DNA of 64,000 nt from the IMG/VR virus record IMGVR_UViG_3300017968_001235, positions 1 through 64,000 of that record. The stretch is one strand, 5' to 3'. The notes under the pieces were generated by a model. It searched no databases and was not told where the DNA came from. It worked only from the letters and a program-made list of their open reading frames with translations. Source of the DNA: a virus. Both the position numbers and the translations under genes were made by a program. Of the stretch, positions 1-64,000 are shown in pieces (positions within the stretch are counted from its first letter, which is position 1; each line of letters opens with the position of its first letter).

Positions 1-1236
1 CTATCTGGATTTGCTGATAAAATATTAGGCAAAATGGAAAAATGGTGGAACAAACAAGTCAATGCACACGAGATGGCTTGGGCTGAAGTTGAAAAAATAT
101 TGAAACCATATGCAGAAGAATTAAGAGATTTAATCAAAGATCCAAACGACTTTGGTATGTTAATGCTTTTGATAAAACATAACCAAGGTAAGAAACCATT
201 ACTAGATAAATTGTTTGCAAAAATTAGACAGTTTGGTATTAAGGCTGTTTATAAAATGCAAGGACTTGAAGATAAATTTGCAACTGAAGATATAGAAGAA
301 GGTGCGTTAAGTATTCCAGCATCTAAACTACCATCATTTGTTTCAGATATGGTTAAAAATCTTGATCCTAATAGAACAAAAGACTTAATGGATATTGCAC
401 GTAAACTAGGTAAAGAAGTTTATGTTAAGAAGGATCGTATTGTAATACAAGACCCTGACTTTGATCCACACAAAAAAGACGAAGGTGAATTAATTCCTAA
501 TCCTAAAAATACTTCTTTAGTTAAATCAGATTCAGACTATGACTTTATGAAACTTGGTACTAATATAGCCAATGTCAAAGATGTTGATCCTGAAGATGTA
601 AATCCTAACGATCCTGATATTATGCTTCAATTTTGGGGTGGCGAAAAAGAAAAGAAATACATGATGAAACAATTAAAGCGTCTTGGATATGATATACAAG
701 ATGCTGATAAGCCAGGTGATGATGCACAGTATGACGAGCGTGAACTTACTAAAGGCGAAGAAAAAGACAAAGAGCGTATTGTTAAAGGAATGAAAAAAGG
801 TTCAGCAGACTTTAAAAAGCGTTATGGAGATAACTGGAAAGCAGTTATGTATGCAACTGCAACTAAGTTGGCTAAAGAAGGTTATGATCTAACTGAAACT
901 GGATATGAAGATCCTTCATACTTTTATATAACAAACGGCATGGCTCCACCGCAAGTACGTGAAGAAGATTTACAAGAGTTTACTAATGAAGAAGTATATA
1001 TGGATATTTCATTAATAAAACCTGTACAACGTAATAGATCCTGGGATAAACTACACAAGCAAATGACTCGTGTAAAAGAAGGCAACTATGCTCCTATAGT
1101 AATTGATAATACAGGATATATTGTTAATGGTCATCACAGATATGATGCACTTAGATTTATGGGCGAAACAGACGCTAAAGTTAGAATAATGAAAGGGTCA
1201 TTGCGTGAAATAATTAGTTTAATGCAAGATAAATAA
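1..1236 (+). CDS. Virion-type protein with ParB-like C-terminus (5' partial)
   Basis: The reading frame is open from the first base of the window, so the true start lies upstream; the first internal ATG is at 34. The middle is acidic and contains a stretch around 785-875 (GDNWKAVMYATAT) that I recognise from structural proteins of T4-like marine phages. The C-terminus (about 1090-1180) has a ParB/sulfiredoxin-type pattern, with IVNGHHRYDAL matching the GxxR nucleotide-binding motif of ParB-like domains. A ParB fold could bind or hydrolyse nucleotides, but no activity is shown here. It heads a run of small plus-strand genes that look like late virion or internal head genes. Family assignment of the C-terminal domain is moderately sure; the role is unknown. 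Confidence 0.6.
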   Translation, partial: LSGFADKILGKMEKWWNKQVNAHEMAWAEVEKILKPYAEELRDLIKDPNDFGMLMLLIKHNQGKKPLLDKLFAKIRQFGIKAVYKMQGLEDKFATEDIEEGALSIPASKLPSFVSDMVKNLDPNRTKDLMDIARKLGKEVYVKKDRIVIQDPDFDPHKKDEGELIPNPKNTSLVKSDSDYDFMKLGTNIANVKDVDPEDVNPNDPDIMLQFWGGEKEKKYMMKQLKRLGYDIQDADKPGDDAQYDERELTKGEEKDKERIVKGMKKGSADFKKRYGDNWKAVMYATATKLAKEGYDLTETGYEDPSYFYITNGMAPPQVREEDLQEFTNEEVYMDISLIKPVQRNRSWDKLHKQMTRVKEGNYAPIVIDNTGYIVNGHHRYDALRFMGETDAKVRIMKGSLREIISLMQDK

Positions 1237-1243
1237 TACTATG
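1229..1243 (+). promoter_or_regulatory. Late-type ATAAATA element abutting ATG 1241
   Basis: ATAAATA at 1229-1235 is followed by exactly five bases and ATG 1241. It overlaps the stop codon of the upstream gene. If used as a T4 late -10 element, transcription would begin at about the start codon. No Shine-Dalgarno sequence is seen. Translational coupling to the upstream gene is an alternative. Confidence 0.3.
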
Positions 1244-1471
1244 CTAATAAGAGAAATATTTAATAGAAAAGTAGACGAAACAGCAACAGCGGGTGCTACA
1301 AGTGCCGGTGCTATTGCTACAGTAGTTAATCCAGCACAAGCATATGGACAGCGTCCTAAGGATTCAAAAGGACTGCCTAAGGCTCCGCAAAAGAAAAATC
1401 CAGATGGAACTGCTAAAAACGCCCTCGACATTGATAACAATTTGATGGGTGGCAAAACAGTTAAAAGATAA
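1241..1471 (+). CDS. Small basic hypothetical protein
   Basis: This encodes 76 residues with no recognised domain. The N-terminus (MLIREIFNRK) is short and amphipathic, followed by an Ala/Thr/Gly-rich stretch and a basic, Pro/Lys-rich C-terminal half. The gene lies 4 bases after the upstream stop and ends 8 bases before the next start, so it sits within the run of small virion-type genes. The overlapping minus-strand frame looks like a composition shadow. A small internal head protein is possible, but this rests on context only. Confidence 0.55.
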   Translation: MLIREIFNRKVDETATAGATSAGAIATVVNPAQAYGQRPKDSKGLPKAPQKKNPDGTAKNALDIDNNLMGGKTVKR

Positions 1472-1482
1472 ATACTAGTATG
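1468..1482 (+). promoter_or_regulatory. Late-type ATAAATACTA element abutting ATG 1480
   Basis: ATAAATACTA (1468-1477) matches the extended T4 late consensus TATAAATACTATT in ten consecutive positions. The ATG at 1480 is five bases after the ATAAATA core, the same spacing as at 1241 and 3843, and no ribosome binding site is visible. A leaderless late transcript is one reading; translational coupling is another. Confidence 0.35.
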
Positions 1483-1887
1483 AAACAGGACAAACTAATG
1501 ATTGAAGCAGAAAAATTACTTAACGAAGGCTTAGCCGACATGGCTGATATGGCCGAACGTGATCATGAAGTACAAATGGCACGTGCAGATTTATACAAGT
1601 TAGCAAAGTATTCAATCAAGTTACACGAAATGCTTAAAAGCGTATCTGAGCAAGAAGGCTTAGAAGGGTGGGTACAGGCTAAGATTACTAAAGCCGCTGA
1701 CTATTTAGGTTCTGTTTATCATCATATGGATTATCAAACAAAATTCGACGAAGTTGCTACTGAAGGCAAGTACAAAAACGATGCACAACGCAAAGCAGTA
1801 CACGCCGCTAAAGCAGAAAAGAACGAAAACAAAGATTCTTACATTTCAAAACTAGAACAAAGACTATCAGAATCACTAGGAGAGTAA
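1480..1887 (+). CDS. Conserved T4-like phage virion-type protein
   Basis: This 135-residue helical protein has a central motif (LEGWVQAKITKAADYL, about residues 61-76) that I know from structural proteins of T4-like cyanophages and pelagiphages. The N-terminus contains LLNE followed by G at residues 13-17, which fits the (L/I)-x-E cleavage rule of the T4 prohead protease gp21, so it may be a packaged or cleaved head protein. The C-terminus is Lys/Glu-rich and probably helical. It is followed directly by the next gene, whose ATG lies 1 base after this stop. The virion role is inferred from family and context. Confidence 0.65.
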   Translation: MKQDKLMIEAEKLLNEGLADMADMAERDHEVQMARADLYKLAKYSIKLHEMLKSVSEQEGLEGWVQAKITKAADYLGSVYHHMDYQTKFDEVATEGKYKNDAQRKAVHAAKAEKNENKDSYISKLEQRLSESLGE

Positions 1888-1888
1888 T

Positions 1889-2839
1889 ATGAAACTTTCG
1901 GACATCACAGAAGAGTTCGAAGGCTTAAATGAAGCACCTCCAGGCGGATTCAATCCTAAAGCATCATTAGACAGAGCAGATAACAAACTACGTACAGGTG
2001 CAGTAGGTAACTGGCTTAGTAAATTAAATAAAGCAGTTAATAAGAAATACGCATCAAATTATCAAATCGATCCTAATGTTCCAGATGGTGGTATTGATCA
2101 CGGTAAAGATATAGATGCTTATGTTAAAGGCAAAGACTTTGACAAACCTGCTAAAGAGAAACCTGCACCAAAAGCAGAACCTGCTCCTGCTCCTGCTCCA
2201 ACAAAACCACAACCAATTAAAGATGTCGGTAAACTAAAACCCGGTAGTGCATTTAACGATGGCAATACTACTTGGCAATGGGACGGAACACAATGGAGTG
2301 ATGGTAAGAATACACAAGATCCACAAACAGGTTTAAAACAATTTAATAAAGCACTGGCAAAAGGTCAAGCAATGGTTAAAGAAAAGGAAACTAATCCTTA
2401 CTTTAATCCTTCTATTAGCGAAGCACCTCCGGGTGTAGGAATGTTAAAAAAAGCGGCTGGTAAAGTAGCACAAAAAGGTGCTAATATGGCTGTAGGTGCA
2501 GTAGCAAAAGCGGCTGGTGCGACACCTGATGAAGTTAAAGCGGCGGCACAACAACAAGGCGGACTTGCAGGTAAAGTTGCTGGAATGGCCGGTGGTGCAG
2601 ATACGCAAAAGGTTGCACAAAAAGCAACAGCACTTAAAGGTGTTACAGGATCAACAGCAAGTGGTGCTCAAGTTGCTAAAGGACTAGATAAAGTTGCACA
2701 AGGCCAAACTGTTCCACCAAATGTGCTTAAAGCAATTTCACCGTATGCTCAAAGCATTATGACTATAATGCAAGATCCACAACTTATGGGCAAGTTTAAA
2801 CAATTAATGAAACAAGCAAATAAGGGTGGGCAACAATGA
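1889..2839 (+). CDS. Candidate internal head protein with two protease-like sites
   Basis: A 316-residue low-complexity protein. Residues 13-19 (LNEAPPG) and 176-182 (ISEAPPG) repeat the pattern (L/I)-x-E-A-P-P-G, and both fit T4 gp21 prohead protease sites. Between them lie a Pro/Ala/Lys linker (about 90-110) and a Trp-containing segment (TWQWDGTQW). The part after residue 179 is Ala/Gly/Lys-rich and probably helical. A Shine-Dalgarno sequence (aggag) precedes the ATG. The start MKLSDITE resembles a capsid-targeting peptide in position and size. I infer an internal or scaffold-associated head protein cut during maturation; an ordinary structural protein with a linker repeat is the alternative. 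Confidence 0.55.
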   Translation: MKLSDITEEFEGLNEAPPGGFNPKASLDRADNKLRTGAVGNWLSKLNKAVNKKYASNYQIDPNVPDGGIDHGKDIDAYVKGKDFDKPAKEKPAPKAEPAPAPAPTKPQPIKDVGKLKPGSAFNDGNTTWQWDGTQWSDGKNTQDPQTGLKQFNKALAKGQAMVKEKETNPYFNPSISEAPPGVGMLKKAAGKVAQKGANMAVGAVAKAAGATPDEVKAAAQQQGGLAGKVAGMAGGADTQKVAQKATALKGVTGSTASGAQVAKGLDKVAQGQTVPPNVLKAISPYAQSIMTIMQDPQLMGKFKQLMKQANKGGQQ

Positions 2840-3144
2840 GAATAGCAGATCTTATTAGAGGCTTTTTAGATATTATCGATGCTGAACAACCTAAAATAGA
2901 TATTACTATTAACAAAACAGATGATGACCGACGTTTTGATCAAGTAAAGGATTTAATTCCCGACGATGATTGCGGATGTGGATCTGTTGCAAATGCACCA
3001 AAAGAACAGTATGCTGACATTGAAGCAGTTACTACTGACGCTGGTGGCGGTATGCACTCTCCAAAAGAACCAGAAGATATTCGCGGTGAACATGGCTCAC
3101 TGTTTCGTGACTATCTAGCAAAAGTTCAAAGCAAAAATAACTAA
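2836..3144 (+). CDS. Small acidic hypothetical protein
   Basis: This 102-residue protein overlaps the upstream gene by the ATGA arrangement, so translation is probably coupled. It has a short hydrophobic N-terminus (MRIADLIRGFLDII), an acidic middle with a CGCG motif (DDDCGCGS) and a polar C-terminus. The two nearby cysteines could bind a metal or form a disulphide, but two are too few to call a zinc ribbon. No family recognised; it belongs to the same run of virion-type genes. Confidence 0.55.
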   Translation: MRIADLIRGFLDIIDAEQPKIDITINKTDDDRRFDQVKDLIPDDDCGCGSVANAPKEQYADIEAVTTDAGGGMHSPKEPEDIRGEHGSLFRDYLAKVQSKNN

Positions 3145-3168
3145 ATAACTCTAGTATTAACCTAGGAG
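3141..3168 (+). promoter_or_regulatory. Candidate late promoter and RBS before 3174
   Basis: CTAAATA at 3141-3147 resembles the T4-like late -10 element, with one mismatch in the ATAAATA core. A strong Shine-Dalgarno sequence (aggag, 3164-3168) precedes the ATG at 3174 with normal spacing. Confidence 0.3.
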
Positions 3169-3173
3169 AACAT

Positions 3174-3824
3174 ATGGCCTTTTTAGTTCATAACCTACCA
3201 CCTATCGAAGTTTTTGTAAAGAAGGAATTCTTATATGACCATCAAAAAGGTCACGGAGAAGTTACTCCTGGGTTATGGATTAGTGTTAAAAGTATAGAAG
3301 GTAGAGCATTATATTTTGAAACACTACTAACAGAGTACGGTGCATTATACGATAAATTACCTCTTAGTGCGTTTGTTTGGAAAGAAGATTACTTACATAG
3401 CGAACAACTTCCTTTAGATACACTACAGATTTGGGATTGCTTTGATTACGATATTACAGTAATTAAAAAGCCTATGCTAAGTGATTGTGAATTTTTTGGC
3501 AAAGATCGTAAAATGCATAAAGGTGAATATCTTTTTACTATTGATAATTGTCATAGAGATAAAACTGCTCTTAATCAAAACTTTGCAGAACACGATCCAG
3601 AACACAAATCATTTAATGTAATTAAATTAGACAACGGACAATTTGCCGCACAACCAAATAACAGAGTAGTGTTTACAGATCAAAGTCTTGTTCCAACTGA
3701 TCGTAAAACACCAGACTTCAAAGTATGCACCCAAAACTACACAGTTGAAAATACTCCTAAGTGGAGTGTAGGACACACAGACGAGTGGCACTACAAGGAC
3801 CGCAACGAAACCTTAGACACCTAG
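3174..3824 (+). CDS. Conserved T4-like phage protein, function unknown
   Basis: This 216-residue protein belongs to a family I recognise from T4-like cyanophages and pelagiphages by its N-terminus (HNLPPIEVFVKKEFLYD) and the segments GRALYFE and LDNGQFAAQPNNR. The family has no assigned function. The sequence is rich in beta-strand-forming and aromatic residues and has no signal peptide or membrane segment, as expected for a soluble protein. It has its own strong ribosome binding site and follows the virion-type gene run. Its conservation in this phage group suggests a core role. Confidence 0.75.
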   Translation: MAFLVHNLPPIEVFVKKEFLYDHQKGHGEVTPGLWISVKSIEGRALYFETLLTEYGALYDKLPLSAFVWKEDYLHSEQLPLDTLQIWDCFDYDITVIKKPMLSDCEFFGKDRKMHKGEYLFTIDNCHRDKTALNQNFAEHDPEHKSFNVIKLDNGQFAAQPNNRVVFTDQSLVPTDRKTPDFKVCTQNYTVENTPKWSVGHTDEWHYKDRNETLDT

Positions 3825-3830
3825 CATATC

Positions 3831-3845
3831 ATAAATATTTGCATG
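3831..3845 (+). promoter_or_regulatory. Late-type ATAAATA element abutting ATG 3843
   Basis: ATAAATA (3831-3837) is followed by five bases and ATG 3843, the third instance of this spacing. Here the upstream stop is 18 bases away, so stop-codon overlap does not explain the motif. No ribosome binding site is visible. Confidence 0.35.
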
Positions 3846-4379
3846 GTACCACATATTCAAACTTTTGAGTTTAAAGAACGAGCGAATATTTTTACTGGTA
3901 TGTTCCACGAAAAGGAATCTATCAAAGCAGACCTTATTTCTTGTATTAAGGAACAAGGTGATCAACAATACCATAAAACAAATGTCAAAGCGGATATGAC
4001 ACGTTGGACTATGTATGACAATCCGCATTTCAAAAAAATTATTGACTTTGCTATAGAACTTTTGGAAGAAGGATTAGATCCAGTACCACAAGGAAATTTT
4101 TATGCAACAGATTGCTGGGGTGCAATTTATAAAAGAGGAGGTGAAACCCTACCACACGCCCATCATCCAGCACTTTGGAGTTTTTGTTATTATGTTGATG
4201 CTTCGGAAGAATGTGCTCCTTTAGTATTTCCAACTGCTGAAAGAGCCATTCAACCCGAACCAGGTCTTATTGTTATTTTTCCTGGTTGGGTAACACACAT
4301 GGTACCAATTCAAGAAACAGATTTTGAACGAGTTATTGTTAGTGGCAATTTGACTATGGAAAGACCACAAGCGACTTGA
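3843..4379 (+). CDS. 2-oxoglutarate/Fe(II) oxygenase (2OG-FeII_Oxy_5 type)
   Basis: This 178-residue protein fits the phage 2OG-Fe(II) oxygenase family PF13759. The jelly-roll core runs from about residue 75 on. HAHHP near residue 100 supplies the first metal ligand, THMVP near residue 157 the distal histidine, and the Arg in FERVIVSGN the 2-oxoglutarate anchor. Members oxidise an unknown substrate with O2 and 2-oxoglutarate. Two related genes in the window, at 12926 and 16826, carry the same type of domain. No Shine-Dalgarno is seen. The family call is firm; the substrate is unknown. Confidence 0.8.
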   Translation: MVPHIQTFEFKERANIFTGMFHEKESIKADLISCIKEQGDQQYHKTNVKADMTRWTMYDNPHFKKIIDFAIELLEEGLDPVPQGNFYATDCWGAIYKRGGETLPHAHHPALWSFCYYVDASEECAPLVFPTAERAIQPEPGLIVIFPGWVTHMVPIQETDFERVIVSGNLTMERPQAT

Positions 4380-4404
4380 CATTAAGAACAAACGAATATA
4401 TAAT
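4376..4404 (+). promoter_or_regulatory. Sigma-70-type promoter for the dsbA-like gene
   Basis: TTGACA (4376-4381) and TATAAT (4399-4404) are both perfect consensus, with a 17-base spacer. The element overlaps the end of the upstream gene and lies 25 bases before the next ATG, which has its own ribosome binding site (aggag). This looks like an early promoter for host RNA polymerase. Confidence 0.8.
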
Positions 4405-4429
4405 ACACATTATAACATAGGAGAAACAA

Positions 4430-4693
4430 ATGAGTGACCGAACTTACGGCGCAGACGAAAAAGCCAAACTAGAAAGATTGGTTAACGAAGGCGTAACAGT
4501 ACTTCAAGAAATTTCAGACTTACAAGAAGGTTTGAAAGATACTGTTAAAGCAGTTGCAGAAGAACTAAACATTAAACCATCACTAATTAACAAAGCAATT
4601 AAGATTGCACAAAAAGGTGAATGGGGTAAAGTTGCTGATGATTTTGACGACCTAGAAACATTGATTGTTACTGTAGGACGTGATAAACTATAA
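4430..4693 (+). CDS. dsbA: DsbA-like double-stranded DNA binding, late transcription protein
   Basis: This 87-residue protein matches T4 DsbA in length (89 residues) and in the order of its parts: an N-terminal helix, a segment with LKDTVKAVAEELNIKPS resembling KDIRIRAKDELGV in T4, and an acidic C-terminal end. T4 DsbA binds DNA near late promoters and assists late transcription. The helical segment around residues 38-60 could be the DNA-contacting unit. The gene follows a consensus early-type promoter and overlaps the start of the next gene by one base (TAATG). The similarity was judged by eye and is low, so a different small DNA-binding protein is possible. Confidence 0.55.
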   Translation: MSDRTYGADEKAKLERLVNEGVTVLQEISDLQEGLKDTVKAVAEELNIKPSLINKAIKIAQKGEWGKVADDFDDLETLIVTVGRDKL

Positions 4694-4974
4694 TGAATAA
4701 AATTATCAACTTCTGGAAAGAAGCAAAAAAACAAGACCCTTTAGCATTTTGGTTAGAAATGATAGGTACCTTAGTTACTATAGGTGCAAGTATGACTCTA
4801 GCCATTAATGCCGCTGACCCGGATATGCGTATTGTTTATCCAGGATTTATGCTAGGTTCAGCACTAGCAATTTTTACATATACAAGACGAAAACTTGCAT
4901 GGCCATTAGTAATGGTTTACTACTTTCTTAGTGTAAACATTTTTGGATTTGGCGTAGCAATGGGATGGTGGTAA
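4693..4974 (+). CDS. Small integral membrane protein
   Basis: This encodes 93 residues with about three hydrophobic segments: about 22-42 (IGTLVTIGASMTLAI), 48-64 (VYPGFMLGSALAIFTY) and 70-90. A charged TRRK sits between the last two and there is no cleavable signal peptide. It probably sits in the host inner membrane. Function unknown. It is translationally coupled to the upstream dsbA-like gene, and the HAD phosphatase gene begins 5 bases after its stop. A second small membrane protein lies at 5251. Confidence 0.65.
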   Translation: MNKIINFWKEAKKQDPLAFWLEMIGTLVTIGASMTLAINAADPDMRIVYPGFMLGSALAIFTYTRRKLAWPLVMVYYFLSVNIFGFGVAMGWW

Positions 4975-4979
4975 AATAG

Positions 4980-5291
4980 ATGAAATATATGGTTGACATT
5001 GACAACACAATCTGCTATACTAACGATAGTAATTATGAAAAAAGTGAACCCGATTTAGATAGAATCGCTCACTTTAATAAGTTGTTTGATGAAGGCCATG
5101 ACATTCATTATTGGACTGCACGAGGTGCAGTATCAGGCAAAGATTGGCAAGACTTTACAATGAAACAACTTAAAGGCTGGGGAGTTAAATTTACTAGTGT
5201 AAGATTTGGCAAACCACATTATGATATTTGGATAGATGATAAGGCAATAAATGATAAAGAATACTTTAAACAACAAGGAAGTACAGACTAA
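4980..5291 (+). CDS. HAD-superfamily phosphatase
   Basis: This short (103-residue) HAD-fold protein has the nucleophile motif DIDNTI (residues 5-10, DxDxT type), motif II in WTARG (about 40-44), a Lys near 60-70 and a terminal acidic DIWIDDKA, which fits motif IV (DD). That is the full set of catalytic residues for phosphate hydrolysis, in a minimal form without a cap. Relatives act on sugar phosphates or nucleotides; the substrate is not shown. It lies in the small-gene run just before the polymerase. Confidence 0.75.
   Translation: MKYMVDIDNTICYTNDSNYEKSEPDLDRIAHFNKLFDEGHDIHYWTARGAVSGKDWQDFTMKQLKGWGVKFTSVRFGKPHYDIWIDDKAINDKEYFKQQGSTD
4993..5021 (+). promoter_or_regulatory. Possible internal promoter in the HAD gene
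   Basis: TTGACA (4993-4998), 17 bases, then TATACT (5016-5021) with an extended-10 TG just upstream. It lies within the 5' coding part of the HAD gene, where the codons for VDID make TTGACA by themselves, so chance is likely. If real, it would drive the genes leading into the polymerase. Confidence 0.25.
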
Positions 5292-5526
5292 ACCCTACCA
5301 ACCGTTAGCATGGGTGGCAACTGCTGTCTTGCTATTAGCGGCAACTACGTTATCTGCTTTAGATAATCAAGTTTATGCTACATACGGATTTGGTATTGCA
5401 TCTACTATTTGGACAGTAGTTGGAATACTTTGGAAAGAGAAGTCATTAATAGTTTTAAACGGCGTACTAACAATTATATACTTAGTAGGCATTTTTAAAC
5501 ATTTGTATGGTGTTATCGGCCAGTAA
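5251..5526 (+). CDS. Small membrane protein upstream of DNA polymerase
   Basis: A protein of up to 91 residues with two or three hydrophobic segments (about 22-38, 46-60 and 68-85). It overlaps the HAD gene by 41 bases. The ATG at 5251 is the only ATG in frame before the first membrane segment; a GTG at 5314 would remove part of that segment, so I kept 5251. No family recognised. Its position directly before gp43 may mean co-transcription rather than shared function. Confidence 0.55.
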   Translation: MIKNTLNNKEVQTKPYQPLAWVATAVLLLAATTLSALDNQVYATYGFGIASTIWTVVGILWKEKSLIVLNGVLTIIYLVGIFKHLYGVIGQ

Positions 5527-5540
5527 ACGATTAGTTGGTA

Positions 5541-5562
5541 TTTGTCAGCCTGAAGTGACAAA
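5541..5562 (+). promoter_or_regulatory. RNA hairpin operator at the DNA polymerase RBS
   Basis: TTTGTCA (5541-5547), an 8-base loop and TGACAAA (5556-5562) form a perfect 7 bp stem. It ends 2 bases before the ribosome binding site (aggag) of the polymerase gene. T4 gp43 represses its own translation by binding a hairpin with an 8-nucleotide loop at the same place, so this is a likely counterpart. The loop sequence differs from that of T4. Confidence 0.65.
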
Positions 5563-5573
5563 CAGGAGAAAAA

Positions 5574-8243
5574 ATGAGTTATGTAGATGCAATCTTTGAT
5601 CGCGACCAAGATATTATTCGTGTAGTAGAACGAAAAGACGGTAAGCGACACCTTACAGAATATCCAATTAAATATACATTCTATTATAAAGACCAAAGAG
5701 GAAAGTATAAAAGTATCTTTGGCGATCCGTTATCACGTATTGTAGCAAAAAATACAAAGCAATTTAGAAAAGAACTTGCTATTAATCAAAACAAAGAACT
5801 GTTTGAAAGTGATATTAATCCTATATTCCAATGTTTAAGTGAAAATTATTTAAACGTTGATGCTCCAAAACTAAATGTTTGCTTCTTTGACATTGAGACT
5901 GACTTTGATCCAGAACGTGGATTCGCAGATCCAAGCGATCCATTTATGCCAATTACTGCAATTACAGTACACTTACAATGGCTAGATAGTCTTGTTACAT
6001 TTGCAATGCCGCCTAAAGGTTTGACAATGGAACAAGCAAAAGAAGAAGTAAAAGAATTTCCAAACACATACTTGTATGATAACGAAGGCGATATGCTTGA
6101 AGCATTCTTAGATATTATTCAAGATGCAGATATACTAAGTGGTTGGAACAGTGAAGGTTATGATATTCCTTACACAGTTAATCGTGTTGCTCGTGTACTA
6201 AGCAAAGATGATACAAGACGTTTTTGTTTATGGAAACAACTTCCTAAAAAACGTGAGTATGAAAAGTTTGGTAAAACAGCACAAACCTATGACCTAGTAG
6301 GCAGAGTGCATTTAGATAGTTTGGAATTATATCGTAAATACACATATGAAGAAAGACATACTTACAGACTTGATGCCATTGGTGAAATGGAAGTCGGCGA
6401 AAACAAAACTGTTTACGAAGGTACGCTCGATCAACTTTATAACAATGATTTCAGAAAGTTCATCGAATACAACCGACAAGACGTTGCACTACTGGACAAG
6501 TTGGACCAAAAACTAAAGTTCATTGACCTATCAAATGAACTAGCACACGCAAATACGGTTTTGCTACAGACCACAATGGGTGCGGTAGCAGTTACAGAAC
6601 AAGCAATTATTAACGAAGCACATCACAGAGGACTACAAGTTCCTAACAGGACAAAACGTGAACCAGGTAGTGATCCTGCGGCAGGTGCTTATGTTGCATT
6701 TCCTAAAAAAGGTGTACACAAGTGGATTGGTTCGATGGACTTGAATTCACTATATCCATCTGTGATTCGTGCATTGAATATGGATCCAGCAACTATCGTT
6801 GGACAACTACGTCCTGATCACACACAAGCATACTTAGAAGAAGCAATGACATTGCAAAAGAAATCATTTGCAGGTGCTTGGGAAGGTAAGTTTGGAACAT
6901 TAGAATATGATGCAGTTATGGAAAAGAGAAAAGACTTTGACATTACTGTAGACTGGGAAGGTAAAGAACCTGAAGTATATAGTGCGGCAGAAGTTCATAA
7001 AATTATCTTTGATAGCAATAACCCTTGGATGCTTACAGCAAACGGAACAATACTTACAACCGAGTTTGATGGTGTTATTCCAGGACTACTAAAACGTTGG
7101 TATGCTGAACGTAAAGAACTCCAAGCAATGAAGAAGAAGGCAATTGATGCAGGAAACAAAATTGAAATTGCATTTTGGGACAAAAGGCAACTTGTTAAAA
7201 AGATTAATCTTAACTCTCTTTACGGGGCCATTCTTAATCCTGGTTGCAGATTTTTTGACCCGAGGATAGGACAATCAACTACACTAACAGGTAGACAAAT
7301 TGCAAAACATATGGCCGCTGAAGTAAACAAAGTTATTACAGGTACATATGATCACGTAGGCGAAAGTGTTATCTATGGTGATACTGACTCTGTGTACTTT
7401 AGTGCATATCCAGTTCTTAAGAAAGAAATTGAAGAAGGTCAAATACCGTGGACTAAAGAAAGTGTAATTAAACTTTATGACCAAGTATGCGATGAAGCAA
7501 ACAGTTCTTTTGAAGCCTTTATGGCAAAGGCATTTCACTGTCCAAAGAGTCGTTCAGATGTTATTGCGGCAGGTAGAGAAATTGTTGCTGAAACAGGATT
7601 ATACATTACAAAGAAACGTTATGCGGCACTTGTATATGATGAAGAAGGTGAACGTAAAGATGTTGATGGCAAGCCAGGTAAAGTAAAAGCAATGGGTCTT
7701 GATCTTAAACGTTCAGATACTCCTGTGTTTATGCAGGAATTTTTAAGTGAACTATTACTTATGGTTTTAAAAGAAGCATCTGAAAAAGAAGTATTAGATC
7801 GTATTACAGAATTTAGAACTGAATTTAAAATACGTCCTGGCTTTGAAAAAGGTTCGCCTAAACGTGCAAACAAGATTGGTGAATACTTACGAAAAGAACA
7901 ACGTGATGGCAAAACAAATATGCCTGGTCACGTTCGAGCAAGTATCAATTGGAATACACTGAAGAAAATGAACGGTGACAAATACTCGCAAGAAATTGTA
8001 GATGGTATGAAAGTTATTGTTTGTAAACTAAAACAGAATCCATTAGGGTATACAAGTGTTGCATATCCTACAGATGAACTACGTTTGCCGGACTGGTTTA
8101 AAGAACTTCCATTTGATGACGATGCTATGGAAGGTACTATTATTGATAATAAACTAGATAACCTTATCGGTGTGTTGGATTATGATCTAAGTAGTACACA
8201 ACAGAAAAATACGTTTAACAATTTATTTGACTTTGGAGAATAA
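5574..8243 (+). CDS. 43: Family B DNA polymerase, T4 gp43-like
   Basis: This 889-residue protein is close to T4 gp43 (898 residues). The proofreading exonuclease begins at FFDIETDFD (about 104-112; Asp and Glu metal ligands). The polymerase motifs are DLNSLYPS (motif A, about residue 389), KINLNSLYG (motif B, about 543) and YGDTDSVYF (motif C, about 601). It would replicate the phage genome with the gp45 clamp encoded at 10261. A hairpin just upstream of its ribosome binding site suggests autogenous translational control. It is complete, with no split or intein, and the exonuclease gene begins directly after its stop. Confidence 0.98.
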   Translation: MSYVDAIFDRDQDIIRVVERKDGKRHLTEYPIKYTFYYKDQRGKYKSIFGDPLSRIVAKNTKQFRKELAINQNKELFESDINPIFQCLSENYLNVDAPKLNVCFFDIETDFDPERGFADPSDPFMPITAITVHLQWLDSLVTFAMPPKGLTMEQAKEEVKEFPNTYLYDNEGDMLEAFLDIIQDADILSGWNSEGYDIPYTVNRVARVLSKDDTRRFCLWKQLPKKREYEKFGKTAQTYDLVGRVHLDSLELYRKYTYEERHTYRLDAIGEMEVGENKTVYEGTLDQLYNNDFRKFIEYNRQDVALLDKLDQKLKFIDLSNELAHANTVLLQTTMGAVAVTEQAIINEAHHRGLQVPNRTKREPGSDPAAGAYVAFPKKGVHKWIGSMDLNSLYPSVIRALNMDPATIVGQLRPDHTQAYLEEAMTLQKKSFAGAWEGKFGTLEYDAVMEKRKDFDITVDWEGKEPEVYSAAEVHKIIFDSNNPWMLTANGTILTTEFDGVIPGLLKRWYAERKELQAMKKKAIDAGNKIEIAFWDKRQLVKKINLNSLYGAILNPGCRFFDPRIGQSTTLTGRQIAKHMAAEVNKVITGTYDHVGESVIYGDTDSVYFSAYPVLKKEIEEGQIPWTKESVIKLYDQVCDEANSSFEAFMAKAFHCPKSRSDVIAAGREIVAETGLYITKKRYAALVYDEEGERKDVDGKPGKVKAMGLDLKRSDTPVFMQEFLSELLLMVLKEASEKEVLDRITEFRTEFKIRPGFEKGSPKRANKIGEYLRKEQRDGKTNMPGHVRASINWNTLKKMNGDKYSQEIVDGMKVIVCKLKQNPLGYTSVAYPTDELRLPDWFKELPFDDDAMEGTIIDNKLDNLIGVLDYDLSSTQQKNTFNNLFDFGE

Positions 8244-8786
8244 ATGGCTACTCACGGAATGATAGACTTAGAAACACTTGGTGTAGAACCAGATAGTGTA
8301 GTTATTACACTTGGTGCTATTAAGTTTGATCCATACTCTGATACAGAGCCACATGATGGATTATATCTACGTTGTGATATCGAAGAGCAATCAGAAAAGT
8401 ATAATCGTTCAATTGATGATAATACTCTTGCTTGGTGGGGTAGACAAGAACAAAATATTCAAGACGAAGCATTTGGTGATCATGAGAATAGAGTAAACAT
8501 GGATACACTTACAAAAGCAATTAATAAATGGTGTGTTGGACTTGACCAACTTTGGTGTCAAGGTCCGTTGTTTGACTACGCTATTCTACAAAATTTATAC
8601 AAACAAGTAGGAAAACCTTGCCCATGGAACTATTGGCAAATTAGAGACAGCAGAACTCTATTTAGTATGATGCCAAGTGATCCACGTAAGGCAATACAAG
8701 AAGAGGCTCACAACGCACTAGCAGATTGTTATTATCAAGCAAAGTGTGTCCAATCAACCTTTAAACATTTTGGAGTGAAAAAATGA
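8244..8786 (+). CDS. dexA: 3'-5' exonuclease, DexA-like (DnaQ fold)
   Basis: A 180-residue RNase H-like exonuclease of the DEDDh class. It has MIDLETLG (Asp and Glu, residues 6-13), an Asp in GPLFDYAIL (about 110) and HNALADC (about 157-163; His and Asp). T4 DexA (227 residues) degrades DNA 3' to 5' and helps recycle host DNA. Other DnaQ-fold nucleases are possible, but the position directly after gp43 and the overall pattern fit DexA. The ATG is directly adjacent to the polymerase stop. It overlaps the cupin gene start by 4 bases, so translation of this group is coupled. Confidence 0.8.
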   Translation: MATHGMIDLETLGVEPDSVVITLGAIKFDPYSDTEPHDGLYLRCDIEEQSEKYNRSIDDNTLAWWGRQEQNIQDEAFGDHENRVNMDTLTKAINKWCVGLDQLWCQGPLFDYAILQNLYKQVGKPCPWNYWQIRDSRTLFSMMPSDPRKAIQEEAHNALADCYYQAKCVQSTFKHFGVKK

Positions 8787-9112
8787 AATTCGGTAACTGG
8801 GATATAGGCGGTGAAGTTGTTAAACAAGATGACCGCTATACTGTAAAAGATAATAAAGGATTAAAAAATCTTATTGTAAGTAGTACTAGATTAAGACCTA
8901 ATAAAAGTACAACAGGACATAAACACGAAGGTCAAGAAGAAGTTTACTTGTTTATCGAAGGTACAGGTAATATGCAACTTGATGATGAAACGTTTAGTGT
9001 TTATCCAGGCGATACAGTACTAATTCAAGACGGAGTATTTCATCGTGTACACGCAGGTGATGAAGAATTATACTTTGTTTGTGTGTTTGATGGAAAGAGA
9101 TACGATGCGTGA
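8783..9112 (+). CDS. Single-domain cupin protein
   Basis: This 109-residue RmlC-like cupin shows both conserved motifs: GHKHEGQEEVYLFIEG (about 48-63; His, His and Glu metal ligands) and PGDTVLIQDGVFHRV (about 75-89; last His). It probably binds one divalent metal. Cupins of this size can be sugar isomerases, epimerases or binding proteins. The nearby epimerase at 9491 hints at sugar metabolism but proves nothing. It overlaps dexA by 4 bases and the glycosylase by 8. Confidence 0.75.
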   Translation: MKFGNWDIGGEVVKQDDRYTVKDNKGLKNLIVSSTRLRPNKSTTGHKHEGQEEVYLFIEGTGNMQLDDETFSVYPGDTVLIQDGVFHRVHAGDEELYFVCVFDGKRYDA

Positions 9113-9494
9113 TGATCTAATGGTTCAACAGCAAGTCGACAATGTATGGCAACATATGGTTGGCGTTATATGTCTTAATCAGGTAAACAGGCGTCAAACT
9201 AAACCTGTACTTACAGAGTTCTTTAGACGTTGGCCTACACATAGTAGTTTGCTATATGCTACTAAAAAAGAAATTGAAGATGTGCTAAAGCCGTTAGGTA
9301 TGCAACGTGTTCGAGCAGAAAGACTGTATCGAATGAGCGAACAATTTGAAGATTGGGATGGAGAAGATGCTACACAATTATACGGTATTGGTAAGTACGG
9401 TTCTGACAGTTATAGACTTTTTTATAAAAATGAAATACCTACAGATGTGCAAGACAAAGAATTAAAAAGATACATTGCTGAGGAATTAGTATGA
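9105..9494 (+). CDS. MBD4-like HhH-GPD DNA glycosylase
   Basis: A 129-residue minimal DNA glycosylase. LKPLGMQRVRAERL (about 61-74) and LYGIGKYGSDSYRLF (about 92-106, the helix-hairpin-helix) closely follow the catalytic domain of vertebrate MBD4. The catalytic Asp is probably D117 in VQDKEL. MBD4 removes thymine or uracil opposite guanine. There is no Fe-S cysteine cluster as in endonuclease III. I took ATG 9105, which overlaps the cupin stop, because the homology begins soon after it; an upstream ATG at 9045 would add residues coded within the cupin gene. It likely guards phage DNA against deamination, or acts on host DNA. Confidence 0.75.
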   Translation: MRDDLMVQQQVDNVWQHMVGVICLNQVNRRQTKPVLTEFFRRWPTHSSLLYATKKEIEDVLKPLGMQRVRAERLYRMSEQFEDWDGEDATQLYGIGKYGSDSYRLFYKNEIPTDVQDKELKRYIAEELV

Positions 9495-10246
9495 AAATTT
9501 TACTAACAGGACATAAAGGTTTAGTAGGTCAAGAACTATATGCAGAGTTAGTAAAAGAACATTTTGTAATTGGTATTGATAGACTAGAAGGTAATGATAT
9601 ACTTGATCTAGAAATAAACTTTGATGTTGATTTAGTAATTCATCTTGCCGGAGAATCAGGACTACGAAGAAGCATTGATAATCCAAAACTGTTTTGGGAA
9701 AATAATGTTATAGCATCTAAAAAGATTTTTCAAAGTTTTCCAAACACAAGAATTTTGTATGCTAGTTCTAGCACAGCCAAAGAACCTTTTTTAAATCCTT
9801 ATGCGATGACTAAAAAGGTTATGGAAGAAATTGCGCCAGATAACAGTTTAGGTATGCGATTTACAACTATATATAATAACAAGCAGACAAGGCCCAATAT
9901 GTTTATACCTCGATTACTAAGAAACGATGTCCCCTACGTTACCAACCATAAAAGAGATTTTATTCACGTCAGTGATATTGTAAACGCAATTCTACTATTA
10001 ATCAAAACAGATACCAAAGGAATAATTGATATTGGTACAGGAACGTCTGTAGCACTTACAGATTTAACTAAATTGGCAAACATTGATCCTGAACAAACAA
10101 CTAAGGACAATGAACGTATGGACAATACAGCCGATATAACTGTCTTAAAGAATTTAGGGTGGAAGCCGAAAGTTAATATTTTTGACTTTATTGAGACCAA
10201 TAAAGAACTTGACTTTTCGCAAAAACCTAAATATAATGTAATATAA
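9491..10246 (+). CDS. NAD-dependent sugar-nucleotide epimerase/dehydratase
   Basis: A 251-residue extended SDR. It has GHKGLVGQ (residues 7-14, Rossmann GxxGxxG), HLAGESG (about 52-58), a Ser-rich SSST stretch and YAMTK (Tyr and Lys catalytic pair, about 104-108). RDFIHVSDI (about 157) is typical of sugar-nucleotide epimerases. It is shorter than the usual 300-340 residues and has a compact C-terminal substrate domain. The likely substrate is an NDP-sugar, for a surface or fibre glycan. It overlaps the glycosylase gene by 4 bases. Confidence 0.8.
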   Translation: MKILLTGHKGLVGQELYAELVKEHFVIGIDRLEGNDILDLEINFDVDLVIHLAGESGLRRSIDNPKLFWENNVIASKKIFQSFPNTRILYASSSTAKEPFLNPYAMTKKVMEEIAPDNSLGMRFTTIYNNKQTRPNMFIPRLLRNDVPYVTNHKRDFIHVSDIVNAILLLIKTDTKGIIDIGTGTSVALTDLTKLANIDPEQTTKDNERMDNTADITVLKNLGWKPKVNIFDFIETNKELDFSQKPKYNVI

Positions 10247-10260
10247 AGGAGAAGCAACCA

Positions 10261-10992
10261 ATGAAAGACATTTTACAAGACGTTGTCGCACACACACATT
10301 CACTAGGTTTTCTTAATCTAGTTAAAGTAAGTGGCGATGATCAATCAACAACAATCGAAAGTATGGCAGAAGATAGAAGTGTTATCTTAACTGCAAAAGC
10401 AAAGAATTCCGTAGGCGAGTTCAATGGTACTTTTGGTATGCCTAACTTAGACAAGTTAGCACTACACTTAAAGAATCCTGAGTATCAAAAGAACGCAAAA
10501 CTTTCTGTAGAGAAAGCAGAACGTAATGGCGAAACTGTTCCAACACACATTCACTTTGAAAACGAAGCAGGTGACTTCCAAAATGATTATCGTTTTATGA
10601 ACAAACAAATCATTGAAGAAAAACTAAAGAGTGTTAAGTTTAAAGGTGCAAGTTGGGAAGTAGAGTTTGAGCCAACTGTTGCAAGTATTAATAGAATGAA
10701 ACTACAAAGTGCGGCGCATTCAGAAGAGCCAACTTTTAATGTTTCAACTAACGGTGATAACCTAGTGTTTAGTTTTGGTGATCACAGTACACACGCTGGT
10801 AAGTTTAATTTCCAAACAGGTGTAACTGGTGCATTACAACACACTTGGGCATGGCCTGTAGCACAAGTACAAGCAATTCTAAATCTTGATGGTAAATTAA
10901 ACATGAAGATTTCAGATCAAGGTGCTATGCAAATCACAGTAGATAGTGGAATGGTTGAGTACGATTATATTCTTCCAGCACAATCTAAGTAA
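10261..10992 (+). CDS. 45: Sliding clamp, T4 gp45-like
   Basis: This 243-residue protein matches the size of T4 gp45 (228). It has the clamp-type alternation of strands, with the segment FNGTFGMPNLDKLALHL in the place where gp45 has its first-domain strand and helix. gp45 is the trimeric processivity clamp for gp43 and also activates late transcription. A strong ribosome binding site (aaggag) precedes the ATG. It lies about 2 kb after the polymerase gene. The similarity to T4 is weak by eye; the call rests on length, pattern and my memory of marine T4-like clamps. Confidence 0.75.
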   Translation: MKDILQDVVAHTHSLGFLNLVKVSGDDQSTTIESMAEDRSVILTAKAKNSVGEFNGTFGMPNLDKLALHLKNPEYQKNAKLSVEKAERNGETVPTHIHFENEAGDFQNDYRFMNKQIIEEKLKSVKFKGASWEVEFEPTVASINRMKLQSAAHSEEPTFNVSTNGDNLVFSFGDHSTHAGKFNFQTGVTGALQHTWAWPVAQVQAILNLDGKLNMKISDQGAMQITVDSGMVEYDYILPAQSK

Positions 10993-10999
10993 GGAGTTT

Positions 11000-11191
11000 A
11001 TGCCGAAACCAGGTATAATAGAACGTTTAGGAAAGTGGCATTCGAGGATATTTGAATATGTTAGCAACAAAGCAAAAACATCAAAACTATGGGCCGTGTT
11101 GCTCACTATTTTGGTTGTATATGAGTTGGTTGAGCATTTGGTTTATCCTTGGCTTGTTCCTCTCTTAGCATTTAAGGCATTTGGAGAATAA
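11000..11191 (+). CDS. Small single-pass membrane protein
   Basis: A 63-residue protein. The ATG at 11000 is preceded by aaggag at good spacing, so I prefer it to the upstream in-frame start, which lies inside the clamp gene. A basic N-terminal third is followed by a hydrophobic segment (about 29-57, broken by a few charged residues: LWAVLLTILVVYELV and LVYPWLVPLLAF). No family recognised. It lies between gp45 and the transglycosylase gene, whose ribosome binding site is inside its last codons. Confidence 0.6.
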   Translation: MPKPGIIERLGKWHSRIFEYVSNKAKTSKLWAVLLTILVVYELVEHLVYPWLVPLLAFKAFGE

Positions 11192-11192
11192 T

Positions 11193-12737
11193 TTGAATAC
11201 GGACTTAACAGCACAGCAAAAGGATTACGCAATCTTCCTACCAGCGATTAGTGGCTTCTATGCTACATTCATTGGTAAACAGCGTCGTGAAGAATATGTT
11301 GAAAGAACTAGAATTCCTAGTAACTTTCCTAATGACGTTGAAAGTCTGAACTGGTTAAATCGCAATGACGGTATGTTTCAATATAATTGGTCATTGTATT
11401 CCGCAGGTCACGCTGAATTAGATATTAACAAAGACTCACCTAAAGAAGATATGATCCGAAACAGAGATCGCAATACTAGTTGGTTGCTTGGCGACTCTGG
11501 AGGATTCCAGATTGGTAAAGGTGTATGGGAAGGTGATTGGAAAGATCCTAACTGTCCTAAGGCGAAAAAGAAACGTGAACAAGTTTTACGTTGGATGGAC
11601 GAATATATGGATTACGGTATGATCCTTGATATTCCGGCTTGGGTTGCTCGTAGTCCACAAGGTGTTAAAGCAACTGGTATTAGTACATACCAAGAAGCAG
11701 TAAATGCCACACGTATTAATAACGATTACTTTATGAAAAATCGTAATGGTAATTGTAAATTCTTAAATGTACTACAAGGTGAGAATCATGCTGATGCAGA
11801 AGATTGGTATCAGCAAATGAAAGACTATTGCGATCCTAAAAAGTATACTGATCACTTTAATGGGTGGTCAATGGGTGGTCAGAATATGTGTGATATTCAC
11901 CTAGCATTAAAACGTATTGTTGCACTACGTTTTGATGGATTACTTGAAAAAGGCAAACATGACTTTATGCACTTCTTGGGTACAAGTAAACTAGAGTGGG
12001 CAACACTACTAACTGATGTACAAAGAGCAGTTCGTAAACATCATAACGAAAACTTTACAATTACATTTGACTGTGCTAGTCCATTCTTAGCAACAGCAAA
12101 TGGTCAAATCTATTGTGAACTTGAAACAAAAGATAGAAGTAAATGGGTATACAGAATGGTACCTAGCATTGACGACAAAGGTTTAGCACAAGACCTTACA
12201 CCGTTTGGTCAAGCATTTGTACGTGAAAACAAACACGGAAGTTTTAAAGACTCGCCTATTACAACAGGACTAACAGCCAAAGATGTTTGTATCTATGCAC
12301 CAGGCGATCTAAATAAAGTAGGTAAAGAAGGAAAAACATCTTGGGATAGTTTTTCATATGCGATCCAAATGGGTCATAATGTATGGAGTCACATTAATGC
12401 AGTACAAGAAGCAAACAGAGAATATGACGCAGGCAGAATTCCAGCGATGCTTGTCGAAGAACGTTTTGACAGGTTATTTTTTAGAGATGTTGTGGAAGCG
12501 ATATTTGCAACTGACAACAGAGACGAAGCGAATGCGGTCATAGAAGAATTTTCAAGATTCTGGATGTCAGTTATTGGCACTAGAGGTGCTACTGGTAAAA
12601 AGACAGTTAATGCTAGTACACAGTTTGCTAATTTATTTGAAGAAGCAGACACAACAACTTCAGATGACTCAAGTGACAGTGAATTTACTGAAGAACAAGA
12701 ACATAAACTCGAGGAGTTAGAAGATGAGCAAATCTAA
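11193..12737 (+). CDS. dpdA: TGT-like DNA deazaguanine transglycosylase (DpdA type)
   Basis: A 514-residue homologue of tRNA-guanine transglycosylase. GDSGGFQ (Asp about 101) matches the TGT general base motif. FDCASPF followed by TANGQIY (Asp about 293) matches the nucleophile motif FDCVxPTRxARNG. GWSMGGQ and LQGEN match further TGT signatures. The usual zinc motif CxCxxC is not visible. Phage DpdA enzymes exchange guanine in DNA for a 7-deazaguanine, and FolE, QueE and a QueD-like protein encoded nearby fit its precursor supply. I chose TTG 11193, with ggag 6 bases before it. The acidic Ser/Thr/Glu tail after about 480 is extra. It could be a tRNA enzyme, but the phage pathway context favours DNA. 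Confidence 0.8.
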   Translation: MNTDLTAQQKDYAIFLPAISGFYATFIGKQRREEYVERTRIPSNFPNDVESLNWLNRNDGMFQYNWSLYSAGHAELDINKDSPKEDMIRNRDRNTSWLLGDSGGFQIGKGVWEGDWKDPNCPKAKKKREQVLRWMDEYMDYGMILDIPAWVARSPQGVKATGISTYQEAVNATRINNDYFMKNRNGNCKFLNVLQGENHADAEDWYQQMKDYCDPKKYTDHFNGWSMGGQNMCDIHLALKRIVALRFDGLLEKGKHDFMHFLGTSKLEWATLLTDVQRAVRKHHNENFTITFDCASPFLATANGQIYCELETKDRSKWVYRMVPSIDDKGLAQDLTPFGQAFVRENKHGSFKDSPITTGLTAKDVCIYAPGDLNKVGKEGKTSWDSFSYAIQMGHNVWSHINAVQEANREYDAGRIPAMLVEERFDRLFFRDVVEAIFATDNRDEANAVIEEFSRFWMSVIGTRGATGKKTVNASTQFANLFEEADTTTSDDSSDSEFTEEQEHKLEELEDEQI

Positions 12738-12912
12738 TAAGCAACTAAAACGTTTAGAAGAAGAGCATCAATATTACGATAAAAAAGTTACAGAGATGGA
12801 ACAGGAACGTGACGGAGATCGTTCATGGACTTCAAAAGAACTTTTGCAAAGGCATAAGAAAATCAAACTAGCACTAAAAGATGCTATTTTAAAATTTAAA
12901 AATAAAATTTAA
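12724..12912 (+). CDS. Small coiled-coil protein (DUF465/SlyX-like)
   Basis: A 62-residue protein that is almost wholly charged helix, with heptad-like spacing (KRLEEEHQYYDKKVTEMEQE and later LQRHKKIKLALKDAIL). The pattern LEEEH...D...L..KK.KL.LKD resembles the YdcH/DUF465 family of short helical hairpins. It overlaps the transglycosylase gene by 14 bases. A similar small protein lies at 13537. No function is known for the family. Confidence 0.55.
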   Translation: MSKSNKQLKRLEEEHQYYDKKVTEMEQERDGDRSWTSKELLQRHKKIKLALKDAILKFKNKI

Positions 12913-12925
12913 AGGAGATCAGAGA

Positions 12926-13516
12926 ATGGCAATAGTTGACTTGTTTACTACTCCGTTCTCAGACGAGCACCTTAGCGACATTAACAATGACGAACTTATT
13001 AAGTTTGCATACAAGAATGTTAAGCACAGAGGTCAAAGTAATCATTTAAATTTAGCCGAGCCTGTTCTTCAACCGCTAGTAGAAGCGGTAAGAGAACATT
13101 TTAAAATGCTCACACAACTGTGGAACTTGGTTGATGGGTATGAAATTAAACCCACACAGGCTTGGCTAAATGTACAAAAGCCTTTAGAACAAACATCAAA
13201 CATTGTAGAAACACATCTACACCCTAAACACTTCGTAGCCTGTGTATACTATCCACAAGCCGAACAAAACTGCGGAGATTTAGTTTTATTCCCCCCATCT
13301 AATATCGTAGACTATGCTCTACCACCTAAACTAATTCAAGCGGCCAATTCTTATAACGGTTGTAGATTTACAGTTATTCCACAAACTGGTAAATTAGTTT
13401 CTTTCCCAGGTTGGATTAATCATCAAGTTAAAGAAAATTGGAGCAAGAAAGATAGGATTAGTATTGCATTTAATGGCGATATTGAAGGATTTGGACTTGA
13501 CAACGACACACTATAA
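12926..13516 (+). CDS. 2OG-Fe(II) oxygenase (2OG-FeII_Oxy_5 type)
   Basis: A 196-residue jelly-roll oxygenase. THLHPKHFVACVYY (about 92-105) supplies the first metal-binding His, SFPGWINHQV (about 157-166) the distal His, and KKDRISIAFN (about 172-181) the Arg that binds 2-oxoglutarate. The architecture matches PF13759 as at 3843. A strong ribosome binding site (aaaggag) lies upstream. Placement directly downstream of the DpdA-type gene raises the idea that it acts on modified DNA, but the family has many unknown substrates and nothing in the sequence decides this. Confidence 0.8.
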   Translation: MAIVDLFTTPFSDEHLSDINNDELIKFAYKNVKHRGQSNHLNLAEPVLQPLVEAVREHFKMLTQLWNLVDGYEIKPTQAWLNVQKPLEQTSNIVETHLHPKHFVACVYYPQAEQNCGDLVLFPPSNIVDYALPPKLIQAANSYNGCRFTVIPQTGKLVSFPGWINHQVKENWSKKDRISIAFNGDIEGFGLDNDTL

Positions 13517-13536
13517 TGTTATATTAAGGAGAGCAT

Positions 13537-13698
13537 ATGACTAAAGAAAACAGATTGGAAGCACTAATAATCAAGCATAAAACACTTGACAAAGAGATCC
13601 AAAGAGGTTATAGTAATTATATAGATGATGCGGCACTTAAGAAAATGAAACAAGAGAAATTAATAGTTAAACAGGAAATTGAGAGATTACAATCATGA
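13537..13698 (+). CDS. Short DUF465/YdcH-like helical protein
   Basis: A 53-residue gene (MTKENRLEAL to EIERLQS). It has a strong ribosome binding site (aaggag, 13527-13532) before ATG 13537 and ends in an ATGA overlap with the next gene at 13695. The pattern IKHKTLDKEI...D...LKKMKQEKLIVKQEI matches the short helical hairpin family DUF465. Small, charged and without membrane segments. It is similar in type to the protein at 12724, so the two may be paralogues or partners around the oxygenase gene. Function unknown. Confidence 0.65.
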   Translation: MTKENRLEALIIKHKTLDKEIQRGYSNYIDDAALKKMKQEKLIVKQEIERLQS

Positions 13699-14234
13699 AA
13701 CGTGATTACTCAGACGGCATTGTAAAAGATGATGTTGTTTATTTTACTGGATATGAAGTAGAGAAAACACCAGCATACGATATGGATACACTATTTGTAG
13801 TTGGATGTCGTCCGTTAGATGAAGTATTAGAACAAGCAAAAGCAAAGCACGTAGACCATATTTACTTGGGTGCTAATCAAAGTTTTGAAATAGTTTTACC
13901 AAATGGTGAAGAAGAAACTAACAAGGCTTGGGATACACTAATTTACGGTTTGCTTAAAGAAGGATATCATGTAACACTTGATTATGATGTAAAATATCAT
14001 GAGTGGGTGTTAGAAAGCGGTTACAACGAAAAAACAAACTTTATTAGTCAGATTAGTGTAAAAATTCCTTACATTGATCAACTTAATTATAATGCGTGTA
14101 TCAAAATTGACGACAAAGATTTTAAAGCAACTAATGCCGGTGTTTGGATTCATCAGGTACACGATTTACAAGACCGTTCAAAATTTACAGATTGGTCCAA
14201 ATATGAAAACGATAATCCGGTTGACAATGACTAA
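13695..14234 (+). CDS. Conserved T4-like phage protein, function unknown
   Basis: A 179-residue soluble protein of a family I recognise from T4-like cyanophages, by FFTG-like YFTGYEVE near the start, YLGANQSF (about 56) and the C-terminal YNACIKIDDKDFKATNAGVW. It is rich in strand-forming residues and has no known catalytic motif. In related phages it is often near a QueD-like gene, as here (next gene at 14324), which could link it to deazaguanine metabolism. That neighbourhood statement is from memory and should be taken as weak. A consensus promoter for the next gene lies in its last codons. Confidence 0.7.
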   Translation: MKRDYSDGIVKDDVVYFTGYEVEKTPAYDMDTLFVVGCRPLDEVLEQAKAKHVDHIYLGANQSFEIVLPNGEEETNKAWDTLIYGLLKEGYHVTLDYDVKYHEWVLESGYNEKTNFISQISVKIPYIDQLNYNACIKIDDKDFKATNAGVWIHQVHDLQDRSKFTDWSKYENDNPVDND

Positions 14235-14249
14235 GAAAGAAGTTATAAT
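14221..14249 (+). promoter_or_regulatory. Sigma-70-type promoter for the QueD-like operon
   Basis: TTGACA (14221-14226) and TATAAT (14244-14249), both perfect, with a 17-base spacer, across the stop codon of the upstream gene. Transcription would start near 14256, after an in-frame ATG at 14252, which argues that the true start of the next gene is downstream, at about 14324. Confidence 0.75.
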
Positions 14250-14323
14250 AAATGGAAACAGTAAGAGAATCTTATCACAATTATATGTTGAGAATGATGA
14301 GAGAGGATAACGAAAAGGCAATT

Positions 14324-14707
14324 ATGGAAAACGCAAAGAGAATGATTTGGGTAACATTCCGAAAGGAAGGAATCCACAAGTATCCTGCGGCACTAGATGA
14401 TCCTAGTCTTGCAACAGGTGATGAATATGATGTTTCGTTTTTGGGATATCCCCACAGACACATATTCCATTTCAAAGTCGCTATCTCAGTTACACACAAC
14501 GACAGAGATATCGAATTTATTCAATTCAAAAGATGGTTAGAAAAACTTTATGAGGAGAAAACCCTTGAACTAGATTATAAGAGTTGTGAAATGATTTGCG
14601 ATGATCTATACAATCAGATCATTGCTAAACACCCTGGACGTGAAGTCCACATCGATGTCTCCGAAGATGGAGAGAACGGTGCCCACATTGAATATGCTAG
14701 AAACTAA
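14324..14707 (+). CDS. QueD/PTPS-like T-fold protein
   Basis: A 127-residue protein. FRKEGIHKYPAA and HRHIFHF supply three histidines placed like the zinc ligands of 6-pyruvoyl/6-carboxytetrahydropterin synthases. DIEFIQFKRWL, SCEMICDDL and the Glu in SEDGENGA follow the order MVxDF, PTxEN and the late Glu of that fold. The catalytic Cys found in QueD before HGH is not seen. QueD makes the second intermediate of the 7-deazaguanine pathway, and FolE, QueE and DpdA are nearby. I chose ATG 14324 because aaaagg is 5 bases upstream, homologous proteins begin there, and the promoter's start site lies after the earlier ATG 14252. A T-fold with another role is possible. Confidence 0.55.
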   Translation: MENAKRMIWVTFRKEGIHKYPAALDDPSLATGDEYDVSFLGYPHRHIFHFKVAISVTHNDRDIEFIQFKRWLEKLYEEKTLELDYKSCEMICDDLYNQIIAKHPGREVHIDVSEDGENGAHIEYARN

Positions 14708-14720
14708 AGGAAGCATTAAA

Positions 14721-14927
14721 ATGAGCAAGTATTGGGATAAACGCCCTGACGTGGTTCAAATTTTCGATGACTTAGATAGTTATCGTGACTTTTGCCGTTT
14801 CAACGGGTTTATTTTTAACGAAGCAGATCTTTATAATAAAAAGTCTCGCACTTACCAAAGTTATTTAGATCCTTCAAAAATTTCGCGAAAGCCAAAGCGA
14901 AAATTTAATAAAAGGAAGTTTCATTGA
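14721..14927 (+). CDS. Small basic conserved phage protein
   Basis: A 68-residue protein with ATG 14721 preceded by aaaggaag. The first half (SKYWDKRPDVVQIFDDLD) resembles a small protein I have seen in T4-like cyanophages. The C-terminus is highly basic (KISRKPKRKFNKRKF), which suggests nucleic acid binding. The stop overlaps the TTG start of the next gene. Function unknown. Confidence 0.55.
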   Translation: MSKYWDKRPDVVQIFDDLDSYRDFCRFNGFIFNEADLYNKKSRTYQSYLDPSKISRKPKRKFNKRKFH

Positions 14928-15991
14928 TTTATATAGTTGACATCGAAGCAGTAGATACACGTTATACTAAGCAGTGGAAGGAACATCTTCCTAAGCAGTT
15001 ACAACGTGCTACTAATAGCGAAGTCACTGTTATCAGTGGAGGAGAGACGCCTCAGGCTACTACGCCTGGGGCATTTCTTAACTTTGGCGGTACTAATGTT
15101 TACAAGAGTAAACAACTAGAACAAATTGGAGAGATGTTCTGCAATGGTAAAATTAAGGACGGTGATTATTTTCTCTATACCGATGCCTGGAATCCTACAG
15201 TTATACAACTACGTTACATGGCAGAGTTACTTGGTGTTAATATTCGCGTTGGTGGCCTCTGGCACGCTGGTAGTTATGACCCACAAGATTTCTTGGGCAG
15301 ACTAATTGGTGATAAACCTTGGGTACGTCTTGCAGAACAAAGTATGCTAGAATGTTATCATGATAACTTCTTTGCTACAGAATTCCATATTGAAATGTTT
15401 AAAAAAGCATTCCAATTGAAGCCATATGCATATGGCGATTATAAAACAGAATTTCATCGTGTAGGATGGCCTATGGAGTATCTAAAAAATAGTTTAGACT
15501 CTTACAAAGGTATGCCTAAAGAAAATATTATTCTGTTTCCGCATAGAGTTGCTCCAGAGAAACAACCAGAAATATTTAGAGACTTAAAAGAACATTTACC
15601 TAACTATGAACTTATTATTTGTCAAGAACAATCGTTAACAAAGAATGAGTATCATAACCTACTAGGTAAAGCAAAACTAGTGTTTAGTGCTAACTTACAA
15701 GAAACACTTGGTATTAGTTGGTATGAAGGCGCACTAGTTAATGCTATTCCGATGGTTCCGGATCGTTTAAGTTATAGCGAAATGGGATTAGATGAATTTA
15801 AGTATCCAAGCGAATGGACAGAAGACTTCTTTGCTTACAAGAAATATAGAAGAGTCTTAGTTGACAGAATTACTGATTACATGGAAAACTATGACAATTA
15901 TCTTCCAGTGTTACTTAAACAAGTTACAAAATTAAAAGAAGACTTCTTTTCAGGTCAAGCACTTTACAAGGTGATTAATAATGGACGATGA
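14924..15991 (+). CDS. GT-B type glycosyltransferase
   Basis: A 355-residue protein with a GT4-like second half. NIILFPHRVAPEKQPEIF (about 201-218) matches the start of the nucleotide-sugar binding domain, and LVFSANLQETLGISWYEGAL (about 247-266) matches the ExxxxxxxE region of retaining GT-B enzymes. It would move a sugar from an NDP-sugar to an unknown acceptor, such as DNA base, protein or glycan. The start is TTG 14924, which overlaps the upstream stop and has aaggaag before it. Given the neighbouring QueD-like gene, a DNA-decorating role is possible but not supported by sequence. Confidence 0.7.
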   Translation: MIYIVDIEAVDTRYTKQWKEHLPKQLQRATNSEVTVISGGETPQATTPGAFLNFGGTNVYKSKQLEQIGEMFCNGKIKDGDYFLYTDAWNPTVIQLRYMAELLGVNIRVGGLWHAGSYDPQDFLGRLIGDKPWVRLAEQSMLECYHDNFFATEFHIEMFKKAFQLKPYAYGDYKTEFHRVGWPMEYLKNSLDSYKGMPKENIILFPHRVAPEKQPEIFRDLKEHLPNYELIICQEQSLTKNEYHNLLGKAKLVFSANLQETLGISWYEGALVNAIPMVPDRLSYSEMGLDEFKYPSEWTEDFFAYKKYRRVLVDRITDYMENYDNYLPVLLKQVTKLKEDFFSGQALYKVINNGR

Positions 15992-16364
15992 TGAAAAGAA
16001 ATTTACTATTACACTAGATAATACTAATATCGATTATACAGGCCCAGGTGCAACTGTAGGCGGAATTACATCGTATTCAACAATGGATTCAACTACATAT
16101 CCAATAGATACAAGTTACGTACAAAGCGATGGCACTTATACTGTTAATGTTGACACAAGTTTTGATACAACTTTTGATACTGGTGATTTTCCATCTAGTA
16201 TAACACTTGGAGAGTATGGCGATAATTGGCCGGCAGAATATAAGATCGAAGATATGATTAAGTTATACCCTGCCCTAAAACTACAGTATGAAAAGTTTTT
16301 AGAAATATATAACTTGTGTAAGGATGATTATAACAGTAGGAAAGATGATGATGTTCCTTTCTAA
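15981..16364 (+). CDS. Acidic Thr/Ser/Tyr-rich hypothetical protein
   Basis: This protein has 127 residues. The first two thirds are a low-complexity beta-type stretch rich in Thr, Ser, Tyr and Asp, with a repeated DTS/TFDT flavour (VNVDTSFDTTFDTGDFP). The last third is more ordinary (EYKIEDMIKLYPALKLQYEKF). It could be a small virion or surface protein. No family recognised. It overlaps the upstream glycosyltransferase gene by 11 bases and the next start by about 20, so translation is likely coupled. Confidence 0.55.
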   Translation: MDDDEKKFTITLDNTNIDYTGPGATVGGITSYSTMDSTTYPIDTSYVQSDGTYTVNVDTSFDTTFDTGDFPSSITLGEYGDNWPAEYKIEDMIKLYPALKLQYEKFLEIYNLCKDDYNSRKDDDVPF

Positions 16365-16839
16365 AATTATGGACAAACTCGGCAGGCGTCGAGTAATTAC
16401 AGACAGAGACGGAAAGGTGCCTTACCTTATCCGTTATTACCTATTTCTTAAAAATAGAAAACACTTTCCTTTTAATATCACACTACACAAAGTTCTTGTA
16501 AGTGATGAGCCCACACTACATGACCACCCATGGAGTTATGCAACTTTTATTCTTAAAGGTGGTTATTGGGAACATATTCCAATCTTTGCACAAGAAGGTC
16601 ACGTATGTGGTAGTACAAGAGTTTGGAGAGGACCTGGGCATTTTCGTATGCGTAAAGCAGACGACTTGCATTGGTTAGAATTACAAAAGGATGAAAACGG
16701 AAATGAAATCCCTTGTTGGAGTTTATTCTTTATGGGACGTAAAGTTCAAGAATGGGGATTTATGCGTTGGGTTAGAAACGAAGGATATCGTTGGATCCAT
16801 AATGAGGAGTATTTGAAAGAAAAAGATGCAGGAGCCTAA
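16345..16839 (+). CDS. Cupin-fold protein
   Basis: This protein has about 160 residues. LHDHPWSYATFILKGGYWE (about residues 53-71) has the double-His plus Gly and Glu pattern of cupin motif 1, and later HFRMRKADDLHWL fits motif 2 with its His. Phages often carry such proteins, and relatives include cysteine-dioxygenase-like cupins, but no activity is known. Three in-frame ATGs lie at 16345, 16348 and 16351. The weak ribosome binding site (taggaaag, 16337-16344) does not choose clearly between them. An ATG at 16324 is too far upstream of it. Confidence 0.6.
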   Translation: MMMFLSKIMDKLGRRRVITDRDGKVPYLIRYYLFLKNRKHFPFNITLHKVLVSDEPTLHDHPWSYATFILKGGYWEHIPIFAQEGHVCGSTRVWRGPGHFRMRKADDLHWLELQKDENGNEIPCWSLFFMGRKVQEWGFMRWVRNEGYRWIHNEEYLKEKDAGA

Positions 16840-17995
16840 AGTACAAACTCTACTAGATGGTAGAATGAAAATTTTTGATGACGTGTGGTCGCCGCCACAC
16901 CTTAACGAACTTGTTTTAGACGTTAAGAATATGTTATATATGTATGGTGAAGTTGATAATGTTGACTTACCGCCAACTGGAATGAGTACTGGTGATTACT
17001 TAGGCACAAAAATATTCCATGCTTTATGGGAGTTTTGTGAAAAGTATGTACCAGAGGTTCATGGTTGTATTTTAAAAAGATCACACGCAAACATTTTTGC
17101 TCCAAGAGAACAAGCATATTATCATGTAGATGACGAAAACGATGATGCTTGGACATTTATGTTTTATGCAAATAATAACTGGGATATCAATGACGGTGGC
17201 GAAACTAAGTTTATTATTAACAAACAAGAAAAAGGTAACTTAGAAGGAACAGGCGACTATCCAACTATTTGGGCAATACCTCCTATTCCAGGACGTATGC
17301 TTATTTGGAAAAGCAATATCCTACATACTGCTACTCCTTTAAGGAATGAACATAGATTTACGCCTACATTTAAATTTGTAAAATACGAACCAGATAGGCA
17401 TGGTAAAGGAGAAGGTGCTATTAGAATGGGATATCCAGAAACCTATCCTTGGACAAAAGAGTATGTTCCTCCTATGCCTCAAAAAGAAACCGTACATACT
17501 GTTGCTAGAATTGATGTACTAGAAACTGCTATTACAAATGTTATTCACGATAAAATCGTTGAAGAAATTGAAGTTTGTGATAACAGAATTGATAATGACC
17601 CTAATGACACACATTACGAAGATTTAGTTTATCCTAGTTCTGCAGGTTGCACACATTTACAAGCAGAACTAGAAAGAACTGTACAAGAGTACTATGGAGA
17701 TGATTTAGAACTAACAGGTATTTGGGTTCATAAAACTGAGCCAAACGGTAGTACTAATTTTCATAATCATCACGGTAGTGATATATCTTTTGTATATTAT
17801 CCACGTGTACTTGACAATCAAGGTGATCTGCATTTTAAACTATTTGCAAATACAGAATCATATGAAAAGACTGTACACCCAAGCACAGGGACGATGTTTA
17901 TTTTTCCTAGTAGCATACCGCACTACACAGGAAAAAATTTATCAGGAAAGGATAGATATTCTATTAGCGGTAACTTCAAGAGGAAATCATCATGA
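16826..17995 (+). CDS. Double 2OG-Fe(II) oxygenase fusion
   Basis: A 389-residue protein with two jelly-roll oxygenase domains. The first (about 1-190) is prolyl-4-hydroxylase-like: YYHVDDENDDAW gives the HxD pair, ILHTATPL the distal His, and HRFTPTF the Arg. The second (about 215-386) is of the 2OG-FeII_Oxy_5 type: NFHNHHGSDISFVYY, IPHYTGKN and KDRYSISGNF supply the equivalent residues. Both sites look complete. Each domain is normally a separate protein of about 180-200 residues, so this looks like a genuine fusion. The gene overlaps the cupin and the phosphoribosyltransferase genes. Substrates unknown. Confidence 0.8.
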   Translation: MQEPKVQTLLDGRMKIFDDVWSPPHLNELVLDVKNMLYMYGEVDNVDLPPTGMSTGDYLGTKIFHALWEFCEKYVPEVHGCILKRSHANIFAPREQAYYHVDDENDDAWTFMFYANNNWDINDGGETKFIINKQEKGNLEGTGDYPTIWAIPPIPGRMLIWKSNILHTATPLRNEHRFTPTFKFVKYEPDRHGKGEGAIRMGYPETYPWTKEYVPPMPQKETVHTVARIDVLETAITNVIHDKIVEEIEVCDNRIDNDPNDTHYEDLVYPSSAGCTHLQAELERTVQEYYGDDLELTGIWVHKTEPNGSTNFHNHHGSDISFVYYPRVLDNQGDLHFKLFANTESYEKTVHPSTGTMFIFPSSIPHYTGKNLSGKDRYSISGNFKRKSS

Positions 17996-18537
17996 TTAAA
18001 AAGAAATATTACAGTTGGGCAGATGTAGAACGTATGTGTAATAACATTGTTTTACAAATGTATTATGATAATTGGAAGCCTGATTACATTGTAGGTATTA
18101 CACGAGGCGGTAATGTACCTGCTACTATTATTAGTAACATGACAGGCATTCGTTGCGAAGCACTTAAGGTAAGCCTGCGTGATGATAACAGAGAAAGTGA
18201 AAGCAACTTTTGGATGGCAGAAGATGCCTTTGGATATCGTGAAAAAGAAGAAGACCGTGTTACAGGCGGACCACTAGAAAAGAAAATTCTTATTGTAGAC
18301 GATATCAACGATACTGGTGCTACATTTAATTGGATCAAGGACGACTGGCGTTCAGGTTGTTTACCTAACGATCCTAAATGGGAGAAGGTATGGGGTAATA
18401 ACGTTCGTTTCGCAGTATTAACAGATAACCTTTCATCAAAGTTTGATGGGTGTGTTAACTATCATTGCGACACGGTTAATAAGTTTGAAGAAGATGTTTG
18501 GCTTGTTTATCCTTGGGAAAATGTTGGTCAATACTAA
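17992..18537 (+). CDS. Phosphoribosyltransferase (type I)
   Basis: A 181-residue type I PRTase. KILIVDDINDTGATF (about 96-110) is the PRPP-binding loop (two acidic residues, then TGxT), and YIVGITRGGNVPA (about 26-38) is the PPi loop. Members convert a base plus PRPP into a nucleotide, usually guanine, xanthine, hypoxanthine or orotate. The base is not evident. A role in salvage of modified bases would fit the deazaguanine genes nearby, but this is a guess. It overlaps the upstream gene by ATGA, and the next gene by TAATG. Confidence 0.85.
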   Translation: MIKKKYYSWADVERMCNNIVLQMYYDNWKPDYIVGITRGGNVPATIISNMTGIRCEALKVSLRDDNRESESNFWMAEDAFGYREKEEDRVTGGPLEKKILIVDDINDTGATFNWIKDDWRSGCLPNDPKWEKVWGNNVRFAVLTDNLSSKFDGCVNYHCDTVNKFEEDVWLVYPWENVGQY

Positions 18538-18740
18538 TGTGGTTTTTAGTTTTTATCAATATAATGTTTAATGCCCAAGCAGGTTACGATGAGCCTTATA
18601 TCGAAGCATACTACGAGTTTGACACTATGGAAGAGTGCTTTATAGGTCGTGATATTTTACTAAACGAACTAGGCACAGGTACTGAATATTTTCCACCTGG
18701 AACACAAGCAGTTTGTATTAATAATCAAGGAAAAAGATAA
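18537..18740 (+). CDS. Small exported protein with signal peptide
   Basis: A 67-residue protein (ATG 18537, overlapping the upstream stop by TAATG) with a short hydrophobic N-terminus (MWFLVFINIMFNAQA) that looks like a signal peptide cut at about AQA/G, residue 15/16. The mature part of about 50 residues has two cysteines (EECF and VCIN) that could form a disulphide. This suggests a periplasmic or exported phage protein. An upstream start (18498) would put more residues before the signal, which I do not favour. Confidence 0.6.
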   Translation: MWFLVFINIMFNAQAGYDEPYIEAYYEFDTMEECFIGRDILLNELGTGTEYFPPGTQAVCINNQGKR

Positions 18741-19513
18741 TGGCTACTTCAGAAGAAAAACAAGAACTAGTTGAAGAAATAAAAGGTCCACATCACTATA
18801 GACTTTCATTAAGTGGTTATGGTGCCGAATGTTCATATATGCGTATTTCAAAAGAAGCATTTGATTTTTGGTATCCACATACAAAAGATCATGGTGACAG
18901 CGATGCCATTCATTACATTACAAGTGCTGAAGATAAATCAGTAAAAGAAGTAAATGAAGATGATCACTACGAAGAAGTTAAAGCAAAAGACATTCCTAAA
19001 GAAGCAATGTTCATGCACGATGATACAGGCGAAGTAGGTGCTAGTTGGTATGAACCGCTTGATGAATTTGATCATACATGGGGGCCAACACTTGATGGTG
19101 CATATCTTACTATCGAAAAAGTAGAGAGTGATGAGTATCGTTCAAAGTTTATTGAAGATATTGTTGAAGGACAAGACCTAAGTGAGTGGATGGAAGAAAC
19201 ATCAGAAAAGTTTTCTACTGATGATGAATATGTAGAATGCTACGATGACAATCACGATTATGGAGATAGATATCCTGAAAAGGGTGATTATATTTGTCAA
19301 TTTTATAGTGCAGAAAAAGGCACATTCTTCGATGCAGGGTTTACTACACCTGGATTGTTTGATCCAAAAAAATTAAAGTTCTGTATTGGCGAAGCACCTA
19401 ATGGTGAAGATCTTGTATATGCTATAAAGTATGATGGTGAAGAATTAAGCAACGACGGTGGCGATACTAACGGCAAAGGTTACTATTGCTATTTTTACAA
19501 GCAGGAGTTTTAA
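18740..19513 (+). CDS. Large acidic hypothetical protein
   Basis: This protein has 257 residues and is strongly acidic, with many Asp, Glu and Tyr residues and a few cysteines. It lacks a signal peptide and has no known motif. It is joined to its neighbours by one-base overlaps on both sides, so it is part of a coupled run with the exported small protein and the next gene. The acidic character would suit a DNA-mimic or a halophilic-type protein, but that is speculation. Confidence 0.6.
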   Translation: MATSEEKQELVEEIKGPHHYRLSLSGYGAECSYMRISKEAFDFWYPHTKDHGDSDAIHYITSAEDKSVKEVNEDDHYEEVKAKDIPKEAMFMHDDTGEVGASWYEPLDEFDHTWGPTLDGAYLTIEKVESDEYRSKFIEDIVEGQDLSEWMEETSEKFSTDDEYVECYDDNHDYGDRYPEKGDYICQFYSAEKGTFFDAGFTTPGLFDPKKLKFCIGEAPNGEDLVYAIKYDGEELSNDGGDTNGKGYYCYFYKQEF

Positions 19514-20208
19514 TGACTACAGTCGGTTGGTGTTGGACAGGTCCTATTCCAGAGTTATTAATTCTAGAACCTGAAAAACTACCTAAGTTAACAGTAAAGA
19601 ATAAAGACTACAATAAACGAGGTGTAATTGATTGCCCATCGTTTGCTTCTTGGTATAACTCTTATTATGTTCTAAAAAGTCCTGTTAACTTTACTGCTAC
19701 AAGTACCAAAGACGGTATTGAAATTAACAGCGACGAAGTAGATACACAACACTTGCAAAGTTTAGTTACATTTCATAATAGTAATGATATGTATGATCTA
19801 AATAAACCTATGTTTCAATTTAATTTAAGATACTTGTTTATTGCAGACGAACCTTGCTTGATGGAAATTACTCCGCCTTTCTTACATCGAAATGATTATA
19901 AAGATGGTGTTGTAGGCGGTAGTTACAATATACATAGTTGGATTAGAAGTATTAGTTGGGGATATGTTTTTAATAAAGTTGGTGAAACTTTAGAAATAAA
20001 AAGAGGAGACCCACTATGTTATGTTAAGTTTACTACACCAAAATTAACTGAAAATATTAAATTGGTTGAGTGTGAACTTACCCCAGAAGTTATAAAAGAA
20101 CTTGAACGAAAAGACTACTTGACACAGTTTAAAAAAGGTGGTATAATAAACTTAATGCGTCGAGCACTTAAACTTAGACCAAAACGATTAATTAAGGTGG
20201 TGAAATAA
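19513..20208 (+). CDS. Hypothetical protein with basic C-terminus
   Basis: A 231-residue protein with start ATG 19513, which overlaps the stop of the previous gene and has aggag upstream. The body is beta-rich with aromatic residues (GWCWTGPIPELL, RYLFIADEPCLMEITPP). The last 25 residues are basic (LMRRALKLRPKRLIK). I recognise related proteins in marine T4-like phages but know of no function. A consensus promoter for the HIT gene lies inside the end of this gene. Confidence 0.6.
   Translation: MTTVGWCWTGPIPELLILEPEKLPKLTVKNKDYNKRGVIDCPSFASWYNSYYVLKSPVNFTATSTKDGIEINSDEVDTQHLQSLVTFHNSNDMYDLNKPMFQFNLRYLFIADEPCLMEITPPFLHRNDYKDGVVGGSYNIHSWIRSISWGYVFNKVGETLEIKRGDPLCYVKFTTPKLTENIKLVECELTPEVIKELERKDYLTQFKKGGIINLMRRALKLRPKRLIKVVK
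20119..20147 (+). promoter_or_regulatory. Sigma-70-type promoter for the HIT gene
   Basis: TTGACA (20119-20124), a 17-base spacer and TATAAT (20142-20147), both perfect. It lies inside the upstream gene. The predicted leader of about 55 bases includes aaggtggtg before ATG 20210. Confidence 0.75.
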
Positions 20209-20209
20209 T

Positions 20210-20629
20210 ATGGATACTTTAGAAAAAGCACAAGCAGACGGTAGAGCACCGTGGTCAGATGTTGTTTATGATACAAGAGATTTTGTAGTATATAACGACA
20301 AATTTCCTGTAACACCAGGACACACTTTAGTTGTACCTAAGGAAAACTTGGACGAAGAAATACTACGTTGTTTTAAATTTGCACTAGCAATGGGTAAACA
20401 AAATGTAGAAGCAGACAACGACATCACAGGATATAACATTGGTATTAACATTGGTGCTAGTGCAGGCCAAACTTGTATGTATCCACACGTTCATTTAATT
20501 TTTAGACGTGACGGTGATATGGACGATCCTAAAGGTGGTGTTCGAGGCGTTCTTCCCACAAAACAAAAATACCAAACAAGAGATCCTAAACAACCAAGTT
20601 TATTTCAAGATATGGGAGATTGTGTTTAA
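20210..20629 (+). CDS. HIT-family nucleotide hydrolase
   Basis: A 139-residue HIT protein. Near the middle, FPVTPGHTLVVPK and, about 50 residues later, HVHLIFRRDGD carry the HIT motif (His-x-His-x), with the nucleophilic His expected at HVH and its partner His in YPHVH. Members hydrolyse or transfer nucleotide monophosphates (AMP-lysine, Ap4A, adenylylated DNA). Phage homologues are common and their role is not defined. It has its own consensus promoter. The gene at 20629 begins at its stop (TAATG). Confidence 0.85.
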   Translation: MDTLEKAQADGRAPWSDVVYDTRDFVVYNDKFPVTPGHTLVVPKENLDEEILRCFKFALAMGKQNVEADNDITGYNIGINIGASAGQTCMYPHVHLIFRRDGDMDDPKGGVRGVLPTKQKYQTRDPKQPSLFQDMGDCV

Positions 20630-21480
20630 TGAGTAGAATTGTTGCACTAGGGTGTAGTCATACATCAGGTTACCATATTGGCGACTTGCCTCCTAATGAA
20701 CAAGACTGGAATTTAGAAAACTGGAAGTTTTCTGGTAAATGGAACGACAACAACTGGGCAGAGTTTTATATTAACAGCAAAGGTAAAGATGGTGCCATCT
20801 TTGCAAATCCATCAAACGGCTGGTGGGAATATAGCGAATGGCTTTCACATCTTTTTAAAACGTATGACGATATTGAAGAAGTAGTTGTACAACAAACATA
20901 TTGGAATCGTTTTAGACTATGTATGCAGTACCCACAACACTACGAAAAGATGATTCCTTTAGATGAACTATATGAATTAGAAACTACAAAAGGAAATATT
21001 GATTGCTGGATTAAACGAATACACAACGAAGCACAAGATGTATTTGATATACCTATGCAAAGTTATGCTCAAGACTTCCAAAAAAATTGTCAATTTACAG
21101 TTAAATTTCATCCAAGGTTTATGATGGGCGATCCCGATCTAAGAACACAACCATACATGACTGTAAAGACTTGGATGGAGTTAATGAACCTAAAAGCACA
21201 ACGTGAGTTTTTAAAAGAACTATATATCTTACAAGAACTTTGTCGCAATAACAATGCGAAACTGAAAATTTTTGCGTTAAACAAATGGACTTGGATTCCA
21301 GACAACTTAAATGATTATTTTAATTTTGATTTGGTTGAAGTTGCAAAAGATAACGTAGAAGATTGGTTTCTACAACACAAAGATATTAATGTAGGAACCA
21401 AAACAATTGATGATGAACATTATGATGTTGATATTCATCAAATTATTGGCACAGACTATATGAAAGACCAATTTAAGTAG
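20629..21480 (+). CDS. SGNH/GDSL-like hydrolase-type protein
   Basis: A 283-residue protein. The N-terminal VALGCSHTSG matches the GDS block of SGNH hydrolases with Cys-Ser in place of Asp-Ser, and the late Asp/His pair (DDEHYD, about 262-267) fits the catalytic Asp-x-x-His. A mid-region WMEL and Asn-rich stretch could supply the oxyanion residues. Members of this superfamily remove or add acyl groups, often on sugars. Three related proteins are in the window (23953, 54994, 58378). ATG 20629 is preferred over TTG 20620. Confidence 0.5.
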   Translation: MSRIVALGCSHTSGYHIGDLPPNEQDWNLENWKFSGKWNDNNWAEFYINSKGKDGAIFANPSNGWWEYSEWLSHLFKTYDDIEEVVVQQTYWNRFRLCMQYPQHYEKMIPLDELYELETTKGNIDCWIKRIHNEAQDVFDIPMQSYAQDFQKNCQFTVKFHPRFMMGDPDLRTQPYMTVKTWMELMNLKAQREFLKELYILQELCRNNNAKLKIFALNKWTWIPDNLNDYFNFDLVEVAKDNVEDWFLQHKDINVGTKTIDDEHYDVDIHQIIGTDYMKDQFK

Positions 21481-21492
21481 AAAGGAAAAACA

Positions 21493-21702
21493 ATGCCAGA
21501 ATATAACAGAGAAAACATGATTGAAGCAATCAAAGAACACGCAAAAGGACACATTGCCAAACACGCAATGAATGTAGAAGTGTATTTGAAAAATTCAGCA
21601 GGCGTAGGTGAGCATCCGGACGTTTTGGAAGCCGTTGAAAAAGAACTGAAAGTTATTGCAGAATATCATGATCAGTTAGAAGTATTGAACAAATATTTTT
21701 AA
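21493..21702 (+). CDS. Small conserved helical phage protein
   Basis: This encodes 69 residues, mostly helix, with clear amphipathic repeats (MIEAIKEHAKGHIAKHAMNVEVYL then HPDVLEAVEKELKVIAEYHDQL). A ribosome binding site (aaagg) precedes the ATG. I know similar small proteins from T4-like cyanophages, none with a known function. It ends 91 bases before the start of folE, in which lies a consensus promoter. Confidence 0.6.
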   Translation: MPEYNRENMIEAIKEHAKGHIAKHAMNVEVYLKNSAGVGEHPDVLEAVEKELKVIAEYHDQLEVLNKYF

Positions 21703-21720
21703 TATTCGTGTATAATATAC

Positions 21721-21749
21721 TTGACAAAAACCTAAATAAAGTATATAAT
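21721..21749 (+). promoter_or_regulatory. Sigma-70-type promoter for folE-queE
   Basis: TTGACA (21721-21726), 17 bases, TATAAT (21744-21749), both perfect, in the intergenic region. The predicted transcript starts near 21756 and leads through a short leader to the ribosome binding site (ggag, 21783-21786) of folE. This places the deazaguanine precursor genes among early genes. Confidence 0.85.
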
Positions 21750-21793
21750 GTAAACTATATTAGACATCCACGTCTATAACTCGGAGAGATAAA

Positions 21794-22477
21794 TTGAGCA
21801 AAAGTAAACAAGTAAAACAAAAATTAGAAGATGCTGGCATCCGCTATTGGGCAGGTGACAACATCTCCGAAGTCTTACAAAAAGGCGATAAAGAAGAACT
21901 AATTGAAGAGGCTACACTAGCATTTGAAAATGTTCTTGATACATTGGTAATTGATCGTCATAATGATCCTAATTCAAAAGGTACCGCAAGACGTCTTGCA
22001 AAGATGTACTTTAACGAATTAATGCAAGGACGTTATGATCCAATTCCACCAGCAACTGCATTTCCTAATGATAGCGAAGATAGATATGAAGGTATGCTTG
22101 TAGTTCGTAGCGAACTTAAGAGTGTATGTTCACATCATCATCAACCAGTAACTGGCGTAGCATACATTGGTATTATTGCCGCTAATAAACTTATTGGACT
22201 ATCTAAGTATACACGTATTGCACAATGGTGTGCTAGACGTGGTACTCTGCAAGAAGAACTTGCAAATGATATTGCTCGTGAAATACAGAAAGCAACTGAT
22301 GCCGAACACTTAGGTGTGTATATTCAAGCAACACATGGTTGTTGTGAGAATCGTGGTATTATGGCAACTAGTAGTTTAACACAAACTACAGTACTAAAAG
22401 GTGCTTTTAAAGACGATGCAGGTACTAAGAAAGAATTTATGGACAATATCAAATTACAACAGGAGTTTGCCTGCTAA
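21794..22477 (+). CDS. folE: GTP cyclohydrolase I (FolE)
   Basis: A 227-residue protein with all FolE signatures: CSHHHQPVTG (zinc Cys and His, about 113-122), LIGLSKYTRI (about 135-144), ARRGTLQEEL and ATHGCCENRG (second zinc Cys, about 180-189). FolE turns GTP into dihydroneopterin triphosphate, the first step of both folate and 7-deazaguanine synthesis. Phages that put 7-deazaguanine in DNA often encode it. The start is TTG 21794, after ggag. The next two genes overlap end to start, forming a folE, membrane protein, queE operon. Confidence 0.95.
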   Translation: MSKSKQVKQKLEDAGIRYWAGDNISEVLQKGDKEELIEEATLAFENVLDTLVIDRHNDPNSKGTARRLAKMYFNELMQGRYDPIPPATAFPNDSEDRYEGMLVVRSELKSVCSHHHQPVTGVAYIGIIAANKLIGLSKYTRIAQWCARRGTLQEELANDIAREIQKATDAEHLGVYIQATHGCCENRGIMATSSLTQTTVLKGAFKDDAGTKKEFMDNIKLQQEFAC

Positions 22478-22668
22478 TGCCTATTCCAGAAAAAGTATTT
22501 GTTCCGGCACCTAAAGATCCAGGCAAAGGACATTTTTATGTAAGTTTAATTAAAAGCGGATTACGTTTAGCAGGTTGCTTAGTAGCCGCTTACACAGGAT
22601 CAGTGGTAGCACTAGCATTATTTTTTGCTGTTGCTGAGTTCCTTGGTATTGCAGAGGAGATTGTTTAA
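22477..22668 (+). CDS. Small membrane protein in the folE-queE operon
   Basis: A 63-residue protein coupled by one-base overlaps to folE and queE. The first 30 residues are polar and basic, then a long hydrophobic stretch (about 31-63) crosses the membrane once or twice (GCLVAAYTGSVVALALFFAVAEFL). No family recognised. It may only be carried by the operon. Confidence 0.6.
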   Translation: MPIPEKVFVPAPKDPGKGHFYVSLIKSGLRLAGCLVAAYTGSVVALALFFAVAEFLGIAEEIV

Positions 22669-23561
22669 TGAAGTTACGATATAGTGAAGCATTTTATAGT
22701 GTACAAGGCGAAGGACGTTTTGTTGGCGTACCTTCTGTTTTCTTGCGTACATTTGGTTGTAACTTTCGTTGTATGAACTTTGGTCTAGACAAGCACCCTA
22801 ATAGAGCAGAAAAACTAGAACAAGGTATTAAGTATAATCCAGAAGTAAAACAATTACTTGATGATGGTATTTTAGACAAGGTAAATAAGTTTGAAGATTT
22901 ACCTATTGTGCATACAGGTTGCGATACCTATGCAAGTATCTATCCAGAATTTAAGAAGTATATGAAAGACCACACAGTTGACGAAGTAGTTGACTATGTG
23001 CTAAGTCTTACTCCACAAGGTAAGTGGACGATGGATAATGGACAGGATGTTCATTTTATACTAACAGGCGGTGAACCTTTGCTAGGGTGGCAGAGGTTAT
23101 ATATGGACCTATTTAAACACCCTCGTATGGAGGATTTGAAAAATGTTACGTTTGAAACAAATACAACACAGTCTCTCAGAGATGATTTCCGAGAGTATCT
23201 CAACAACGAAAGATCATTTCATATCACTTGGTCGTGCAGTCCGAAACTTTCCGTTAGCGGAGAGCCTTGGGATACTGCTATCAAGCCTGACATTGCTAGG
23301 CAGTACTTTGATGTACCTAATAGTAGTATGTATTTCAAGTTTGTTGTGGCTACCGAAGAAGATGTGGATGAAGTTACAAAAGCAGTTGAACAATACAGAG
23401 CAGAAGGAATCGATGTTCCGGTCTATGTTATGCCGCTTGGGGGTAGGTCAGAAGAATACAGCCTCAACACAAGAGGAGTCGCAACACTGGCAATGGAGCG
23501 AGGCTGGCGCTATACACCCAGACTACACGTCGACATCTTCGGAAACGCCTGGGGAACATAA
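22668..23561 (+). CDS. queE: 7-carboxy-7-deazaguanine synthase (QueE), radical SAM
   Basis: A 297-residue QueE. It begins with SVQGEGRFVGVPS, the QueE signature, then GCNFRCMNFG (Cys31, Cys35) and later TGCDTY (Cys85). TGGEPLLGWQ is the SAM-binding GGE motif, and HVDIFGNAWGT is the QueE C-terminus. The third cluster cysteine expected at CxxxCxxC is a Phe, so Cys85 may serve instead. QueE makes carboxy-deazaguanine from carboxytetrahydropterin. It is translationally coupled to the preceding membrane gene. The protein is longer than typical bacterial QueE, with an insert of about 45 residues between Cys35 and Cys85. Confidence 0.92.
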   Translation: MKLRYSEAFYSVQGEGRFVGVPSVFLRTFGCNFRCMNFGLDKHPNRAEKLEQGIKYNPEVKQLLDDGILDKVNKFEDLPIVHTGCDTYASIYPEFKKYMKDHTVDEVVDYVLSLTPQGKWTMDNGQDVHFILTGGEPLLGWQRLYMDLFKHPRMEDLKNVTFETNTTQSLRDDFREYLNNERSFHITWSCSPKLSVSGEPWDTAIKPDIARQYFDVPNSSMYFKFVVATEEDVDEVTKAVEQYRAEGIDVPVYVMPLGGRSEEYSLNTRGVATLAMERGWRYTPRLHVDIFGNAWGT

Positions 23562-23600
23562 GCCAGAAACACTAGACGAAAAAGCAAGAAAGGCAGGACT

Positions 23601-23966
23601 ATGATGGAAAAACTAAAAAACCTTTTTAAAGGCAAAACAAAAGATAAAAAACTTACACACCGTGAAGCATTAGAAGAAGAAAAGAAATCAGCAACTAAGG
23701 CAAAAAAACCTTGGGTTGGTGTAATTGATACACAAGTTAATAACAATGATATCAAGAACGGCTTCTTCGAACTTGATTGGAATAATGAATTTATTGAGCA
23801 ACTTATTGATGCAGGATATAAAGGCGAATCGCAAGAAGAAATTGTAGACGGTTGGTTTAAAGACGTTGCTAGAAATGTACTTCAAGAAGGAGGATATGAT
23901 CCTAACAGAGGTGCAGGACACATTAAAATTGTTTCAAGAGAAGACGGTAAAAGTGAAGCATCCTAG
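23601..23966 (+). CDS. Conserved phage hypothetical protein
   Basis: A 121-residue protein. The start ATGATG at 23601-23606 leaves two possible starts. A basic N-terminal region (KNLFKGKTKDKK) is followed by Lys/Glu-rich helix and a C-terminal half with VIDTQVNNNDIKNGFFELDWN and GYDPNRG, patterns I recall from T4-like cyanophage small proteins. No function known. A further gene overlaps its end. Confidence 0.65.
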   Translation: MMEKLKNLFKGKTKDKKLTHREALEEEKKSATKAKKPWVGVIDTQVNNNDIKNGFFELDWNNEFIEQLIDAGYKGESQEEIVDGWFKDVARNVLQEGGYDPNRGAGHIKIVSREDGKSEAS

Positions 23967-24903
23967 TTTTAAAATTATAAGCGATACAGGTTCAAGAAAC
24001 GGTATAGGACATAAACATCAAAGCACCAATGTAACAGATGGTGCTAAAATTTATGCTAGAGAATGTCCTACCAAGCCAAATTGGATATCTGCAAAAAATA
24101 CAGAATTATTTGTTAAAAGAAGAAAATCTACTTTACTAATCTGTATTGGCGAAAGTTGGACTTATGGAGATAACTTTGCTCCACACGTACAAAGTGGGCA
24201 AGGCATAGATGATCCTTTTTATAGACTTAATAATTGTTTCGCAGGCTATTGTGCAAAGATGCTCGATGCTGATCTTTTGCTGTCGGCAGTTCCGGGCAAC
24301 TGTAATCAAAATATGATGCACGACCTTGATAGGTTATTAGAAGAATATAATACCAAATATGAAACAATACGTGTTATATTTCAATTAACTAGTCCAGGAA
24401 GAGATAGTTCTGAAACTTACGATTGGTACTCAAACCTTAAAGGATATGATTTTTTATTTACAAGTAAAATTCAAGTAGATCCAAAAGCATCAACAAAGGA
24501 ATGGTTTGAACTTTATGACCAAATGATGCTGGAAGAATTCGATCGAATTTTAAAATCATACGTAAATGTAGATGGGTTAATTTGGAAAAACTTTAACGAA
24601 TTTCTGGTTGACTTTTCTAGCGATTCGTTTATAATAGTAAAATGTCCATGGGTAAGACATTGTGCTATGATGCATGGTAAACAAATTGAATTACCCTGGT
24701 GTAACGAAGCAGGTTGGTGGACCCAACACTATAAGAGATTTGGTAACTTTGAATACAATACAGAAATCATGACGAAGGATCTAGATAAACTAAATGAATC
24801 AACAGATCTACTTAATAGAAGTAGCATTAACGGATTTCATCCTAAAGAAAGTTATCATATGCTTTGGGCAAGTCATTTAATATTTAACAGCACATGGGTT
24901 TAA
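23953..24903 (+). CDS. SGNH-like protein
   Basis: A 316-residue protein, probably starting at GTG 23953, which overlaps the previous stop; an ATG at 23866 would need a 101-base overlap. LLICIGESWTYGDNF (about 58-72) matches the GDS(L) block with Glu-Ser-Trp. GNCNQNMM (about 115-122) could carry the Asn of block III. The C-terminus has a DxxH-like pair (NGFHPKESYH). It resembles the other SGNH-like proteins of the window in plan but not closely in sequence. The substrate is unknown. Confidence 0.5.
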   Translation: MKHPSFKIISDTGSRNGIGHKHQSTNVTDGAKIYARECPTKPNWISAKNTELFVKRRKSTLLICIGESWTYGDNFAPHVQSGQGIDDPFYRLNNCFAGYCAKMLDADLLLSAVPGNCNQNMMHDLDRLLEEYNTKYETIRVIFQLTSPGRDSSETYDWYSNLKGYDFLFTSKIQVDPKASTKEWFELYDQMMLEEFDRILKSYVNVDGLIWKNFNEFLVDFSSDSFIIVKCPWVRHCAMMHGKQIELPWCNEAGWWTQHYKRFGNFEYNTEIMTKDLDKLNESTDLLNRSSINGFHPKESYHMLWASHLIFNSTWV

Positions 24904-24904
24904 A

Positions 24905-25891
24905 ATGAAGTATGTACTAGTAGACACAGCAAACACTTTCTTTCGTGCAAGACACGTCATTAGAGGCGATCTTGATACTAAAGTAGGTATGGCTTTTCAT
25001 ATTACATTAAACAGCATTAAAAAGGCATGGAATGACTTTGATGCTGATCATATTGTATTTTGTCTAGAAGGTCGTAGTTGGCGTAAAGATTTTTACGAGC
25101 CTTATAAACGTAATAGACAAGAATCTCGTGATGCACTTACAGAATCACAACAAGAAGAAGAAAAAGTCTTTTGGGAAACCTTTGACGAGTTTAAAGACTT
25201 TGTAACTACAAAAACAAACTGTACAGTATTACAACACCCTGAACTAGAAGCAGATGATTTAATTGCTGGTTGGATTGATTATCATCCTGATGACGAACAC
25301 GTAATTATTTCTACTGATGGTGACTTTGCACAACTTATTAGTCCCAAAGTTACACAATACAACGGTGTAAGTAATACAATTATTACACACGAAGGTTATT
25401 TTGACGACAAGAAGCGAGAGCCTATTGTTGATAAAAAGACAGGTGAACCTAAAGAAGCACCTAATCCTGAATGGCTATTATTTGAAAAATGTATGCGTGG
25501 TGATACAAGCGATAACGTGTTTAGTGCTTATCCAGGTGTACGTAAAAAAGGTACTAAGAACAAAGTAGGTATGCTTGAAGCATTTGCAGATAAGAGTACA
25601 AAAGGATACAATTGGAACAACCTAATGTTACAACGTTGGGTTGATCATGAAGGCGTTGAACATAGAGTTCTTGATGATTATAATCGTAACGTATTACTTT
25701 GTGATCTTAGGGCACAACCTGAGAACATTAAAGAAAAGATTAAGAACACTATACAAGAAAACGCACAACCAAAAACTATTCAGCAGGTTGGACTTAGATT
25801 AATGAAGTTCTGTGCTATTTACGATATGCAAAGAATTTCAGATAATGCACAACAATATGCTGAACCATTACAAGCGAGGTATCCAGTATGA
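24905..25891 (+). CDS. rnh: T4 RNase H-like 5' nuclease (FEN family)
   Basis: A 328-residue 5' nuclease. MKYVLVDTANTFFRA (Asp7) begins the PIN-like core, DADHIVFCLEG and WRKDFYEPYKRNR follow the FEN pattern, and ELEADDLIAG (about 115-124) and STDGDFAQLI (about 137-146) carry the metal-binding acids. DTSDNVFSAYPGVRKKG is the helix-3-turn region. T4 RNase H (305 residues) removes RNA primers and flaps during lagging-strand synthesis. It is complete. The start is 1 base after the previous stop, and the next gene overlaps its end by 4 bases. Confidence 0.9.
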   Translation: MKYVLVDTANTFFRARHVIRGDLDTKVGMAFHITLNSIKKAWNDFDADHIVFCLEGRSWRKDFYEPYKRNRQESRDALTESQQEEEKVFWETFDEFKDFVTTKTNCTVLQHPELEADDLIAGWIDYHPDDEHVIISTDGDFAQLISPKVTQYNGVSNTIITHEGYFDDKKREPIVDKKTGEPKEAPNPEWLLFEKCMRGDTSDNVFSAYPGVRKKGTKNKVGMLEAFADKSTKGYNWNNLMLQRWVDHEGVEHRVLDDYNRNVLLCDLRAQPENIKEKIKNTIQENAQPKTIQQVGLRLMKFCAIYDMQRISDNAQQYAEPLQARYPV

Positions 25892-26364
25892 CATCTTTAA
25901 AAGCAAACGAAATTTTAAAAAACAAGTTTTGGATTATTGAAGATAATAACGATAATAAATTAGGTACATTGTCTAAAGATGCAGACAATAGATTCATGTA
26001 CAGTTGCGATACAGGAAGTTATCTGTACGATAATAAAACACAAGTTGAAAAGAAACTAGGCGGTATTGTTTGGAATAAAACTACAATTAGTGACAGTAAC
26101 CCTGCATCAAAAGAAATCTATGGATTGCCAACTAGTACAGTACCATATAACGAAATGTATGATGTAAAACGTAAGTTTGGACTATTTACAAAAAGTAAAA
26201 AGTCTAAAAGTTTATATTGTGCAGGTTATTTTTGTATTCATTTTGAAAAGGGTTGGGTTAAGAGTTTTTGTCCTAAATTAGTAACACTTGAAAAATATGA
26301 ATATAGCGGTCCATTTAAAACAGAAATGGAAATGCGTTCGGAGTTAAGTCGTGTCAACCGTTAA
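25888..26364 (+). CDS. Hypothetical protein
   Basis: A 158-residue soluble protein with many Lys, Tyr and Asn residues. Segments such as WIIEDNNDNKLGTLSKD near the start and GYFCIHFEKGWVKSFCPKLVTL in the second half point to a mixed alpha/beta fold, the latter with two Cys nine residues apart. I recall similar proteins in pelagiphage-like genomes next to rnh, without function. It is coupled to rnh by an ATGA overlap and to the next gene by a 14-base overlap. Confidence 0.6.
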   Translation: MTSLKANEILKNKFWIIEDNNDNKLGTLSKDADNRFMYSCDTGSYLYDNKTQVEKKLGGIVWNKTTISDSNPASKEIYGLPTSTVPYNEMYDVKRKFGLFTKSKKSKSLYCAGYFCIHFEKGWVKSFCPKLVTLEKYEYSGPFKTEMEMRSELSRVNR

Positions 26365-26596
26365 ACCATTAAACACTATACCTTTACAACAGTTTATAGA
26401 TCGTGTTAAGGGTGCTGATGCAAGTAAAGCACCTGAAGTTAAATTGCCTATAGCAGATGCTAAAGCATTGGCTTTGACACTAGGATCTATAATGTCTAGA
26501 TTACATGGTGATCTAGAGAAACTAGTCTACGAAAAGAACAATACAGAAGAAGTCATTAACGTTACCGTCGACGGCGGTAGCACAGACTGGAAATAA
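26351..26596 (+). CDS. Small conserved phage protein
   Basis: An 81-residue protein with a GTG start at 26351 that overlaps the upstream gene. It has a Leu/Ala-rich helical core (DAKALALTLGSIMSRLHGDLEKLV) and a polar C-terminus ending VTVDGGSTDWK. It resembles small proteins of T4-like cyanophages near baseplate or sheath genes, but I cannot name it. The overlapping 3' ends and a possible late promoter follow. Confidence 0.55.
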   Translation: MSTVKPLNTIPLQQFIDRVKGADASKAPEVKLPIADAKALALTLGSIMSRLHGDLEKLVYEKNNTEEVINVTVDGGSTDWK

Positions 26597-26622
26597 ACTA
26601 CGCATATTACTCTCTCTTTTGG

Positions 26623-26629
26623 ATAAATA
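26623..26629 (+). promoter_or_regulatory. Candidate late promoter (ATAAATA)
   Basis: GATAAATAC at 26622-26630 is a late-type core followed by a transcription start near 26635, leaving a leader with gagagaaaag before ATG 26649. In-gene copies of the 7-mer also occur by chance in this AT-rich DNA, so the call rests on its place in an intergenic gap. Confidence 0.45.
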
Positions 26630-26648
26630 CATTAGTGAGAGAAAAGAT

Positions 26649-26939
26649 ATGAGTAGACCAAAACCAACAGTTCTTTTAGAACACGTTAATAAAAAAACAT
26701 ACAGGACTGAGCAAGTGCTTCAGGCTGAAGCCATTTGGGCTGTGTTTTATCAGAACAAACCATTCAATTTAAAGTCAGCAAATATGCTAACTAACTATCC
26801 CGGACCAAAATATAAGAAAGTGTCTTTTTCGAATCCAGGACACGCACACAACCTAGCAAAGAAATTAAACGATATGTTTAATTGCAGTGATTTTGATGTA
26901 GTCAAACTCACCCAAGGCGAAATAGTAAAAGAAGATTAA
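26649..26939 (+). CDS. Small conserved phage protein
   Basis: A 96-residue protein. I chose ATG 26649 since a late-type promoter would start transcription after the upstream TTG at 26619. It contains PTVLLEHVNKKTYRTEQVL and later YKKVSFSNPGHAHNLAKKLN, a pattern I recall from T4-like cyanophages. It is mostly helical, with a basic middle. Function unknown. The next gene starts 1 base after its stop. Confidence 0.6.
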   Translation: MSRPKPTVLLEHVNKKTYRTEQVLQAEAIWAVFYQNKPFNLKSANMLTNYPGPKYKKVSFSNPGHAHNLAKKLNDMFNCSDFDVVKLTQGEIVKED

Positions 26940-26940
26940 A

Positions 26941-27336
26941 ATGAACTGGAAAGAAACCTATACAAAGGTATTCTTAAAACAAGCCGGTATTAGTATTAAC
27001 GAAAGTACTATGAAAGAGTATATGCCGCTTTGGTGGCAAAATACTAGAGAAAAGACTTCGGGTGGATTACGTCTTACAGACGAAGGTATGATGTTTTTGA
27101 TGGAAACATTAGAACTAGCAACATACGAAATTCCATTTCCGCCCGATTTTAGAATGACTACCCAAGTTGTAATATTCTTAGATAAATTTATTGACTGTCC
27201 TTACTATATTACAAACAAAAGTATTACAGTTACAAGTGAAAAAAAGAGCATGGAATTGCACCTTTTTAGCGGAGATGTACGCAAGTACGGATTGGCAAAA
27301 GCACTCAAAAGAACAGAAGAACACGAAGATTCTTAA
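26941..27336 (+). CDS. Conserved T4-like phage protein
   Basis: A 131-residue protein with a feature pattern (MPLWWQNTREKTSGGLRLTDEG, then YITNKSITVTSEKKSMELHLFSGDVRKYG) that I recognise from T4-like cyanophages, where it has no known function. It is soluble and lacks a metal-binding motif. The C-terminal helix is basic. It ends 124 bases before the MoxR gene, in whose upstream gap a promoter is found. Confidence 0.65.
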   Translation: MNWKETYTKVFLKQAGISINESTMKEYMPLWWQNTREKTSGGLRLTDEGMMFLMETLELATYEIPFPPDFRMTTQVVIFLDKFIDCPYYITNKSITVTSEKKSMELHLFSGDVRKYGLAKALKRTEEHEDS

Positions 27337-27375
27337 TAAAAACCAAAAATATTTCCAAAATAATTAAAAAAAGAC

Positions 27376-27403
27376 TTGACTTTTATCCTAGTGATGCTAT
27401 ACT
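27376..27403 (+). promoter_or_regulatory. Sigma-70-type promoter for moxR
   Basis: TTGACT (27376-27381), 16-base spacer, TATACT (27398-27403), in a 90-base intergenic gap. One base off consensus in each element. The predicted leader leads to gaggag before ATG 27460. Confidence 0.65.
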
Positions 27404-27459
27404 ATATACATAGTTAGAAATTAACTATGGCACTGAAACAAAGATACGAGGAGTACAAA

Positions 27460-28548
27460 ATGGAAAACATTGCAATCCGTCAAGTTGGTCCTAATGCGGC
27501 TAAGAAAGCAATCGTTAGGGCAATGAGTAAAAAGCGTCCCATATTTATTTGGGGTGCACCAGGTATTGGTAAATCCGATATCGTTGAACAAATTACAGAC
27601 AGTTTTGAAAACTCTCTGCTAATTGATATTCGTTTGTCATTATGGGAACCTACAGATATTAAAGGTATGCCATATTATTCGGCAAATGATAACACTATGA
27701 AATGGGCACCGCCTGTAGAACTTCCAGACGAAAAGATGGCTAAGAAATATAAGACCATCGTTTTGTTTATGGACGAAATGAATTCAGCCGCGCCGGCAGT
27801 ACAGGCCGCGGCATATCAATTGGTACTTAACCGTAGGGTTGGTACTTACAAACTGCCAGACAATGTTCTTATTGTCGCCGCTGGTAACCGTGAAGCAGAC
27901 AAAGGTGTCACTTACCGTATGCCGGCTCCATTGGCTAACCGTTTTGTACACTTGGAAATGAAAGTGGACTTTGATGATTGGTTTGCTTGGGCAGTTGATA
28001 ACAAGATCCACAACGATGTTGTTGGTTTCTTAACTTTTAGTAAAAAGGACTTGTATGACTTTGATCCTAAATCTCCGTCACGTTCTTTTGCTACACCGCG
28101 TTCTTGGTCATTTGTATCCGAATTACTTGAGGATGATGATGACGAGAATACCACTACCGATTTGGTTAGTGGTGCAGTCGGCGAAGGTTTGGCTGTTAAG
28201 TTTATGGCACACCGTAAGGTTGCCGCAAACTTGCCTAACCCAACTGATGTACTTGCTGGTAAGGCTAAAACACTTGATACTAAAGAAATCAGTGCCATGT
28301 ATTCCTTAACAGTATCTTTGTGTTATGAACTTAAAGAAGCGTCTGACAAAGGCGATAAGAAGTTTGACGATAAAGTAAATAACTTCTTACGTTTTGCAAT
28401 GGATAACTTCGATACTGAATTGGTTGTAATGGGTATTAAACTTGCCCTCACTCAATACCAATTGCCAATCGATCCAGACGAAGTTGAATGCTTTGACGAG
28501 TTTCATGACAAGTTTGGCAAGTATATTAAGGCCGCACAGGCTTCATAA
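27460..28548 (+). CDS. MoxR-type AAA+ ATPase
   Basis: A 362-residue AAA+ protein. FIWGAPGIGKSDIV (about 29-42) is Walker A, VLFMDEMNSA (about 104-113) Walker B, and VIVAAGN-like ILIVAAGNREAD (about 138-149) sensor 1. MoxR proteins usually act with VWA-domain partners to insert metals or remodel proteins, and a VWA protein gene follows at 28675. ATG 27460 is preferred over ATG 27427 since gaggag lies just before it. A strong terminator follows. Role in the phage cycle unknown. Confidence 0.85.
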   Translation: MENIAIRQVGPNAAKKAIVRAMSKKRPIFIWGAPGIGKSDIVEQITDSFENSLLIDIRLSLWEPTDIKGMPYYSANDNTMKWAPPVELPDEKMAKKYKTIVLFMDEMNSAAPAVQAAAYQLVLNRRVGTYKLPDNVLIVAAGNREADKGVTYRMPAPLANRFVHLEMKVDFDDWFAWAVDNKIHNDVVGFLTFSKKDLYDFDPKSPSRSFATPRSWSFVSELLEDDDDENTTTDLVSGAVGEGLAVKFMAHRKVAANLPNPTDVLAGKAKTLDTKEISAMYSLTVSLCYELKEASDKGDKKFDDKVNNFLRFAMDNFDTELVVMGIKLALTQYQLPIDPDEVECFDEFHDKFGKYIKAAQAS

Positions 28549-28557
28549 TTGGAGCAT

Positions 28558-28595
28558 TTGGGGGAGAGTTTTTGGATTCTCCCCCAATTCTTTGG
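28558..28595 (+). terminator. Rho-independent terminator after moxR
   Basis: TTGGGGGAGA (28558-28567) and TCTCCCCCAA (28578-28587) form a perfect 10 bp GC-rich stem with a 10-base loop, followed by a short T-rich tail. It lies 9 bases after the moxR stop, and the next consensus promoter starts directly after it. Confidence 0.85.
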
Positions 28596-28624
28596 TTGAC
28601 ATTTACCGTTAAATATACTATAAT
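28596..28624 (+). promoter_or_regulatory. Sigma-70-type promoter for the VWA gene
   Basis: TTGACA (28596-28601), 17 bases, TATAAT (28619-28624), both perfect. Directly after the moxR terminator, so the two partner genes are separately transcribed. Confidence 0.85.
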
Positions 28625-28674
28625 AATTACTATAATAGTAATTTGATAGTAAAATAATAAGGCACAAGGAGAAC

Positions 28675-29952
28675 ATGGCAATGAGTGTAGCAACAACAGA
28701 AACTGTAGAAACACCAGAAATTGAAATTACTGACGAACTTCGTGCAGAGGTTCAAGACAGAATTATTGTAGCAAGAGTAGGTTTGCTACTTCGCCATCCG
28801 TTTTTTGGTAATATGGCTACACGTCTTGTATTACAAGAAGCAAATGAATGGTGTCCAACTGCCGCAACAGACGGTCGTAACTTATATTATAATGTTGCGT
28901 TCTTTTCTCAAATGTCAAATAAAGAAATTGAATTCGTTATTGCACACGAAATTTTGCATTGTGTATTTGACCATATGACACGTAGAGAAGACCGTGATCC
29001 GCAAATACATAACATTGCCGCAGACTATATTGTAAACAATACTCTTGTTAGAGATCGTATTGGCGAAAAGCCTAAAGACATTCCAATTTTCCAAGACTTT
29101 AAATATGAAGGTTGGACTTCAGAAGCAGTATATGATGATATCTTTGAAAAGTATGATCAAGAACAACTTGAGCAACTAGGTAAACTTCTTGACGAACACG
29201 TTGATTGGGATAAAGATAATCAAGGTAGTGGTCAATCTAAAAGTAAAGATGGCAAAGACGGTAAAGGCAAGGCGCCGTCTTACAGTAAAGAAGAATTACG
29301 TAAAATCCGTGACGAAATTAAAGAGAATATGATTAGTGCGGCACAGGCGGCTGGTGCTGGTAATATTCCTAAAGAAGTAGAACGTATTATTAAAGAACTT
29401 ACAGAACCTAAAATGAACTGGCGTGAATTGTTACGTCAGCAAATTCAATCTACTATTAAAAATGATTTTACATTCCAACGTCCTTCACGTAAGGCCTGGC
29501 ACACTAATGCAATTTTACCAGGTATGAACTTCGACGAAACAATTGATATTTGTGTTGCAGTAGATATGTCAGGGTCAATTGGTAATGATCAGGCAAAAGA
29601 TTTCCTAAGTGAAATACAAGGTATTATGGCAGAGTATCAAGACTACAATATTAAAGTATGGTGTTTTGATACTGATGTATATAACGAACAAGACTTCCGT
29701 GCTGACAGTGGTGAAAGTTTAGACGACTACCAAGTTGTTGGCGGTGGCGGTACAGACTTTATGGCTAACTGGAAATACATGAAAGAACACGATATTCAAC
29801 CGAAGCGTTTCATTATGTTTACAGATGGTTATCCATGGGATTCATGGGGTGATGAAGATTACTGTGATACAGTATTTGTTATTCATTCACATCATGACAA
29901 AAACTTGCAGGCACCATTCGGGTTAACTGCTCACTATGAAAAGGCGGCATGA
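28675..29952 (+). CDS. Metallopeptidase-like and VWA-like domain protein
   Basis: A 425-residue protein with two parts. Residues 91-100 (HEILHCVFDH) give the HExxH zinc motif of the DUF2201 metallopeptidase-like domain. After a Gly/Ser/Lys-rich linker (about 183-205) a VWA-type domain begins near residue 290, with VDMSGSI as the metal-ion-dependent adhesion site. The usual partner is a MoxR ATPase, and one is encoded just upstream. Proteolysis is possible, but many HExxH domains are inactive. It has a good ribosome binding site (aaggag). Phage function unknown. Confidence 0.85.
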   Translation: MAMSVATTETVETPEIEITDELRAEVQDRIIVARVGLLLRHPFFGNMATRLVLQEANEWCPTAATDGRNLYYNVAFFSQMSNKEIEFVIAHEILHCVFDHMTRREDRDPQIHNIAADYIVNNTLVRDRIGEKPKDIPIFQDFKYEGWTSEAVYDDIFEKYDQEQLEQLGKLLDEHVDWDKDNQGSGQSKSKDGKDGKGKAPSYSKEELRKIRDEIKENMISAAQAAGAGNIPKEVERIIKELTEPKMNWRELLRQQIQSTIKNDFTFQRPSRKAWHTNAILPGMNFDETIDICVAVDMSGSIGNDQAKDFLSEIQGIMAEYQDYNIKVWCFDTDVYNEQDFRADSGESLDDYQVVGGGGTDFMANWKYMKEHDIQPKRFIMFTDGYPWDSWGDEDYCDTVFVIHSHHDKNLQAPFGLTAHYEKAA

Positions 29953-30224
29953 CAGTTTTGAAAAACGGACAACCGAATGCCTTAGACTTCTTTGGCATTA
30001 GAGAGTTAAGAACTTTTCCAAAACATTTTGACTTTGTTACAGTTGAAATGCGTTATAACCTTGAAGACTCTATAAGAAAATGGATAAAGCATAATCTTAA
30101 AGGTCGTTTTTATATTGGCAGATCGTTGAATGACGACTTTAATCCAATACTCAAAATTGGTTTTGAAAGCCACAAAGAACTATCTTATTTCATGTTGGCT
30201 TGTCCACATTTGAAGTATGCATAA
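29949..30224 (+). CDS. Hypothetical protein
   Basis: A 91-residue protein coupled to the VWA gene by an ATGA overlap. It has a basic central region (RKWIKHNLKGRFYIGR) and aromatic, hydrophobic ends but no membrane segment. No family recognised. Because translation is coupled, it may be an accessory of the MoxR-VWA pair. Confidence 0.55.
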   Translation: MTVLKNGQPNALDFFGIRELRTFPKHFDFVTVEMRYNLEDSIRKWIKHNLKGRFYIGRSLNDDFNPILKIGFESHKELSYFMLACPHLKYA

Positions 30225-30226
30225 GT

Positions 30227-30279
30227 ACATAGCAGTAAATAATTAAGTGCTATGTTAATTAGTACAAATGATATCATTT
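30227..30279 (+). other. Hairpin and palindrome in intergenic gap
   Basis: ACATAGCA (30227-30234) and TGCTATGT (30248-30255) form a perfect 8 bp hairpin with a 13-base loop. A 14-base palindrome AAATGATATCATTT follows at 30266-30279. No T-run follows the hairpin, so a terminator is not clear; an RNA structure or operator is possible. The gap also carries the ribosome binding site (aaggag) of the next gene. Confidence 0.5.
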
Positions 30280-30293
30280 AAAAGGAGACATTA

Positions 30294-30611
30294 ATGTCAG
30301 AAGAAAACAAAACACCACAAGCGGCAACTCCGCCACAAGGTCAAGTTAGTGCAGAACTAACTGTACAAGACTTGAGTGTTTTAAAAACTATCATTGAGGT
30401 TGCACAATCTCGTGGTGCTTTTAAAGCAAACGAACTAGAAGCAGTAGGCAAAACTTTCAACAAGTTAGAAACATTTTTAACTACTGTATCAAACCAACAA
30501 GTTGGTGAACAAGCAAAAGCACCAGCAACGCCAGCGGCGGCTCCAAAGACTGAAGTAAAAGATACTCCAGTATCATCAGAAGACGCGGCGGCGGCACTAG
30601 GAGCATCATAA
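30294..30611 (+). CDS. Small Ala/Thr/Gln-rich phage protein
   Basis: A 105-residue protein. The first helix-rich part (LTVQDLSVLKTIIEVAQSRG) is followed by an Ala/Pro-rich flexible C-terminus. I recall a family with this SRGAFKANELEAVGK segment in T4-like cyanophages; no function is known. The stop overlaps the next start by one base, so it is coupled to 30611. Confidence 0.65.
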   Translation: MSEENKTPQAATPPQGQVSAELTVQDLSVLKTIIEVAQSRGAFKANELEAVGKTFNKLETFLTTVSNQQVGEQAKAPATPAAAPKTEVKDTPVSSEDAAAALGAS

Positions 30612-31219
30612 TGGCTATTAAGCACGTAGGTAGATTTAAATCAAATGGTCGTAAATGCGTAGTAGTATTTCGTACACTACCTAACGATCCAGAACACGCA
30701 CTTGTAGTTCAAACTGAGAACTTAGGTGATAACGAACACGACACTCTAATGAGATTAGTTGAATCTAACACTGGTCAAGTATCTGAAGAATTAGCAGATG
30801 CTATGCAACGTACACCGTTACAAGACGGTAGTATTATGTTAGCAAATTTCCATACTAATGGTAAACTAACTAAGGTTGCAACTAAAGATATTGAGATGAC
30901 ACCAGATACGCAGACTGTTATTAGTCTTGACGAACTAAACTCAATCATTGCTGAACAAAAAGGCGTGAGTATTAACGATCTAGCAGTAAACGGTTCATCA
31001 GTACAAGAAGTAGGTACAGCAAATGAAATGCCTGCTAGTACTGTAGAAGCACAGGCGCAAACAGCACAGGTAGAAGAACAACCTTTATCAGATGAAGATC
31101 TTGCTAAAAATATGAGAGCAGATGCTGATAGAATGTTTAAGGAAGCAGAGCGTCTTAGAAAAGAGGCTGAAGAATTAAGTCCGTCTAAGAAAAAGGCTTC
31201 TTCCAATGCCAAAGCGTAA
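30611..31219 (+). CDS. Conserved T4-like phage protein
   Basis: A 202-residue protein. The first 90 residues (KHVGRFKSNGRKCVVVFRTLP) form a beta-rich region I recognise from T4-like cyanophage proteins of unknown function. A Gln/Ala/Val linker leads to a charged, probably coiled-coil C-terminus (DRMFKEAERLRKEAEELS). It is coupled by one base to the upstream gene and by 14 bases to the next. Confidence 0.65.
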   Translation: MAIKHVGRFKSNGRKCVVVFRTLPNDPEHALVVQTENLGDNEHDTLMRLVESNTGQVSEELADAMQRTPLQDGSIMLANFHTNGKLTKVATKDIEMTPDTQTVISLDELNSIIAEQKGVSINDLAVNGSSVQEVGTANEMPASTVEAQAQTAQVEEQPLSDEDLAKNMRADADRMFKEAERLRKEAEELSPSKKKASSNAKA

Positions 31220-31523
31220 AGGACTTTCTCAGGACGTTATAGATAAATGGCCCGAAGTATTCAAGGATGTGGAGGTTAAAGCAATCCCCCTTGAATACTT
31301 GGAAAGTGTACAAGTTACGTTTAACAATGGCAAAGTATGGGAAATCACTATAAATCGCAACGCTTCTAACACTATGCTTAACAAAGACGTAGAAAAATCG
31401 CTAAATGATATGTTTAAAACCTATGATTCTAGCATTAAAAACGTTGATTTCAAAGTAGACACAGATAGAGTTAAAGAGGACGTTCAAAAACGCACAAAAC
31501 AGTTTTTAAAGAAGAAGAAGTAA
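31206..31523 (+). CDS. Small basic phage protein
   Basis: A 105-residue, Lys-rich protein. The first 70 residues include VTFNNGKVWEITINR and a beta-alpha pattern; the C-terminus is a basic helix (RVKEDVQKRTKQFLKKKK). It could bind nucleic acid or be a small structural partner. It ends 54 bases before the fibre gene start. Confidence 0.6.
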   Translation: MPKRKGLSQDVIDKWPEVFKDVEVKAIPLEYLESVQVTFNNGKVWEITINRNASNTMLNKDVEKSLNDMFKTYDSSIKNVDFKVDTDRVKEDVQKRTKQFLKKKK

Positions 31524-31537
31524 TTTTTCTATTTGGC

Positions 31538-31553
31538 ATAAATACTATATAAT
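31538..31553 (+). promoter_or_regulatory. Late promoter for the tail fibre gene
   Basis: ATAAATACTAT (31538-31548) matches 11 consecutive bases of the T4 late consensus TATAAATACTATT. Transcription should begin near 31550, leaving a leader with aggag (31566-31570) before ATG 31578. This is the best match to the late consensus in the window, and it serves a structural gene as expected. Confidence 0.7.
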
Positions 31554-31577
31554 AGAAGAACACTAGGAGTGCTTTAG

Positions 31578-32945
31578 ATGGCTTTAAGATTACGCAGAGG
31601 AACTGATCAACAACGTCAGTTAATAACACCTTTAGAAGGTGAACTGATATACACTACAGATACCAAACGACTATATATCGGTGATGGTACAACTGCTGGT
31701 GGTATTGCTGTAGATACAGCAGGACAGTTTTTAGGCTCAAACTTAGACTTATCAGGTTACGATATTGACGGACAAGGTAACATCAATATCGACGGTAATA
31801 TTACTGCAACAGGAAATATGACTGTTGACGGTAACTTCACTCTTGGCGGTAACATCACAGTTGGTGATTCAAATACAGATACAGTTAACTTTGCGGCTAA
31901 AATCGAATCAAGCCTAATTCCAGATGTTGATGGTGCAAGAAATGTTGGTTCTACAACTAACAGATTTGGTAGTGTTTATTCTAACTTTATTAGTGTTACA
32001 GACAGCATTGAAGCAGGTTATATTAATGCCAATGTTGTTGGCAATGACAGTACAGTAATTGTTAACGTAGCAACAGGTGCTATTACAGCAACAGGACAAC
32101 TAACTGGTGATGTTCTTGCAACAGATAATTCATTGTTCTTTAATGCTACATCAAAAGCAGTAACAGCAGGCGCAGGTGTATTTACAGGTGCTGTTAGTGC
32201 TCCAAGTTTTACAGGTTCTTTAACAGGTGATGTTAACGGTTCTATTTTCGGTGATGACTCTACTGCACTAGTAGATGCTGTAAGAAATACAGTAACCTTA
32301 AACAACGGTGTTGTTAGATTTGATGGTAATCAAATTGAACTTAGCGGTGTTGACTATATGGCACTTGGTAAAGAAACAGACGTTGCTGGACCTACATTTA
32401 GAATTACAAACGTTGACGCTTCACCACCGTTAGACTTAGTTACACTTGCAGGTACTAACATTGGTAATATTTCTAAAGTAAACTTTTCAAGTAAGCACGG
32501 TGATATTCAAAACCCTGTTAGAGCAACAGCAGGTGACTTCATTGGTGCATTAAGTTCACGAGCATGGGATCCAGATGTAGGTGACTATGTTCCATCAAGT
32601 ATTATTGGTTGGACCGTTGACGAAAATACAACTCCAGCACAAGATATTGCTAATGGTAAAATCTTATTCATTAACAACGCAGGTTCAGGTTCTGCTCCGT
32701 CACTTAATGTTATGTCATATGACTCACGTGGCTATCTAGCAGTTAACAGAACAGTTGGTTATGTTGCAAGTGCTACATTAGATGTTAACGGTTTTGCTAA
32801 ACTAACTCCACAAACAGCAGAGCCAACAGCAAGTGAAGGTATTATTGCAATCGCAGACGGTACTAGTTGGGATCCTGCATCAAAAGCAGGTGCAGTAAGT
32901 TATCCAGTGTACTACGATGGTAATGCTTGGAACGCTTTCTATTAA
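31578..32945 (+). CDS. Tail fibre-type virion protein
   Basis: A 455-residue protein with the N-terminus MALRLRRGTDQQRQLITPLEGELIYT... shortened here; LRLRRGT, EGELIYTTDT and LYIGDGTT are hallmarks of fibre proteins in T4-like marine phages. The rest is Asn/Gly/Thr-rich and beta-repetitive, with repeated IDGNITATGNMTVDGNFTL-type strands (about 70-110), as in triple-beta-helix fibres. It likely forms a trimeric adhesion fibre. Its late promoter lies upstream. The C-terminus (about 410-455, GIIAIADGTSWDPASKAG) is a short globular tip region. Confidence 0.9.
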   Translation: MALRLRRGTDQQRQLITPLEGELIYTTDTKRLYIGDGTTAGGIAVDTAGQFLGSNLDLSGYDIDGQGNINIDGNITATGNMTVDGNFTLGGNITVGDSNTDTVNFAAKIESSLIPDVDGARNVGSTTNRFGSVYSNFISVTDSIEAGYINANVVGNDSTVIVNVATGAITATGQLTGDVLATDNSLFFNATSKAVTAGAGVFTGAVSAPSFTGSLTGDVNGSIFGDDSTALVDAVRNTVTLNNGVVRFDGNQIELSGVDYMALGKETDVAGPTFRITNVDASPPLDLVTLAGTNIGNISKVNFSSKHGDIQNPVRATAGDFIGALSSRAWDPDVGDYVPSSIIGWTVDENTTPAQDIANGKILFINNAGSGSAPSLNVMSYDSRGYLAVNRTVGYVASATLDVNGFAKLTPQTAEPTASEGIIAIADGTSWDPASKAGAVSYPVYYDGNAWNAFY

Positions 32946-32989
32946 TTCAGCATTAATAACTCCTAAGTAAATTTCAACTAAGTAAGAGT

Positions 32990-33658
32990 ATGAGCACACT
33001 TACACTCTATACATCAGGCTCTACAGAGCAACCAAAAGAAGTTGTCCATTCTTGGGAATACATAAAAGAATGTGCAACCAAAAGTATAAAAGAAATTGGT
33101 TTAACCAAACACGATAGAGTATTAGATGTGTTTCCAGCAAACACTATTGCCCACTACACAATCACCGCCGTTCCTGCGTTTTTAAGCGGCGCACAGCACG
33201 TTTCTAGTAACTTTAATGCCTATACCTACCCTGAACTGTTTAACCGCGTTAAACCGACGTATATTAGTTTAATACCACGCCATTTAGAACTGTTACAAAA
33301 GACCAAAGGCTTTAAAGAGTTGGATATGAGTTGTGTCCGTTATATGGTTACTGGTAGTTCCAAAATAGAACAAAGTTTTATAGATGCATTTAAAGAACGT
33401 GGTGTCCAAACTGTAGCAAATTGGTATGGTATGACAGAATTTCCGCCACCTGTAATGATTGGGTATAATAGTACATCATTTGATCTAAACACAATAAAAG
33501 ACGATCATGTAATGTTTATGCCTGTAACTCCTGATGGCAAATTATGTCAATGCCATATTAACGGTAGAGCAACAGGAGATGTATTTAATATTGAAACAAT
33601 GGAATTTCACTCACGCATAGAAGAGCCTAATGGAAGAACTTGGAAGAACAATTTTTAA
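32990..33658 (+). CDS. Minimal adenylate-forming (ANL-like) enzyme
   Basis: A 222-residue protein with core motifs of AMP-forming acyl/aryl-CoA ligases: LYTSGSTEQPKEVVHS (about 6-21, motif A3), NWYGMTEFPP (about 143-152, A5) and NGRATGDVF (about 191-199, A7-like). ANL enzymes are normally 500-600 residues. The first ~150 residues and the C-terminal swinging domain are absent, so it could load an acyl or amino acid but not carry out the second half-reaction alone. The next gene overlaps its end by 29 bases and may be an acyltransferase partner. Confidence 0.7.
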   Translation: MSTLTLYTSGSTEQPKEVVHSWEYIKECATKSIKEIGLTKHDRVLDVFPANTIAHYTITAVPAFLSGAQHVSSNFNAYTYPELFNRVKPTYISLIPRHLELLQKTKGFKELDMSCVRYMVTGSSKIEQSFIDAFKERGVQTVANWYGMTEFPPPVMIGYNSTSFDLNTIKDDHVMFMPVTPDGKLCQCHINGRATGDVFNIETMEFHSRIEEPNGRTWKNNF

Positions 33659-34217
33659 TAACGATACTAGAAGAATAGTAAAACTTTCTGAAGTAGATGT
33701 CTTTTCTGTAAAAGATTTTTGTGAAGAATGTAACAAATTAGGATTACAAAATAATAAGTCTTTAGAAAGAATGAAGTGGGATACTGCTACTTGGTTTGCG
33801 GCATTAGACGAAAGTAAAATTTATTCTATTGCAGGATATCATAAATTAAACATAGACGAACACTCGTATCGTGTGTTATTCCGCGGTGCTCAACTCCCAG
33901 GATACAATCCTAATACTTTTAGTAAAGATGTATATGCTAGTGTTGTTCACTGGACTTACTTATTAGAAGCACAAATTAACGATATATTAAAACAAGACCC
34001 ACAAGCAAAACTTTACATAAGCACAAACATAGATAAAAATAACGATGCACCTAGCAGTCATAAACTTACTAGTATGATGACTCCGTTATTAATCAAACGT
34101 AAATTATTAAGTTTAGAATATGAAAATATAGACCTATACTTTACAAAACAAAACTTGTATAGGGTAAATGTTGAAGAATATTTTAAACAGCGTTCTGCTT
34201 ATTTTGATAGTAAGTAA
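33630..34217 (+). CDS. Possible GNAT-like acyltransferase
   Basis: This protein has 195 residues and overlaps the ANL-like gene by 29 bases. It has an alpha/beta pattern with YRVLFRGAQLPGYNP (about 77-91) and a later Tyr-rich C-terminus. The shape and size suit a GNAT-type acetyl/acyltransferase, but I do not see a clear Q/RxxGxG/A loop, so I leave the family open. It would fit as the acceptor enzyme of the adenylate-forming protein. Its 3' end overlaps the convergent halogenase gene by 35 bases. Confidence 0.45.
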   Translation: MEELGRTIFNNDTRRIVKLSEVDVFSVKDFCEECNKLGLQNNKSLERMKWDTATWFAALDESKIYSIAGYHKLNIDEHSYRVLFRGAQLPGYNPNTFSKDVYASVVHWTYLLEAQINDILKQDPQAKLYISTNIDKNNDAPSSHKLTSMMTPLLIKRKLLSLEYENIDLYFTKQNLYRVNVEEYFKQRSAYFDSK

Positions 34218-35409
34218 AGTTTTCGTAGTATAAACCAAGTGTTGCCCAGATAGCATCAGGATACAAATTAGTGTATTTGTTTCCAGTCTTAGCATAGTGT
34301 TCCCATAAAGTTTTAGAAAAGTCTAGTTTAGAATAATGCTTCCAAAACTCTGTATCGTTACGTGAACTTAAACCGTAATGATGAAGAATATAATCACTGT
34401 TTTCTTTCCAGGTACGTTTAACCATTTTGTTATATGCTCTAGCACCGTAACCTCTTTCAATGCAATTAGCAAGAGTAGTAATACCATGCTGTATCATAAA
34501 CAATGCATTTGATTCTAACGGATCAATAAATCCTTGACTCATGCCTATAGCAACTACGTTGTCTTGCCAAGCATTTTCTAACCACCCAGGTTGCCATTTA
34601 ATTAGTCTCGGCTCTTTGTCTTGCCAGGGTGTTAGTTCTTTAGTATATTCTTTAAATTGTTCTAATGCTGTATCATCGTCAACATATTGATCTGCAAAAC
34701 AGTATCCTGTACCTGTTCTACTTGTTAGTCCAATTTTAAATTGCCATCCGTAATCTCTAGCGATTGTTCTAGTATACGGAACCATTTCGTCAAGTTCAAA
34801 CGGACAAACCCAAGCACTATTAACTAGATGATGCTCAGATAAATCTGCAAGTGTTTTGTCTTTAACAAATTGTCTACGAAGTCCTGTACAATCAATATAC
34901 AAGTCATAACCTTCTGGTAATGTATCTAGTGTTGCAATTTCGTGCTTTACACGTTTACAATTATCTTTAACAATACGCCCGGCTTCTTCTGCGTGTAAAT
35001 GATATGCTACTGCTCTCCAAGCATCGCGATCATATAGATCATTAATACTATGCTTATCTACTTTACCTTGTTCAAACTCTTTGTACCAAGTATTAAATGC
35101 ATCATTATCGTTGTACCAAAATGTAAATGCAAATTCTTCACCGTCTGGTTTATCCCAACCTTGTTTTATATTACCAAACTTATGTACAGCATCACACTTA
35201 GGCATCCATTCTTTTTCATCCATTCCGAAACTTTCAAAGAATGATTTTATCATAGGCAATGTACTTTCACCTACTCCAATGATAGGAATATCACTGCTTT
35301 CGATTAGTGTAATTTCAATGTCTGGAAATTTATTTTCTAAGTATCCTGCGGTCCACCAACCAGTTGTTCCGCCTCCTATGATACATATTTTTTTATATTG
35401 TGTACTCAT
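34183..35409 (-). CDS. Flavin-dependent halogenase (tryptophan halogenase family)
   Basis: A 408-residue protein. GGGTTGWWTA (residues 12-21) is the FAD-binding GxGxxG block, GVGESTLP (about 45-52) is a second family hallmark, and KCDAVHKFG (71-79) keeps the catalytic Lys (K77) that forms the halamine intermediate. The WxWxIP motif is altered: GWQFKIGL at 221-228. Known relatives include tryptophan 7-halogenase PrnA and the cyanophage halogenase VirX1, which iodinates diverse substrates. This one is shorter than PrnA (538). It overlaps the Asp-hydroxylase gene upstream by 17 bases. The substrate is unknown. Confidence 0.85.
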   Translation of the reverse strand: MSTQYKKICIIGGGTTGWWTAGYLENKFPDIEITLIESSDIPIIGVGESTLPMIKSFFESFGMDEKEWMPKCDAVHKFGNIKQGWDKPDGEEFAFTFWYNDNDAFNTWYKEFEQGKVDKHSINDLYDRDAWRAVAYHLHAEEAGRIVKDNCKRVKHEIATLDTLPEGYDLYIDCTGLRRQFVKDKTLADLSEHHLVNSAWVCPFELDEMVPYTRTIARDYGWQFKIGLTSRTGTGYCFADQYVDDDTALEQFKEYTKELTPWQDKEPRLIKWQPGWLENAWQDNVVAIGMSQGFIDPLESNALFMIQHGITTLANCIERGYGARAYNKMVKRTWKENSDYILHHYGLSSRNDTEFWKHYSKLDFSKTLWEHYAKTGNKYTNLYPDAIWATLGLYYENFTYYQNKQNAV

Positions 35410-35986
35410 TGTTAACCACTTTATTCATATCTTCAATACGTAACTTTGTAATGAAATGTACACGAGTTGTTTCACCTTTATTAAATGTACCGTGTAATTT
35501 TTCTGTATTAATCAAGTATGCTTTACCTGGTTGCAAATTATATTCTTTACCTTCAAAATTAAACATAGATTCATTGTTTGCTGTTATTGGCATATGAATC
35601 TTGTAAAATTCTTCATTGTCACTATGTAAATTTATCTTAGTTTCAGGCGGGTGAGCAGTAATAACGGTTTGTCTTACAAAAGGCAATGCCTTTAAAAACT
35701 TTTCTGCAAATCCAAATATTAATTCTGTTGGAACATCAAACGTTCCTACAACATCATCACCTTTAGAAATATCGTATGGGGAACAGGGTTTCTTTGGATC
35801 TTTTAAATTACTTTGGATTGCCCAACCGTACACTTCACTAACATTATGATCTTTAGTGTCTGTATCAGCGTCAGGCGCCCACTTCAAGTAACTGAAATTT
35901 GATTGAACTGTATGATAGTAATGTTCTAATTCTTCCAACGAAAACTTGAAGTTATCTAATTCAATGACTTCAAAGTTCTCAGGCAT
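35393..35986 (-). CDS. Asp/Asn hydroxylase-type 2OG oxygenase
   Basis: A 197-residue jelly-roll enzyme of the aspartyl/asparaginyl beta-hydroxylase family. The metal triad is HSD (about 123-125) and His in EKLHGTF (about 168), with the 2OG-binding Arg in TTRVHFI (about 178). The gene starts at the propeller stop (TAATG) and overlaps the halogenase gene, giving a propeller, hydroxylase, halogenase operon. Known members hydroxylate Asp or Asn side chains in proteins, so a virion or propeller protein is a candidate substrate. Confidence 0.8.
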   Translation of the reverse strand: MPENFEVIELDNFKFSLEELEHYYHTVQSNFSYLKWAPDADTDTKDHNVSEVYGWAIQSNLKDPKKPCSPYDISKGDDVVGTFDVPTELIFGFAEKFLKALPFVRQTVITAHPPETKINLHSDNEEFYKIHMPITANNESMFNFEGKEYNLQPGKAYLINTEKLHGTFNKGETTRVHFITKLRIEDMNKVVNNEYTI

Positions 35987-37227
35987 TATTCCATTTCTAA
36001 CTCAAATGCAATCTGCTTAGATTCCTTGTTTTTCAGATCAACAAATAACATCTCTGACTTAAGAACATTGTCAACTAAATCAAATCTAAATGGAACTGTT
36101 ACTGCTTTATTTGTTTCTTTAGAAGCAACACCTACATAAATGTTATTAGTTTTTAGATTGAAACTTTCTGTAACACCAGAATCGTTAACATCAAATACTG
36201 CACCTGGTGCAATGTTAGACATTGATGGATGCTGTACTGAAGGCATTAACATAATGCTATCACCTACAACAGGCATAGACCCTAATGATCTATCTGTTCT
36301 AGTTCTTTTAATTTCTAGTGTATCTAAATTTAGATCAATTAGTTCTTGACACTTTTCCCAAGAACTATGTGCAATTAATCTGTTGTCAACAATAACCCCA
36401 TTCTTGAAACCAAGTTGTCCAACTTCACTTTCTGAATCTTCAAGTACGTAAGGTACTGAAGTAATTTCATTGCCATCATAAATCCAAAAATGTAATTCTT
36501 TAGTTTCGCCCATTACTAATGGTAAGCCTACAATTTTATCGTTGCGACTAATAGCACCGTAGAATGCACCTTTAACTGGAGCAGTAACTAATTTAGTAGA
36601 GTAATCGTCTAATGAAAGAACTAACAATTGGTCTGTTGGATTACCGTATGGGAAAAATGCTACTTCGTTAGTCTTTTCAATATATGTACAATGTACAGAT
36701 GCTGTTTCGTCAGCAACATCACGTGCAATCATTTTTTCTGATTCTGTATCATAAATGATTACAACACCACTGTTTAATGGTGGGTAAATAATTTTTTTAC
36801 CAACAACTACAGGTCTACCAAAGTTAAAGTGACCGCAGAATGTTTTAGGTGTTTCAACACCATGAATAGTAATTGCTTTATCTTGAATCATTTCAACTGT
36901 GTCAGTATCAAGGTCAACTTTAGCCATACGCACAATACTATCTACGTGTTTCTTTTGTGTACGCATTACATAAGCATACTTGCCTACTACAGCAACAGCA
37001 CGATATCTGTCACCGTCTTCACTTTGCTCACTAAAATCAATAAACTTTACAGTTTCGTTATCAGTGTTAATCTTTAAAAGACCGGCTTTAGCACCTGCAT
37101 CTTTGTTGTAATCTCTATCGGTTTCGCCCTCAACTCTGACCTTACCGTTAGTAACTACTGACAAAAATGTGCCATTTCCAATGTAATAAGGGTCGTCAAG
37201 CACGTTTGTATAATAAACATTTGACAT
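35986..37227 (-). CDS. Beta-propeller repeat protein
   Basis: A 413-residue protein starting at 37227 (MSNVYYTN), with ggag before it; an ATG at 37239 lacks a ribosome binding site. It is built from ~50-residue repeats that each end in a P-x-G/N turn and an Asp-rich strand, such as KIIYPPLNSG, EVAFFPYGNPT and KIVGLPLVMG. The repeats match a kelch-like beta-propeller of six to eight blades. Two relatives lie at 42750 and 43981. It could be a receptor-binding, scaffolding or substrate protein. Its operon includes a hydroxylase and the halogenase. A late-type promoter lies upstream. Confidence 0.7.
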   Translation of the reverse strand: MSNVYYTNVLDDPYYIGNGTFLSVVTNGKVRVEGETDRDYNKDAGAKAGLLKINTDNETVKFIDFSEQSEDGDRYRAVAVVGKYAYVMRTQKKHVDSIVRMAKVDLDTDTVEMIQDKAITIHGVETPKTFCGHFNFGRPVVVGKKIIYPPLNSGVVIIYDTESEKMIARDVADETASVHCTYIEKTNEVAFFPYGNPTDQLLVLSLDDYSTKLVTAPVKGAFYGAISRNDKIVGLPLVMGETKELHFWIYDGNEITSVPYVLEDSESEVGQLGFKNGVIVDNRLIAHSSWEKCQELIDLNLDTLEIKRTRTDRSLGSMPVVGDSIMLMPSVQHPSMSNIAPGAVFDVNDSGVTESFNLKTNNIYVGVASKETNKAVTVPFRFDLVDNVLKSEMLFVDLKNKESKQIAFELEME

Positions 37228-37250
37228 ATTTTTCTCCATACTCTATACTA

Positions 37251-37257
37251 TATTTAT
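37251..37257 (-). promoter_or_regulatory. Late-type promoter for the propeller operon
   Basis: On the minus strand the core ATAAATA occupies 37257-37251, followed by a 24-base gap to ATG 37227 with a ribosome binding site (ggagaa). It overlaps the stop codon of the next gene upstream. The position suits a late transcript of propeller, hydroxylase and halogenase. Confidence 0.5.
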
Positions 37258-37994
37258 TTAATATGCGTGGTAATCCCAGCGAAGGTGGTAACATATTCTG
37301 GGTCGATTCTAGTTAAAAAATGCACTCGTTCGGTGGTTCCGTTGTTAATTGTGCTATGATTTACTATAGGATTAATCATATATATTTTGCCTGGCTTCAT
37401 TACATACTTACGCTCGTCGTTTTCACCAAAACAGAATAGTGCTTGATCATTTGAGTGCATTGGAATATGCAACTTCTTATATGATCCATCATGATGATTA
37501 TGCACACGGGTGCCTGGTGGATGCTTAATTGCTAGTAACTGTCTTAGTGCTGGTTCGCCCCACTCTTTAATCATCTTGTTTACTATACCAAATTTATATA
37601 CACTCATAATTTTAGAATCAGCATAAAACCCATCACCGTCGGCATCTAAATCGTATTTTTCTAATTCAGGATAATGTATAGGATTAACATGACGTTTTCC
37701 TGCACAAGGAATGTTACGTTCGGCAGGCCAAGATATTCCCCAACCGCTAACGTTGCCTTCGTAGTTTCCTACCCTATTTGTTTCAGTCCACATTTCAAAA
37801 ATTTCTTTTTTAATGTATTCTTTTAATCCAAAGTGAAATTCTAAATGTGCTAGATCAGTTTTTAGTACATCATAATAATCTTCAAGCAACGAAATATCAA
37901 TAGTTGCTTTAAACTCAATAATATCCCAGTCATAACTATTAAGAAATTCTGGTGTAAAATCTTCTGGGTTGTAATCTGTTATGTATCTGTCCAT
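37254..37994 (-). CDS. Asp/Asn hydroxylase-type 2OG oxygenase
   Basis: A 246-residue enzyme. PGTRVHNHHDGSYKKLHIPMH (shortened) shows the HxD pair HHD (about 167-169), with the distal His in IVNHSTI (about 217) and Arg in TERVHFL (about 230). It is longer at the N-terminus than the other hydroxylases of the window, by an extra helical segment of about 60 residues. It overlaps the phosphatase-like gene by 16 bases. Substrate unknown. Confidence 0.8.
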   Translation of the reverse strand: MDRYITDYNPEDFTPEFLNSYDWDIIEFKATIDISLLEDYYDVLKTDLAHLEFHFGLKEYIKKEIFEMWTETNRVGNYEGNVSGWGISWPAERNIPCAGKRHVNPIHYPELEKYDLDADGDGFYADSKIMSVYKFGIVNKMIKEWGEPALRQLLAIKHPPGTRVHNHHDGSYKKLHIPMHSNDQALFCFGENDERKYVMKPGKIYMINPIVNHSTINNGTTERVHFLTRIDPEYVTTFAGITTHIK

Positions 37995-38446
37995 GTTGTC
38001 CTTAGCATTTCTTTTACATAGTAATAAGAATTAACTGCGCCTGGTGTAGGCTTTTGTTCATCAGTATTTAACAAAGTTTCTTTTATAAAGTCTGCAACTG
38101 CTTTACTTCTTACTTGTCCTTTTATACAATAAACATGAACATTAGCATCTTCAGGAATAGTTTTTATAAATTTTACTAATTCGTCTGCCTGGTATCCACG
38201 CATTGCTTTTGCTTCAAACCACATATCAAAGTCGCCGCCCCACTTTCGAGTGTCCTCGGGAACATCGTCAAACTTTAATGTTATAACGTTTGAATGTTGT
38301 CTTTTAAAATACGGATCACAATGTGGGCCGCCTGACGGCTCAATACAAATAAAGAAATCTTTTTTATTATCAACAGTTGTGTCGTCTATGTCATTAAACT
38401 TTGCATAGGTAATAAAACTTTCTTTTGATCTATATTCTACTAACAT
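37979..38446 (-). CDS. CX5R protein-tyrosine/dual-specificity phosphatase-like protein
   Basis: This protein has 155 residues. VHVYCIKGQVRSKAVADFI (about 108-126) carries the PTP loop Cys-x5-Arg-Ser (Cys about 112, Arg about 118), flanked by the hydrophobic strand and helix of that fold. A general acid Asp is not certain. Phosphatase activity on protein, sugar or RNA phosphates is possible, and a rhodanese-like role is the main alternative. It lies between two hydroxylase genes and overlaps both by 16-17 bases. Confidence 0.6.
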   Translation of the reverse strand: MLVEYRSKESFITYAKFNDIDDTTVDNKKDFFICIEPSGGPHCDPYFKRQHSNVITLKFDDVPEDTRKWGGDFDMWFEAKAMRGYQADELVKFIKTIPEDANVHVYCIKGQVRSKAVADFIKETLLNTDEQKPTPGAVNSYYYVKEMLRTTWTDT

Positions 38447-39098
38447 CTTCAGTCCATACCTTTCCGTACAAGTGTATTCTGTTTGTACTACCTTTGTTTT
38501 CTACACTATGCGGAATAGTTGTGTTGACAAGATATGCCCAACCCGGTTCCATATGAAATTCTTCGCCTCCAATAATCCAATTACTATCTTCATTAGTATG
38601 AATTGGAATATGTACACGCAATTTGTCAGGTTGATCTTGATGTGTAATTAATTTTGTTCCTGGGGTATGTATTGTTACCAACCACTTTTTACTTTTAAAA
38701 GGTAATTGCTTTACAAGTTCTAATCCGTATCCTGTAAAACATTTACGAGGATTTAATTCATCATTATCGTTGTCACGATATTCCTCTTTAGCACATCCTT
38801 GTTCAAATGGTTTAGGTCCAGGTTCATCACTGTTCCAACAAAGTGTATAGTATGCCGCATCATCTGGCAAGTAATGTCCTGTCTTTGCTTCAGGATCTAC
38901 AATAGGAAACTTCCATACGTGATGATTTTCACCAATAACAAACTTCCAATCAGAATAATTTTCTTCAAGAGTTTTATACCACTCTTGTATTTTTTCTACA
39001 TCTACTTCAAACAATTTTTTAACTTTGAATCCTAAGTCTAAAGGTTCACAAGTTTCAATATATCGTTTGAAATCTTGGGTGTGTTGTTGCGTTTCCAT
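38430..39098 (-). CDS. Asp/Asn hydroxylase-type 2OG oxygenase
   Basis: A 222-residue enzyme. TPGTKLITHQDQPDKLRVHIP shows HQD (about 150-152), later TTIPHSVEN the distal His (about 198) and TNRIHLY the 2OG Arg (about 207). The sequence between the parts is close in length to the 37254 paralogue, suggesting duplication. It overlaps the upstream gene at 39055 by 44 bases, the largest overlap in this run, and has only a weak ribosome binding site. Confidence 0.8.
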   Translation of the reverse strand: METQQHTQDFKRYIETCEPLDLGFKVKKLFEVDVEKIQEWYKTLEENYSDWKFVIGENHHVWKFPIVDPEAKTGHYLPDDAAYYTLCWNSDEPGPKPFEQGCAKEEYRDNDNDELNPRKCFTGYGLELVKQLPFKSKKWLVTIHTPGTKLITHQDQPDKLRVHIPIHTNEDSNWIIGGEEFHMEPGWAYLVNTTIPHSVENKGSTNRIHLYGKVWTEDVSRI

Positions 39099-40524
39099 TT
39101 CTTACACTTTCATATAGATCAACTCCAATGTAATCATGACCGTATAACACTAGGTCATCAGGTATGAGTTGTCTAAATACTTTCCACTTTTCTTCTAATT
39201 GCTCTGGTTCAACGTTCCAATGTAACATTTCGCTGGACCATATATTTGTAGTCCACAATACTTTTGTACCATGTACATTATTTATTTGGTCAAATAATAG
39301 GTTTGGCTCGTTAACAATATCAACAAGATGGAACTCGTGTTTTAGTTCTTTATAACGTGACCATAAACGCTGGAATGCTAAACTGCCACCGTGTTCTTTC
39401 ATTTCTTGTTCCCAGAATTGCTTGTAGTTTCCTCTATATGTTGAACTAAAGTTATATTCTAAGTCGTGTTCTAATAACCATTTATCTAAATCATAGCCAT
39501 CCCACGTTTCAAGTAAGTGCTTTTTATAGTTTAAACTTGCTTCACACCAATCAAAGTAATGTACAGTAGTGCCCCTATGGAATCCGTTGGCATTTAATAT
39601 AGCAAGAGGCTTAAAGCCTGCGGCCGCAGTAAAGAAATGATCAATATACTTTCCGTTTGTACGCACACCTTCACCTGAAAGTGTTTCTGTGTTAAAAGCA
39701 TATACCCTATCTTTTTCAATATCTTCTTGATATGCTAGTTTTCTTATCCAAGCGGCTTGACTTTGATTAAGTCCTTCGTCTTTAGTTTTATCTACCCACG
39801 CTTCTGCAAGTTTATCCGACTCTATGTATGGATATAAAAATACTTTACAGTCACGCATATCATTATCTAAGTTGTCTATGGTAATGTTATTGCGTAATGC
39901 TAGATCAATCCAGTTACTTCCGTCTGCTGTTGTAGCATATTTTGACTCTCCGTTACCTGTTTTAATCCAGGCTGGCGTGTAATTGCTATGAATTGTTTCT
40001 TCACTTAGTTCATAATTTTGTAATGTTGGCTTACGATCCCAGTATACACCTATTTCATCAAATGCTGGTTTGCCTAGTTCAACCCACTTAGCAATGTTAA
40101 CAAACAAATACTGTCTATGTAGTCCTGGATAAGCACCTGTTGTAAGATAGTGTTGCTTTTTCTTATCCATAATATGCCCTATTACAAAAAACTGCGGATT
40201 CTTTTCAGCATATTCTACACTTTTCTGCACTAAACTTGGACCTCGATATAAAAGTAACCCTTGACAAGCAATCATAGCATAATCTTTTCCTTTTGCTAAT
40301 GCTTCTTCAAGTATTGTTTCTACTTTATTATGGAATCCTACATAATTACAGATACCCATCTTTAACATACGATTAATATAAAAGTATGTCATGTCAAATG
40401 TACGTTTTTGTAAAAATTTATTAGGTATATCTCTTGAAATATCTAAAATACCAATTGCAACTTTGTTATCAATGTTTAGATTCTCGTAGTATCTGTCTAC
40501 TGTAATGCTATTCCAGTCTTTCAT
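39055..40524 (-). CDS. Large hypothetical protein (phage-conserved, possible glycosyltransferase-like N-terminus)
   Basis: A 489-residue protein of a type I recognise in marine phages, with GILDISRDIPNKFLQKRTFDM near the start and a segment DYAMIACQGLLLYRGPSLVQKS that looks like a Rossmann or GT-A-like strand-helix unit. No DxD or catalytic motif is clear. Two histidine- and tryptophan-rich regions lie in the C-terminal half. It is in the middle of the hydroxylase operon, and the next gene starts within its 3' end. I cannot assign a function. Confidence 0.5.
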   Translation of the reverse strand: MKDWNSITVDRYYENLNIDNKVAIGILDISRDIPNKFLQKRTFDMTYFYINRMLKMGICNYVGFHNKVETILEEALAKGKDYAMIACQGLLLYRGPSLVQKSVEYAEKNPQFFVIGHIMDKKKQHYLTTGAYPGLHRQYLFVNIAKWVELGKPAFDEIGVYWDRKPTLQNYELSEETIHSNYTPAWIKTGNGESKYATTADGSNWIDLALRNNITIDNLDNDMRDCKVFLYPYIESDKLAEAWVDKTKDEGLNQSQAAWIRKLAYQEDIEKDRVYAFNTETLSGEGVRTNGKYIDHFFTAAAGFKPLAILNANGFHRGTTVHYFDWCEASLNYKKHLLETWDGYDLDKWLLEHDLEYNFSSTYRGNYKQFWEQEMKEHGGSLAFQRLWSRYKELKHEFHLVDIVNEPNLLFDQINNVHGTKVLWTTNIWSSEMLHWNVEPEQLEEKWKVFRQLIPDDLVLYGHDYIGVDLYESVRNGNATTHPRFQTIY

Positions 40525-40525
40525 G

Positions 40526-41224
40526 TTACCCTCTATTAGTATAGTAACTTTGTCTTAGCACGTAGAAAAAATCTCTAATACGTCTACCCAACTCATAATG
40601 TATAATCATATGAATGCGAGGCTTATCACTATTGTTCCAAACACTATGAACATTTGAAATATCCATTAAAAATGCACTACCATTATCTTCAAACGGTACA
40701 ATGCCTTTGTCTTTAAAAATAAACTTACAACCTTCTGGATTATTCAAACTAATATTACAAACACTTAAACGTTTTTCTGTATCTGGCCTATCTTGATGTG
40801 GTAAAATATATCCGCCGGGTTCGAGCAACATAAAACGTACACGGTTTAAGTATTCTGCAGGCCAAACATCTGTTAAAAACTTTTTAGTTACAGGACACTT
40901 ATCTGCTACGTATGTCCAATTTAGTTCTTTAATAATTTCACTACGCTCACCGTAAGTGTCAAGACTTTGTGTATCATCATTAAGTCCGTGTATTGTTAAA
41001 CTTTTCCAACCTTTACCATATGTATCTTCTCTATGCGAAAAAAACTTATCTGTAAGTGCTTCTGCTTCTTTATGCATTTCTTTCCATGGCTGGTTATCTA
41101 ACGCACTTAGCCTAAAGCAAGGCCAACCACTTTCCATTATTACCCATTTAGGATCAAATTGTTCAGGGTATTGTACACTAATTGGGTCTTTATGTTGTTC
41201 AAAAAGTGTTTGAAGTTCAGTCAT
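40526..41224 (-). CDS. Asp/Asn hydroxylase-type 2OG oxygenase
   Basis: A 232-residue enzyme. EPGGYILPHQDRPDTEKRL shows HQD (about 141-143), VHSVWNN the distal His (about 194) and KPRIHMI the Arg (about 203). It is close in plan to 48297, which has the same EPGG/DPGG block, so these two form a subgroup. It is the first gene of the minus-strand operon from 41224 to 34183, facing the plus-strand gene at 41293. Confidence 0.8.
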   Translation of the reverse strand: MTELQTLFEQHKDPISVQYPEQFDPKWVIMESGWPCFRLSALDNQPWKEMHKEAEALTDKFFSHREDTYGKGWKSLTIHGLNDDTQSLDTYGERSEIIKELNWTYVADKCPVTKKFLTDVWPAEYLNRVRFMLLEPGGYILPHQDRPDTEKRLSVCNISLNNPEGCKFIFKDKGIVPFEDNGSAFLMDISNVHSVWNNSDKPRIHMIIHYELGRRIRDFFYVLRQSYYTNRG

Positions 41225-41292
41225 GTTTCCTCATTTGAATTAAAGTATCTGTTAAATATACTTATCAGAACAGAAGGGTCTGTCAAAACAAT
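41225..41292. promoter_or_regulatory. Divergent intergenic region
   Basis: A 68-base gap between divergent genes (40526-41224 minus, 41293 plus). On the minus strand TTGACA lies at 41286-41281 with only poorly matched -10 hexamers at 17-19 bases. On the plus strand GTTAAATATAC (41251-41261) resembles a late core with a mismatch. Both genes must start here, so promoters are expected, but neither element is convincing. Confidence 0.35.
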
Positions 41293-42327
41293 ATGAGATG
41301 CAAATATTTAGATAACCAAATTAATGTTGGAACTGACGGTCAGTATCGTCTTTGTTGTATGAGTTTAGAACCACCTAACAAGTATAACATCCGTACACAT
41401 ACTCCACAAGAATGGCACGACAGTGAATTCCATAGAGGCGTTAGAGAGCAAATGGAAAGAGATGAATGGCCAGATGCTTGTAAACGTTGTCAACATATGG
41501 AAGAACGAGGACTAGGAAGTCAGCGTCAAAAAACACGCAGGTATGGCCCTGGTCTTAGTCATTTAGATATTCGTGTAGGTAATAGTTGTAATTTAAAATG
41601 TATTAGTTGTTGGCATATGAGCAGTAGCAGTATTGCTGAAGAAGCCATTGCTATGAAAAAAGCAGGCATTGAACCATTACATGGTATTCTTGAAGTTCCT
41701 AATTTTAACTGGGGTACTGAAGAAGCATTTGATAAATTATTAGATTTGCCTTTACAAGAAGTGTATATGACAGGTGGCGAACCTATGATGGTAAAACACT
41801 TGCCTACTTTTTTAGAAAAACTTGATAGATCTGTAACAATTAGATTTAACACTAACTGCACTATTTGGAATCCTAAACTTGAAAAACTTTTAAGAGAATT
41901 TAAAATGGTTATTATGAGTTTTTCTTTAGATGCAACTGATAGACGTATTGATTATATTCGTCATGGCTCTAAATGGGAAGAAGTAGAACGTAACGCACTA
42001 CGTTGGGCAGACTTTTGTAAAGTTGATATTAGTCCAACAATTAGTATTTTAAACGCATGGTTCTATGATGATATTAAAGAGTATGCAGACAAACAAGGTT
42101 GGAAAGTTTTTGAAAACTTATTAATGTTACCTGATTGGTTACATATTAAAAATGCTCCTGACGAACTTAAAAAGCAATTCCAAGGAGTTGACAAATGGTC
42201 TAATGATCCTGCTGATCCTGAAATTATTGAACACTTTAAAAGATGTATAACAAGATTAGATAACTTTAGAAATATGCATATTAAAGATTATCTACTACCG
42301 GTGGCAAAAGCATATGGACTTGATTAA
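41293..42327 (+). CDS. Twitch-type radical SAM protein
   Basis: A 344-residue radical SAM enzyme. The N-terminus has cysteines (RLCCM, ACKRC) of the half-SPASM 'twitch' type, and the CxxxCxxC cluster motif is CNLKCISC (about 98-105). MTGGEPMM (about 158-165) is the GGE motif, and a later IRFNTNCT strand follows. Such enzymes bind a [4Fe-4S] cluster and an auxiliary cluster and often modify peptides. It heads a plus-strand unit with the kinase-like protein and two propeller proteins, and its 3' end overlaps the next gene by 14 bases. Confidence 0.85.
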   Translation: MRCKYLDNQINVGTDGQYRLCCMSLEPPNKYNIRTHTPQEWHDSEFHRGVREQMERDEWPDACKRCQHMEERGLGSQRQKTRRYGPGLSHLDIRVGNSCNLKCISCWHMSSSSIAEEAIAMKKAGIEPLHGILEVPNFNWGTEEAFDKLLDLPLQEVYMTGGEPMMVKHLPTFLEKLDRSVTIRFNTNCTIWNPKLEKLLREFKMVIMSFSLDATDRRIDYIRHGSKWEEVERNALRWADFCKVDISPTISILNAWFYDDIKEYADKQGWKVFENLLMLPDWLHIKNAPDELKKQFQGVDKWSNDPADPEIIEHFKRCITRLDNFRNMHIKDYLLPVAKAYGLD

Positions 42328-42769
42328 AGAAAATAAACAAAAGAAAAGAAGCGTATATAAACTTGAAGACCGTTATAGAAAGGTCTGGCACTTTAGTGAT
42401 CCACATTGGTTAGAAGAACACGTTGATCTAGTTGAAGAAGTAAATCCAGGATATATTATAGGACAACATTGTGACGACAATGAAATGTATATTGATATGC
42501 TACCAATTGAAGGTACTCCTGCTAGTCAATTTCAACATACTCCTGAGTTTATGAAAAAGATTTATCACTTCTGTATTGACAACATTAACGAAACATCACC
42601 ATACGCACACGGTGACTGGGTACTAAGTAATATTATTATTAACGGTGACAAAATGACACTTGTTGATTGGGATAATGTAAACTTATATCCACCTCACATG
42701 GTATTAGAAAAAATGCAAGACGATTTAAAAAGTGCCTTTGGAGATAAATTTGACCCCGCAAGCCTTTAG
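42314..42769 (+). CDS. APH-like kinase fragment
   Basis: A 151-residue protein. AHGDWVLSNIIINGDKMTLVDWDNV (shortened) carries the Brenner motif HGDxxxxN and the metal-binding DWD pair of the aminoglycoside/choline kinase family, about residues 98-122. The ATP-binding N-terminal lobe (about 100 residues) is mostly missing. It could need a partner, or act as a compact small-molecule kinase. Genes on both sides overlap it, so it is part of the radical SAM and propeller unit. Confidence 0.6.
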   Translation: MDLIKENKQKKRSVYKLEDRYRKVWHFSDPHWLEEHVDLVEEVNPGYIIGQHCDDNEMYIDMLPIEGTPASQFQHTPEFMKKIYHFCIDNINETSPYAHGDWVLSNIIINGDKMTLVDWDNVNLYPPHMVLEKMQDDLKSAFGDKFDPASL

Positions 42770-43988
42770 TTACCCTACTGTTGCAAACAATGGATTTATC
42801 TATTGTGCGCCTTACGGATTAAACGATGTAATTAATTACATGATAAAGTTTGATCCTAACACGTATCAAGTAACTCGGATTCCTTTAGAAGTTAATAACT
42901 CTACAGAAAAATGGCAGAATGGTATTGTTTACCGTAACTTAATTTATTTTCTACCCTATAATGAAAGTAAAATATTAGTGTTAAACACAGATGACGATAG
43001 TGTAGAATATATTGAATTAAATGTTGTAGGAAGAGGAAAATATATCCAAGGACATATTTTTGATAATCGTATAATTGCATTGCCGTACGGCGAACACGAG
43101 TCATATAACTGGGCATTAGATTTCAATATGGATACTAATGAAGTTAAGTTAAATTATTTAGAAGTAGATGACGATACTAAACGCTGGCACACTACACAAA
43201 TGCTAGACGGATACATAATTGGTTTGCCGCGTGGAGAAGATTTAGAAACACATTTTAATCACGGCATTGTATATGACTGCTTTGATAATTCTTATGAACT
43301 AACAAATTTAGTTGATAAATGGGCAGACTACGATAAAGAAAAATACTGCAACAAAAAATTTACTACTGTGGCAAAAGCAAACAAAAAATTATACGCTCCG
43401 CCGTATAGCGAATATCCTGGGTTTGATATTTTAGCAACTTATAAAACTAGATCTTTTGCTACTAGCGAATCTTGGTCTTTTACAAAAACTGGTATTACGT
43501 CTACTAGCAGAAAGTACTTTACACACGTTGTTGCTAGTAATGGCAAAATATTCTTTCCACCGGCAGGACACGACGAAGACTGGAGTGAAATGTTAATTAT
43601 TGATAGTAACACAGACAAGTGGCACATTAAAGATTTAGGCATAGGCAAAGAAAGTAAAAAATATTTTGCTGGGGTAGAAAACAGTCAAGGTAAATTGTAT
43701 TTTATTCCAAGAGGTGGCTGTGTATGTGAGCCTGAGGATACTTGGAAAAGTCAAGGCGACCTAGCAGAAGTATTAGTAGTAGATACAAATACAGAAGAAC
43801 ACTATACAGTCGATGTTGGTGAATACTTTAAAGACAATACTACTATTGAAAAATATAATAAATGTGTTATAATTAACGATATTATATATGCTTTTCCATA
43901 CGGAGAAAGCGACAGTTTCCAAACTATATTAGTGTTTGACACTATTAAAGAAAAAGTTATCAAAACAATAGACTTAAACAATGTATAA
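42750..43988 (+). CDS. Beta-propeller repeat protein
   Basis: A 412-residue protein. I chose TTG 42750 with ggag 6 bases upstream over GTG 42732; both overlap the kinase-like gene. It has eight copies of a (I/L)-Y-x-x-P-Y-G-E block, such as FIYCAPYGLND, LIYFLPYNESK, RIIALPYGEHE, YIIGLPRGEDL, KLYAPPYSEYP, KIFFPPAGHDE, KLYFIPRGGCV and IIYAFPYGESD, spaced about 45-60 residues apart. This is a kelch-like propeller, perhaps eight-bladed. A pair of cysteines lies in CVCEPED (about 328). Its 3' end overlaps the next propeller gene. Confidence 0.75.
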   Translation: MTPQAFSYPTVANNGFIYCAPYGLNDVINYMIKFDPNTYQVTRIPLEVNNSTEKWQNGIVYRNLIYFLPYNESKILVLNTDDDSVEYIELNVVGRGKYIQGHIFDNRIIALPYGEHESYNWALDFNMDTNEVKLNYLEVDDDTKRWHTTQMLDGYIIGLPRGEDLETHFNHGIVYDCFDNSYELTNLVDKWADYDKEKYCNKKFTTVAKANKKLYAPPYSEYPGFDILATYKTRSFATSESWSFTKTGITSTSRKYFTHVVASNGKIFFPPAGHDEDWSEMLIIDSNTDKWHIKDLGIGKESKKYFAGVENSQGKLYFIPRGGCVCEPEDTWKSQGDLAEVLVVDTNTEEHYTVDVGEYFKDNTTIEKYNKCVIINDIIYAFPYGESDSFQTILVFDTIKEKVIKTIDLNNV

Positions 43989-45117
43989 AGCATTTGAAGA
44001 TTTTTATAAAGAAGCACGTATTAGACATCTTGTACTAGAAGTAAACAAGGACGAATTAGTTAGTCCTCCATTTGGTACTCAAAACAATCCGTCATACGAT
44101 ATGTGTGCATTCTATAAAGATCACACCACACTTGTATCACTTGATGTTCCAAATGCAACTAGCAAATTTAATGCAGTCGGTGTTACTGACGATAGCATAT
44201 GGCTTATACCTTATGGCATTTATGATGACTTAAATGTTGTAGTACAAATAAAAGATAAAACGCCTATCTATCATAAACTAGATAAAAAAGGCAAAGGACA
44301 ATTTTATAGTGTTGCTAGTCACGGCAATACCGCTTGTAGTTTTCCATTAGGTTATGAAGATACGCAATTCTTGATTTACATTAACAATAATAAAGTTAAA
44401 ACTATCGACGTTGACACAAATGAAAAGAAAGCACACATGGGTACTGTTTATTGTAACGGAAGTTATTACAGTATGCCAAGAGGTGAAAGTGTTCATTATT
44501 CAAACATACTAGAGTTTGACGGTAAGAAGGTAATCAAACACAAATTGAATTTACCTAAAGTATCACGCAAATATACTGATGCTGTTGTTGTAGGTAACAA
44601 ACTTTTTAGTTTACCATTTGGCGAAACAGCAGGATTAAATGAAGTAATTGAGTTTGATACAAAAACAAAAGAATACAGATTATGGAAATTAAACGTAGAC
44701 GACTTTGCTAAAAAATATAACACACAAGTATTAGTTGATGATGTTATTATTGGATTACCGTACGGTGATGAAGATAGTAATGATAGCGATAAAGGTATAA
44801 TCTTTGATACTATTACAAAAGAAAGTTTTCAATTTAGTATAAAAGAATCTTATGGTGGTAAATTTAGATATCGTAGTGGTATTGCTTATAAAGGGTCTGC
44901 ATACTTTTTACCAGCAGGAACCCCAGGGTGTGCCCTTTATAAAATTGACACAAACGGTATTTGGATATCAAAAACATATCCAGATAATTTAATGTTTGGA
45001 AGACCTGTAATTTACAACGATGAAATACATACTATTGTATATAACACGCACGATAACAGTTCCAATTTAGTAAAATTAAATGACTGTTTAGACATAGAAA
45101 CGGTGTCTATACTATGA
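43981..45117 (+). CDS. Beta-propeller repeat protein
   Basis: A 378-residue paralogue of the preceding gene, which it overlaps by 8 bases. Repeats carry SIWLIPYGIYD, TACSFPLGYED, SYYSMPRGESV, KLFSLPFGETA, VIIGLPYGDED and SAYFLPAGTPG at about 50-residue intervals. No catalytic motif is seen. The two tandem propellers may form one complex. They lie between two radical SAM genes (41293 and 45114), which makes them candidate substrates, but this is only from position. Confidence 0.7.
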   Translation: MYKAFEDFYKEARIRHLVLEVNKDELVSPPFGTQNNPSYDMCAFYKDHTTLVSLDVPNATSKFNAVGVTDDSIWLIPYGIYDDLNVVVQIKDKTPIYHKLDKKGKGQFYSVASHGNTACSFPLGYEDTQFLIYINNNKVKTIDVDTNEKKAHMGTVYCNGSYYSMPRGESVHYSNILEFDGKKVIKHKLNLPKVSRKYTDAVVVGNKLFSLPFGETAGLNEVIEFDTKTKEYRLWKLNVDDFAKKYNTQVLVDDVIIGLPYGDEDSNDSDKGIIFDTITKESFQFSIKESYGGKFRYRSGIAYKGSAYFLPAGTPGCALYKIDTNGIWISKTYPDNLMFGRPVIYNDEIHTIVYNTHDNSSNLVKLNDCLDIETVSIL

Positions 45118-46232
45118 AGTGTTACGCACCTTGGCATAGTATTTTGGTACGTTTTAATGGTGATATTGTACCCGACGGAGTGTATGCAAATCGCTACGGT
45201 AACGTGCTAGAATCGTCTTTAAACACCGTCTTAAACAGCATTACAGCGTCATACACAAAGGATTCTATACGTAAGGGTCAGTTACCACCCGAGTGCGATA
45301 AATGCCGCTTAAAAGAGGCTACAGTAGGTCATAGCAGGCGTTTATTCTTCCGTGATATACTAAATCCAATGTTGGAAAATACCAATTACGATTACACCAA
45401 AAACTTCCATGACATATACTTTTTGGAATTCAATATGAGCAATATCTGTAATTTGAAATGTCGTATGTGCAATGGTATTAGTTCAAGTGCTTGGGTCAAA
45501 GAAGAATTGAAATTGGCTGAACTAAACAAAGATTATAATAGGCCAGTAGATCATCCAGAGTTTGGTTATACAAATAAAAGCGATCAAATTATTGCAAAAC
45601 TATTTGAAGATCCTACACCATTTATGAACTTGCGTTACCTAAGCATCAAAGGCGGGGAACCGTATATGGAACCTTCAAACAAAACTATTCTTAAAAAGTT
45701 TATTGACTTAGGTATTGCTAAAAACATTACACTTGATTGGACTACTAATGGAACCATTGTTGACGATGAAGTACACGAACTTGCAAAACAGTTTGGCCAT
45801 ACAAAATGGACCGTAAGTGTTGAAGGAACTGGTAAACTATACGAATATATTAGAGGTGGAAATAATTTTACGTTTGAGCAATTAAACGAAAATCTAAAAC
45901 ACTACAATTTTGATAGAGTTATTATTGCTGTTACTGTTATGGCGTATAATATTGCACACTTACATAAAATTCAAGAATGGTACGATAGTGTTAAAAAAGA
46001 TAATTGGTCAATCTACTTTAATAATGTAGTTGTACAACCGCCATATCTAAATCCAAGAGTTTTACCTAACAGCATTTTAGAAAACATTGAACACAAATTT
46101 GATTTTGTAAATTATACAAATAATGATACAAATTTAACTGAAACTTTTGTACAGTATACAAAAGATCTCGATAAGTTACGCAATACAAACGTACTTGATC
46201 ATTGTCCTGAACTTAGTAGTCTGTTTGAATAG
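45114..46232 (+). CDS. Twitch-type radical SAM protein
   Basis: This protein has 372 residues. An N-terminal half-SPASM segment (CYAPWHSILVRFNGD, then PPECDKCRLKE) precedes CNLKCRMC (about 112-119) and the GGE motif in IKGGEPYMEPS (about 176-186). VEGTGKLYEYIRGG (about 237-250) resembles the SAM-binding region of the RSAM twitch proteins at 50183 and 59248. It overlaps the propeller gene by 4 bases. Its 3' end overlaps the convergent SDR gene by 20 bases. Confidence 0.85.
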   Translation: MKCYAPWHSILVRFNGDIVPDGVYANRYGNVLESSLNTVLNSITASYTKDSIRKGQLPPECDKCRLKEATVGHSRRLFFRDILNPMLENTNYDYTKNFHDIYFLEFNMSNICNLKCRMCNGISSSAWVKEELKLAELNKDYNRPVDHPEFGYTNKSDQIIAKLFEDPTPFMNLRYLSIKGGEPYMEPSNKTILKKFIDLGIAKNITLDWTTNGTIVDDEVHELAKQFGHTKWTVSVEGTGKLYEYIRGGNNFTFEQLNENLKHYNFDRVIIAVTVMAYNIAHLHKIQEWYDSVKKDNWSIYFNNVVVQPPYLNPRVLPNSILENIEHKFDFVNYTNNDTNLTETFVQYTKDLDKLRNTNVLDHCPELSSLFE

Positions 46233-46761
46233 GATCAACAGCAAGATAATGAATGTTCATGTTACGTGGACTATCAATTAGCCATTTAACAAGTTTACCT
46301 GCGTCAAGCAAACTAATCTTTTTCCTATCACTTTTATTGTTTGTTGTTTTAGAATCAAGTTGACCAAAAGCAATATTGCTTACACGAACTTTACTATTCC
46401 CAAATGCACAATAGTTTGAATACATTTTACTTGCTTCGTCTAACGCAGTTTTACTTTCAAGATAACCTTCTGGACTATAACCGTCACGCCAGTAACTTGT
46501 TGTACTAGAAATGTTAATTATATGTAACCCTTTAAACGTTTTGTAAACTTTATGCAACAGTTTTTCTTGTCCGCTGTCTGGTATTAATAAACTATTAACA
46601 AACACATCTGCATTTTTAACATAGTCAGCAATAGCATCTAAGTCAGTCATATCCCAACCATTGTGTCTACCTATAAACTCAACATTATTATGATTATATG
46701 CTTCAAAGATTCCTTTAGAAAGGCCTTCGTAGTTTGGGTTTCCTGTTACAATTATTCGCAT
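46213..46761 (-). CDS. Short-chain dehydrogenase/reductase-like protein
   Basis: This protein has 182 residues. RIIVTGNPNYEGLSKGIFEAY is a Rossmann-type start with a TGxxxxxG-like loop, NISSTTSYW (about 92-100) carries the SDR Ser, and YLESKTALDEASK (about 108-120) the Tyr-x-x-x-Lys pair. It is shorter than a typical SDR (about 250), lacking part of the C-terminal substrate region. It may act on an NDP-sugar or a small molecule. It overlaps the radical SAM gene at 46752 by 10 bases. Confidence 0.7.
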   Translation of the reverse strand: MRIIVTGNPNYEGLSKGIFEAYNHNNVEFIGRHNGWDMTDLDAIADYVKNADVFVNSLLIPDSGQEKLLHKVYKTFKGLHIINISSTTSYWRDGYSPEGYLESKTALDEASKMYSNYCAFGNSKVRVSNIAFGQLDSKTTNNKSDRKKISLLDAGKLVKWLIDSPRNMNIHYLAVDPIQTDY

Positions 46762-47657
46762 AACTCTTTCCTAATGTATATATCGCTCAAACAACTACAT
46801 ACACTTTTACCACATACAATTTCTTTTTCGGGTAATTTGTAACGTTCTAGATTTCCTAATGCGCCGCCATATTGACAGTCTGCTCTATATATGTTTCCCC
46901 ACATATCAATATTAATTCCATCAATGCCTGCCCAACATTTCCAATTCCTAAAACGATTTTTACTTTCTGATATTAAATCATTGGCAGTTACAGGTGAATC
47001 ATCTAACAGCAATTCTCCTCTGTGTAACTGTGCGTCTGGAAGGTTAGTAAAGAAAGGCCAATTCTTAATTGTGTCTAATTGGTCTTGTGTGTAGTTTGCT
47101 GGTGTATTTGTAATTGCATCTATGTTAGACTTATCTAAAATTATTTTAGGCCATACACTAACATTATCACTGCTTGAATATAGTTCTTCTGCAATGTCAA
47201 ACATTTCATTAAAGTTTTCAGGCGACAACATTAGATTAACAAATACAGGACAATAACTTTCTTGTATTACTTCTTTAATATGTTCTAGATTAGCAAACTC
47301 TGGATGGTATGAAATAATATAACCGTCTGTGTACTTGCTTATTTCTTTGTAATATTTTACACGCTGACTGCCGTTAGTTAGAAAACTAAATGTGTGACCT
47401 TGTTTTTTTACAAGTTTAGCAAGATCTAAAAAATGTTTCCAGTATGTAGGTTCGCCGCCACTCACTCTATAACAGATTTCTTTTGGTACTTTAAAATTTT
47501 CAACAAAACGTTTTACTGTTTCCCATTGGGGTTGTCCAGTACTTCCGTTGTGTAAATGATCCGGACAATAGGAACAGCGATAGTTACACTTGTTACTTAA
47601 TGTCCAACTAACAAGAAACCATTCTTCTTTTGCTTTGTTTTGGTACTCTAATTTCAT
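46752..47657 (-). CDS. Radical SAM protein, SPASM-like C-terminus
   Basis: A 301-residue radical SAM enzyme. SNKCNYRCSYCPDH holds the CxxxCxxC cluster motif CNYRCSYC (about 23-30), and RVSGGEPTYW (about 62-71) the GGE motif. A Cys-rich C-terminus (NWKCWAG, RADCQYG, CGKSVCSCLSD) suggests one or two auxiliary Fe-S clusters. The same layout is seen in 53366, so the two are paralogues. It overlaps an Asp-hydroxylase gene by 4 bases. Substrate unknown. Confidence 0.85.
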   Translation of the reverse strand: MKLEYQNKAKEEWFLVSWTLSNKCNYRCSYCPDHLHNGSTGQPQWETVKRFVENFKVPKEICYRVSGGEPTYWKHFLDLAKLVKKQGHTFSFLTNGSQRVKYYKEISKYTDGYIISYHPEFANLEHIKEVIQESYCPVFVNLMLSPENFNEMFDIAEELYSSSDNVSVWPKIILDKSNIDAITNTPANYTQDQLDTIKNWPFFTNLPDAQLHRGELLLDDSPVTANDLISESKNRFRNWKCWAGIDGINIDMWGNIYRADCQYGGALGNLERYKLPEKEIVCGKSVCSCLSDIYIRKELCE

Positions 47658-48310
47658 TCTGCCATTGTGTTGTCTAGTATTAATTTTTGTGTACGCTCAT
47701 TTAGTTTTACTGTTAAAATAAGACTATACAAGTTATCACTAAAACTAAACACACTATGATCTAATTGGAAGTTTGTGAAGTAAACATACCCTGCTTCTGG
47801 ATATAAAGGTTTACCGTCAACTAACTGTACATAATTCTCAGGACTGCATCTGCCAAATACTACTAATAGTCTAAAGTATTCTGGACTAGTTCCGTGAAAA
47901 TCTCTATGTGGTGGGAAAAATCCACCTTGATCAATACGTAATAAATGTACACGCCCGATGTCTGGCGAAAATATATCTACTAGTTTTGCAATTTCAGGAA
48001 TTTTATTATACACTTCTGTAGGTGTATTAAAGTTTTCTTCCTTCATTTCAACATTGTGATATTTTTGCATATGGCCAAAACTATTAAGATGATAATTGTC
48101 CATTACATCACCTGAATGACTAGTTACAGGTAATCCCCAACGATTATTATGCTTGTCTTTTTTAACATTATAAGGACACCAGTTATTTTTAAACTGTTCT
48201 AACTGCTGTTCAACAGCATGATGATCAATATGCCATTTGAGTTTTACTTGGTTACCTAGATTAACTAGGCTTTGCCAACGCAACGCTCTTTCTATTTCAT
48301 TTTGATCCAT
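47654..48310 (-). CDS. 2OG oxygenase-like protein, missing the usual Arg
   Basis: A 218-residue Asp-hydroxylase-type protein. GGFFPPHRDFHG gives HRD (about 137-139) and QLDHSVFSFSD the distal His (about 184), but the place of the 2OG-binding Arg has NLYSLIL instead of the usual pRIHx. The metal site looks complete. It may use a different 2OG anchor, another oxidant, or be inactive. Translation is coupled to the radical SAM gene at 46752 and overlaps 48297 by 14 bases. Confidence 0.65.
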   Translation of the reverse strand: MDQNEIERALRWQSLVNLGNQVKLKWHIDHHAVEQQLEQFKNNWCPYNVKKDKHNNRWGLPVTSHSGDVMDNYHLNSFGHMQKYHNVEMKEENFNTPTEVYNKIPEIAKLVDIFSPDIGRVHLLRIDQGGFFPPHRDFHGTSPEYFRLLVVFGRCSPENYVQLVDGKPLYPEAGYVYFTNFQLDHSVFSFSDNLYSLILTVKLNERTQKLILDNTMAE

Positions 48311-48938
48311 TATATTCCTTTCCGTAACTGTCGCAAACTAGTTGCATAACACCGCTCCAATCATCAATTGGTTCGCTGTGTATAATTATATGTATCCTTG
48401 GTTCATTACTTTTGTTCATAACCTGGTGCATACTTCCTAAATCAATTAGTCTTGCTTCGCCTTCTTGCCATTCTACATTACCATAATTTTCAATATCAAA
48501 TATTGTACCTTCTGGATGCGTTATAGCAACATTAATACCGGCTAACAGTTGTCCATTTGGATAGTCTTTATGCGGACTAATATGCCCACCCGGGTCAACT
48601 ATCATTATTCTTACCCTACCGTACTTTTTAAAAGGTATATTCTCAGTAATCCATTTTTTAGTTAAAGGAAAATACTTTGCAACATCAGTCCAAGTTTTTT
48701 CTCCTAACATAAATCCCTTTTCTTTGTATGCTTGATCACTGTCGGTCATTGTTGAACTATGACCGTGTAGTGTTAAACTACGCCACCCTTTACCATAATC
48801 TTCTCTATGTGGTACTGCAAGATGTAAACTTTGCAATATTTCTTCTCGCATAGCACCGCTTGGCTTTGGTACATCTAATCGTAATGTAGCAAGTCCGCTT
48901 TCATGTCTAATCCAATTAAACTGTTCGACTAGATCCAT
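48297..48938 (-). CDS. Asp/Asn hydroxylase-type 2OG oxygenase
   Basis: A 213-residue enzyme. DPGGHISPHKDYPNG shows HKD (about 122-124), GSMHQVMNKS the distal His (about 174) and EPRIHIIIH the Arg (about 185). It is closest in plan to 40526. It is followed by the oddly altered paralogue at 47654, so the pair may act together. The 3' end of the upstream methyltransferase-like gene overlaps its start by 10 bases. Confidence 0.8.
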   Translation of the reverse strand: MDLVEQFNWIRHESGLATLRLDVPKPSGAMREEILQSLHLAVPHREDYGKGWRSLTLHGHSSTMTDSDQAYKEKGFMLGEKTWTDVAKYFPLTKKWITENIPFKKYGRVRIMIVDPGGHISPHKDYPNGQLLAGINVAITHPEGTIFDIENYGNVEWQEGEARLIDLGSMHQVMNKSNEPRIHIIIHSEPIDDWSGVMQLVCDSYGKEYNGSK

Positions 48939-49612
48939 GGTAACACCTTAAACTTATCATCAAGTTTCATATCAACTAGTTCTCTAGCAGGGGCTTGGAA
49001 ATATATACCGTTAACAGTACACATATCAACATACCATTCAATTTTATCTTCTGCTAGTACTTGCATTAATTTATTTTGCCTTGTTAGTCTTGCTTTTGCA
49101 TCAAACATAATACAATTAGGCAAATATAAAAATATATTACTTAAACAAAATAATCCTGTTTCACCTTTGCACTTACGCAAAAACTTACGCACTTCTTCTA
49201 AATCAAACACATCAAGTTCGTAATATTCTGTTGATGTCATATTAAATGCTTTTTGATGATTTTGTAAAGCCTTAGGACTAATATCAATAACATACATATA
49301 CTTAGATTCAATTTGATCTACAGTATTGCCACTTGCTAATACAACAGCACAGTCTGGTTTTAAATCTGTTTTAAGTGTTTGTTCTGTATTTTTTCTAAAG
49401 TAAACATTATAATTTAATAAACTATTTAAAATAGCCATATCCTTAACTGTATATTTTTCTTCAAGAAAAATTGTACCAATTGGTGTGCCTTCTGTTTTAG
49501 AATATGAAATATCTCCCTGACAATTTCCTGTGTGAAATTCAGTAATATTTCTTGCTATATTGTTTAGACTATTATTTTTATAGTCTACTTCTTTCCACGT
49601 AATATTATTCAT
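48929..49612 (-). CDS. Possible SAM-dependent methyltransferase
   Basis: A 227-residue protein starting at 49612, which overlaps the fibre-like gene by 8 bases; an upstream start would lie deep in that gene. The middle (YMYVIDISPKALQNHQKAF and LDVFDLEEV) resembles motifs II-III of class I methyltransferases, with the acidic residue in VIDIS. The glycine-rich motif I is not clear (ASGNTVDQ), so the call is tentative. The C-terminal part ends in a Trp-Ile. Neighbours are a hydroxylase and a fibre-like protein. Confidence 0.45.
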   Translation of the reverse strand: MNNITWKEVDYKNNSLNNIARNITEFHTGNCQGDISYSKTEGTPIGTIFLEEKYTVKDMAILNSLLNYNVYFRKNTEQTLKTDLKPDCAVVLASGNTVDQIESKYMYVIDISPKALQNHQKAFNMTSTEYYELDVFDLEEVRKFLRKCKGETGLFCLSNIFLYLPNCIMFDAKARLTRQNKLMQVLAEDKIEWYVDMCTVNGIYFQAPARELVDMKLDDKFKVLPWI

Positions 49613-50192
49613 TTTCAATTTTATATAACGGCATTGCAAACTTTTTGCCATCATATTCCACTTCAACATACTTTTCTACAAGACCTATGTGCCACGAATC
49701 AATAGTATTATCTGTTATAGTTAAATTGCCACTAGTAATATTTCCATGTGTAATTAAATTTCCTTTACTATCAAGTTTTAATCTAGCACTCATATCGTCA
49801 TTGTCAGATAACGCTATAATCATTTCAGTAGCAACTGCACCTTGTTTATTATAATCGTCTGCTACAAAAAATTGGATAGCGCCTGTTAACGGACTTTCAC
49901 TATGACAGTAACCTAAACTATTGCCTGGTTTAGTTCTTGCGTAAACTTGAAACCCACCCAATGTATCACCTGCTTCAACTGGCAGTTTGTTAGTTTGATC
50001 TCCACGCGATTTAGAAAGTCCAATAAAGATAGGCGACTTTCCATCTGTAGCACCGTCAAGATATAATAACTGTTCGTTAGCACTTGAACGTACAACCAAG
50101 TGTCCGTTTTCTGTGTCTGTACCAATTATAGTTTGTTTGTGTAGTTCGTTTGGGTCAATATCATCGCAAACAATTTTAAATCCTACTTCCAT
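49605..50192 (-). CDS. Fibre-like virion protein
   Basis: A 195-residue beta-rich protein with a TDTENGHLVVRSS segment, an Asn/Gly/Thr-rich KGNLITHGNITSGNLTITDNTI stretch (about 148-169) like the repeats of the tail fibre at 31578, and a C-terminus WHIGLVEKYVEVEYDGKKF. It lacks an enzyme motif. Such sequences usually build phage fibres or receptor-binding tips. It is embedded in a run of modification enzymes, overlapping a radical SAM gene by 10 bases, so it may be their substrate. Confidence 0.6.
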   Translation of the reverse strand: MEVGFKIVCDDIDPNELHKQTIIGTDTENGHLVVRSSANEQLLYLDGATDGKSPIFIGLSKSRGDQTNKLPVEAGDTLGGFQVYARTKPGNSLGYCHSESPLTGAIQFFVADDYNKQGAVATEMIIALSDNDDMSARLKLDSKGNLITHGNITSGNLTITDNTIDSWHIGLVEKYVEVEYDGKKFAMPLYKIENE

Positions 50193-51505
50193 AATGCCTC
50201 CAGTTCAGGAAACACATCAGTTAAATTTTGTTCCCTAGTATTGTCATTGATTTTTAAATACTCTTTCATTGCAGGAAGTTTATGACTCCAGTCCTCTGAA
50301 TTCATATAATCTACAAGACCAAACCAACGTTGTCTACCATATGGATTCATTGCAAATTCCATATCACGTTGAAAACTAGTAGCAAAAGTTTCTAGTTTGA
50401 TTGTTATTTCTTTTTTAAGTTCTTTAGGTAATACTCTTACATTTAGATGACTTGGCAAGTATACCAAATGCAATCCTATAAGTCCTGCACCGTATGGTGC
50501 TTTGTTAATTTTTTTAAATTTTTGTGCTAACTTCCATTCAGCAAGATCTGTAACACGATAAATGTTTAATGCTTGAACTGCACACGCAATATTAACTGTA
50601 ATATTATCTGATGTTTCATCTAGCAGTTTTAGATTCTTTTCTATAGTTTCAAACTTACTAGGGTATCTAATATAATCATTTTGTTCGCCTATTGCATCTA
50701 AACTAAAATTAAATTTTACTTCTTTAAACTGTTCCCATAATGCTATTAACTTTTCGCTTATTTCTGTACCATTTGAATTATAACGTAAAATACAGTTCTT
50801 TGCGTGACCTTCTGCAACCATAAACTCTAGTATAGCATAATGCTCCGGAATCATTAAAGGTTCGCCACCGGCAAAATACAATTCTTTAATATGCTGTGCT
50901 TGATTTTTCATCGTATCAAGGAAACTGCCTTTCTTATACCAAGTATAATCATATGAACTATCCCAGTCTTGATCTTTAAGTAACAAAGGATCTTTATACT
51001 GCGGATATTGTAGTTTCCAATCTTTAATCCAACTTGAACTGTCATGTGGTGAACACATTACACATTTTAAATTACACATATTACCTAAACGTAAATCAAA
51101 ATAAGGAATGTTTACAGGCAAACTTCCATCAAACTGTGTTTGTGATACAATACTATCAATGTCTAAACGTCTGTTCCATACTTCTGTTTCCCAATTACGT
51201 TTACTCTTGATACCCTTTGCTTCTTCTTCAAAACACTTACGACAACTTTCAGGTACTTTATTGTTTAACATCTGTAGTCTTGTTCTACGCATATGATCAC
51301 TATTCCAAACTTCTTCAATAGTATGATCACGAACATTCATAGCAATTCCATCTTTCTTTACAAGACCTGCTGTTTTATCATCATCTTCACCCGCACCACT
51401 AGCATTAGCAGTACAACACACACGCACATCGCCGTTAGGACGAGTTGCTAAATGTATCCACGGTAACGGACAAAACTTATCTGAATTGTTCTTTGAATAC
51501 GTCAT
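50183..51505 (-). CDS. Twitch-type radical SAM protein
   Basis: This protein has 440 residues, starting at ATG 51505 (MTYSKNNSD) with ggaa upstream; a GTG at 51514 is possible. The N-terminal twitch segment (FCPLPWIHLATRPNGDVRVCCT and SCRKCFEEE) precedes CNLKCVMC (about 148-155). FAGGEPLMI (about 216-224) is the GGE motif, and SLDAIGEQNDYIRYPSK (about 275-291) the SAM-binding strand. It is closely related in plan to 59248. It overlaps the radical SAM gene at 51477 by 29 bases. Confidence 0.88.
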   Translation of the reverse strand: MTYSKNNSDKFCPLPWIHLATRPNGDVRVCCTANASGAGEDDDKTAGLVKKDGIAMNVRDHTIEEVWNSDHMRRTRLQMLNNKVPESCRKCFEEEAKGIKSKRNWETEVWNRRLDIDSIVSQTQFDGSLPVNIPYFDLRLGNMCNLKCVMCSPHDSSSWIKDWKLQYPQYKDPLLLKDQDWDSSYDYTWYKKGSFLDTMKNQAQHIKELYFAGGEPLMIPEHYAILEFMVAEGHAKNCILRYNSNGTEISEKLIALWEQFKEVKFNFSLDAIGEQNDYIRYPSKFETIEKNLKLLDETSDNITVNIACAVQALNIYRVTDLAEWKLAQKFKKINKAPYGAGLIGLHLVYLPSHLNVRVLPKELKKEITIKLETFATSFQRDMEFAMNPYGRQRWFGLVDYMNSEDWSHKLPAMKEYLKINDNTREQNLTDVFPELEALWK

Positions 51506-52463
51506 ATGTTCCACATTGTTTTTTACATTCTTTTAAAGGATTAGTTTTCCAACCCTGTTCTATTTTATTAAAGAAGTTTGAAGAAAAGATTTCTTGCATA
51601 GTATTACTATGCAAATTAGGATAATTTCCAAAATGATTCATAAAATCAATTCTACTTGTCGATGTTGGTTGTATGTAATCATGATCTAACCAACAACAAG
51701 GAAGTAAGTTTCCATTGGCACCTATGTAAATTGCACGTTCTTCTTTTACTTTACATTTAATTGTGCAAATTTCTTCTGATGCTTTTACTTCTTTAATTTT
51801 TTCTTTATGTTTTACACTCTTTTCTGTTGGGTAAAGTGTATCAACTTGTTTTCCTGTTTTATCTAATACAGGTAATACGTCATCTCTAAATCTACTTGTG
51901 TTTTTACTGTAAAACTCTTTGAAGCCAATAGTATCTGCTAATTCTTTACACGCTTCTTTTTGATGTGCATTATGACTAAAAATTAACATATCCCAAATAG
52001 CATATCCGCCAGCATTGATAAATGATTTTGCATTTTCTATAATTTTATTCCAGTCTGTACCAATACGATATTTACTGTGTGTATCTTCTAATCCATCAAT
52101 ACCAAAACGAACACGCACATTTAAATTAGCAAGATCTTTAAACCATTCTGTATTCCTAGCACTACCGTTTGTATTCATGCTTAAACTAATCGATGGATTT
52201 GTTTCACGTAAATATTGAAATATTTCAAGTGTGTCATTTGCAATAATAGGATCGCCGAAATTACCACACATATACAAACGATCTAGTTGACGTACAATGT
52301 TTCTTGGAATCCAATTTACAAATGTTCCTAGATCAACTTCGTTTAGTTTAAGGAAAGGATTTAACGGACCGCCTTGTAAATTTCTAGCACACATAGGACA
52401 AGAGGCTTGGCACTTTGACGTTACTTCTAAATGTATCGCTCTAATGTCTTCTATATTATACAC
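51477..52463 (-). CDS. Radical SAM/SPASM protein
   Basis: This protein has 328 residues. TSKCQASCPMC is the cluster motif (CQASCPMC, about 18-25), a GNFGDPI segment (about 68-74) is in the GGE position, and a true SPASM set follows at the C-terminus (CTIKC, LPCCWLDHD and CKKQC). It differs from the twitch proteins by having the extra cysteines at the C-terminus rather than the N-terminus. Peptide-modifying enzymes are the best-known relatives. Overlaps the 50183 and 52456 genes. Confidence 0.85.
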   Translation of the reverse strand: MYNIEDIRAIHLEVTSKCQASCPMCARNLQGGPLNPFLKLNEVDLGTFVNWIPRNIVRQLDRLYMCGNFGDPIIANDTLEIFQYLRETNPSISLSMNTNGSARNTEWFKDLANLNVRVRFGIDGLEDTHSKYRIGTDWNKIIENAKSFINAGGYAIWDMLIFSHNAHQKEACKELADTIGFKEFYSKNTSRFRDDVLPVLDKTGKQVDTLYPTEKSVKHKEKIKEVKASEEICTIKCKVKEERAIYIGANGNLLPCCWLDHDYIQPTSTSRIDFMNHFGNYPNLHSNTMQEIFSSNFFNKIEQGWKTNPLKECKKQCGTYDVFKEQFR

Positions 52464-53058
52464 GTTTCTTACCTATAATCATAAATCTATTATACTTATC
52501 GAGCCTAAGTGTTGCACCAGTAAAAACTTTTATTTTAGATTTATCTGAAAAGTTCATTAAATCCTTTGAACAGTTAATATGCTCATCTAACTCATCATAG
52601 TCATTACTTTGTAAAACTATAGTAGCATTTTGTGGAACATTGCTTAACCATTGCTCGTACTGTTCTTGTGTAATATGTTCGCAACTTGTATTAATGACAA
52701 TATCTGCTTCATACTTATAATCACACATATCTGCTGTAACTGATTTAAAACGTCCTTCCATCTCTTGACGTTTGTTCATTGTACTAGCAATTTGTTCGCA
52801 CTCTGAATCTATATCTACCGAAGTAATATGTTCAACATTAATATCGCTATTGAATATCATACTTGCTAACACACCGTTCCACCCTCCGTGTATTACAATT
52901 CTATTTTTGCTAGGCAATGCTGATTGTTCTAGTTGTTCTATTAACCAACGTTTACTACGCAACTGTCCTTTCCAAAAACTTTCAAGTGTGCGATACTTGT
53001 CTTCGCTATTGCGTATAGCGTCCATCCAAAACATAATATCATCTAATTCAATTTTCAT
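52456..53058 (-). CDS. Class I SAM-dependent methyltransferase
   Basis: A 200-residue methyltransferase-like protein. RIVIHGGWNGVLASMIF (about 53-69) is motif I with a GGxNG loop, HITSVDID (about 77-84) the acidic motif II, TADMCDY (about 108-114) motif III, and INTSCEHIT motif IV. It is a small, complete Rossmann domain. Its substrate is unknown; small molecules and peptides both fit. It overlaps genes on both sides, 51477 (8 bases) and 53055 (4 bases). Confidence 0.75.
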   Translation of the reverse strand: MKIELDDIMFWMDAIRNSEDKYRTLESFWKGQLRSKRWLIEQLEQSALPSKNRIVIHGGWNGVLASMIFNSDINVEHITSVDIDSECEQIASTMNKRQEMEGRFKSVTADMCDYKYEADIVINTSCEHITQEQYEQWLSNVPQNATIVLQSNDYDELDEHINCSKDLMNFSDKSKIKVFTGATLRLDKYNRFMIIGKKRV

Positions 53059-53369
53059 AATTCATTTACCAGTTGATCAAATAATTCTTCGCCTAATATG
53101 TAATACAATGATACAACTACAAATATAAACCATAATAACCAAAACACATAATAGCCTAACTTTGTCCAACCTAAACCTAATACCTTATATACTTTTTTCA
53201 TAGGAAAATATTTTTCAAATAATGTAGTAATATCCCATACAAATTTAAGCATGAATATCCACATAAATGCTCTAACGTATTTGTTCTTTATATCAGAAAC
53301 TTTAAAATTTGCTTGTGCTTCTTTTACTTTTTTATCATGCGCCTTGAGGCGTTCCCATAACTTCTTCAT
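53055..53369 (-). CDS. Small membrane protein
   Basis: A 104-residue protein with a basic N-terminal helix (KKLWERLKAHDKKVKEAQ) and two hydrophobic segments (about 34-48, AFMWIFMLKFVWDI; 73-93, YYVFWLLWFIFVVVSLYYIL). It has no recognisable family. It may anchor the neighbouring enzymes at the membrane, given that it lies between a methyltransferase and a radical SAM gene and overlaps both by 4 bases. Confidence 0.6.
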   Translation of the reverse strand: MKKLWERLKAHDKKVKEAQANFKVSDIKNKYVRAFMWIFMLKFVWDITTLFEKYFPMKKVYKVLGLGWTKLGYYVFWLLWFIFVVVSLYYILGEELFDQLVNEL

Positions 53370-54346
53370 AGTTTTACCTTTGGTATTTTGTTATCTGCAC
53401 TACTAACACAAGTATCAGTAACGCATTTAGATGGTGTCTTAAACAGCGTAAAACCGTGTGTAAGTGTACCTAATGGTTCGTCACTACAACTATATGCCCT
53501 CTTAACTTCATTACCACGTATAATACAACTTTGATATCCTGCATTACAGTTCCACCCTTTAAACTTATTAAATCCAAAAGCATTAAACCGTTCTGCTTGA
53601 TCTATTTCGTATTTTATTCCATCATTTGTTTCGAGGCGAACTTGTGCGACTTCTTCTCCGTCGATTTCTTGCGGGAATCCTGTTTGTAATTTTTCCAGTT
53701 GATCATCTGTATAACCAGAGACCACAAATGACGCAGTAGGATCTGATTGCGGCTTGAGTGTGACATGAATTCCCCTTTCATTTAATCTTGCACATCTATC
53801 GTAATATTCGTTAAAGTGTTCTGGAACCATAACTTGATTAACTGTTACAAGTGTATTATTTTCCATAAGCATTAAACACTTATCACCAAATTCTTTTTCG
53901 TCAGCAAACTCTGCATGATAACTTGCTGTTAAACTTCTTCTATCCATAACAAAGGTTTTATCTAACCAACGCATCCACCATGACTTGTTAGGAGATAGAT
54001 TAGTTGTCATGTGAATACTTAAATATGGACTTTTAAAATCTTCATAGTATTGAATTAGTTCAAGTAGGTGTTTGTATGCTGTTGGTTCACCACCACTAAA
54101 ACTAAAATGAAATTTGCTAAATCCGTTATCATTTGCTTGGCGTTTAATTTCATCTATTGTGTGTTTATATGTCTGCAAACTAAAGTGATCTGGTTTGTCT
54201 GTATTAGCATAAGGCCAGCAGTAACTACATTTGTAATTACAAAATCTTCCTAGTATCCAACTAACAGAAAACACGCCTTCGTCAAGCATTGTTTTTTGAC
54301 CGAAGCGTGTAATCTTGTCAAATGGAATTTTTTGAAAATTGCTCAT
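53366..54346 (-). CDS. Radical SAM protein, SPASM-like C-terminus
   Basis: A 326-residue enzyme. GRFCNYKCSYCWPYAN holds CNYKCSYC (about 33-40), and FSFSGGEPTAYK (about 82-93) the GGE motif. The C-terminal Cys-rich region (GWNCNAG, SCIIRGN, AYSCSDE and CVTDTCV) resembles that of 46752, its paralogue. Overlaps the GT-like gene at 54318 by 29 bases, making a coupled glycosyltransferase-radical SAM pair like that at 60413-62664. Confidence 0.85.
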   Translation of the reverse strand: MSNFQKIPFDKITRFGQKTMLDEGVFSVSWILGRFCNYKCSYCWPYANTDKPDHFSLQTYKHTIDEIKRQANDNGFSKFHFSFSGGEPTAYKHLLELIQYYEDFKSPYLSIHMTTNLSPNKSWWMRWLDKTFVMDRRSLTASYHAEFADEKEFGDKCLMLMENNTLVTVNQVMVPEHFNEYYDRCARLNERGIHVTLKPQSDPTASFVVSGYTDDQLEKLQTGFPQEIDGEEVAQVRLETNDGIKYEIDQAERFNAFGFNKFKGWNCNAGYQSCIIRGNEVKRAYSCSDEPLGTLTHGFTLFKTPSKCVTDTCVSSADNKIPKVKL

Positions 54347-55001
54347 GCAACCAATCCCAATCGTTTATAAGTTTTAAAGACTCAGGCTCATTACGGTGAG
54401 CAAGACCAAAGTCACTACCACGGCGAGCACCATCGATACAATAGTTTCCGAATGGTCTGTCCATGCCTTTTTGACACCAGTCAGTAAGTCTAAATAAAGT
54501 TTCTTCATCTTCTTCTCTATCAATGATTTTACTAGACAATTTTACACATTCTCTAAATGCACTTTTCCAAGTATTAAAAGGATCTGTATTAAAAGCAGTA
54601 ATATTGCTAACTTGATCCATTGCTTTAAAGTTATCACTAATACTTGTTGTCATATCAACTGTCTCAGTATTCATTTTTAGTGTTAATGACCGAGGTAATA
54701 ACTTTACTCCGCCATACCCATAAACTAAATCATTTACAGGATTTTCACAACGCCATACGTGAACTGTATCTACATTGTACTCGTCAACTTCGTAACTAAA
54801 ATCAAAGTCATCTTTAATAATAGCATCACCGTCTACCACCCAAAACATTTTTGTAAAACATTTTTTTGCCGCGGCAATATGTGCATTATGAATTCCTTTT
54901 ACACCATGAACACGTTTAGCCATAGGAAACTTTTCTTTTAACTTTGCATATACTTCATCTGCATTGGGTTCTTGCCAACTTATAAAAACTATATCATACA
55001 T
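54318..55001 (-). CDS. GT-A type glycosyltransferase-like protein
   Basis: A 227-residue protein, start ATG 55001 (TTG 55010 is possible). FVVDGDAIIKDDF-type FWVVDGDAIIKD (about 54-65) carries the DxD nucleotide-sugar motif, KRVHGVKGIHNAH (about 30-42) is shared with the paralogue at 61777, and the Trp/Asp-rich C-terminus is also shared. It is smaller than typical GT-A enzymes. Sugar donor and acceptor are unknown. It precedes and overlaps the radical SAM gene at 53366. Confidence 0.7.
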   Translation of the reverse strand: MYDIVFISWQEPNADEVYAKLKEKFPMAKRVHGVKGIHNAHIAAAKKCFTKMFWVVDGDAIIKDDFDFSYEVDEYNVDTVHVWRCENPVNDLVYGYGGVKLLPRSLTLKMNTETVDMTTSISDNFKAMDQVSNITAFNTDPFNTWKSAFRECVKLSSKIIDREEDEETLFRLTDWCQKGMDRPFGNYCIDGARRGSDFGLAHRNEPESLKLINDWDWLHEQFSKNSI

Positions 55002-55902
55002 ATTTTGCAATATCCTCTGCTAGTTGTTTTTGTATATGTCTATCAACATGACAGTTATCTGGAAACTTATCACTTTTATTCATTAGGTCAATAACAACTT
55101 CGTAATCTTCAACAATGCTTCTAAATTCTGTTTCTATACCTTCTGGAATATCCGGAATGTTTAGTTCAGGTCGTTGTCTAGCAAACATACGTAATGCATC
55201 TGCCGCATTTTCTGTTAGGTCGGGTCTACGTCTACGTACATTTTCTGCTGTACCCCAAGAACTAATTAACGGAACCGGACGTTCTATAATACTATCCATC
55301 CATCCGCGATGAACGTGTTTAATAAAAGTGTATTGTGAAATATCTTCTGGTAATTTTCCCCAGCCTTCAATTACTAACCATGGAATATTAGTTTCTTCAT
55401 AAATTTTTTGTGCGCCGTCTAGTGCAATTTTAAGCAGGCCGTCATTTATTTCTTTAATTGACTTTGCTTCTGCTACTAGCGGATCACTTTGTTTATGATA
55501 CTTCTCTAAATCATACAAGCCTGCTTCATCTGGCCATAAACTTCTTTTTAAATCTCTACAAGGCTCTGTTAGCATCCATATAATTAAATCAGGATTATAA
55601 AAAACAGGACTTGTAAAGCAAGGTGCTAATCCTAGTGCTTCTTCAACTTTAAAAATACTTTCGAAATTTCCTGCTCCGCCAAAAGCATAGTTAACTGTAC
55701 AATGACCCATTTGATCTAAATGATAACCAAAGCCTGGCCAAACAACTTGAAAAGGTTTAGGAAAATCACCGCTTAAATATTTTTCTTTATTCCAAGGACG
55801 AAACACTTCTGGATCGTTGTTGTTAGCACACCCCGGCCCAGGAATAATTGTTCCCCACTCACCTAGTGCATTGCTATCACCAACTATTAAAATTTTTTTC
55901 AT
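54994..55902 (-). CDS. SGNH hydrolase-type protein
   Basis: A 302-residue protein. ILIVGDSNALGEWG (residues 4-17) is a clear GDS block I. A Gly/Ala-rich AFGGAGNFES (about 73-82) could be block II, and the C-terminal part has an Asp-x-x-His pair (DNCHVDRHIQ, about 280-289). Typical relatives are acyl-esterases or acetyltransferases acting on sugars. It is followed by a glycosyltransferase and preceded by a UDP-sugar dehydrogenase (4-base overlap), so a role in glycan decoration fits. Confidence 0.7.
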   Translation of the reverse strand: MKKILIVGDSNALGEWGTIIPGPGCANNNDPEVFRPWNKEKYLSGDFPKPFQVVWPGFGYHLDQMGHCTVNYAFGGAGNFESIFKVEEALGLAPCFTSPVFYNPDLIIWMLTEPCRDLKRSLWPDEAGLYDLEKYHKQSDPLVAEAKSIKEINDGLLKIALDGAQKIYEETNIPWLVIEGWGKLPEDISQYTFIKHVHRGWMDSIIERPVPLISSWGTAENVRRRRPDLTENAADALRMFARQRPELNIPDIPEGIETEFRSIVEDYEVVIDLMNKSDKFPDNCHVDRHIQKQLAEDIAKYV

Positions 55903-57071
55903 CTTGTATTACCATAATGATACACTTTAAGCGTATCAGACTTAAATTCTCTCCACGGGTCAACAACAATACTATCGTCGTTGAGGAAACAATAAAGTTT
56001 AGGATGTGCTAGTAAAACAACTGCACTAAAAGGACCTTTTTGCGGACTTGCTAAAGGATCGACTTCAATACAGTGATATCCTAATTCTTTACAGTAGTGT
56101 CCTACAAGCAAACTATAACTTCCGTCTTTGTATGGAACATCAGGCTTATACGCAATTCCATTTAACAAAATTGGCAAGTCATTTGCAGAAGCAAGTTTTA
56201 CCAAATACTTTGCCATATTTTTTGCTTGTACTTCACGTGCATTCATTATAGCATCAAATAGGTCATATTGCAAGTCTAATTGTTGTGCCATAAAACGTAG
56301 AGCAATGTTATCTCTTGGGTGACAAGCACCGCCATCGCCCATACCTGCTTTCATATATTTTGGACCCATTATACGTTGTGTACTTTTTGATAATGCTTCA
56401 GTAACTACATCAACATCAATATTACCTTGACGTTCTGCAACATCTTGAATCATATTAACGAATCCAATTTTAGTACTAATAAATGTGTTGTAAAAAACTT
56501 TAATACATTCACATTCGTCCCAAGTACCAACTTCGTATCTTGGTTTGTTTTCCATTATTGTTTTATAAAAATCAATAAGTTCTTTTGCATCGCCTGTCTT
56601 AGATCCGTCTTCGGTTCCAATCATAACCATTTCAGGATTTACCATATCCCAAGCAACTGTACCCATTGCAATTAAGTATGGATTATAAACAAATCTTGGA
56701 TTAGTAATATGCTGTACAAATTCTCTACGTACTGTACCAGGAAGAACTGTGCTAATAAGCACAAGTAATTGACTGTTATTCATATGTCTGTTTGCTTCGC
56801 GTACTACATCAATTACAATATCATACGAAAAATCTTTTGGTTCTAAATGTGCTGTCGGTTGCTTACCGTCATAGTCTGGATGATGGGGTGTAGGTACTGC
56901 AATAAAAACAATATCTCTATCATGTACTGCTTCTTTAATAGTTTCTTTTACTGAAACTAAATCGCTCTTAACATCAACTATGTCGTAACCGCTGACATTG
57001 TGTCCTTTTTCTGCAATAACTTCTGCACAAGGTAAACCTAATTTACCCAAACCAATAAATCCAATATTCAC
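55899..57071 (-). CDS. UDP-glucose/GDP-mannose dehydrogenase family protein
   Basis: A 390-residue protein with a complete fold. NIGFIGLGKLGLPCAE (Rossmann GxGxxG, residues 2-17), AVPTP (about 58-62), STVLPGT (about 108-114), and GDGGACHPRDN (about 245-255), which has the catalytic Cys of the family. ILLNGIAYKPDV (about 299-310) is the usual C-terminal signature. It oxidises an NDP-sugar to a uronic acid. The last gene of the minus-strand run, with a late-type divergent promoter upstream. Its product could feed the glycosyltransferases nearby. Confidence 0.9.
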   Translation of the reverse strand: MNIGFIGLGKLGLPCAEVIAEKGHNVSGYDIVDVKSDLVSVKETIKEAVHDRDIVFIAVPTPHHPDYDGKQPTAHLEPKDFSYDIVIDVVREANRHMNNSQLLVLISTVLPGTVRREFVQHITNPRFVYNPYLIAMGTVAWDMVNPEMVMIGTEDGSKTGDAKELIDFYKTIMENKPRYEVGTWDECECIKVFYNTFISTKIGFVNMIQDVAERQGNIDVDVVTEALSKSTQRIMGPKYMKAGMGDGGACHPRDNIALRFMAQQLDLQYDLFDAIMNAREVQAKNMAKYLVKLASANDLPILLNGIAYKPDVPYKDGSYSLLVGHYCKELGYHCIEVDPLASPQKGPFSAVVLLAHPKLYCFLNDDSIVVDPWREFKSDTLKVYHYGNTR

Positions 57072-57097
57072 ACTATTCTCCGTTAATTAAGTACGCA

Positions 57098-57105
57098 TAT
57101 AAATA
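57098..57105 (+). promoter_or_regulatory. Late promoter (TATAAATA), plus strand
   Basis: A perfect T4 late consensus core, TATAAATA at 57098-57105, with transcription expected near 57111 and the start ATG at 57132. It lies in a 60-base gap between divergent genes. The next TTG at 57117 precedes it by too little for a leader, which favours ATG 57132. Confidence 0.75.
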
Positions 57106-57110
57106 CATAG

Positions 57111-57117
57111 TATTTAT
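57111..57117 (-). promoter_or_regulatory. Late-type promoter (ATAAATA), minus strand
   Basis: On the minus strand 57117-57111 reads ATAAATA, pointing toward the UDP-sugar dehydrogenase gene (ATG 57071), with ggagaa before it. Together with the plus element it forms a compact back-to-back late promoter pair. Confidence 0.6.
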
Positions 57118-57131
57118 TGGAACCCAGAAAC

Positions 57132-58400
57132 ATGAATCGCATCATTGGCTTTTTTCAACATAACGATTTTTTATCGTGTCCGCAAAACACTCTAACCTAT
57201 GAGTTTTTAAAAGAAGAATTTAACAAAAGTGGTATTGTACACAAGGACATTACCATTTATCAAGGATTGATTAAATATCCTAGATGGCCAAAAACTGCAC
57301 CAATTTTTAGACAAATGCGTTTATCTCATCTACGTCAACTGAAAAAGGATAAGAAAACATTTTTTATCTTTGATGCAAGTACCGAGGGCTTTAGCACAAT
57401 TTACGATCAACCATTTTTTGATGTACTGTATTTTAATTGTAAAGAACACGGTGTTGATCCCGAAAGAGTAATTTATATTTCTAGTAATATGCTAGATCAT
57501 GATAATTTAAAAAGATACAATCAAGAACACGGAATTACTAGAAGCATTAAACTAATGTGCTTTAACAATTTTGAATCTATGTTGTTTGGTGTGCAAGGTG
57601 CAAATCTTATTGTGGACCAACACGGTGATATTAATGAACAAGCAAACAAAAGATTAAAAGCAAGTAAAAAAGGAACCAAGTCAAAATTTAAGAATAAACT
57701 ATTCTTAAGTTTAAGTAGAGTTAATAGACCACATAGAACATTGTCTGCTTGGGAGATATTTCACGGTGACTACTTGTTTGACGGCCTTATAAGTCACGGA
57801 AACTTTAATTCTAAATATTTTAGTTGGGATGGTTATGTTAGTCAAATTCCAGGCGACCACGGTATTGAACCTAAACACTTAAGACGCTGGAATAAAACTG
57901 TATTACCTTTAGTTGCAGACACAGAAGATTTTATTACAAACCATGCTATGTTCCTTAATACACACTTACACGATCAAACGTTATTTCAAATAGTTAACGA
58001 AACGTTTGCTGAAAACTGGCAAGGTACTAGTCAGTTTTGGAGTGAAAAAACATTTAGATCAATGTTTCATATGCAACCATTTATTATTTGGGGGCAACAA
58101 GGTGCAAACAAAAAGTTGCAAGAGTACGGCTATCAACTTTTTGACTGCTTTGATTATAGTTTTGATGACGAACCAGACGATTATAAACGCTGGAAAAAGA
58201 TTTATGCAGAACTAGAAAGAGTAGTCCTTCAATTAAGAAATATGACTTGGGAAGAACAAGTCAAATGGAAATATGCAGAAAGTGATAAACTGTTAAATAA
58301 TTTTAAAACAATGTTAGCAGGTAAACATACAAGAGCACAATTTTTTGATTTGTGTAAATACATGAGAGATACAGCAGATGGCAAAACAATTAATTCATAA
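57132..58400 (+). CDS. Phage-conserved protein, possible glycosyltransferase
   Basis: A 422-residue protein starting at ATG 57132. The C-terminal half has LFLSLSRVNRPHRT and IVNETFAENW, then SEKTFRSMFHMQPFIIWGQQG, a pattern I know from many ocean phages (EKTF, PFI, G). Its distribution beside glycan genes suggests a GT-B-like transferase, but no catalytic residue is known. It begins a short plus-strand pair with the SGNH gene, which overlaps its end by 23 bases. Confidence 0.55.
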   Translation: MNRIIGFFQHNDFLSCPQNTLTYEFLKEEFNKSGIVHKDITIYQGLIKYPRWPKTAPIFRQMRLSHLRQLKKDKKTFFIFDASTEGFSTIYDQPFFDVLYFNCKEHGVDPERVIYISSNMLDHDNLKRYNQEHGITRSIKLMCFNNFESMLFGVQGANLIVDQHGDINEQANKRLKASKKGTKSKFKNKLFLSLSRVNRPHRTLSAWEIFHGDYLFDGLISHGNFNSKYFSWDGYVSQIPGDHGIEPKHLRRWNKTVLPLVADTEDFITNHAMFLNTHLHDQTLFQIVNETFAENWQGTSQFWSEKTFRSMFHMQPFIIWGQQGANKKLQEYGYQLFDCFDYSFDDEPDDYKRWKKIYAELERVVLQLRNMTWEEQVKWKYAESDKLLNNFKTMLAGKHTRAQFFDLCKYMRDTADGKTINS

Positions 58401-59253
58401 TAAACCAAAAAGAATCTTTACATTTGGTTGTAGTTTTACTTCATATATTTGGGGTACTTGGGCAAATGTTATCGGAGCAGAATTTCCTGAGGCTGAGTTT
58501 AGAAACTTTGGTCGTTCGGGTGCAGGTAATCATTATATTTTTAATTCGCTAATGCAGGCAGATGCTGTATATAATTTTACACACGAAGACCTAGTTATTG
58601 TACAATGGACTAATGTTTGTAGAGAGGATAGATATCTTCCTCAACGTGACGGTTGGCTTGTGCCGGGTAACATTTACACACAAGGCGAGTATGACGAAAA
58701 GTGGGTGCAAACTTGGTTTAGTGAGTATGGTGCTTACGTTAGAGATTTTGCATTCATCTATGCGGCAAACGAACATCTAAAACATAAAACACAATTTCAT
58801 TTCTTGCAAATGATGAAAATTGTTGACTACACCGATCAATGGAACTTAAACAGACGCACACAACATCATGATAAAATTAAAAAACTAGCAGACATCTACA
58901 GACCAGTTCTTGAAACTATACAGCCTAGTTTTTACGAAGTTCTTTGGAACAACGATATTCAAAAGAAATTTAAACAAGATAGAAAAACTGTAAACAAAGA
59001 TTTTCAAGACGGTCATCCTCATATAGTTGAATATTACAATTATCTCAAAGCAGTTTTTAAACATAACTGGCGTGACGAAACCGATGCCGCAGTAGCCGAA
59101 AGTTTTAAAAAGTGGGTTACAATGATGAACGGTGCAAGTAAAGGTGTTCCAAAGTTTCATATTTACAGTTCAGGACAAAGATTTGTTGATAGTTGTAACT
59201 ATGAACTTAGATTGCGTCAATCAGATCAATTAGAACCAATCTTGCATTTATAA
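58378..59253 (+). CDS. SGNH-like protein
   Basis: This protein has 291 residues. IFTFGCSFTSYIWGTW (about 13-28) resembles the GDS block I with Cys-Ser, followed by GRSGAGNHYIF (about 44-54, block II Gly/Asn). A late Asp/His pair is not certain. It is similar in plan to the protein at 20629. The 3' end overlaps the convergent radical SAM gene at 59248 by 6 bases. Substrate unknown. Confidence 0.5.
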   Translation: MAKQLIHNKPKRIFTFGCSFTSYIWGTWANVIGAEFPEAEFRNFGRSGAGNHYIFNSLMQADAVYNFTHEDLVIVQWTNVCREDRYLPQRDGWLVPGNIYTQGEYDEKWVQTWFSEYGAYVRDFAFIYAANEHLKHKTQFHFLQMMKIVDYTDQWNLNRRTQHHDKIKKLADIYRPVLETIQPSFYEVLWNNDIQKKFKQDRKTVNKDFQDGHPHIVEYYNYLKAVFKHNWRDETDAAVAESFKKWVTMMNGASKGVPKFHIYSSGQRFVDSCNYELRLRQSDQLEPILHL

Positions 59254-60426
59254 TAATTCAGGAAAAGTTTCAGCAAAACTTCTTTTACGTATTTGATCGT
59301 AGTAAGAATTTTTGTTTGCCCATATAGCATTATGGTCTGGATTATATTCTACATTGCTAATATACTTTAACACACTATTAATAGTTTCTTTGTGTTCTCT
59401 ATTAGTTATTTTATTGTAATATTCTTCTAAACGTTGTTTTGCGTGTTGTAGTTTTTCTGTTGGTACTGCTGAAACACTATAATGTACAGGATCAACAAGA
59501 TTATATAAAGTACAACTGTTTACGTCAAATCCATTATCTGTCATATATTCTAAAAAGTCTACAAGTGTAACAATATTAAATGCACTTACTACTGCATTAA
59601 AACTCATAATTACGTGAGGACATTCTTTTTTAATAAAATTAAGATTCTCAATAATCTTATTCCAGTCAGTTCCTTCTCTAATGTATTCTGCTTTAGAACC
59701 ATAATGATCTAAACTTGCTCTTACTTGTACTTTTTTAAATTGTTTCCAGTAATCTGTTACAAGTTTACCTTTATAAGTTAGGTTACTTAAATTAGTATTG
59801 TATTGTAATATTGCATCTGTTTTATTTTCAGCAATTAAATAATCTAAAATTTCGTAATGCTTATCTGTTACTAACGGTTCGCCACCTGCAAAATAAAAAT
59901 CTTCAATATCTTTTAAATATGGCTTAAACTGTTCAAACAAACTGTCATTAGAATCTCCTCCTGCAAATGTATATACAGGAACGTTCTTTCCGTTCGCATT
60001 ATCTTCTATTGCCCAACTTGAACTGTATGTTGCACTACACGTTCTACATTTAAAATTACAAATATTACTCCAGCGTACATCAAAGTAAAGTAATTTCATT
60101 ACGTCTAAACTGCCGTCTTGATTAGTTAGTTCACGCACACCTAAATGCTTAGAAAACTTTTTATTATTTTCTTTTCTAAAACTCCAAACATCACTTGCTT
60201 CATGTGCCCAGCATTGCGAACATTCGTTTGGTTGTTCACCATTTAGTAATGCAAGACGTAACTTTTTGTATGCTTCGCTATTCCAAATTTCTTTAATAGT
60301 ATTATGTTTAGTATTTCCTAAAGGTTTGTCCCACTTACCAATACAACAAGGTAACACATTGCCATCTGGATTGACATACATATGGCTCCAGGGTAATATA
60401 CAAAATGTATCTTTACTTGTACTCAT
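59248..60426 (-). CDS. Twitch-type radical SAM protein
   Basis: A 392-residue enzyme. The N-terminal segment (FCILPWSHMYVNPDGNVLPCC, then ECSQCWAHE) precedes CNFKCRTC (about 125-132), with FAGGEPLVTD (about 177-186) the GGE motif and SLDHYGSKAEYIREGTDW (about 235-252) as in 50183. It starts within the upstream radical SAM gene (14-base overlap). The repeated twitch plan in 41293, 45114, 50183, 59248 and 60413 suggests one expanded family in this phage. Confidence 0.88.
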   Translation of the reverse strand: MSTSKDTFCILPWSHMYVNPDGNVLPCCIGKWDKPLGNTKHNTIKEIWNSEAYKKLRLALLNGEQPNECSQCWAHEASDVWSFRKENNKKFSKHLGVRELTNQDGSLDVMKLLYFDVRWSNICNFKCRTCSATYSSSWAIEDNANGKNVPVYTFAGGDSNDSLFEQFKPYLKDIEDFYFAGGEPLVTDKHYEILDYLIAENKTDAILQYNTNLSNLTYKGKLVTDYWKQFKKVQVRASLDHYGSKAEYIREGTDWNKIIENLNFIKKECPHVIMSFNAVVSAFNIVTLVDFLEYMTDNGFDVNSCTLYNLVDPVHYSVSAVPTEKLQHAKQRLEEYYNKITNREHKETINSVLKYISNVEYNPDHNAIWANKNSYYDQIRKRSFAETFPELL

Positions 60427-61780
60427 TATAAAATTGCTCTAATTCTGGAAATACACTAACAAGATTAGTTCCGCGTCTACGATCGTATTCTGTAAACCAA
60501 CGTGAGAAATCTCTACGTGCTTGTTCTAGTTTTTCAGGTTCATAATTAGTAGTTGCCATATAGTCTACAACACGTCTAAACTTTTCATATTCTAAACTAC
60601 TAAACTTTGTGTTGTCATTATCATCTTTAAAACGCTCTATTAAATCTAAATGGTCTTGCATATATGGCATAAACTTTTCTTTAGGTAAAATATTCATGTC
60701 AAAGATTGTAGGTTCTTTTAAATGTGGAGTATCAAATCTAATACGTTGCCATTGTGTTGCATTTTCATTATTATATTTTACACGCCAATCTAAAATCTTT
60801 GCTAATAGCAAACTAAAACTTGTAACAGCAAATAAATTAAATGTAATCATAAATGTTACAGGAAAGTTTGTATTAGTTAGATAGTAATCTAAGTTCTTTT
60901 CCCATAGTTCAATATCTAAACCAGTACGTGTATATTCTGCACGTTCACCCCAAGTATCTATACTTGTATAAAGTTTAAAACTTTTAATACAATTCTTTTC
61001 TTTTAGTGTGTTAATGCGTTCTACAAGTTTTTCTACTAGTTTAGTTTTAACACCCATATTGCTGTTTACTTCGATTTGAATATGTGGCTTAGGATCTGCT
61101 TCCAACTCGTCGAAAAGTCTCCAAGTACTCTTGTGCATTAAAGGCTCACCTCCCGTAATTCTCAAAATATTAAGAGTCTTGGAGACTTCCGGCCACCAAT
61201 CCCACCATGCTTTCACATAGGGGTTTGATTCTTCATTATCATATAACTCAAACCAGTCAATGTCTTGCCTATGTGCTGTTGACATTTTATATGGTCCATG
61301 TTCTTTAATCTCATTATAGTACCTACTGCTAAACTTAGGATGGCAATAACCGCATTTAAAATTACACTCATTACTAAAGTTAATCTCAATATACTCCGGA
61401 TTTATGTTAAAATCCGCCCCTTTTTGTTTTATTTCCGTAATTCTTTCGGGTCTATAGATACTCGTAGTTTTGATATGTCTATCACTAACAAAGTCTTTGC
61501 CCATTGCTTCGATCTTCCAGCAATAGTTACAACCTTCTGGCTTTTGTCCACATAACATCTGCTTACGTTGTTCTTTTTTCTCTTTAGTGTTATGCAATGC
61601 ACTTGGATTATCTTTTAATTCTTCTAATGGTATAGGGTGCGGAGCAGGATGATAACAACTATGTGTTTCACCTGTTTGTAAATAGATAGTAGTATGATGC
61701 CACTTTGCTAAACAAAAAGTAGGAGATGTTTCCTCTTCTACTATCGGCATTATTTCTTTAATTTTATCTAGTTCGCTCAT
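60413..61780 (-). CDS. Twitch-type radical SAM protein
   Basis: This 455-residue protein is the largest radical SAM protein of the window. The N-terminal cysteines (FCLAKWHHTT, HSCYHP, GCNYCWK) precede CNFKCGYC (about 137-144), with RITGGEPLMHKS (about 206-217) the GGE motif and YTSIDTWGERAEYTRTG (about 269-285) the SAM-binding strand. It overlaps the GT-like gene at 61777 by 4 bases and 59248 by 14. The chemistry is unknown. Confidence 0.88.
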   Translation of the reverse strand: MSELDKIKEIMPIVEEETSPTFCLAKWHHTTIYLQTGETHSCYHPAPHPIPLEELKDNPSALHNTKEKKEQRKQMLCGQKPEGCNYCWKIEAMGKDFVSDRHIKTTSIYRPERITEIKQKGADFNINPEYIEINFSNECNFKCGYCHPKFSSRYYNEIKEHGPYKMSTAHRQDIDWFELYDNEESNPYVKAWWDWWPEVSKTLNILRITGGEPLMHKSTWRLFDELEADPKPHIQIEVNSNMGVKTKLVEKLVERINTLKEKNCIKSFKLYTSIDTWGERAEYTRTGLDIELWEKNLDYYLTNTNFPVTFMITFNLFAVTSFSLLLAKILDWRVKYNNENATQWQRIRFDTPHLKEPTIFDMNILPKEKFMPYMQDHLDLIERFKDDNDNTKFSSLEYEKFRRVVDYMATTNYEPEKLEQARRDFSRWFTEYDRRRGTNLVSVFPELEQFYNEYK

Positions 61781-62664
61781 CTAATAACTCTAGGAGTGTT
61801 TTCATAAACTGCTTTAAACATTTTACTTTGTCCAGCATCGAAAGGTTTTGGACTAATCGGCAGTCCTGCTTCTCCTAATTTTGCTCCTAGTTCTTCCATT
61901 GATTCATCTAATGCCCAAGCATCCTTATCTTTTTCTTTTTCCCACATCTCATTTAAGATTTTAAAGTCTCTAGTTTGTGAAATGTCCCAATCTGTACAAT
62001 ATGCTAGATGACATCCTTGCCTTGCACCGTACACTGACCAAATTCCGTTAGTAACATCTGCACCAACGTTCATCCAAATTAACAATCTTTGGTAATTTTG
62101 CCACCAAATGTCTTTGCTAAGATCAGAAACTCTTGCACCTCTGTTTAAACTCATCTTAACACCTTCACGGAATCCTGCTCTCCATGCTTGATGCGGTGTT
62201 GAACTAATAATACTAGTGCTATAGTTTTCGTTTAATTGGTAATAGTTGTCAAAATAACAAAATTCAATATTTGTATCATCATTGCCGTCGGTGTTTTCAT
62301 GTGTTTTCATATTTTTAACGAATTCTTTAGTCCACATTTTTAAACTGCCGTTGCCGTATTTTAATCCGTTAACATCGATGTGTCCACACCAACTAAATTG
62401 ATAATCATCATCAACGCCCATTACGTCTAAATCTAAAACTACATTTAAAAATTCCGGATCTACAATAGTATCTCCGTCAACTGTTACAAAGTGTTTTGTT
62501 TCTGACAAATCTGCACAGGCTTTATGTGCGGCATCTGAACCGTGTACTCCGTGAACACGTTTTGCCCAAGGAATTTTTTTGCATAAATCAACATAATTCT
62601 TTTCGCAGTTAGGTTCATCGTAACTTAAGAATATAATATCTTGCTCTGCAATGTTAATCTTCAT
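61777..62664 (-). CDS. GT-A type glycosyltransferase-like protein
   Basis: A 295-residue paralogue of the 54318 protein, with KRVHGVHGSDAAHKA (about 32-46) and VTVDGDTIVDPEF (about 58-70), the DxD motif. The C-terminal Trp-rich, Cys-containing part (CDFG-like CHLAYCTDWD) is longer than in 54318. It precedes and overlaps the radical SAM gene at 60413. Pairing of this family with a radical SAM gene occurs twice in the window. Confidence 0.7.
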   Translation of the reverse strand: MKINIAEQDIIFLSYDEPNCEKNYVDLCKKIPWAKRVHGVHGSDAAHKACADLSETKHFVTVDGDTIVDPEFLNVVLDLDVMGVDDDYQFSWCGHIDVNGLKYGNGSLKMWTKEFVKNMKTHENTDGNDDTNIEFCYFDNYYQLNENYSTSIISSTPHQAWRAGFREGVKMSLNRGARVSDLSKDIWWQNYQRLLIWMNVGADVTNGIWSVYGARQGCHLAYCTDWDISQTRDFKILNEMWEKEKDKDAWALDESMEELGAKLGEAGLPISPKPFDAGQSKMFKAVYENTPRVIR

Positions 62665-63254
62665 TTAATTACCTCGTACATATACTTGTCAAATCTTTTA
62701 ATTGTATAAATGCCAATTGGTTCGTTATCAAATTCAAATTTACTATCAAATGGCAATACAATGTACTTACCGTCAACTAAATCTTCAAAGTTAAAAGAGA
62801 TTGTTTTGTACAAAATGTTTGGATCGTTTTTCTTTGTAATTGAAAAAAACATAATTTGTTTAAAACTTACTTTTTGAGCAAGTATGTTTGCTTTTAAATC
62901 TCCGCCAATACTAAATTTCCAACACGTATCTTTTACATTTTTAGTAATACGTATATCTGCGTCTTTAATTTGTTCTTCTTTTACTTCGTATATAAGATCA
63001 TCAACATAGTAACTATCAATATCAAAGTTGTTCCTAGTTCTTAACTGGTATTCTTTTTTAGTTTTGTTATAATGTACATAATAATATGACATTGGTTCTG
63101 TACCATTAACAATACTAGATACCTCTTTTTCTTCTACTGGAATATAACTTCCTTCTTTTGGTTGTGAATTAGTAACACTAATCAAGTCACCATTTGTAGG
63201 ATTAAAGATAGCATATCTTTTATCAATAACAACAGGAGGTCTCATTGTAATCAT
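62661..63254 (-). CDS. Hypothetical protein, beta-rich
   Basis: A 197-residue protein with many strand-forming residues (KRYAIFNPTNGDLISVTNS, IYTIKRFDKYMYEVIK) and no enzyme motif. It resembles small phage structural or adapter proteins in composition. It overlaps the two glycosyltransferase-like genes by 4 bases each, so it is part of the same operon. Function unknown. Confidence 0.5.
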   Translation of the reverse strand: MITMRPPVVIDKRYAIFNPTNGDLISVTNSQPKEGSYIPVEEKEVSSIVNGTEPMSYYYVHYNKTKKEYQLRTRNNFDIDSYYVDDLIYEVKEEQIKDADIRITKNVKDTCWKFSIGGDLKANILAQKVSFKQIMFFSITKKNDPNILYKTISFNFEDLVDGKYIVLPFDSKFEFDNEPIGIYTIKRFDKYMYEVIK

Positions 63255-64000
63255 AGTTTTAACACTCTTTCATACTTTGAAATCTTATCTTTTGATGCAA
63301 ACGTTTTTTCAGTATAATGAAAAATGCCTGTTTGAGCATGATTTCCTATTTTTAATTTAAGGTCATCTGTTAGATAACTACCAACTCTACTTTGCCAAGT
63401 AGCACTTGGATTGTACCAACCTTGTATTCTAGGCTTCATGTGTGTAAAACTTGGTATGGTTGCTTTCTTATTAGTAATCTTTTCTTCACAGTCTAGTATC
63501 TTTGCAACAATAGCCGCACTTAAATCTACTGATAGTGATTTCTGATATAGTTCTTTAGCATATTTTCCATAAAATAGTTCCCAGTTATTCATAACTAGTT
63601 CTAACCAAGTATAAAATTCTTTTGCAAAATCACTCTTTTTAAAGTAATGAAACCCTGCATATAAGTTTGGCAGTTCGTTAGCAATAAAAGTTTTACGATA
63701 ATAGTTATCTACTACTTCATCTCCTCTATAAGTAAACACCTTGCTTACAAAATATAGGTCATAATTACTTAAAAAGTTCCACCAACTTTCTAAATCTTGC
63801 AATACAACCATGTCTGTGTCCATTACAATAGTTTCATCATACGGACTAGCATGATAAATTTTCCATCTATTCTGTACTTTCCACTCTGCTTCTATTGCAC
63901 TATCTTCCCAGGGGATTTCTTTTATACAATCAAACAGTGATACATATTTTTCAGGAACTTCGTCATTGGTAATTAGGCAAATTTTAGGATCTTTTTGTGT
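63251..64000 (-). CDS. Glycosyltransferase-like protein (5' partial)
   Basis: The reading frame is open to the last base of the window, so the gene starts beyond it; 249 residues are visible. ASPYDETIVMDTDMVVLQDL (shortened) has the DxD motif (MDTDM) and following hydrophobic strand of GT-A or GT8-like enzymes, about 60 residues into the visible part. An ATG at 63823 lies within the DxD motif, so it cannot be the true start. The rest has Trp/Tyr-rich helical parts. It heads the operon of 62661, 61777, 60413 and 59248. Donor and acceptor unknown. Confidence 0.75.
   Translation of the reverse strand, partial: TQKDPKICLITNDEVPEKYVSLFDCIKEIPWEDSAIEAEWKVQNRWKIYHASPYDETIVMDTDMVVLQDLESWWNFLSNYDLYFVSKVFTYRGDEVVDNYYRKTFIANELPNLYAGFHYFKKSDFAKEFYTWLELVMNNWELFYGKYAKELYQKSLSVDLSAAIVAKILDCEEKITNKKATIPSFTHMKPRIQGWYNPSATWQSRVGSYLTDDLKLKIGNHAQTGIFHYTEKTFASKDKISKYERVLKL

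Follow-up and report, generated by a model that had tools for sequence, protein, structure and literature searches.

A putative translational operator of two tandem H-type pseudoknots upstream of a gp43-type DNA polymerase gene in a viral genome

The window analysed here is a 64,000-nucleotide stretch of viral DNA (positions 1 to 64,000 of the IMG/VR record IMGVR_UViG_3300017968_001235). We consider it probable that positions 5509–5562 of the window, directly upstream of a DNA polymerase gene, form a translational operator of that gene, predicted to consist of two tandem compact H-type pseudoknots and probably autogenous. Comparative sequence data support each of the elements of this prediction, namely the hairpin stem (S2), the pseudoknot stem (S1), the position at the Shine-Dalgarno (SD) sequence, the restriction to the polymerase gene and the tandem layout.

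The tandem element in the polymerase leader

The gene that follows the element (5574–8243, plus strand), its target, encodes a family B DNA polymerase of 889 amino acids, which is also the ligand proposed for the operator. The protein matches phrog_262 (E 7.9e-199), and its best PDB match is RB69 gp43, over residues 25–834. The predicted model (mean pLDDT 81, moderately confident) resembles RB69 gp43 over nearly the full length with a TM of ~0.74. The window polymerase is of the gp43 type.

A stem is formed by TTTGTCA (5541–5547) and TGACAAA (5556–5562), which enclose the loop GCCTGAAG (5548–5555). On its 3′ side it is followed by a C, the SD sequence AGGAG (5564–5568), AAAAA and the ATG at 5574. 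A preliminary description of this region (5541–5568) had reported a stem of 7 perfect base pairs and an 8-nt loop, ending two bases short of GGAG, and the sequence confirms it. Two features were absent from that description: the GCC of the loop pairs with a GGU just upstream, and a second copy of the element is located at 5509–5531.

In the leader RNA the distal part reads GGU-GUU-AUCG-GCCAGUAAA-CGAU (5509–5531), and after a 5-nt spacer the proximal part reads GGU-A-UUUGUCA-GCCUGAAG-UGACAAA (5537–5562). In each copy, GGU would pair with the first three bases of the loop to make S1 (3 bp), the stem of the hairpin would serve as S2, and the A-rich remainder of the loop (L3) would cross S1. Accordingly assigned on the plus strand, the putative proximal pseudoknot has GGU at 5537–5539 and GCC at 5548–5550 as the two strands of S1, L1 from 5540, the stem of the preliminary description as S2 (5541–5547 with 5556–5562), and UGAAG as L3 (5551–5555). 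It ends 1 nt before the SD sequence, and is predicted from the sequence, from conservation and covariation in relatives and from a covariance-model match of 26.6 bits. The putative distal pseudoknot, also on the plus strand, comprises GGU (5509–5511) and GCC (5519–5521) as S1, L1 at 5512–5514, AUCG/CGAU as S2 (5515–5518 with 5528–5531) and AGUAAA as L3 (5522–5527), giving a 9-nt loop. Its assignment draws on the sequence, a covariance-model match of 16.4 bits and a counterpart in the tandem clade.

An upstream open reading frame of 91 amino acids (5251–5526, plus strand) has its stop codon (5524–5526) inside the distal loop, so that terminating ribosomes would unfold the distal copy. Two further proteins are encoded upstream. 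The 87-residue protein at 4430–4693 matches phrog_12534 and has a weaker match to phrog_639 (transcriptional regulator); many related contigs also encode it upstream of the polymerase, and it is an alternative candidate for an RNA- or DNA-binding regulator. The 216-residue protein at 3174–3824 strongly matches phrog_3704, annotated as ferredoxin (E 5e-103).

Taken alone, the hairpin is weak, modest evidence. A comparable stem arose in 30 of 2000 shuffles and in 55 of 3000 random 43-mers, that is, in about 1.5–1.8% of equal-length stretches, and a similar stem was present at 3 of the 21 SD-bearing open reading frames of the window, two of them besides the polymerase. Thermodynamic folding of the 80-nt leader as a single sequence was not better than that of its shuffles (z +1.9). 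The comparison with relatives is decisive: the hairpin goes far beyond chance because relatives conserve it with compensatory changes.

Covariation of the two stems among relatives

Relatives were collected by scanning IMG/VR with six polymerase queries (those of the window, L075, L078, L053, L249 and the cultured phage Phosso) and by a single scan of GTDB contigs, giving 414 loci in total, with the polymerase start located in 410. They are uncultured contigs, and the rows are related to each other, so row counts do not represent independent events. Three of them (L411, L412 and L413), with polymerases 77–79% identical to that of the window, are binned as archaeal or Marinimicrobia MAGs and are probably phage contigs in those bins. 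Across the 410 loci, a compensated stem with a GCCNNAAR-type loop of 8 or 9 nt is commonly found at the same place as in the window; 9-nt loops occur beside 8-nt ones in relatives, and also in the distal copy of the window.

The S2 letters vary while the pairing is retained, as in TGTCA/TGACA, TGCCA/TGGCA, TACCA/TGGTA, CGTTG/CAACG, GTTCG/CGAAC, TGCGA/TCGCA and others. In alignment A1, whose rows had been preselected for a stem, two-sided changes were observed at all five S2 pairs, and the covariation was 0.737 versus 0.262 after shuffling. A less biased test picked proximal sites on the loop sequence alone with pairing ignored; the innermost S2 pair was in register at 46 of the 56 distinct sites, and at the remaining 10 the stem is recovered when the loop is taken as 9 nt. 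The preliminary description had made its proposal depend on the stem being kept in related phages, and both conservation and compensatory changes were found at this position.

Upstream of the stem, the pairing partner predicted for S1 is present without exception. Hairpins of this type within 60 nt of a polymerase start were picked without regard to the upstream sequence; 108 are distinct, and in 108 of 108 a trinucleotide located 1–4 nt 5′ of the stem is complementary to the first three bases of the loop. When the upstream letters were shuffled in 500 trials, the mean was 20.5 and the maximum 33, and hairpins of the same form outside leaders had such a partner in only 50 of 306 cases (Fisher p about 1e-60 relative to 108/108). 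The two strands also change together: loops beginning with GCC are preceded by GGU or GGC, and loops beginning with GCU by AGU. The change from GGY:GCC to AGU:GCU is seen in L024, L028, L034 and L049 and again in L338 and L393, which are separate clades on the tree. In alignment A2 (46 rows, with L1 excised), pair 1 of S1 shows a two-sided change in 5 rows, pair 3 alternates between U-G and C-G, and pair 2 is invariant. S1 has its limits as a covarying helix, with 3 bp only, an invariant middle pair and two-sided changes always of one type.

Because the upstream trinucleotide pairs with the start of the loop, with the co-change of GGY:GCC to AGU:GCU, the element is best read from the alignments as a compact H-type pseudoknot rather than a plain hairpin of the T4 type. 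It has a length of about 22–25 nt, with an L1 of 1–4 nt, no nucleotide between S2 and the 3′ strand of S1, and an A-rich L3 of 5–6 nt. Among the 8-nt loops, position 7 is A in 64 of 64 and position 6 is A in 61 of 64. Given this geometry, L3 may contact S1 in the minor groove.

Occurrence and forms of the element

Covariance model R1 was run, together with a scan by hand, on the window and on the other 19.9 kb of the 83.9-kb record, and the only credible matches were the two tandem copies. In 13 large phage records, ranging from 135 kb up to a 2.4-Mb assembly, clear R1 matches were located at the polymerase and no significant copy was found elsewhere, the rest having E above 0.15 and the weak matches that were sampled being chance-like. 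A 24-nt DNA motif, which stands for just one of the element's common forms, was also searched in IMG/VR independently of the polymerase. Among the matches listed, 80 of 80 lead into a polymerase: 63 directly, 16 with a single inserted gene in between, and the last on a contig which stops 65 nt later, yet already encodes the polymerase N terminus. Judged by these searches, the element is polymerase-specific. The preliminary description is supported to this extent: the ribosome-binding site of the gp43-type polymerase gene carries a conserved, covarying RNA element, and the phage records searched contain no significant copy away from this gene, as an operator of the gene would predict. The polymerase is the candidate binder.

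In 7 of these records a search for the Pfam families of RegA and gp32, the other translational repressors of T4, detected neither, whereas the positive controls T4 and RB49 were detected; some records may not be complete, and such a search could overlook diverged proteins. Further genomic copies of the element, which would have suggested a regulator with several targets (RegA, for instance), were sought, and none was significant.

On a FastTree phylogeny of 166 non-redundant rows, 94 carry a single element, 21 (the window included) the tandem form and 18 a relocated form, and 33 have no element in the upstream DNA searched, several of these with another gene abutting the polymerase. The element is thus conserved in about 80% of these relatives. 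The tree requires 5 changes for absence, 3 for the tandem form and about 10 for relocation. The single form is likely to be ancestral, since it is common in both main groups, and the tandem form derived.

In the relocated form the element lies 600–1500 nt upstream of the polymerase and about 10–20 nt before the start of an inserted gene. The inserted genes are of at least four kinds, including a 2OG-Fe(II) oxygenase-like gene that scores below the Pfam cut-off (L045, L097, L121, L141, L216, L221), a tryptophan halogenase (L230) and two kinds without Pfam matches (L165, L175, L406, L408). The 3′ end of the inserted gene overlaps or abuts the polymerase start, which suggests translational coupling between the two, and the element keeps its place at the head of the unit whose last gene is the polymerase. 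In some freshwater relatives (e.g. L407 and L385; about 63–67% identity) the SD sequence is itself entered by the 3′ arm of S2, so that translational repression is the natural reading.

Unrelated genes have repeatedly been inserted at this junction between the element and the polymerase. Some clades (L022, L207, L198, L201 and relatives; L140, L138 and L256) have lost the element; in them the polymerase start comes directly after, or overlaps, the end of the upstream gene, and they offer natural negative controls. The element was also looked for, and found absent, in five nearer cultured relatives (Phosso, Atu_ph07, 121Q, RaK2 and Vibrio 2.275.O) as well as in T4 and RB49.

A second conserved hairpin, element A, is located upstream of the pseudoknot, at about −75 to −30 relative to the polymerase start, in most single-element relatives. 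It occurs at 1930–1966 of L285 and in the L385 and L407 leaders, with GAGUC-GCUC-ACUUUAC-GAGC-AUGUAGA as an example, and its stem arms covary in 15 leaders (GCTC/GAGC, GTTC/GAAC, GTCC/GGAC, GTTG/CAAC). In the window's clade, the second pseudoknot is at about the place of element A.

Proposed repression, other readings and known systems

The fold very probably represses translation by blocking initiation. When stabilised, the proximal copy, owing to its place next to the SD sequence, would block the 30S subunit at the polymerase start; where a gene has been inserted, the block would fall on the first gene of the cassette ending in the polymerase. What, then, would stabilise the fold? By analogy we lean towards the polymerase itself, which in excess over its DNA substrate would bind as T4 gp43 does on its hairpin operator, and the two copies could provide tighter or cooperative repression. 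Autogenous control is known in the gp43 family, as the T4 and RB69 proteins repress their own translation via a hairpin operator (PMC3014915). On the other side, some T4-related gp43 proteins do not autoregulate (PMC3014915), which counts against the proposed explanation, as do the absence of the element from 33 of the 166 relatives and from the five cultured relatives, T4 and RB49, and the limits of S1 given above.

The same pseudoknot operator might instead respond to another phage or host RNA-binding protein, for instance a single-stranded-DNA-binding protein that escaped recognition, or the small conserved protein encoded upstream (4430–4693). There is precedent in T4 gene 32, which is controlled by a pseudoknot bound by gp32 (PMC3014915), and the 87-residue protein has its weak match to the phrog_639 regulator family and its recurrence upstream of the polymerase. 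We nevertheless regard this as unlikely, given that a single target per genome, always the polymerase, fits self-control better than a shared regulator, and RegA and gp32 were not detected in the seven records searched. It is improbable, too, that the structures work free of any ligand, by tuning basal translation, ribosome standby or the stability of the polymerase mRNA. S2 abuts or contains the SD sequence and should by itself lower initiation, but S2 on its own has little stability (about −1 to −6 kcal/mol), and S1 and the A residues of the loop are far stricter than the letters of S2, beyond the need of simple SD masking.

The preQ1-I, SAM-II and SAM/SAH riboswitches likewise have an H-type pseudoknot close to or including the SD sequence. 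This layout, common to small translational riboswitches, and the occurrence of tandem copies would suit a very small riboswitch for a metabolite such as a nucleotide. However, the window element, at about 22–25 nt, is shorter than these riboswitches, occurs at one gene only and has been seen only in phages so far, and most of its conserved bases either pair or belong to L3. Rfam 15 contains no family match above the gathering score and nothing credible even at E up to 5. We thus find a riboswitch quite improbable, and give as little credence to a variant of it in which the tandem pseudoknots would be a switch smaller than known riboswitches, sensing a metabolite of replication (a dNTP, for example) or the free-polymerase state, with cooperative gating of polymerase synthesis. 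The SAM/SAH riboswitch has been described as an H-type pseudoknot (PMC7367207).

According to the preliminary description, the element is a T4/RB69-type hairpin operator with a diverged loop at the same position. It does resemble the T4/RB69 gene 43 operator in lying at the ribosome-binding site upstream of a gp43-type family B polymerase gene and in having a stem with an 8-nt loop. The T4 operator, which we read in the T4 sequence as AGCCU-AAUAACUC-GGGCU, ends 18 nt before the AUG, however, compared with 11 nt for the window element. For the T4/RB69 operator, a simple hairpin, there is no indication of a pseudoknot (PMC3014915), whereas here the conserved 5′ part of the loop is predicted to pair with the upstream GGY or AGY. 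A plain hairpin is very hard to reconcile with an S1 partner in 108 of 108 hairpins and with the co-change in two clades. The UAAC/UAAA loop bases of T4, RB69 and RB49 are not present in GCCUGAAG, and many relatives have UAAA or UAAG at another loop position, which makes shared loop recognition only suggestive. The tandem copies of the window's clade and the SD sequence within the stem in some freshwater relatives are further differences from the gene 43 operator. Finally, it can practically be dismissed that the stem arose by chance or terminates the upstream gene: about 1.5–1.8% of comparable stretches have a stem this long, but here it is conserved with covariation in most relatives, and SD and AUG rather than a U-run follow it.

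The element has the target and place of the gp43 operator and, as predicted, the fold class of the T2/T4/RB69 gene 32 operator. The latter is also an H-type pseudoknot of viral origin in the leader of an mRNA for replication, and autogenous translational control would be a further parallel. In gene 32 the pseudoknot is situated about 67 nt upstream, and from it gp32 is nucleated on a tract that is rich in A+U and contains UUAA(A) repeats (PMC3014915). The window element, in contrast, precedes a polymerase gene and abuts the SD sequence with 11 nt from stem to AUG, and gp32 went undetected in the seven records searched. We file it under neither system, because it fails the loop and no-pseudoknot features of the one and the gene and tract features of the other.

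According to a 2010 review, no viral pseudoknot other than the one of T4-type gene 32 may serve in translation autoregulation, and the hairpin of T4 gene 43 is a plain one (PMC3014915). In the literature that we searched, with most subscription journals outside it, no pseudoknot is described for a phage polymerase gene. Here, many uncultured phages of marine and freshwater origin have a predicted pseudoknot family outside Rfam at their replicative polymerase gene. This family would join the two T4 paradigms and extend polymerase self-control well beyond the coliphages, and its natural compensatory variants (AGU:GCU, SD-in-stem, tandem versus single) make recognition of the RNA by the polymerase directly testable.

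Follow-up and report, generated by a model that had tools for sequence, protein, structure and literature searches.

The IMG/VR record IMGVR_UViG_3300017968_001235 is a genome fragment of 84 kb from a large, uncultured, T4-like marine virus of bacteria. Its DNA polymerase is nearest to those of Sinorhizobium phage Phosso (51%) and Agrobacterium phage Atu_ph07 (47%). The window analyzed here, positions 1 to 64,000 of the record, contains a coherent island at approximately 34-64 kb. On its right flank, tail-fibre genes adjoin the island and are followed by a gene for a 3420-aa structural protein matching head-closure Hc2 (phrog_460, gp14-type). Eight intact radical SAM (rSAM) ORFs, R1 to R8, occupy 41293-61780 (Table 1), and family scores and motifs confirm the count in an earlier note made from the sequence alone. 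A separate ninth rSAM, which is QueE-like (phrog_2076), is encoded at 22668-23561. The same note described Asp-hydroxylases alternating with the rSAMs; these are present, but most lie to the left of 41293 (at 35393, 37254, 38430, and 40526), with another at 48297.

Table 1. Features of the island in the 64,000-nt window.
Feature	Position	Strand	Description
Left arm	34183..41224	-	Trp-halogenase-family protein (PF04820, 248.8 bits), four Asp/Asn-hydroxylase-family proteins (PF05118 in each), unknowns
R1	41293..42327	+	N-terminal-twitch rSAM, 344 aa; NF033640 217.6 bits
Small kinase-like protein	42314..42769	+	HGDWVLSN...VDWDN motif; weak PF01636 APH match (E=0.0014, under cut-off)
Kelch-like propeller A	42732..43988	+	About eight FPYG/PPYG-type repeats; weak Kelch match (E=0.0076); 42 viral relatives
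Kelch-like propeller B	43981..45117	+	
R2	45114..46232	+	N-terminal-twitch rSAM, 372 aa; NF033640 227.6 bits; 52 viral relatives
SDR-like oxidoreductase	46213..46761	-	YLESK motif alone; Pfam adh_short E=0.077
R3	46752..47657	-	rSAM with C-terminal Cys-rich region, 301 aa; PF04055 44.2 bits
Putative Fe(II)/2OG-type hydroxylase	47654..48310	-	HRD...H by eye; no Pfam match
Asp/Asn beta-hydroxylase-family protein	48297..48938	-	PF05118 51.1 bits
Fibre-like protein	49605..50192	-	No family match
R4	50183..51514	-	N-terminal-twitch rSAM, 443 aa; NF033640 422.9 bits
R5	51477..52463	-	rSAM with C-terminal SPASM, 328 aa; PF04055 38.5 bits, PF13186 25.4 bits
Methyltransferase-like protein (MT)	52456..53058	-	PF13649 E=0.0032, under cut-off
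R6	53366..54346	-	rSAM with C-terminal Cys-rich region, 326 aa; PF04055 47.1 bits; >590 viral relatives
GT54	54318..55010	-	GT-A-fold glycosyltransferase, VDGD motif; AF2 pLDDT 91.1
SGNH/GDSL-like protein	54994..55902	-	GDSN motif alone; no Pfam match
UDP-glucose/GDP-mannose dehydrogenase family	55899..57071	-	PF03721 and PF00984, E ~1e-19
Putative GT-B-type glycosyltransferase	57117..58400	+	FWSEKTFR motif by eye
SGNH-like protein	58378..59253	+	GCSFT motif alone
R7	59248..60426	-	N-terminal-twitch rSAM, 392 aa; NF033640 371.4 bits; 188 viral relatives
R8	60413..61780	-	N-terminal-twitch rSAM, 455 aa; NF033640 322.8 bits
GT61	61777..62664	-	Paralogue of GT54 (alignment A6)

PF04055 recognizes seven of the eight rSAMs above its cut-off, with R8 just under (28.0 vs. 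29.5 bits). At 217.6-422.9 bits, R1, R2, R4, R7, and R8 also score above 170 bits, the curated threshold of NF033640, an NCBIfam model that defines twitch domain-containing rSAMs by sequence and assigns them no function. R3, R5, and R6 fall below that threshold (19.7, 61.9, and 35.9 bits), carry their additional Cys at the C-terminus, and are classed as other rSAMs, in agreement with the division into five N-terminal-twitch and three C-terminal Cys-rich proteins first read from the sequence. CxxxCxxC occurs in all eight and GGE in seven, as that reading also had it, the exception being R5 with GDP. Within the N-terminal-twitch set (26 sequences), C15, C91, C94, C147, C151, and C154 are invariant and C33 nearly so; R2 is without one auxiliary Cys. 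Among homologues (41-105 distinct per family), CxxxCxxC is kept in 100%, and the same holds for GGE in seven of the families; median dN/dS values lie at 0.06-0.11. The rSAM genes are thus under strong purifying selection, and chance motif matches or decay are ruled out by the full-length family scores and dN/dS. Known RiPP maturase equivalogs gave sub-threshold cross-matches only, none of the eight reaching cut-off. The AF2 model of R4 (pLDDT 87.9) is best matched in Foldseek by the SPASM rSAMs CteB, SkfB, SuiB, anSME, and BlsE, with low TM-scores against the PDB (below 0.5). Since the modeled fold lies near both the peptide-modifying CteB, SkfB, SuiB, and anSME and the sugar-acting BlsE, it has no power to choose between a sugar and a peptide substrate.

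The genes surrounding the rSAMs point mostly to glycan chemistry, comprising GT-A glycosyltransferases, a UDP-sugar dehydrogenase, SGNH-like proteins, and a methyltransferase-like protein, and the glycosyltransferases and sugar-nucleotide enzymes are linked to rSAM genes. Foldseek matches of GT54 are themselves glycosyltransferases (RmlT, WrtF, PGANT9, and SunS; E 6e-5, TMq ~0.4). The kinase-like protein keeps H-x-DWVLSN and DWDN in 11 homologues. The SGNH, SDR, GT-B, and kinase assignments are among those with motifs as their sole basis; PDB sequence searches with profiles of the propeller, GTB57, GT54, and kinase returned nothing useful, and the putative GT-B-type gene found no support from PDB sequences, Pfam, or PHROG. 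Among the island ORFs, no Wzx/Wzy/ligase-type export or polymerization machinery and no initiating phosphoglycosyltransferase, flippase, polymerase, or ligase was recognized; the host's own export and polymerization machinery could serve.

The earlier note made its reading dependent on neighbours being conserved across phages, and adjacency is strong across non-redundant relatives. Modules such as glycosyltransferase-rSAM-methyltransferase-rSAM-rSAM recur in hundreds of marine viral contigs, and 10 of 14 large records contain 8-10 rSAM genes. The kinase-like gene follows R1 in 20 of 21 relatives, GT54 lies upstream of R6 in 28 of 46 and the methyltransferase-like gene downstream of it in 28 of 46, R5 precedes R4 in 21 of 43, GT54 or GT61 precedes R8 in 17 of 23, and R8 precedes R7 in 12 of 19 (all non-redundant). 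The SGNH-like gene with the GCSFT motif adjoins R7 in 10/19 relatives, while R3 has the Fe(II)/2OG-type gene upstream in 18/36 and the SDR-like gene downstream in 13/36. The fibre-like gene is downstream of R4 in only 3 of 43 non-redundant relatives. Relatives add two enzymes that are absent from the window. Five of their loci have a KDO-8-P synthase (E 3e-80 to KdsA) situated between u62 and the GT61-R8-R7 genes, and in the same stretch most of 16 loci place an inosamine-phosphate amidinotransferase of StrB type (E 6.6e-62) between R8 and the GT-B-like gene. Near R4/R5, relatives carry a nucleotidyltransferase-like gene that is often accompanied by a HAD phosphatase. R8 and R7 are fused in one phage (L052), GT61/GT54-type domain pairs are fused in ORFs of phages and a Bdellovibrionales genome, and a single Oligoflexia genome has R5 and a GT54 homologue in one fused ORF. 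Isolate phages (50,697 records) have no match to R6 or GT54, and R4 and R7 match only Vibrio records and one marine record there.

The five-gene set GT54-R6-MT-R5-R4 also exists on Bdellovibrionota chromosomes. The genome scan used a narrow R4 alignment as its pattern, the broad alignment A3 being unusable. Bdellovibrionota genomes contain 4-20 twitch rSAMs. GT2 is the commonest family in these islands (12 among 102 neighbours), which also include asparagine-synthase-type amidotransferases, a carbamoyltransferase, and, in one island by similarity, an amidinotransferase. Recent transfer between Bdellovibrionota and phages is unsupported: phage and bacterial R6 sequences are cleanly separated and those of R4 mostly so, without resolution. 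On the strength of its fibre genes, which resemble those of the window's phage, a "Rickettsiales" MED657 contig (L278, G024:C6) is more likely phage DNA that was binned into a genome than a bacterial locus.

Taken together, the locus is probably, though with only modest confidence, an island of glycan-tailoring modules within the hypervariable host-recognition cluster of a large T4-like phage. During infection, the glycosyltransferases and dehydrogenase would assemble an unusual glycan, on whose sugar units or sugar nucleotides the rSAMs may make difficult C-H changes (candidates being oxidation, epimerization, dehydration, and decarboxylation) before hydroxylases, the methyltransferase, and esterase-like proteins complete it. 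Such a predicted glycan could sit on the host envelope, masking receptors or excluding rival phages, or on virion fibres, and cassette swapping among relatives would diversify the product. Tailoring of peptides or surface polymers had been proposed at the outset; tailoring stands, and polymers fit better than peptides because the modules hold glycosyltransferases, sugar-nucleotide and KDO-8-P enzymes, the StrB-type amidinotransferase, and the rSAM-glycosyltransferase fusion, and because 45 of the 20,488 bases in 41293-61780 lie outside ORFs, leaving no room for separate RiPP precursor genes. The accompanying idea of varying adhesins stays conjectural. Counting against the glycan reading, protein modification would likewise suit the hydroxylases, propellers, and fibre-like protein, the KDO-8-P synthase and amidinotransferase belong to relatives and are absent from the window, and the R5-GT54 fusion occurs in one genome only. 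Phage-encoded glycosyltransferases alter host surface sugars in Gtr-type O-antigen modification, of which an rSAM component is not known to be part; the end would be the same if the island acts on the envelope, and no gtrA/gtrB-like genes were recognized in the island.

A tentative alternative, which we consider rather unlikely, is that the rSAMs, hydroxylases, and glycosyltransferases mature virion proteins directly, with hydroxylations, crosslinks, epimerizations, or sugars on the fibre-like protein, propellers, and tail fibres altering adsorption. The closeness of the R4 fold to peptide-acting SPASM rSAMs would suit this, as would the position of propeller B (preceding R2 in 12 of 20 relatives), the several Asp/Asn-hydroxylase-family genes, the adjacent tail-fibre genes, and the lack of recognized export machinery. 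However, sugar dehydrogenase and, in relatives, KDO-8-P synthase and amidinotransferase belong to the modules, and the Bdellovibrionota islands keep the five-gene set without homologues of the propellers or fibre-like gene. Much less probable is that the island makes a diffusible small molecule of aminocyclitol-like or RiPP-like type. In its favour, BtrN is matched by the N-terminal twitch portion of the R4-type profile, relatives have a StrB-type amidinotransferase, and a carbamoyltransferase occurs among the neighbours in a Bdellovibrionota locus and, judged by eye, in a phage contig. Against it, a RiPP cluster with discrete precursors is ruled out by the missing intergenic space (an argument that covers separate genes here and would miss peptides that overlap other genes or lie elsewhere), several glycosyltransferases and KDO-8-P synthase suit a polymer better, and the gain for a lytic phage is not obvious. 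It has also been proposed for other rSAM-rich phages, from Campylobacter and TARA, that such genes serve auxiliary metabolism (PMC2853527; PMC5332604). Here, a role in low-oxygen or Fe-S-related host metabolism is very improbable given the fixed modules with glycosyltransferases and sugar enzymes, and none of the eight rSAMs reaches the cut-off of a known metabolic rSAM equivalog model.

Among known systems, the island comes close to the host-recognition cluster of pelagimyophages and cyanomyophages, a hypervariable island with glycosyltransferases, UDP-glucose dehydrogenase, and rSAM cassettes that lies between VrlC and the neck gene gp14, by the tail fibres (PMC7029224). There the rSAMs are occasional cassettes, whereas here they form conserved modules, and the DNA polymerase is closest to Phosso/Atu_ph07 instead of pelagiphage isolates. 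The distantly T4-like Campylobacter phages CP220/CPt10 contain an exchangeable five-rSAM module and an amidinotransferase (PMC2853527), a likeness of gene types shared with the marine relatives; R6 and GT54 have no match in isolate phages. By description, the T4-like environmental genome TARA_ERS488813_N000010 is also a marine phage with many rSAMs (12 genes), read as Fe-S cluster-related metabolism (PMC5332604). The earlier note had held that such a system has no described function. Published rSAM-rich phages are indeed without established function, but the systems themselves were already published, and calling this one undescribed was too strong because all three studies describe rSAM-rich phages or islands. 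The module structure appears to be new, as do the fusions and the counterpart in Bdellovibrionota.

Marine phages and Bdellovibrionota are two unrelated sorts of attackers of bacteria. It is conceivable, if unlikely, that they share an ancient rSAM-glycosyltransferase system for a new class of radical-tailored glycan, which would act on attachment structures or envelopes during the encounter with Gram-negative cells. Marine phages commonly encode rSAMs, which have so far been catalogued as metabolic genes without function. Together with the rSAM-glycosyltransferase fusion, the modules and their chromosomal counterpart make it testable whether, and how, N-terminal-twitch rSAMs act on a sugar or glycan. 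If they do, this would mean new glycan chemistry and may partly explain the variable host-recognition region that abundant ocean viruses carry.

Eight radical SAM (rSAM) ORFs, designated R1 to R8 in order along the window, are present in the 41293-61780 stretch where an earlier note had placed them; the window covers bases 1-64000 of an IMG/VR virus record of 83,934 bases. The five proteins described in that note as carrying an N-terminal twitch-type Cys set, R1, R2, R4, R7, and R8, all pass the curated cut-off of NF033640, the NCBIfam family of twitch domain-containing rSAM proteins (170 bits). The motifs are likewise as described, with CxxxCxxC in all eight proteins and GGE in seven, the exception being R5, which carries GDP in its place. 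CxxxCxxC is kept by all distinct homologues and GGE throughout the seven GGE families, and the median dN/dS of the rSAM families is 0.06-0.11. Because of this conservation, the eight rSAM proteins are very probably working enzymes.

Coordinates of features in the window, in viral relatives, and in a bacterial genome
Feature	Sequence	Start	End	Strand
Fibre-like ORF	window	31578	32945	
222-aa ORF	window	32990	33658	+
Tryptophan-halogenase-family protein	window	34183	35409	-
R1	window	41293		
Propeller A	window	42732	43988	
R2	window	45114		
R3	window	46752		
R4	window	50183		
R5	window	51477		
R6	window	53366		
GT54	window	54318	55010	
R7	window	59248		
R8	window	60413		
GT61	window	61777	62664	
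HemC gene	viral relative L124	10675	11514	
Nucleotidyltransferase-like/QueC-type fusion	viral relative L209	5944	7332	
Island with 13 twitch rSAM genes	G017:C1 (L341-L343)	745468	774900	

Scans for related places returned 188 for R7, 52 for R2, 42 for propeller A, and more than 590 for R6. The earlier note had held that neighbours varying across phages would speak against a tailoring locus; after removal of near-copies at 90% identity, fixed modules were found to recur in non-redundant relatives. These are R1-kinase, propeller B-R2 with an opposite-facing SDR-R3-hydroxylase, GT54-R6-methyltransferase, R5-R4, and R8-R7 preceded by GT61 or GT54 (two paralogous glycosyltransferase-type proteins) and facing an SGNH-like gene. 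Among 14 large records, 10 carry eight to ten rSAM genes and four carry two or three, though some of the 14 are near-copies and the rSAM-rich ones represent about seven lineages. Two further gene types were seen in the phage islands. A porphobilinogen deaminase (HemC) gene occurs in the rSAM islands of 14 viral loci, mostly adjoining the methyltransferase or R4, and a nucleotidyltransferase-like domain is fused to a QueC-type domain, as in L209.

The genomic context suggests that the island most likely builds or tailors a glycan. A UDP-glucose/GDP-mannose-type dehydrogenase is encoded within the island, and the confident model of GT54 (pLDDT 91) finds its structural matches among GT-A glycosyltransferases, with TM-scores of only about 0.4. 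In relatives, a KDO-8-P synthase lies between the gene u62 and GT61-R8-R7, and a StrB-type inosamine-phosphate amidinotransferase lies between R8 and the GT-B-like gene, the latter in loci whose gene next to R8 is not R7. Also in relatives, a nucleotidyltransferase-like protein is found near R4 and R5, often with a HAD phosphatase. Several of these partners are joined in single ORFs: R8-R7 in the viral relative L052, two GT54/GT61-type domains in a Bdellovibrionales genome as well as several phages, and R5-GT54 in a 635-aa ORF of an Oligoflexia genome, a fusion seen once. With the enzyme classes and modules as observed, we infer a chemistry, order, and target in which the dehydrogenase and nucleotidyl enzymes would supply sugars, which the glycosyltransferases would then transfer. 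The rSAM enzymes may alter unactivated C-H positions by oxidation, epimerisation, or another change, and hydroxylases, the methyltransferase, and SGNH-like proteins would carry out the finishing steps.

The main rival to glycan tailoring is a reading in which the island enzymes modify virion proteins directly. Discrete precursor-peptide genes are absent from 41293-61780, as only 45 bases of this stretch lie outside ORFs, which speaks against peptides as the substrate class. In structure, however, the R4 model is as close to SPASM enzymes that act on peptides as it is to the sugar-acting BlsE, and the twitch part of R4-type proteins matches BtrN, so the modelled fold singles out no substrate, and it is the context that points to a glycan.

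The DNA polymerase of this virus finds its matches among phage families of the enzyme, the closest isolates being Sinorhizobium phage Phosso (51%) and Agrobacterium phage Atu_ph07 (47%), and related viral records reach 185-268 kb. The island is followed on its right by genes for fibre and collar-like proteins and for a structural protein of 3420 aa that includes a head-closure piece, a setting that resembles the pelagimyophage host-recognition cluster (PMC7029224). The left arm encodes the tryptophan-halogenase-family protein (PF04820, 248.8 bits). Further left, the fibre-like ORF, which has an Mtd-N-terminal match, adjoins the 222-aa ORF, which matches only the middle part of AMP-binding enzymes (PF00501). 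Propeller A contains a conserved GGCVCEP...TWK stretch. Published work already covers T4-like phages rich in rSAM genes, as well as host-recognition islands that carry rSAM cassettes (PMC7029224, PMC5332604, PMC2853527). A literature search, with subscription papers and preprints mostly outside its coverage, returned no account of the module structure, the fusions, or a counterpart in Bdellovibrionota.

Homologues of R4 at 43-50% identity were recovered almost exclusively from Bdellovibrionota genomes, where they adjoin homologues of R5, R6, GT54/GT61, and the methyltransferase. Among 102 neighbours in these islands, the most frequent family is glycosyltransferase family 2. The ten genomes or bins examined carry 4-20 twitch rSAM genes each, the total for bin G024 including at least nine on a phage contig. 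That contig, G024:C6 (L278, L352, L353), was binned as Rickettsiales MED657 but looks like a phage contig and carries fibre genes; it holds nine twitch rSAM genes, several R5-, R3-, and R6-type genes, and, by eye, TctA/TctC-like and NodU-like genes. One island comprises 13 twitch rSAM genes in about 29 kb of a 917-kb Bdellovibrionia contig, where Asp-hydroxylase-like and amidinotransferase-like genes are also found. A count over 144 genomes from the class gave 18 with the R5/GT54 families, so the Bdellovibrionota islands are patchy. In the R6 tree, phage sequences and bacterial sequences fall into one group each and the split is fully supported, so the sharing between phages and bacteria is probably old.
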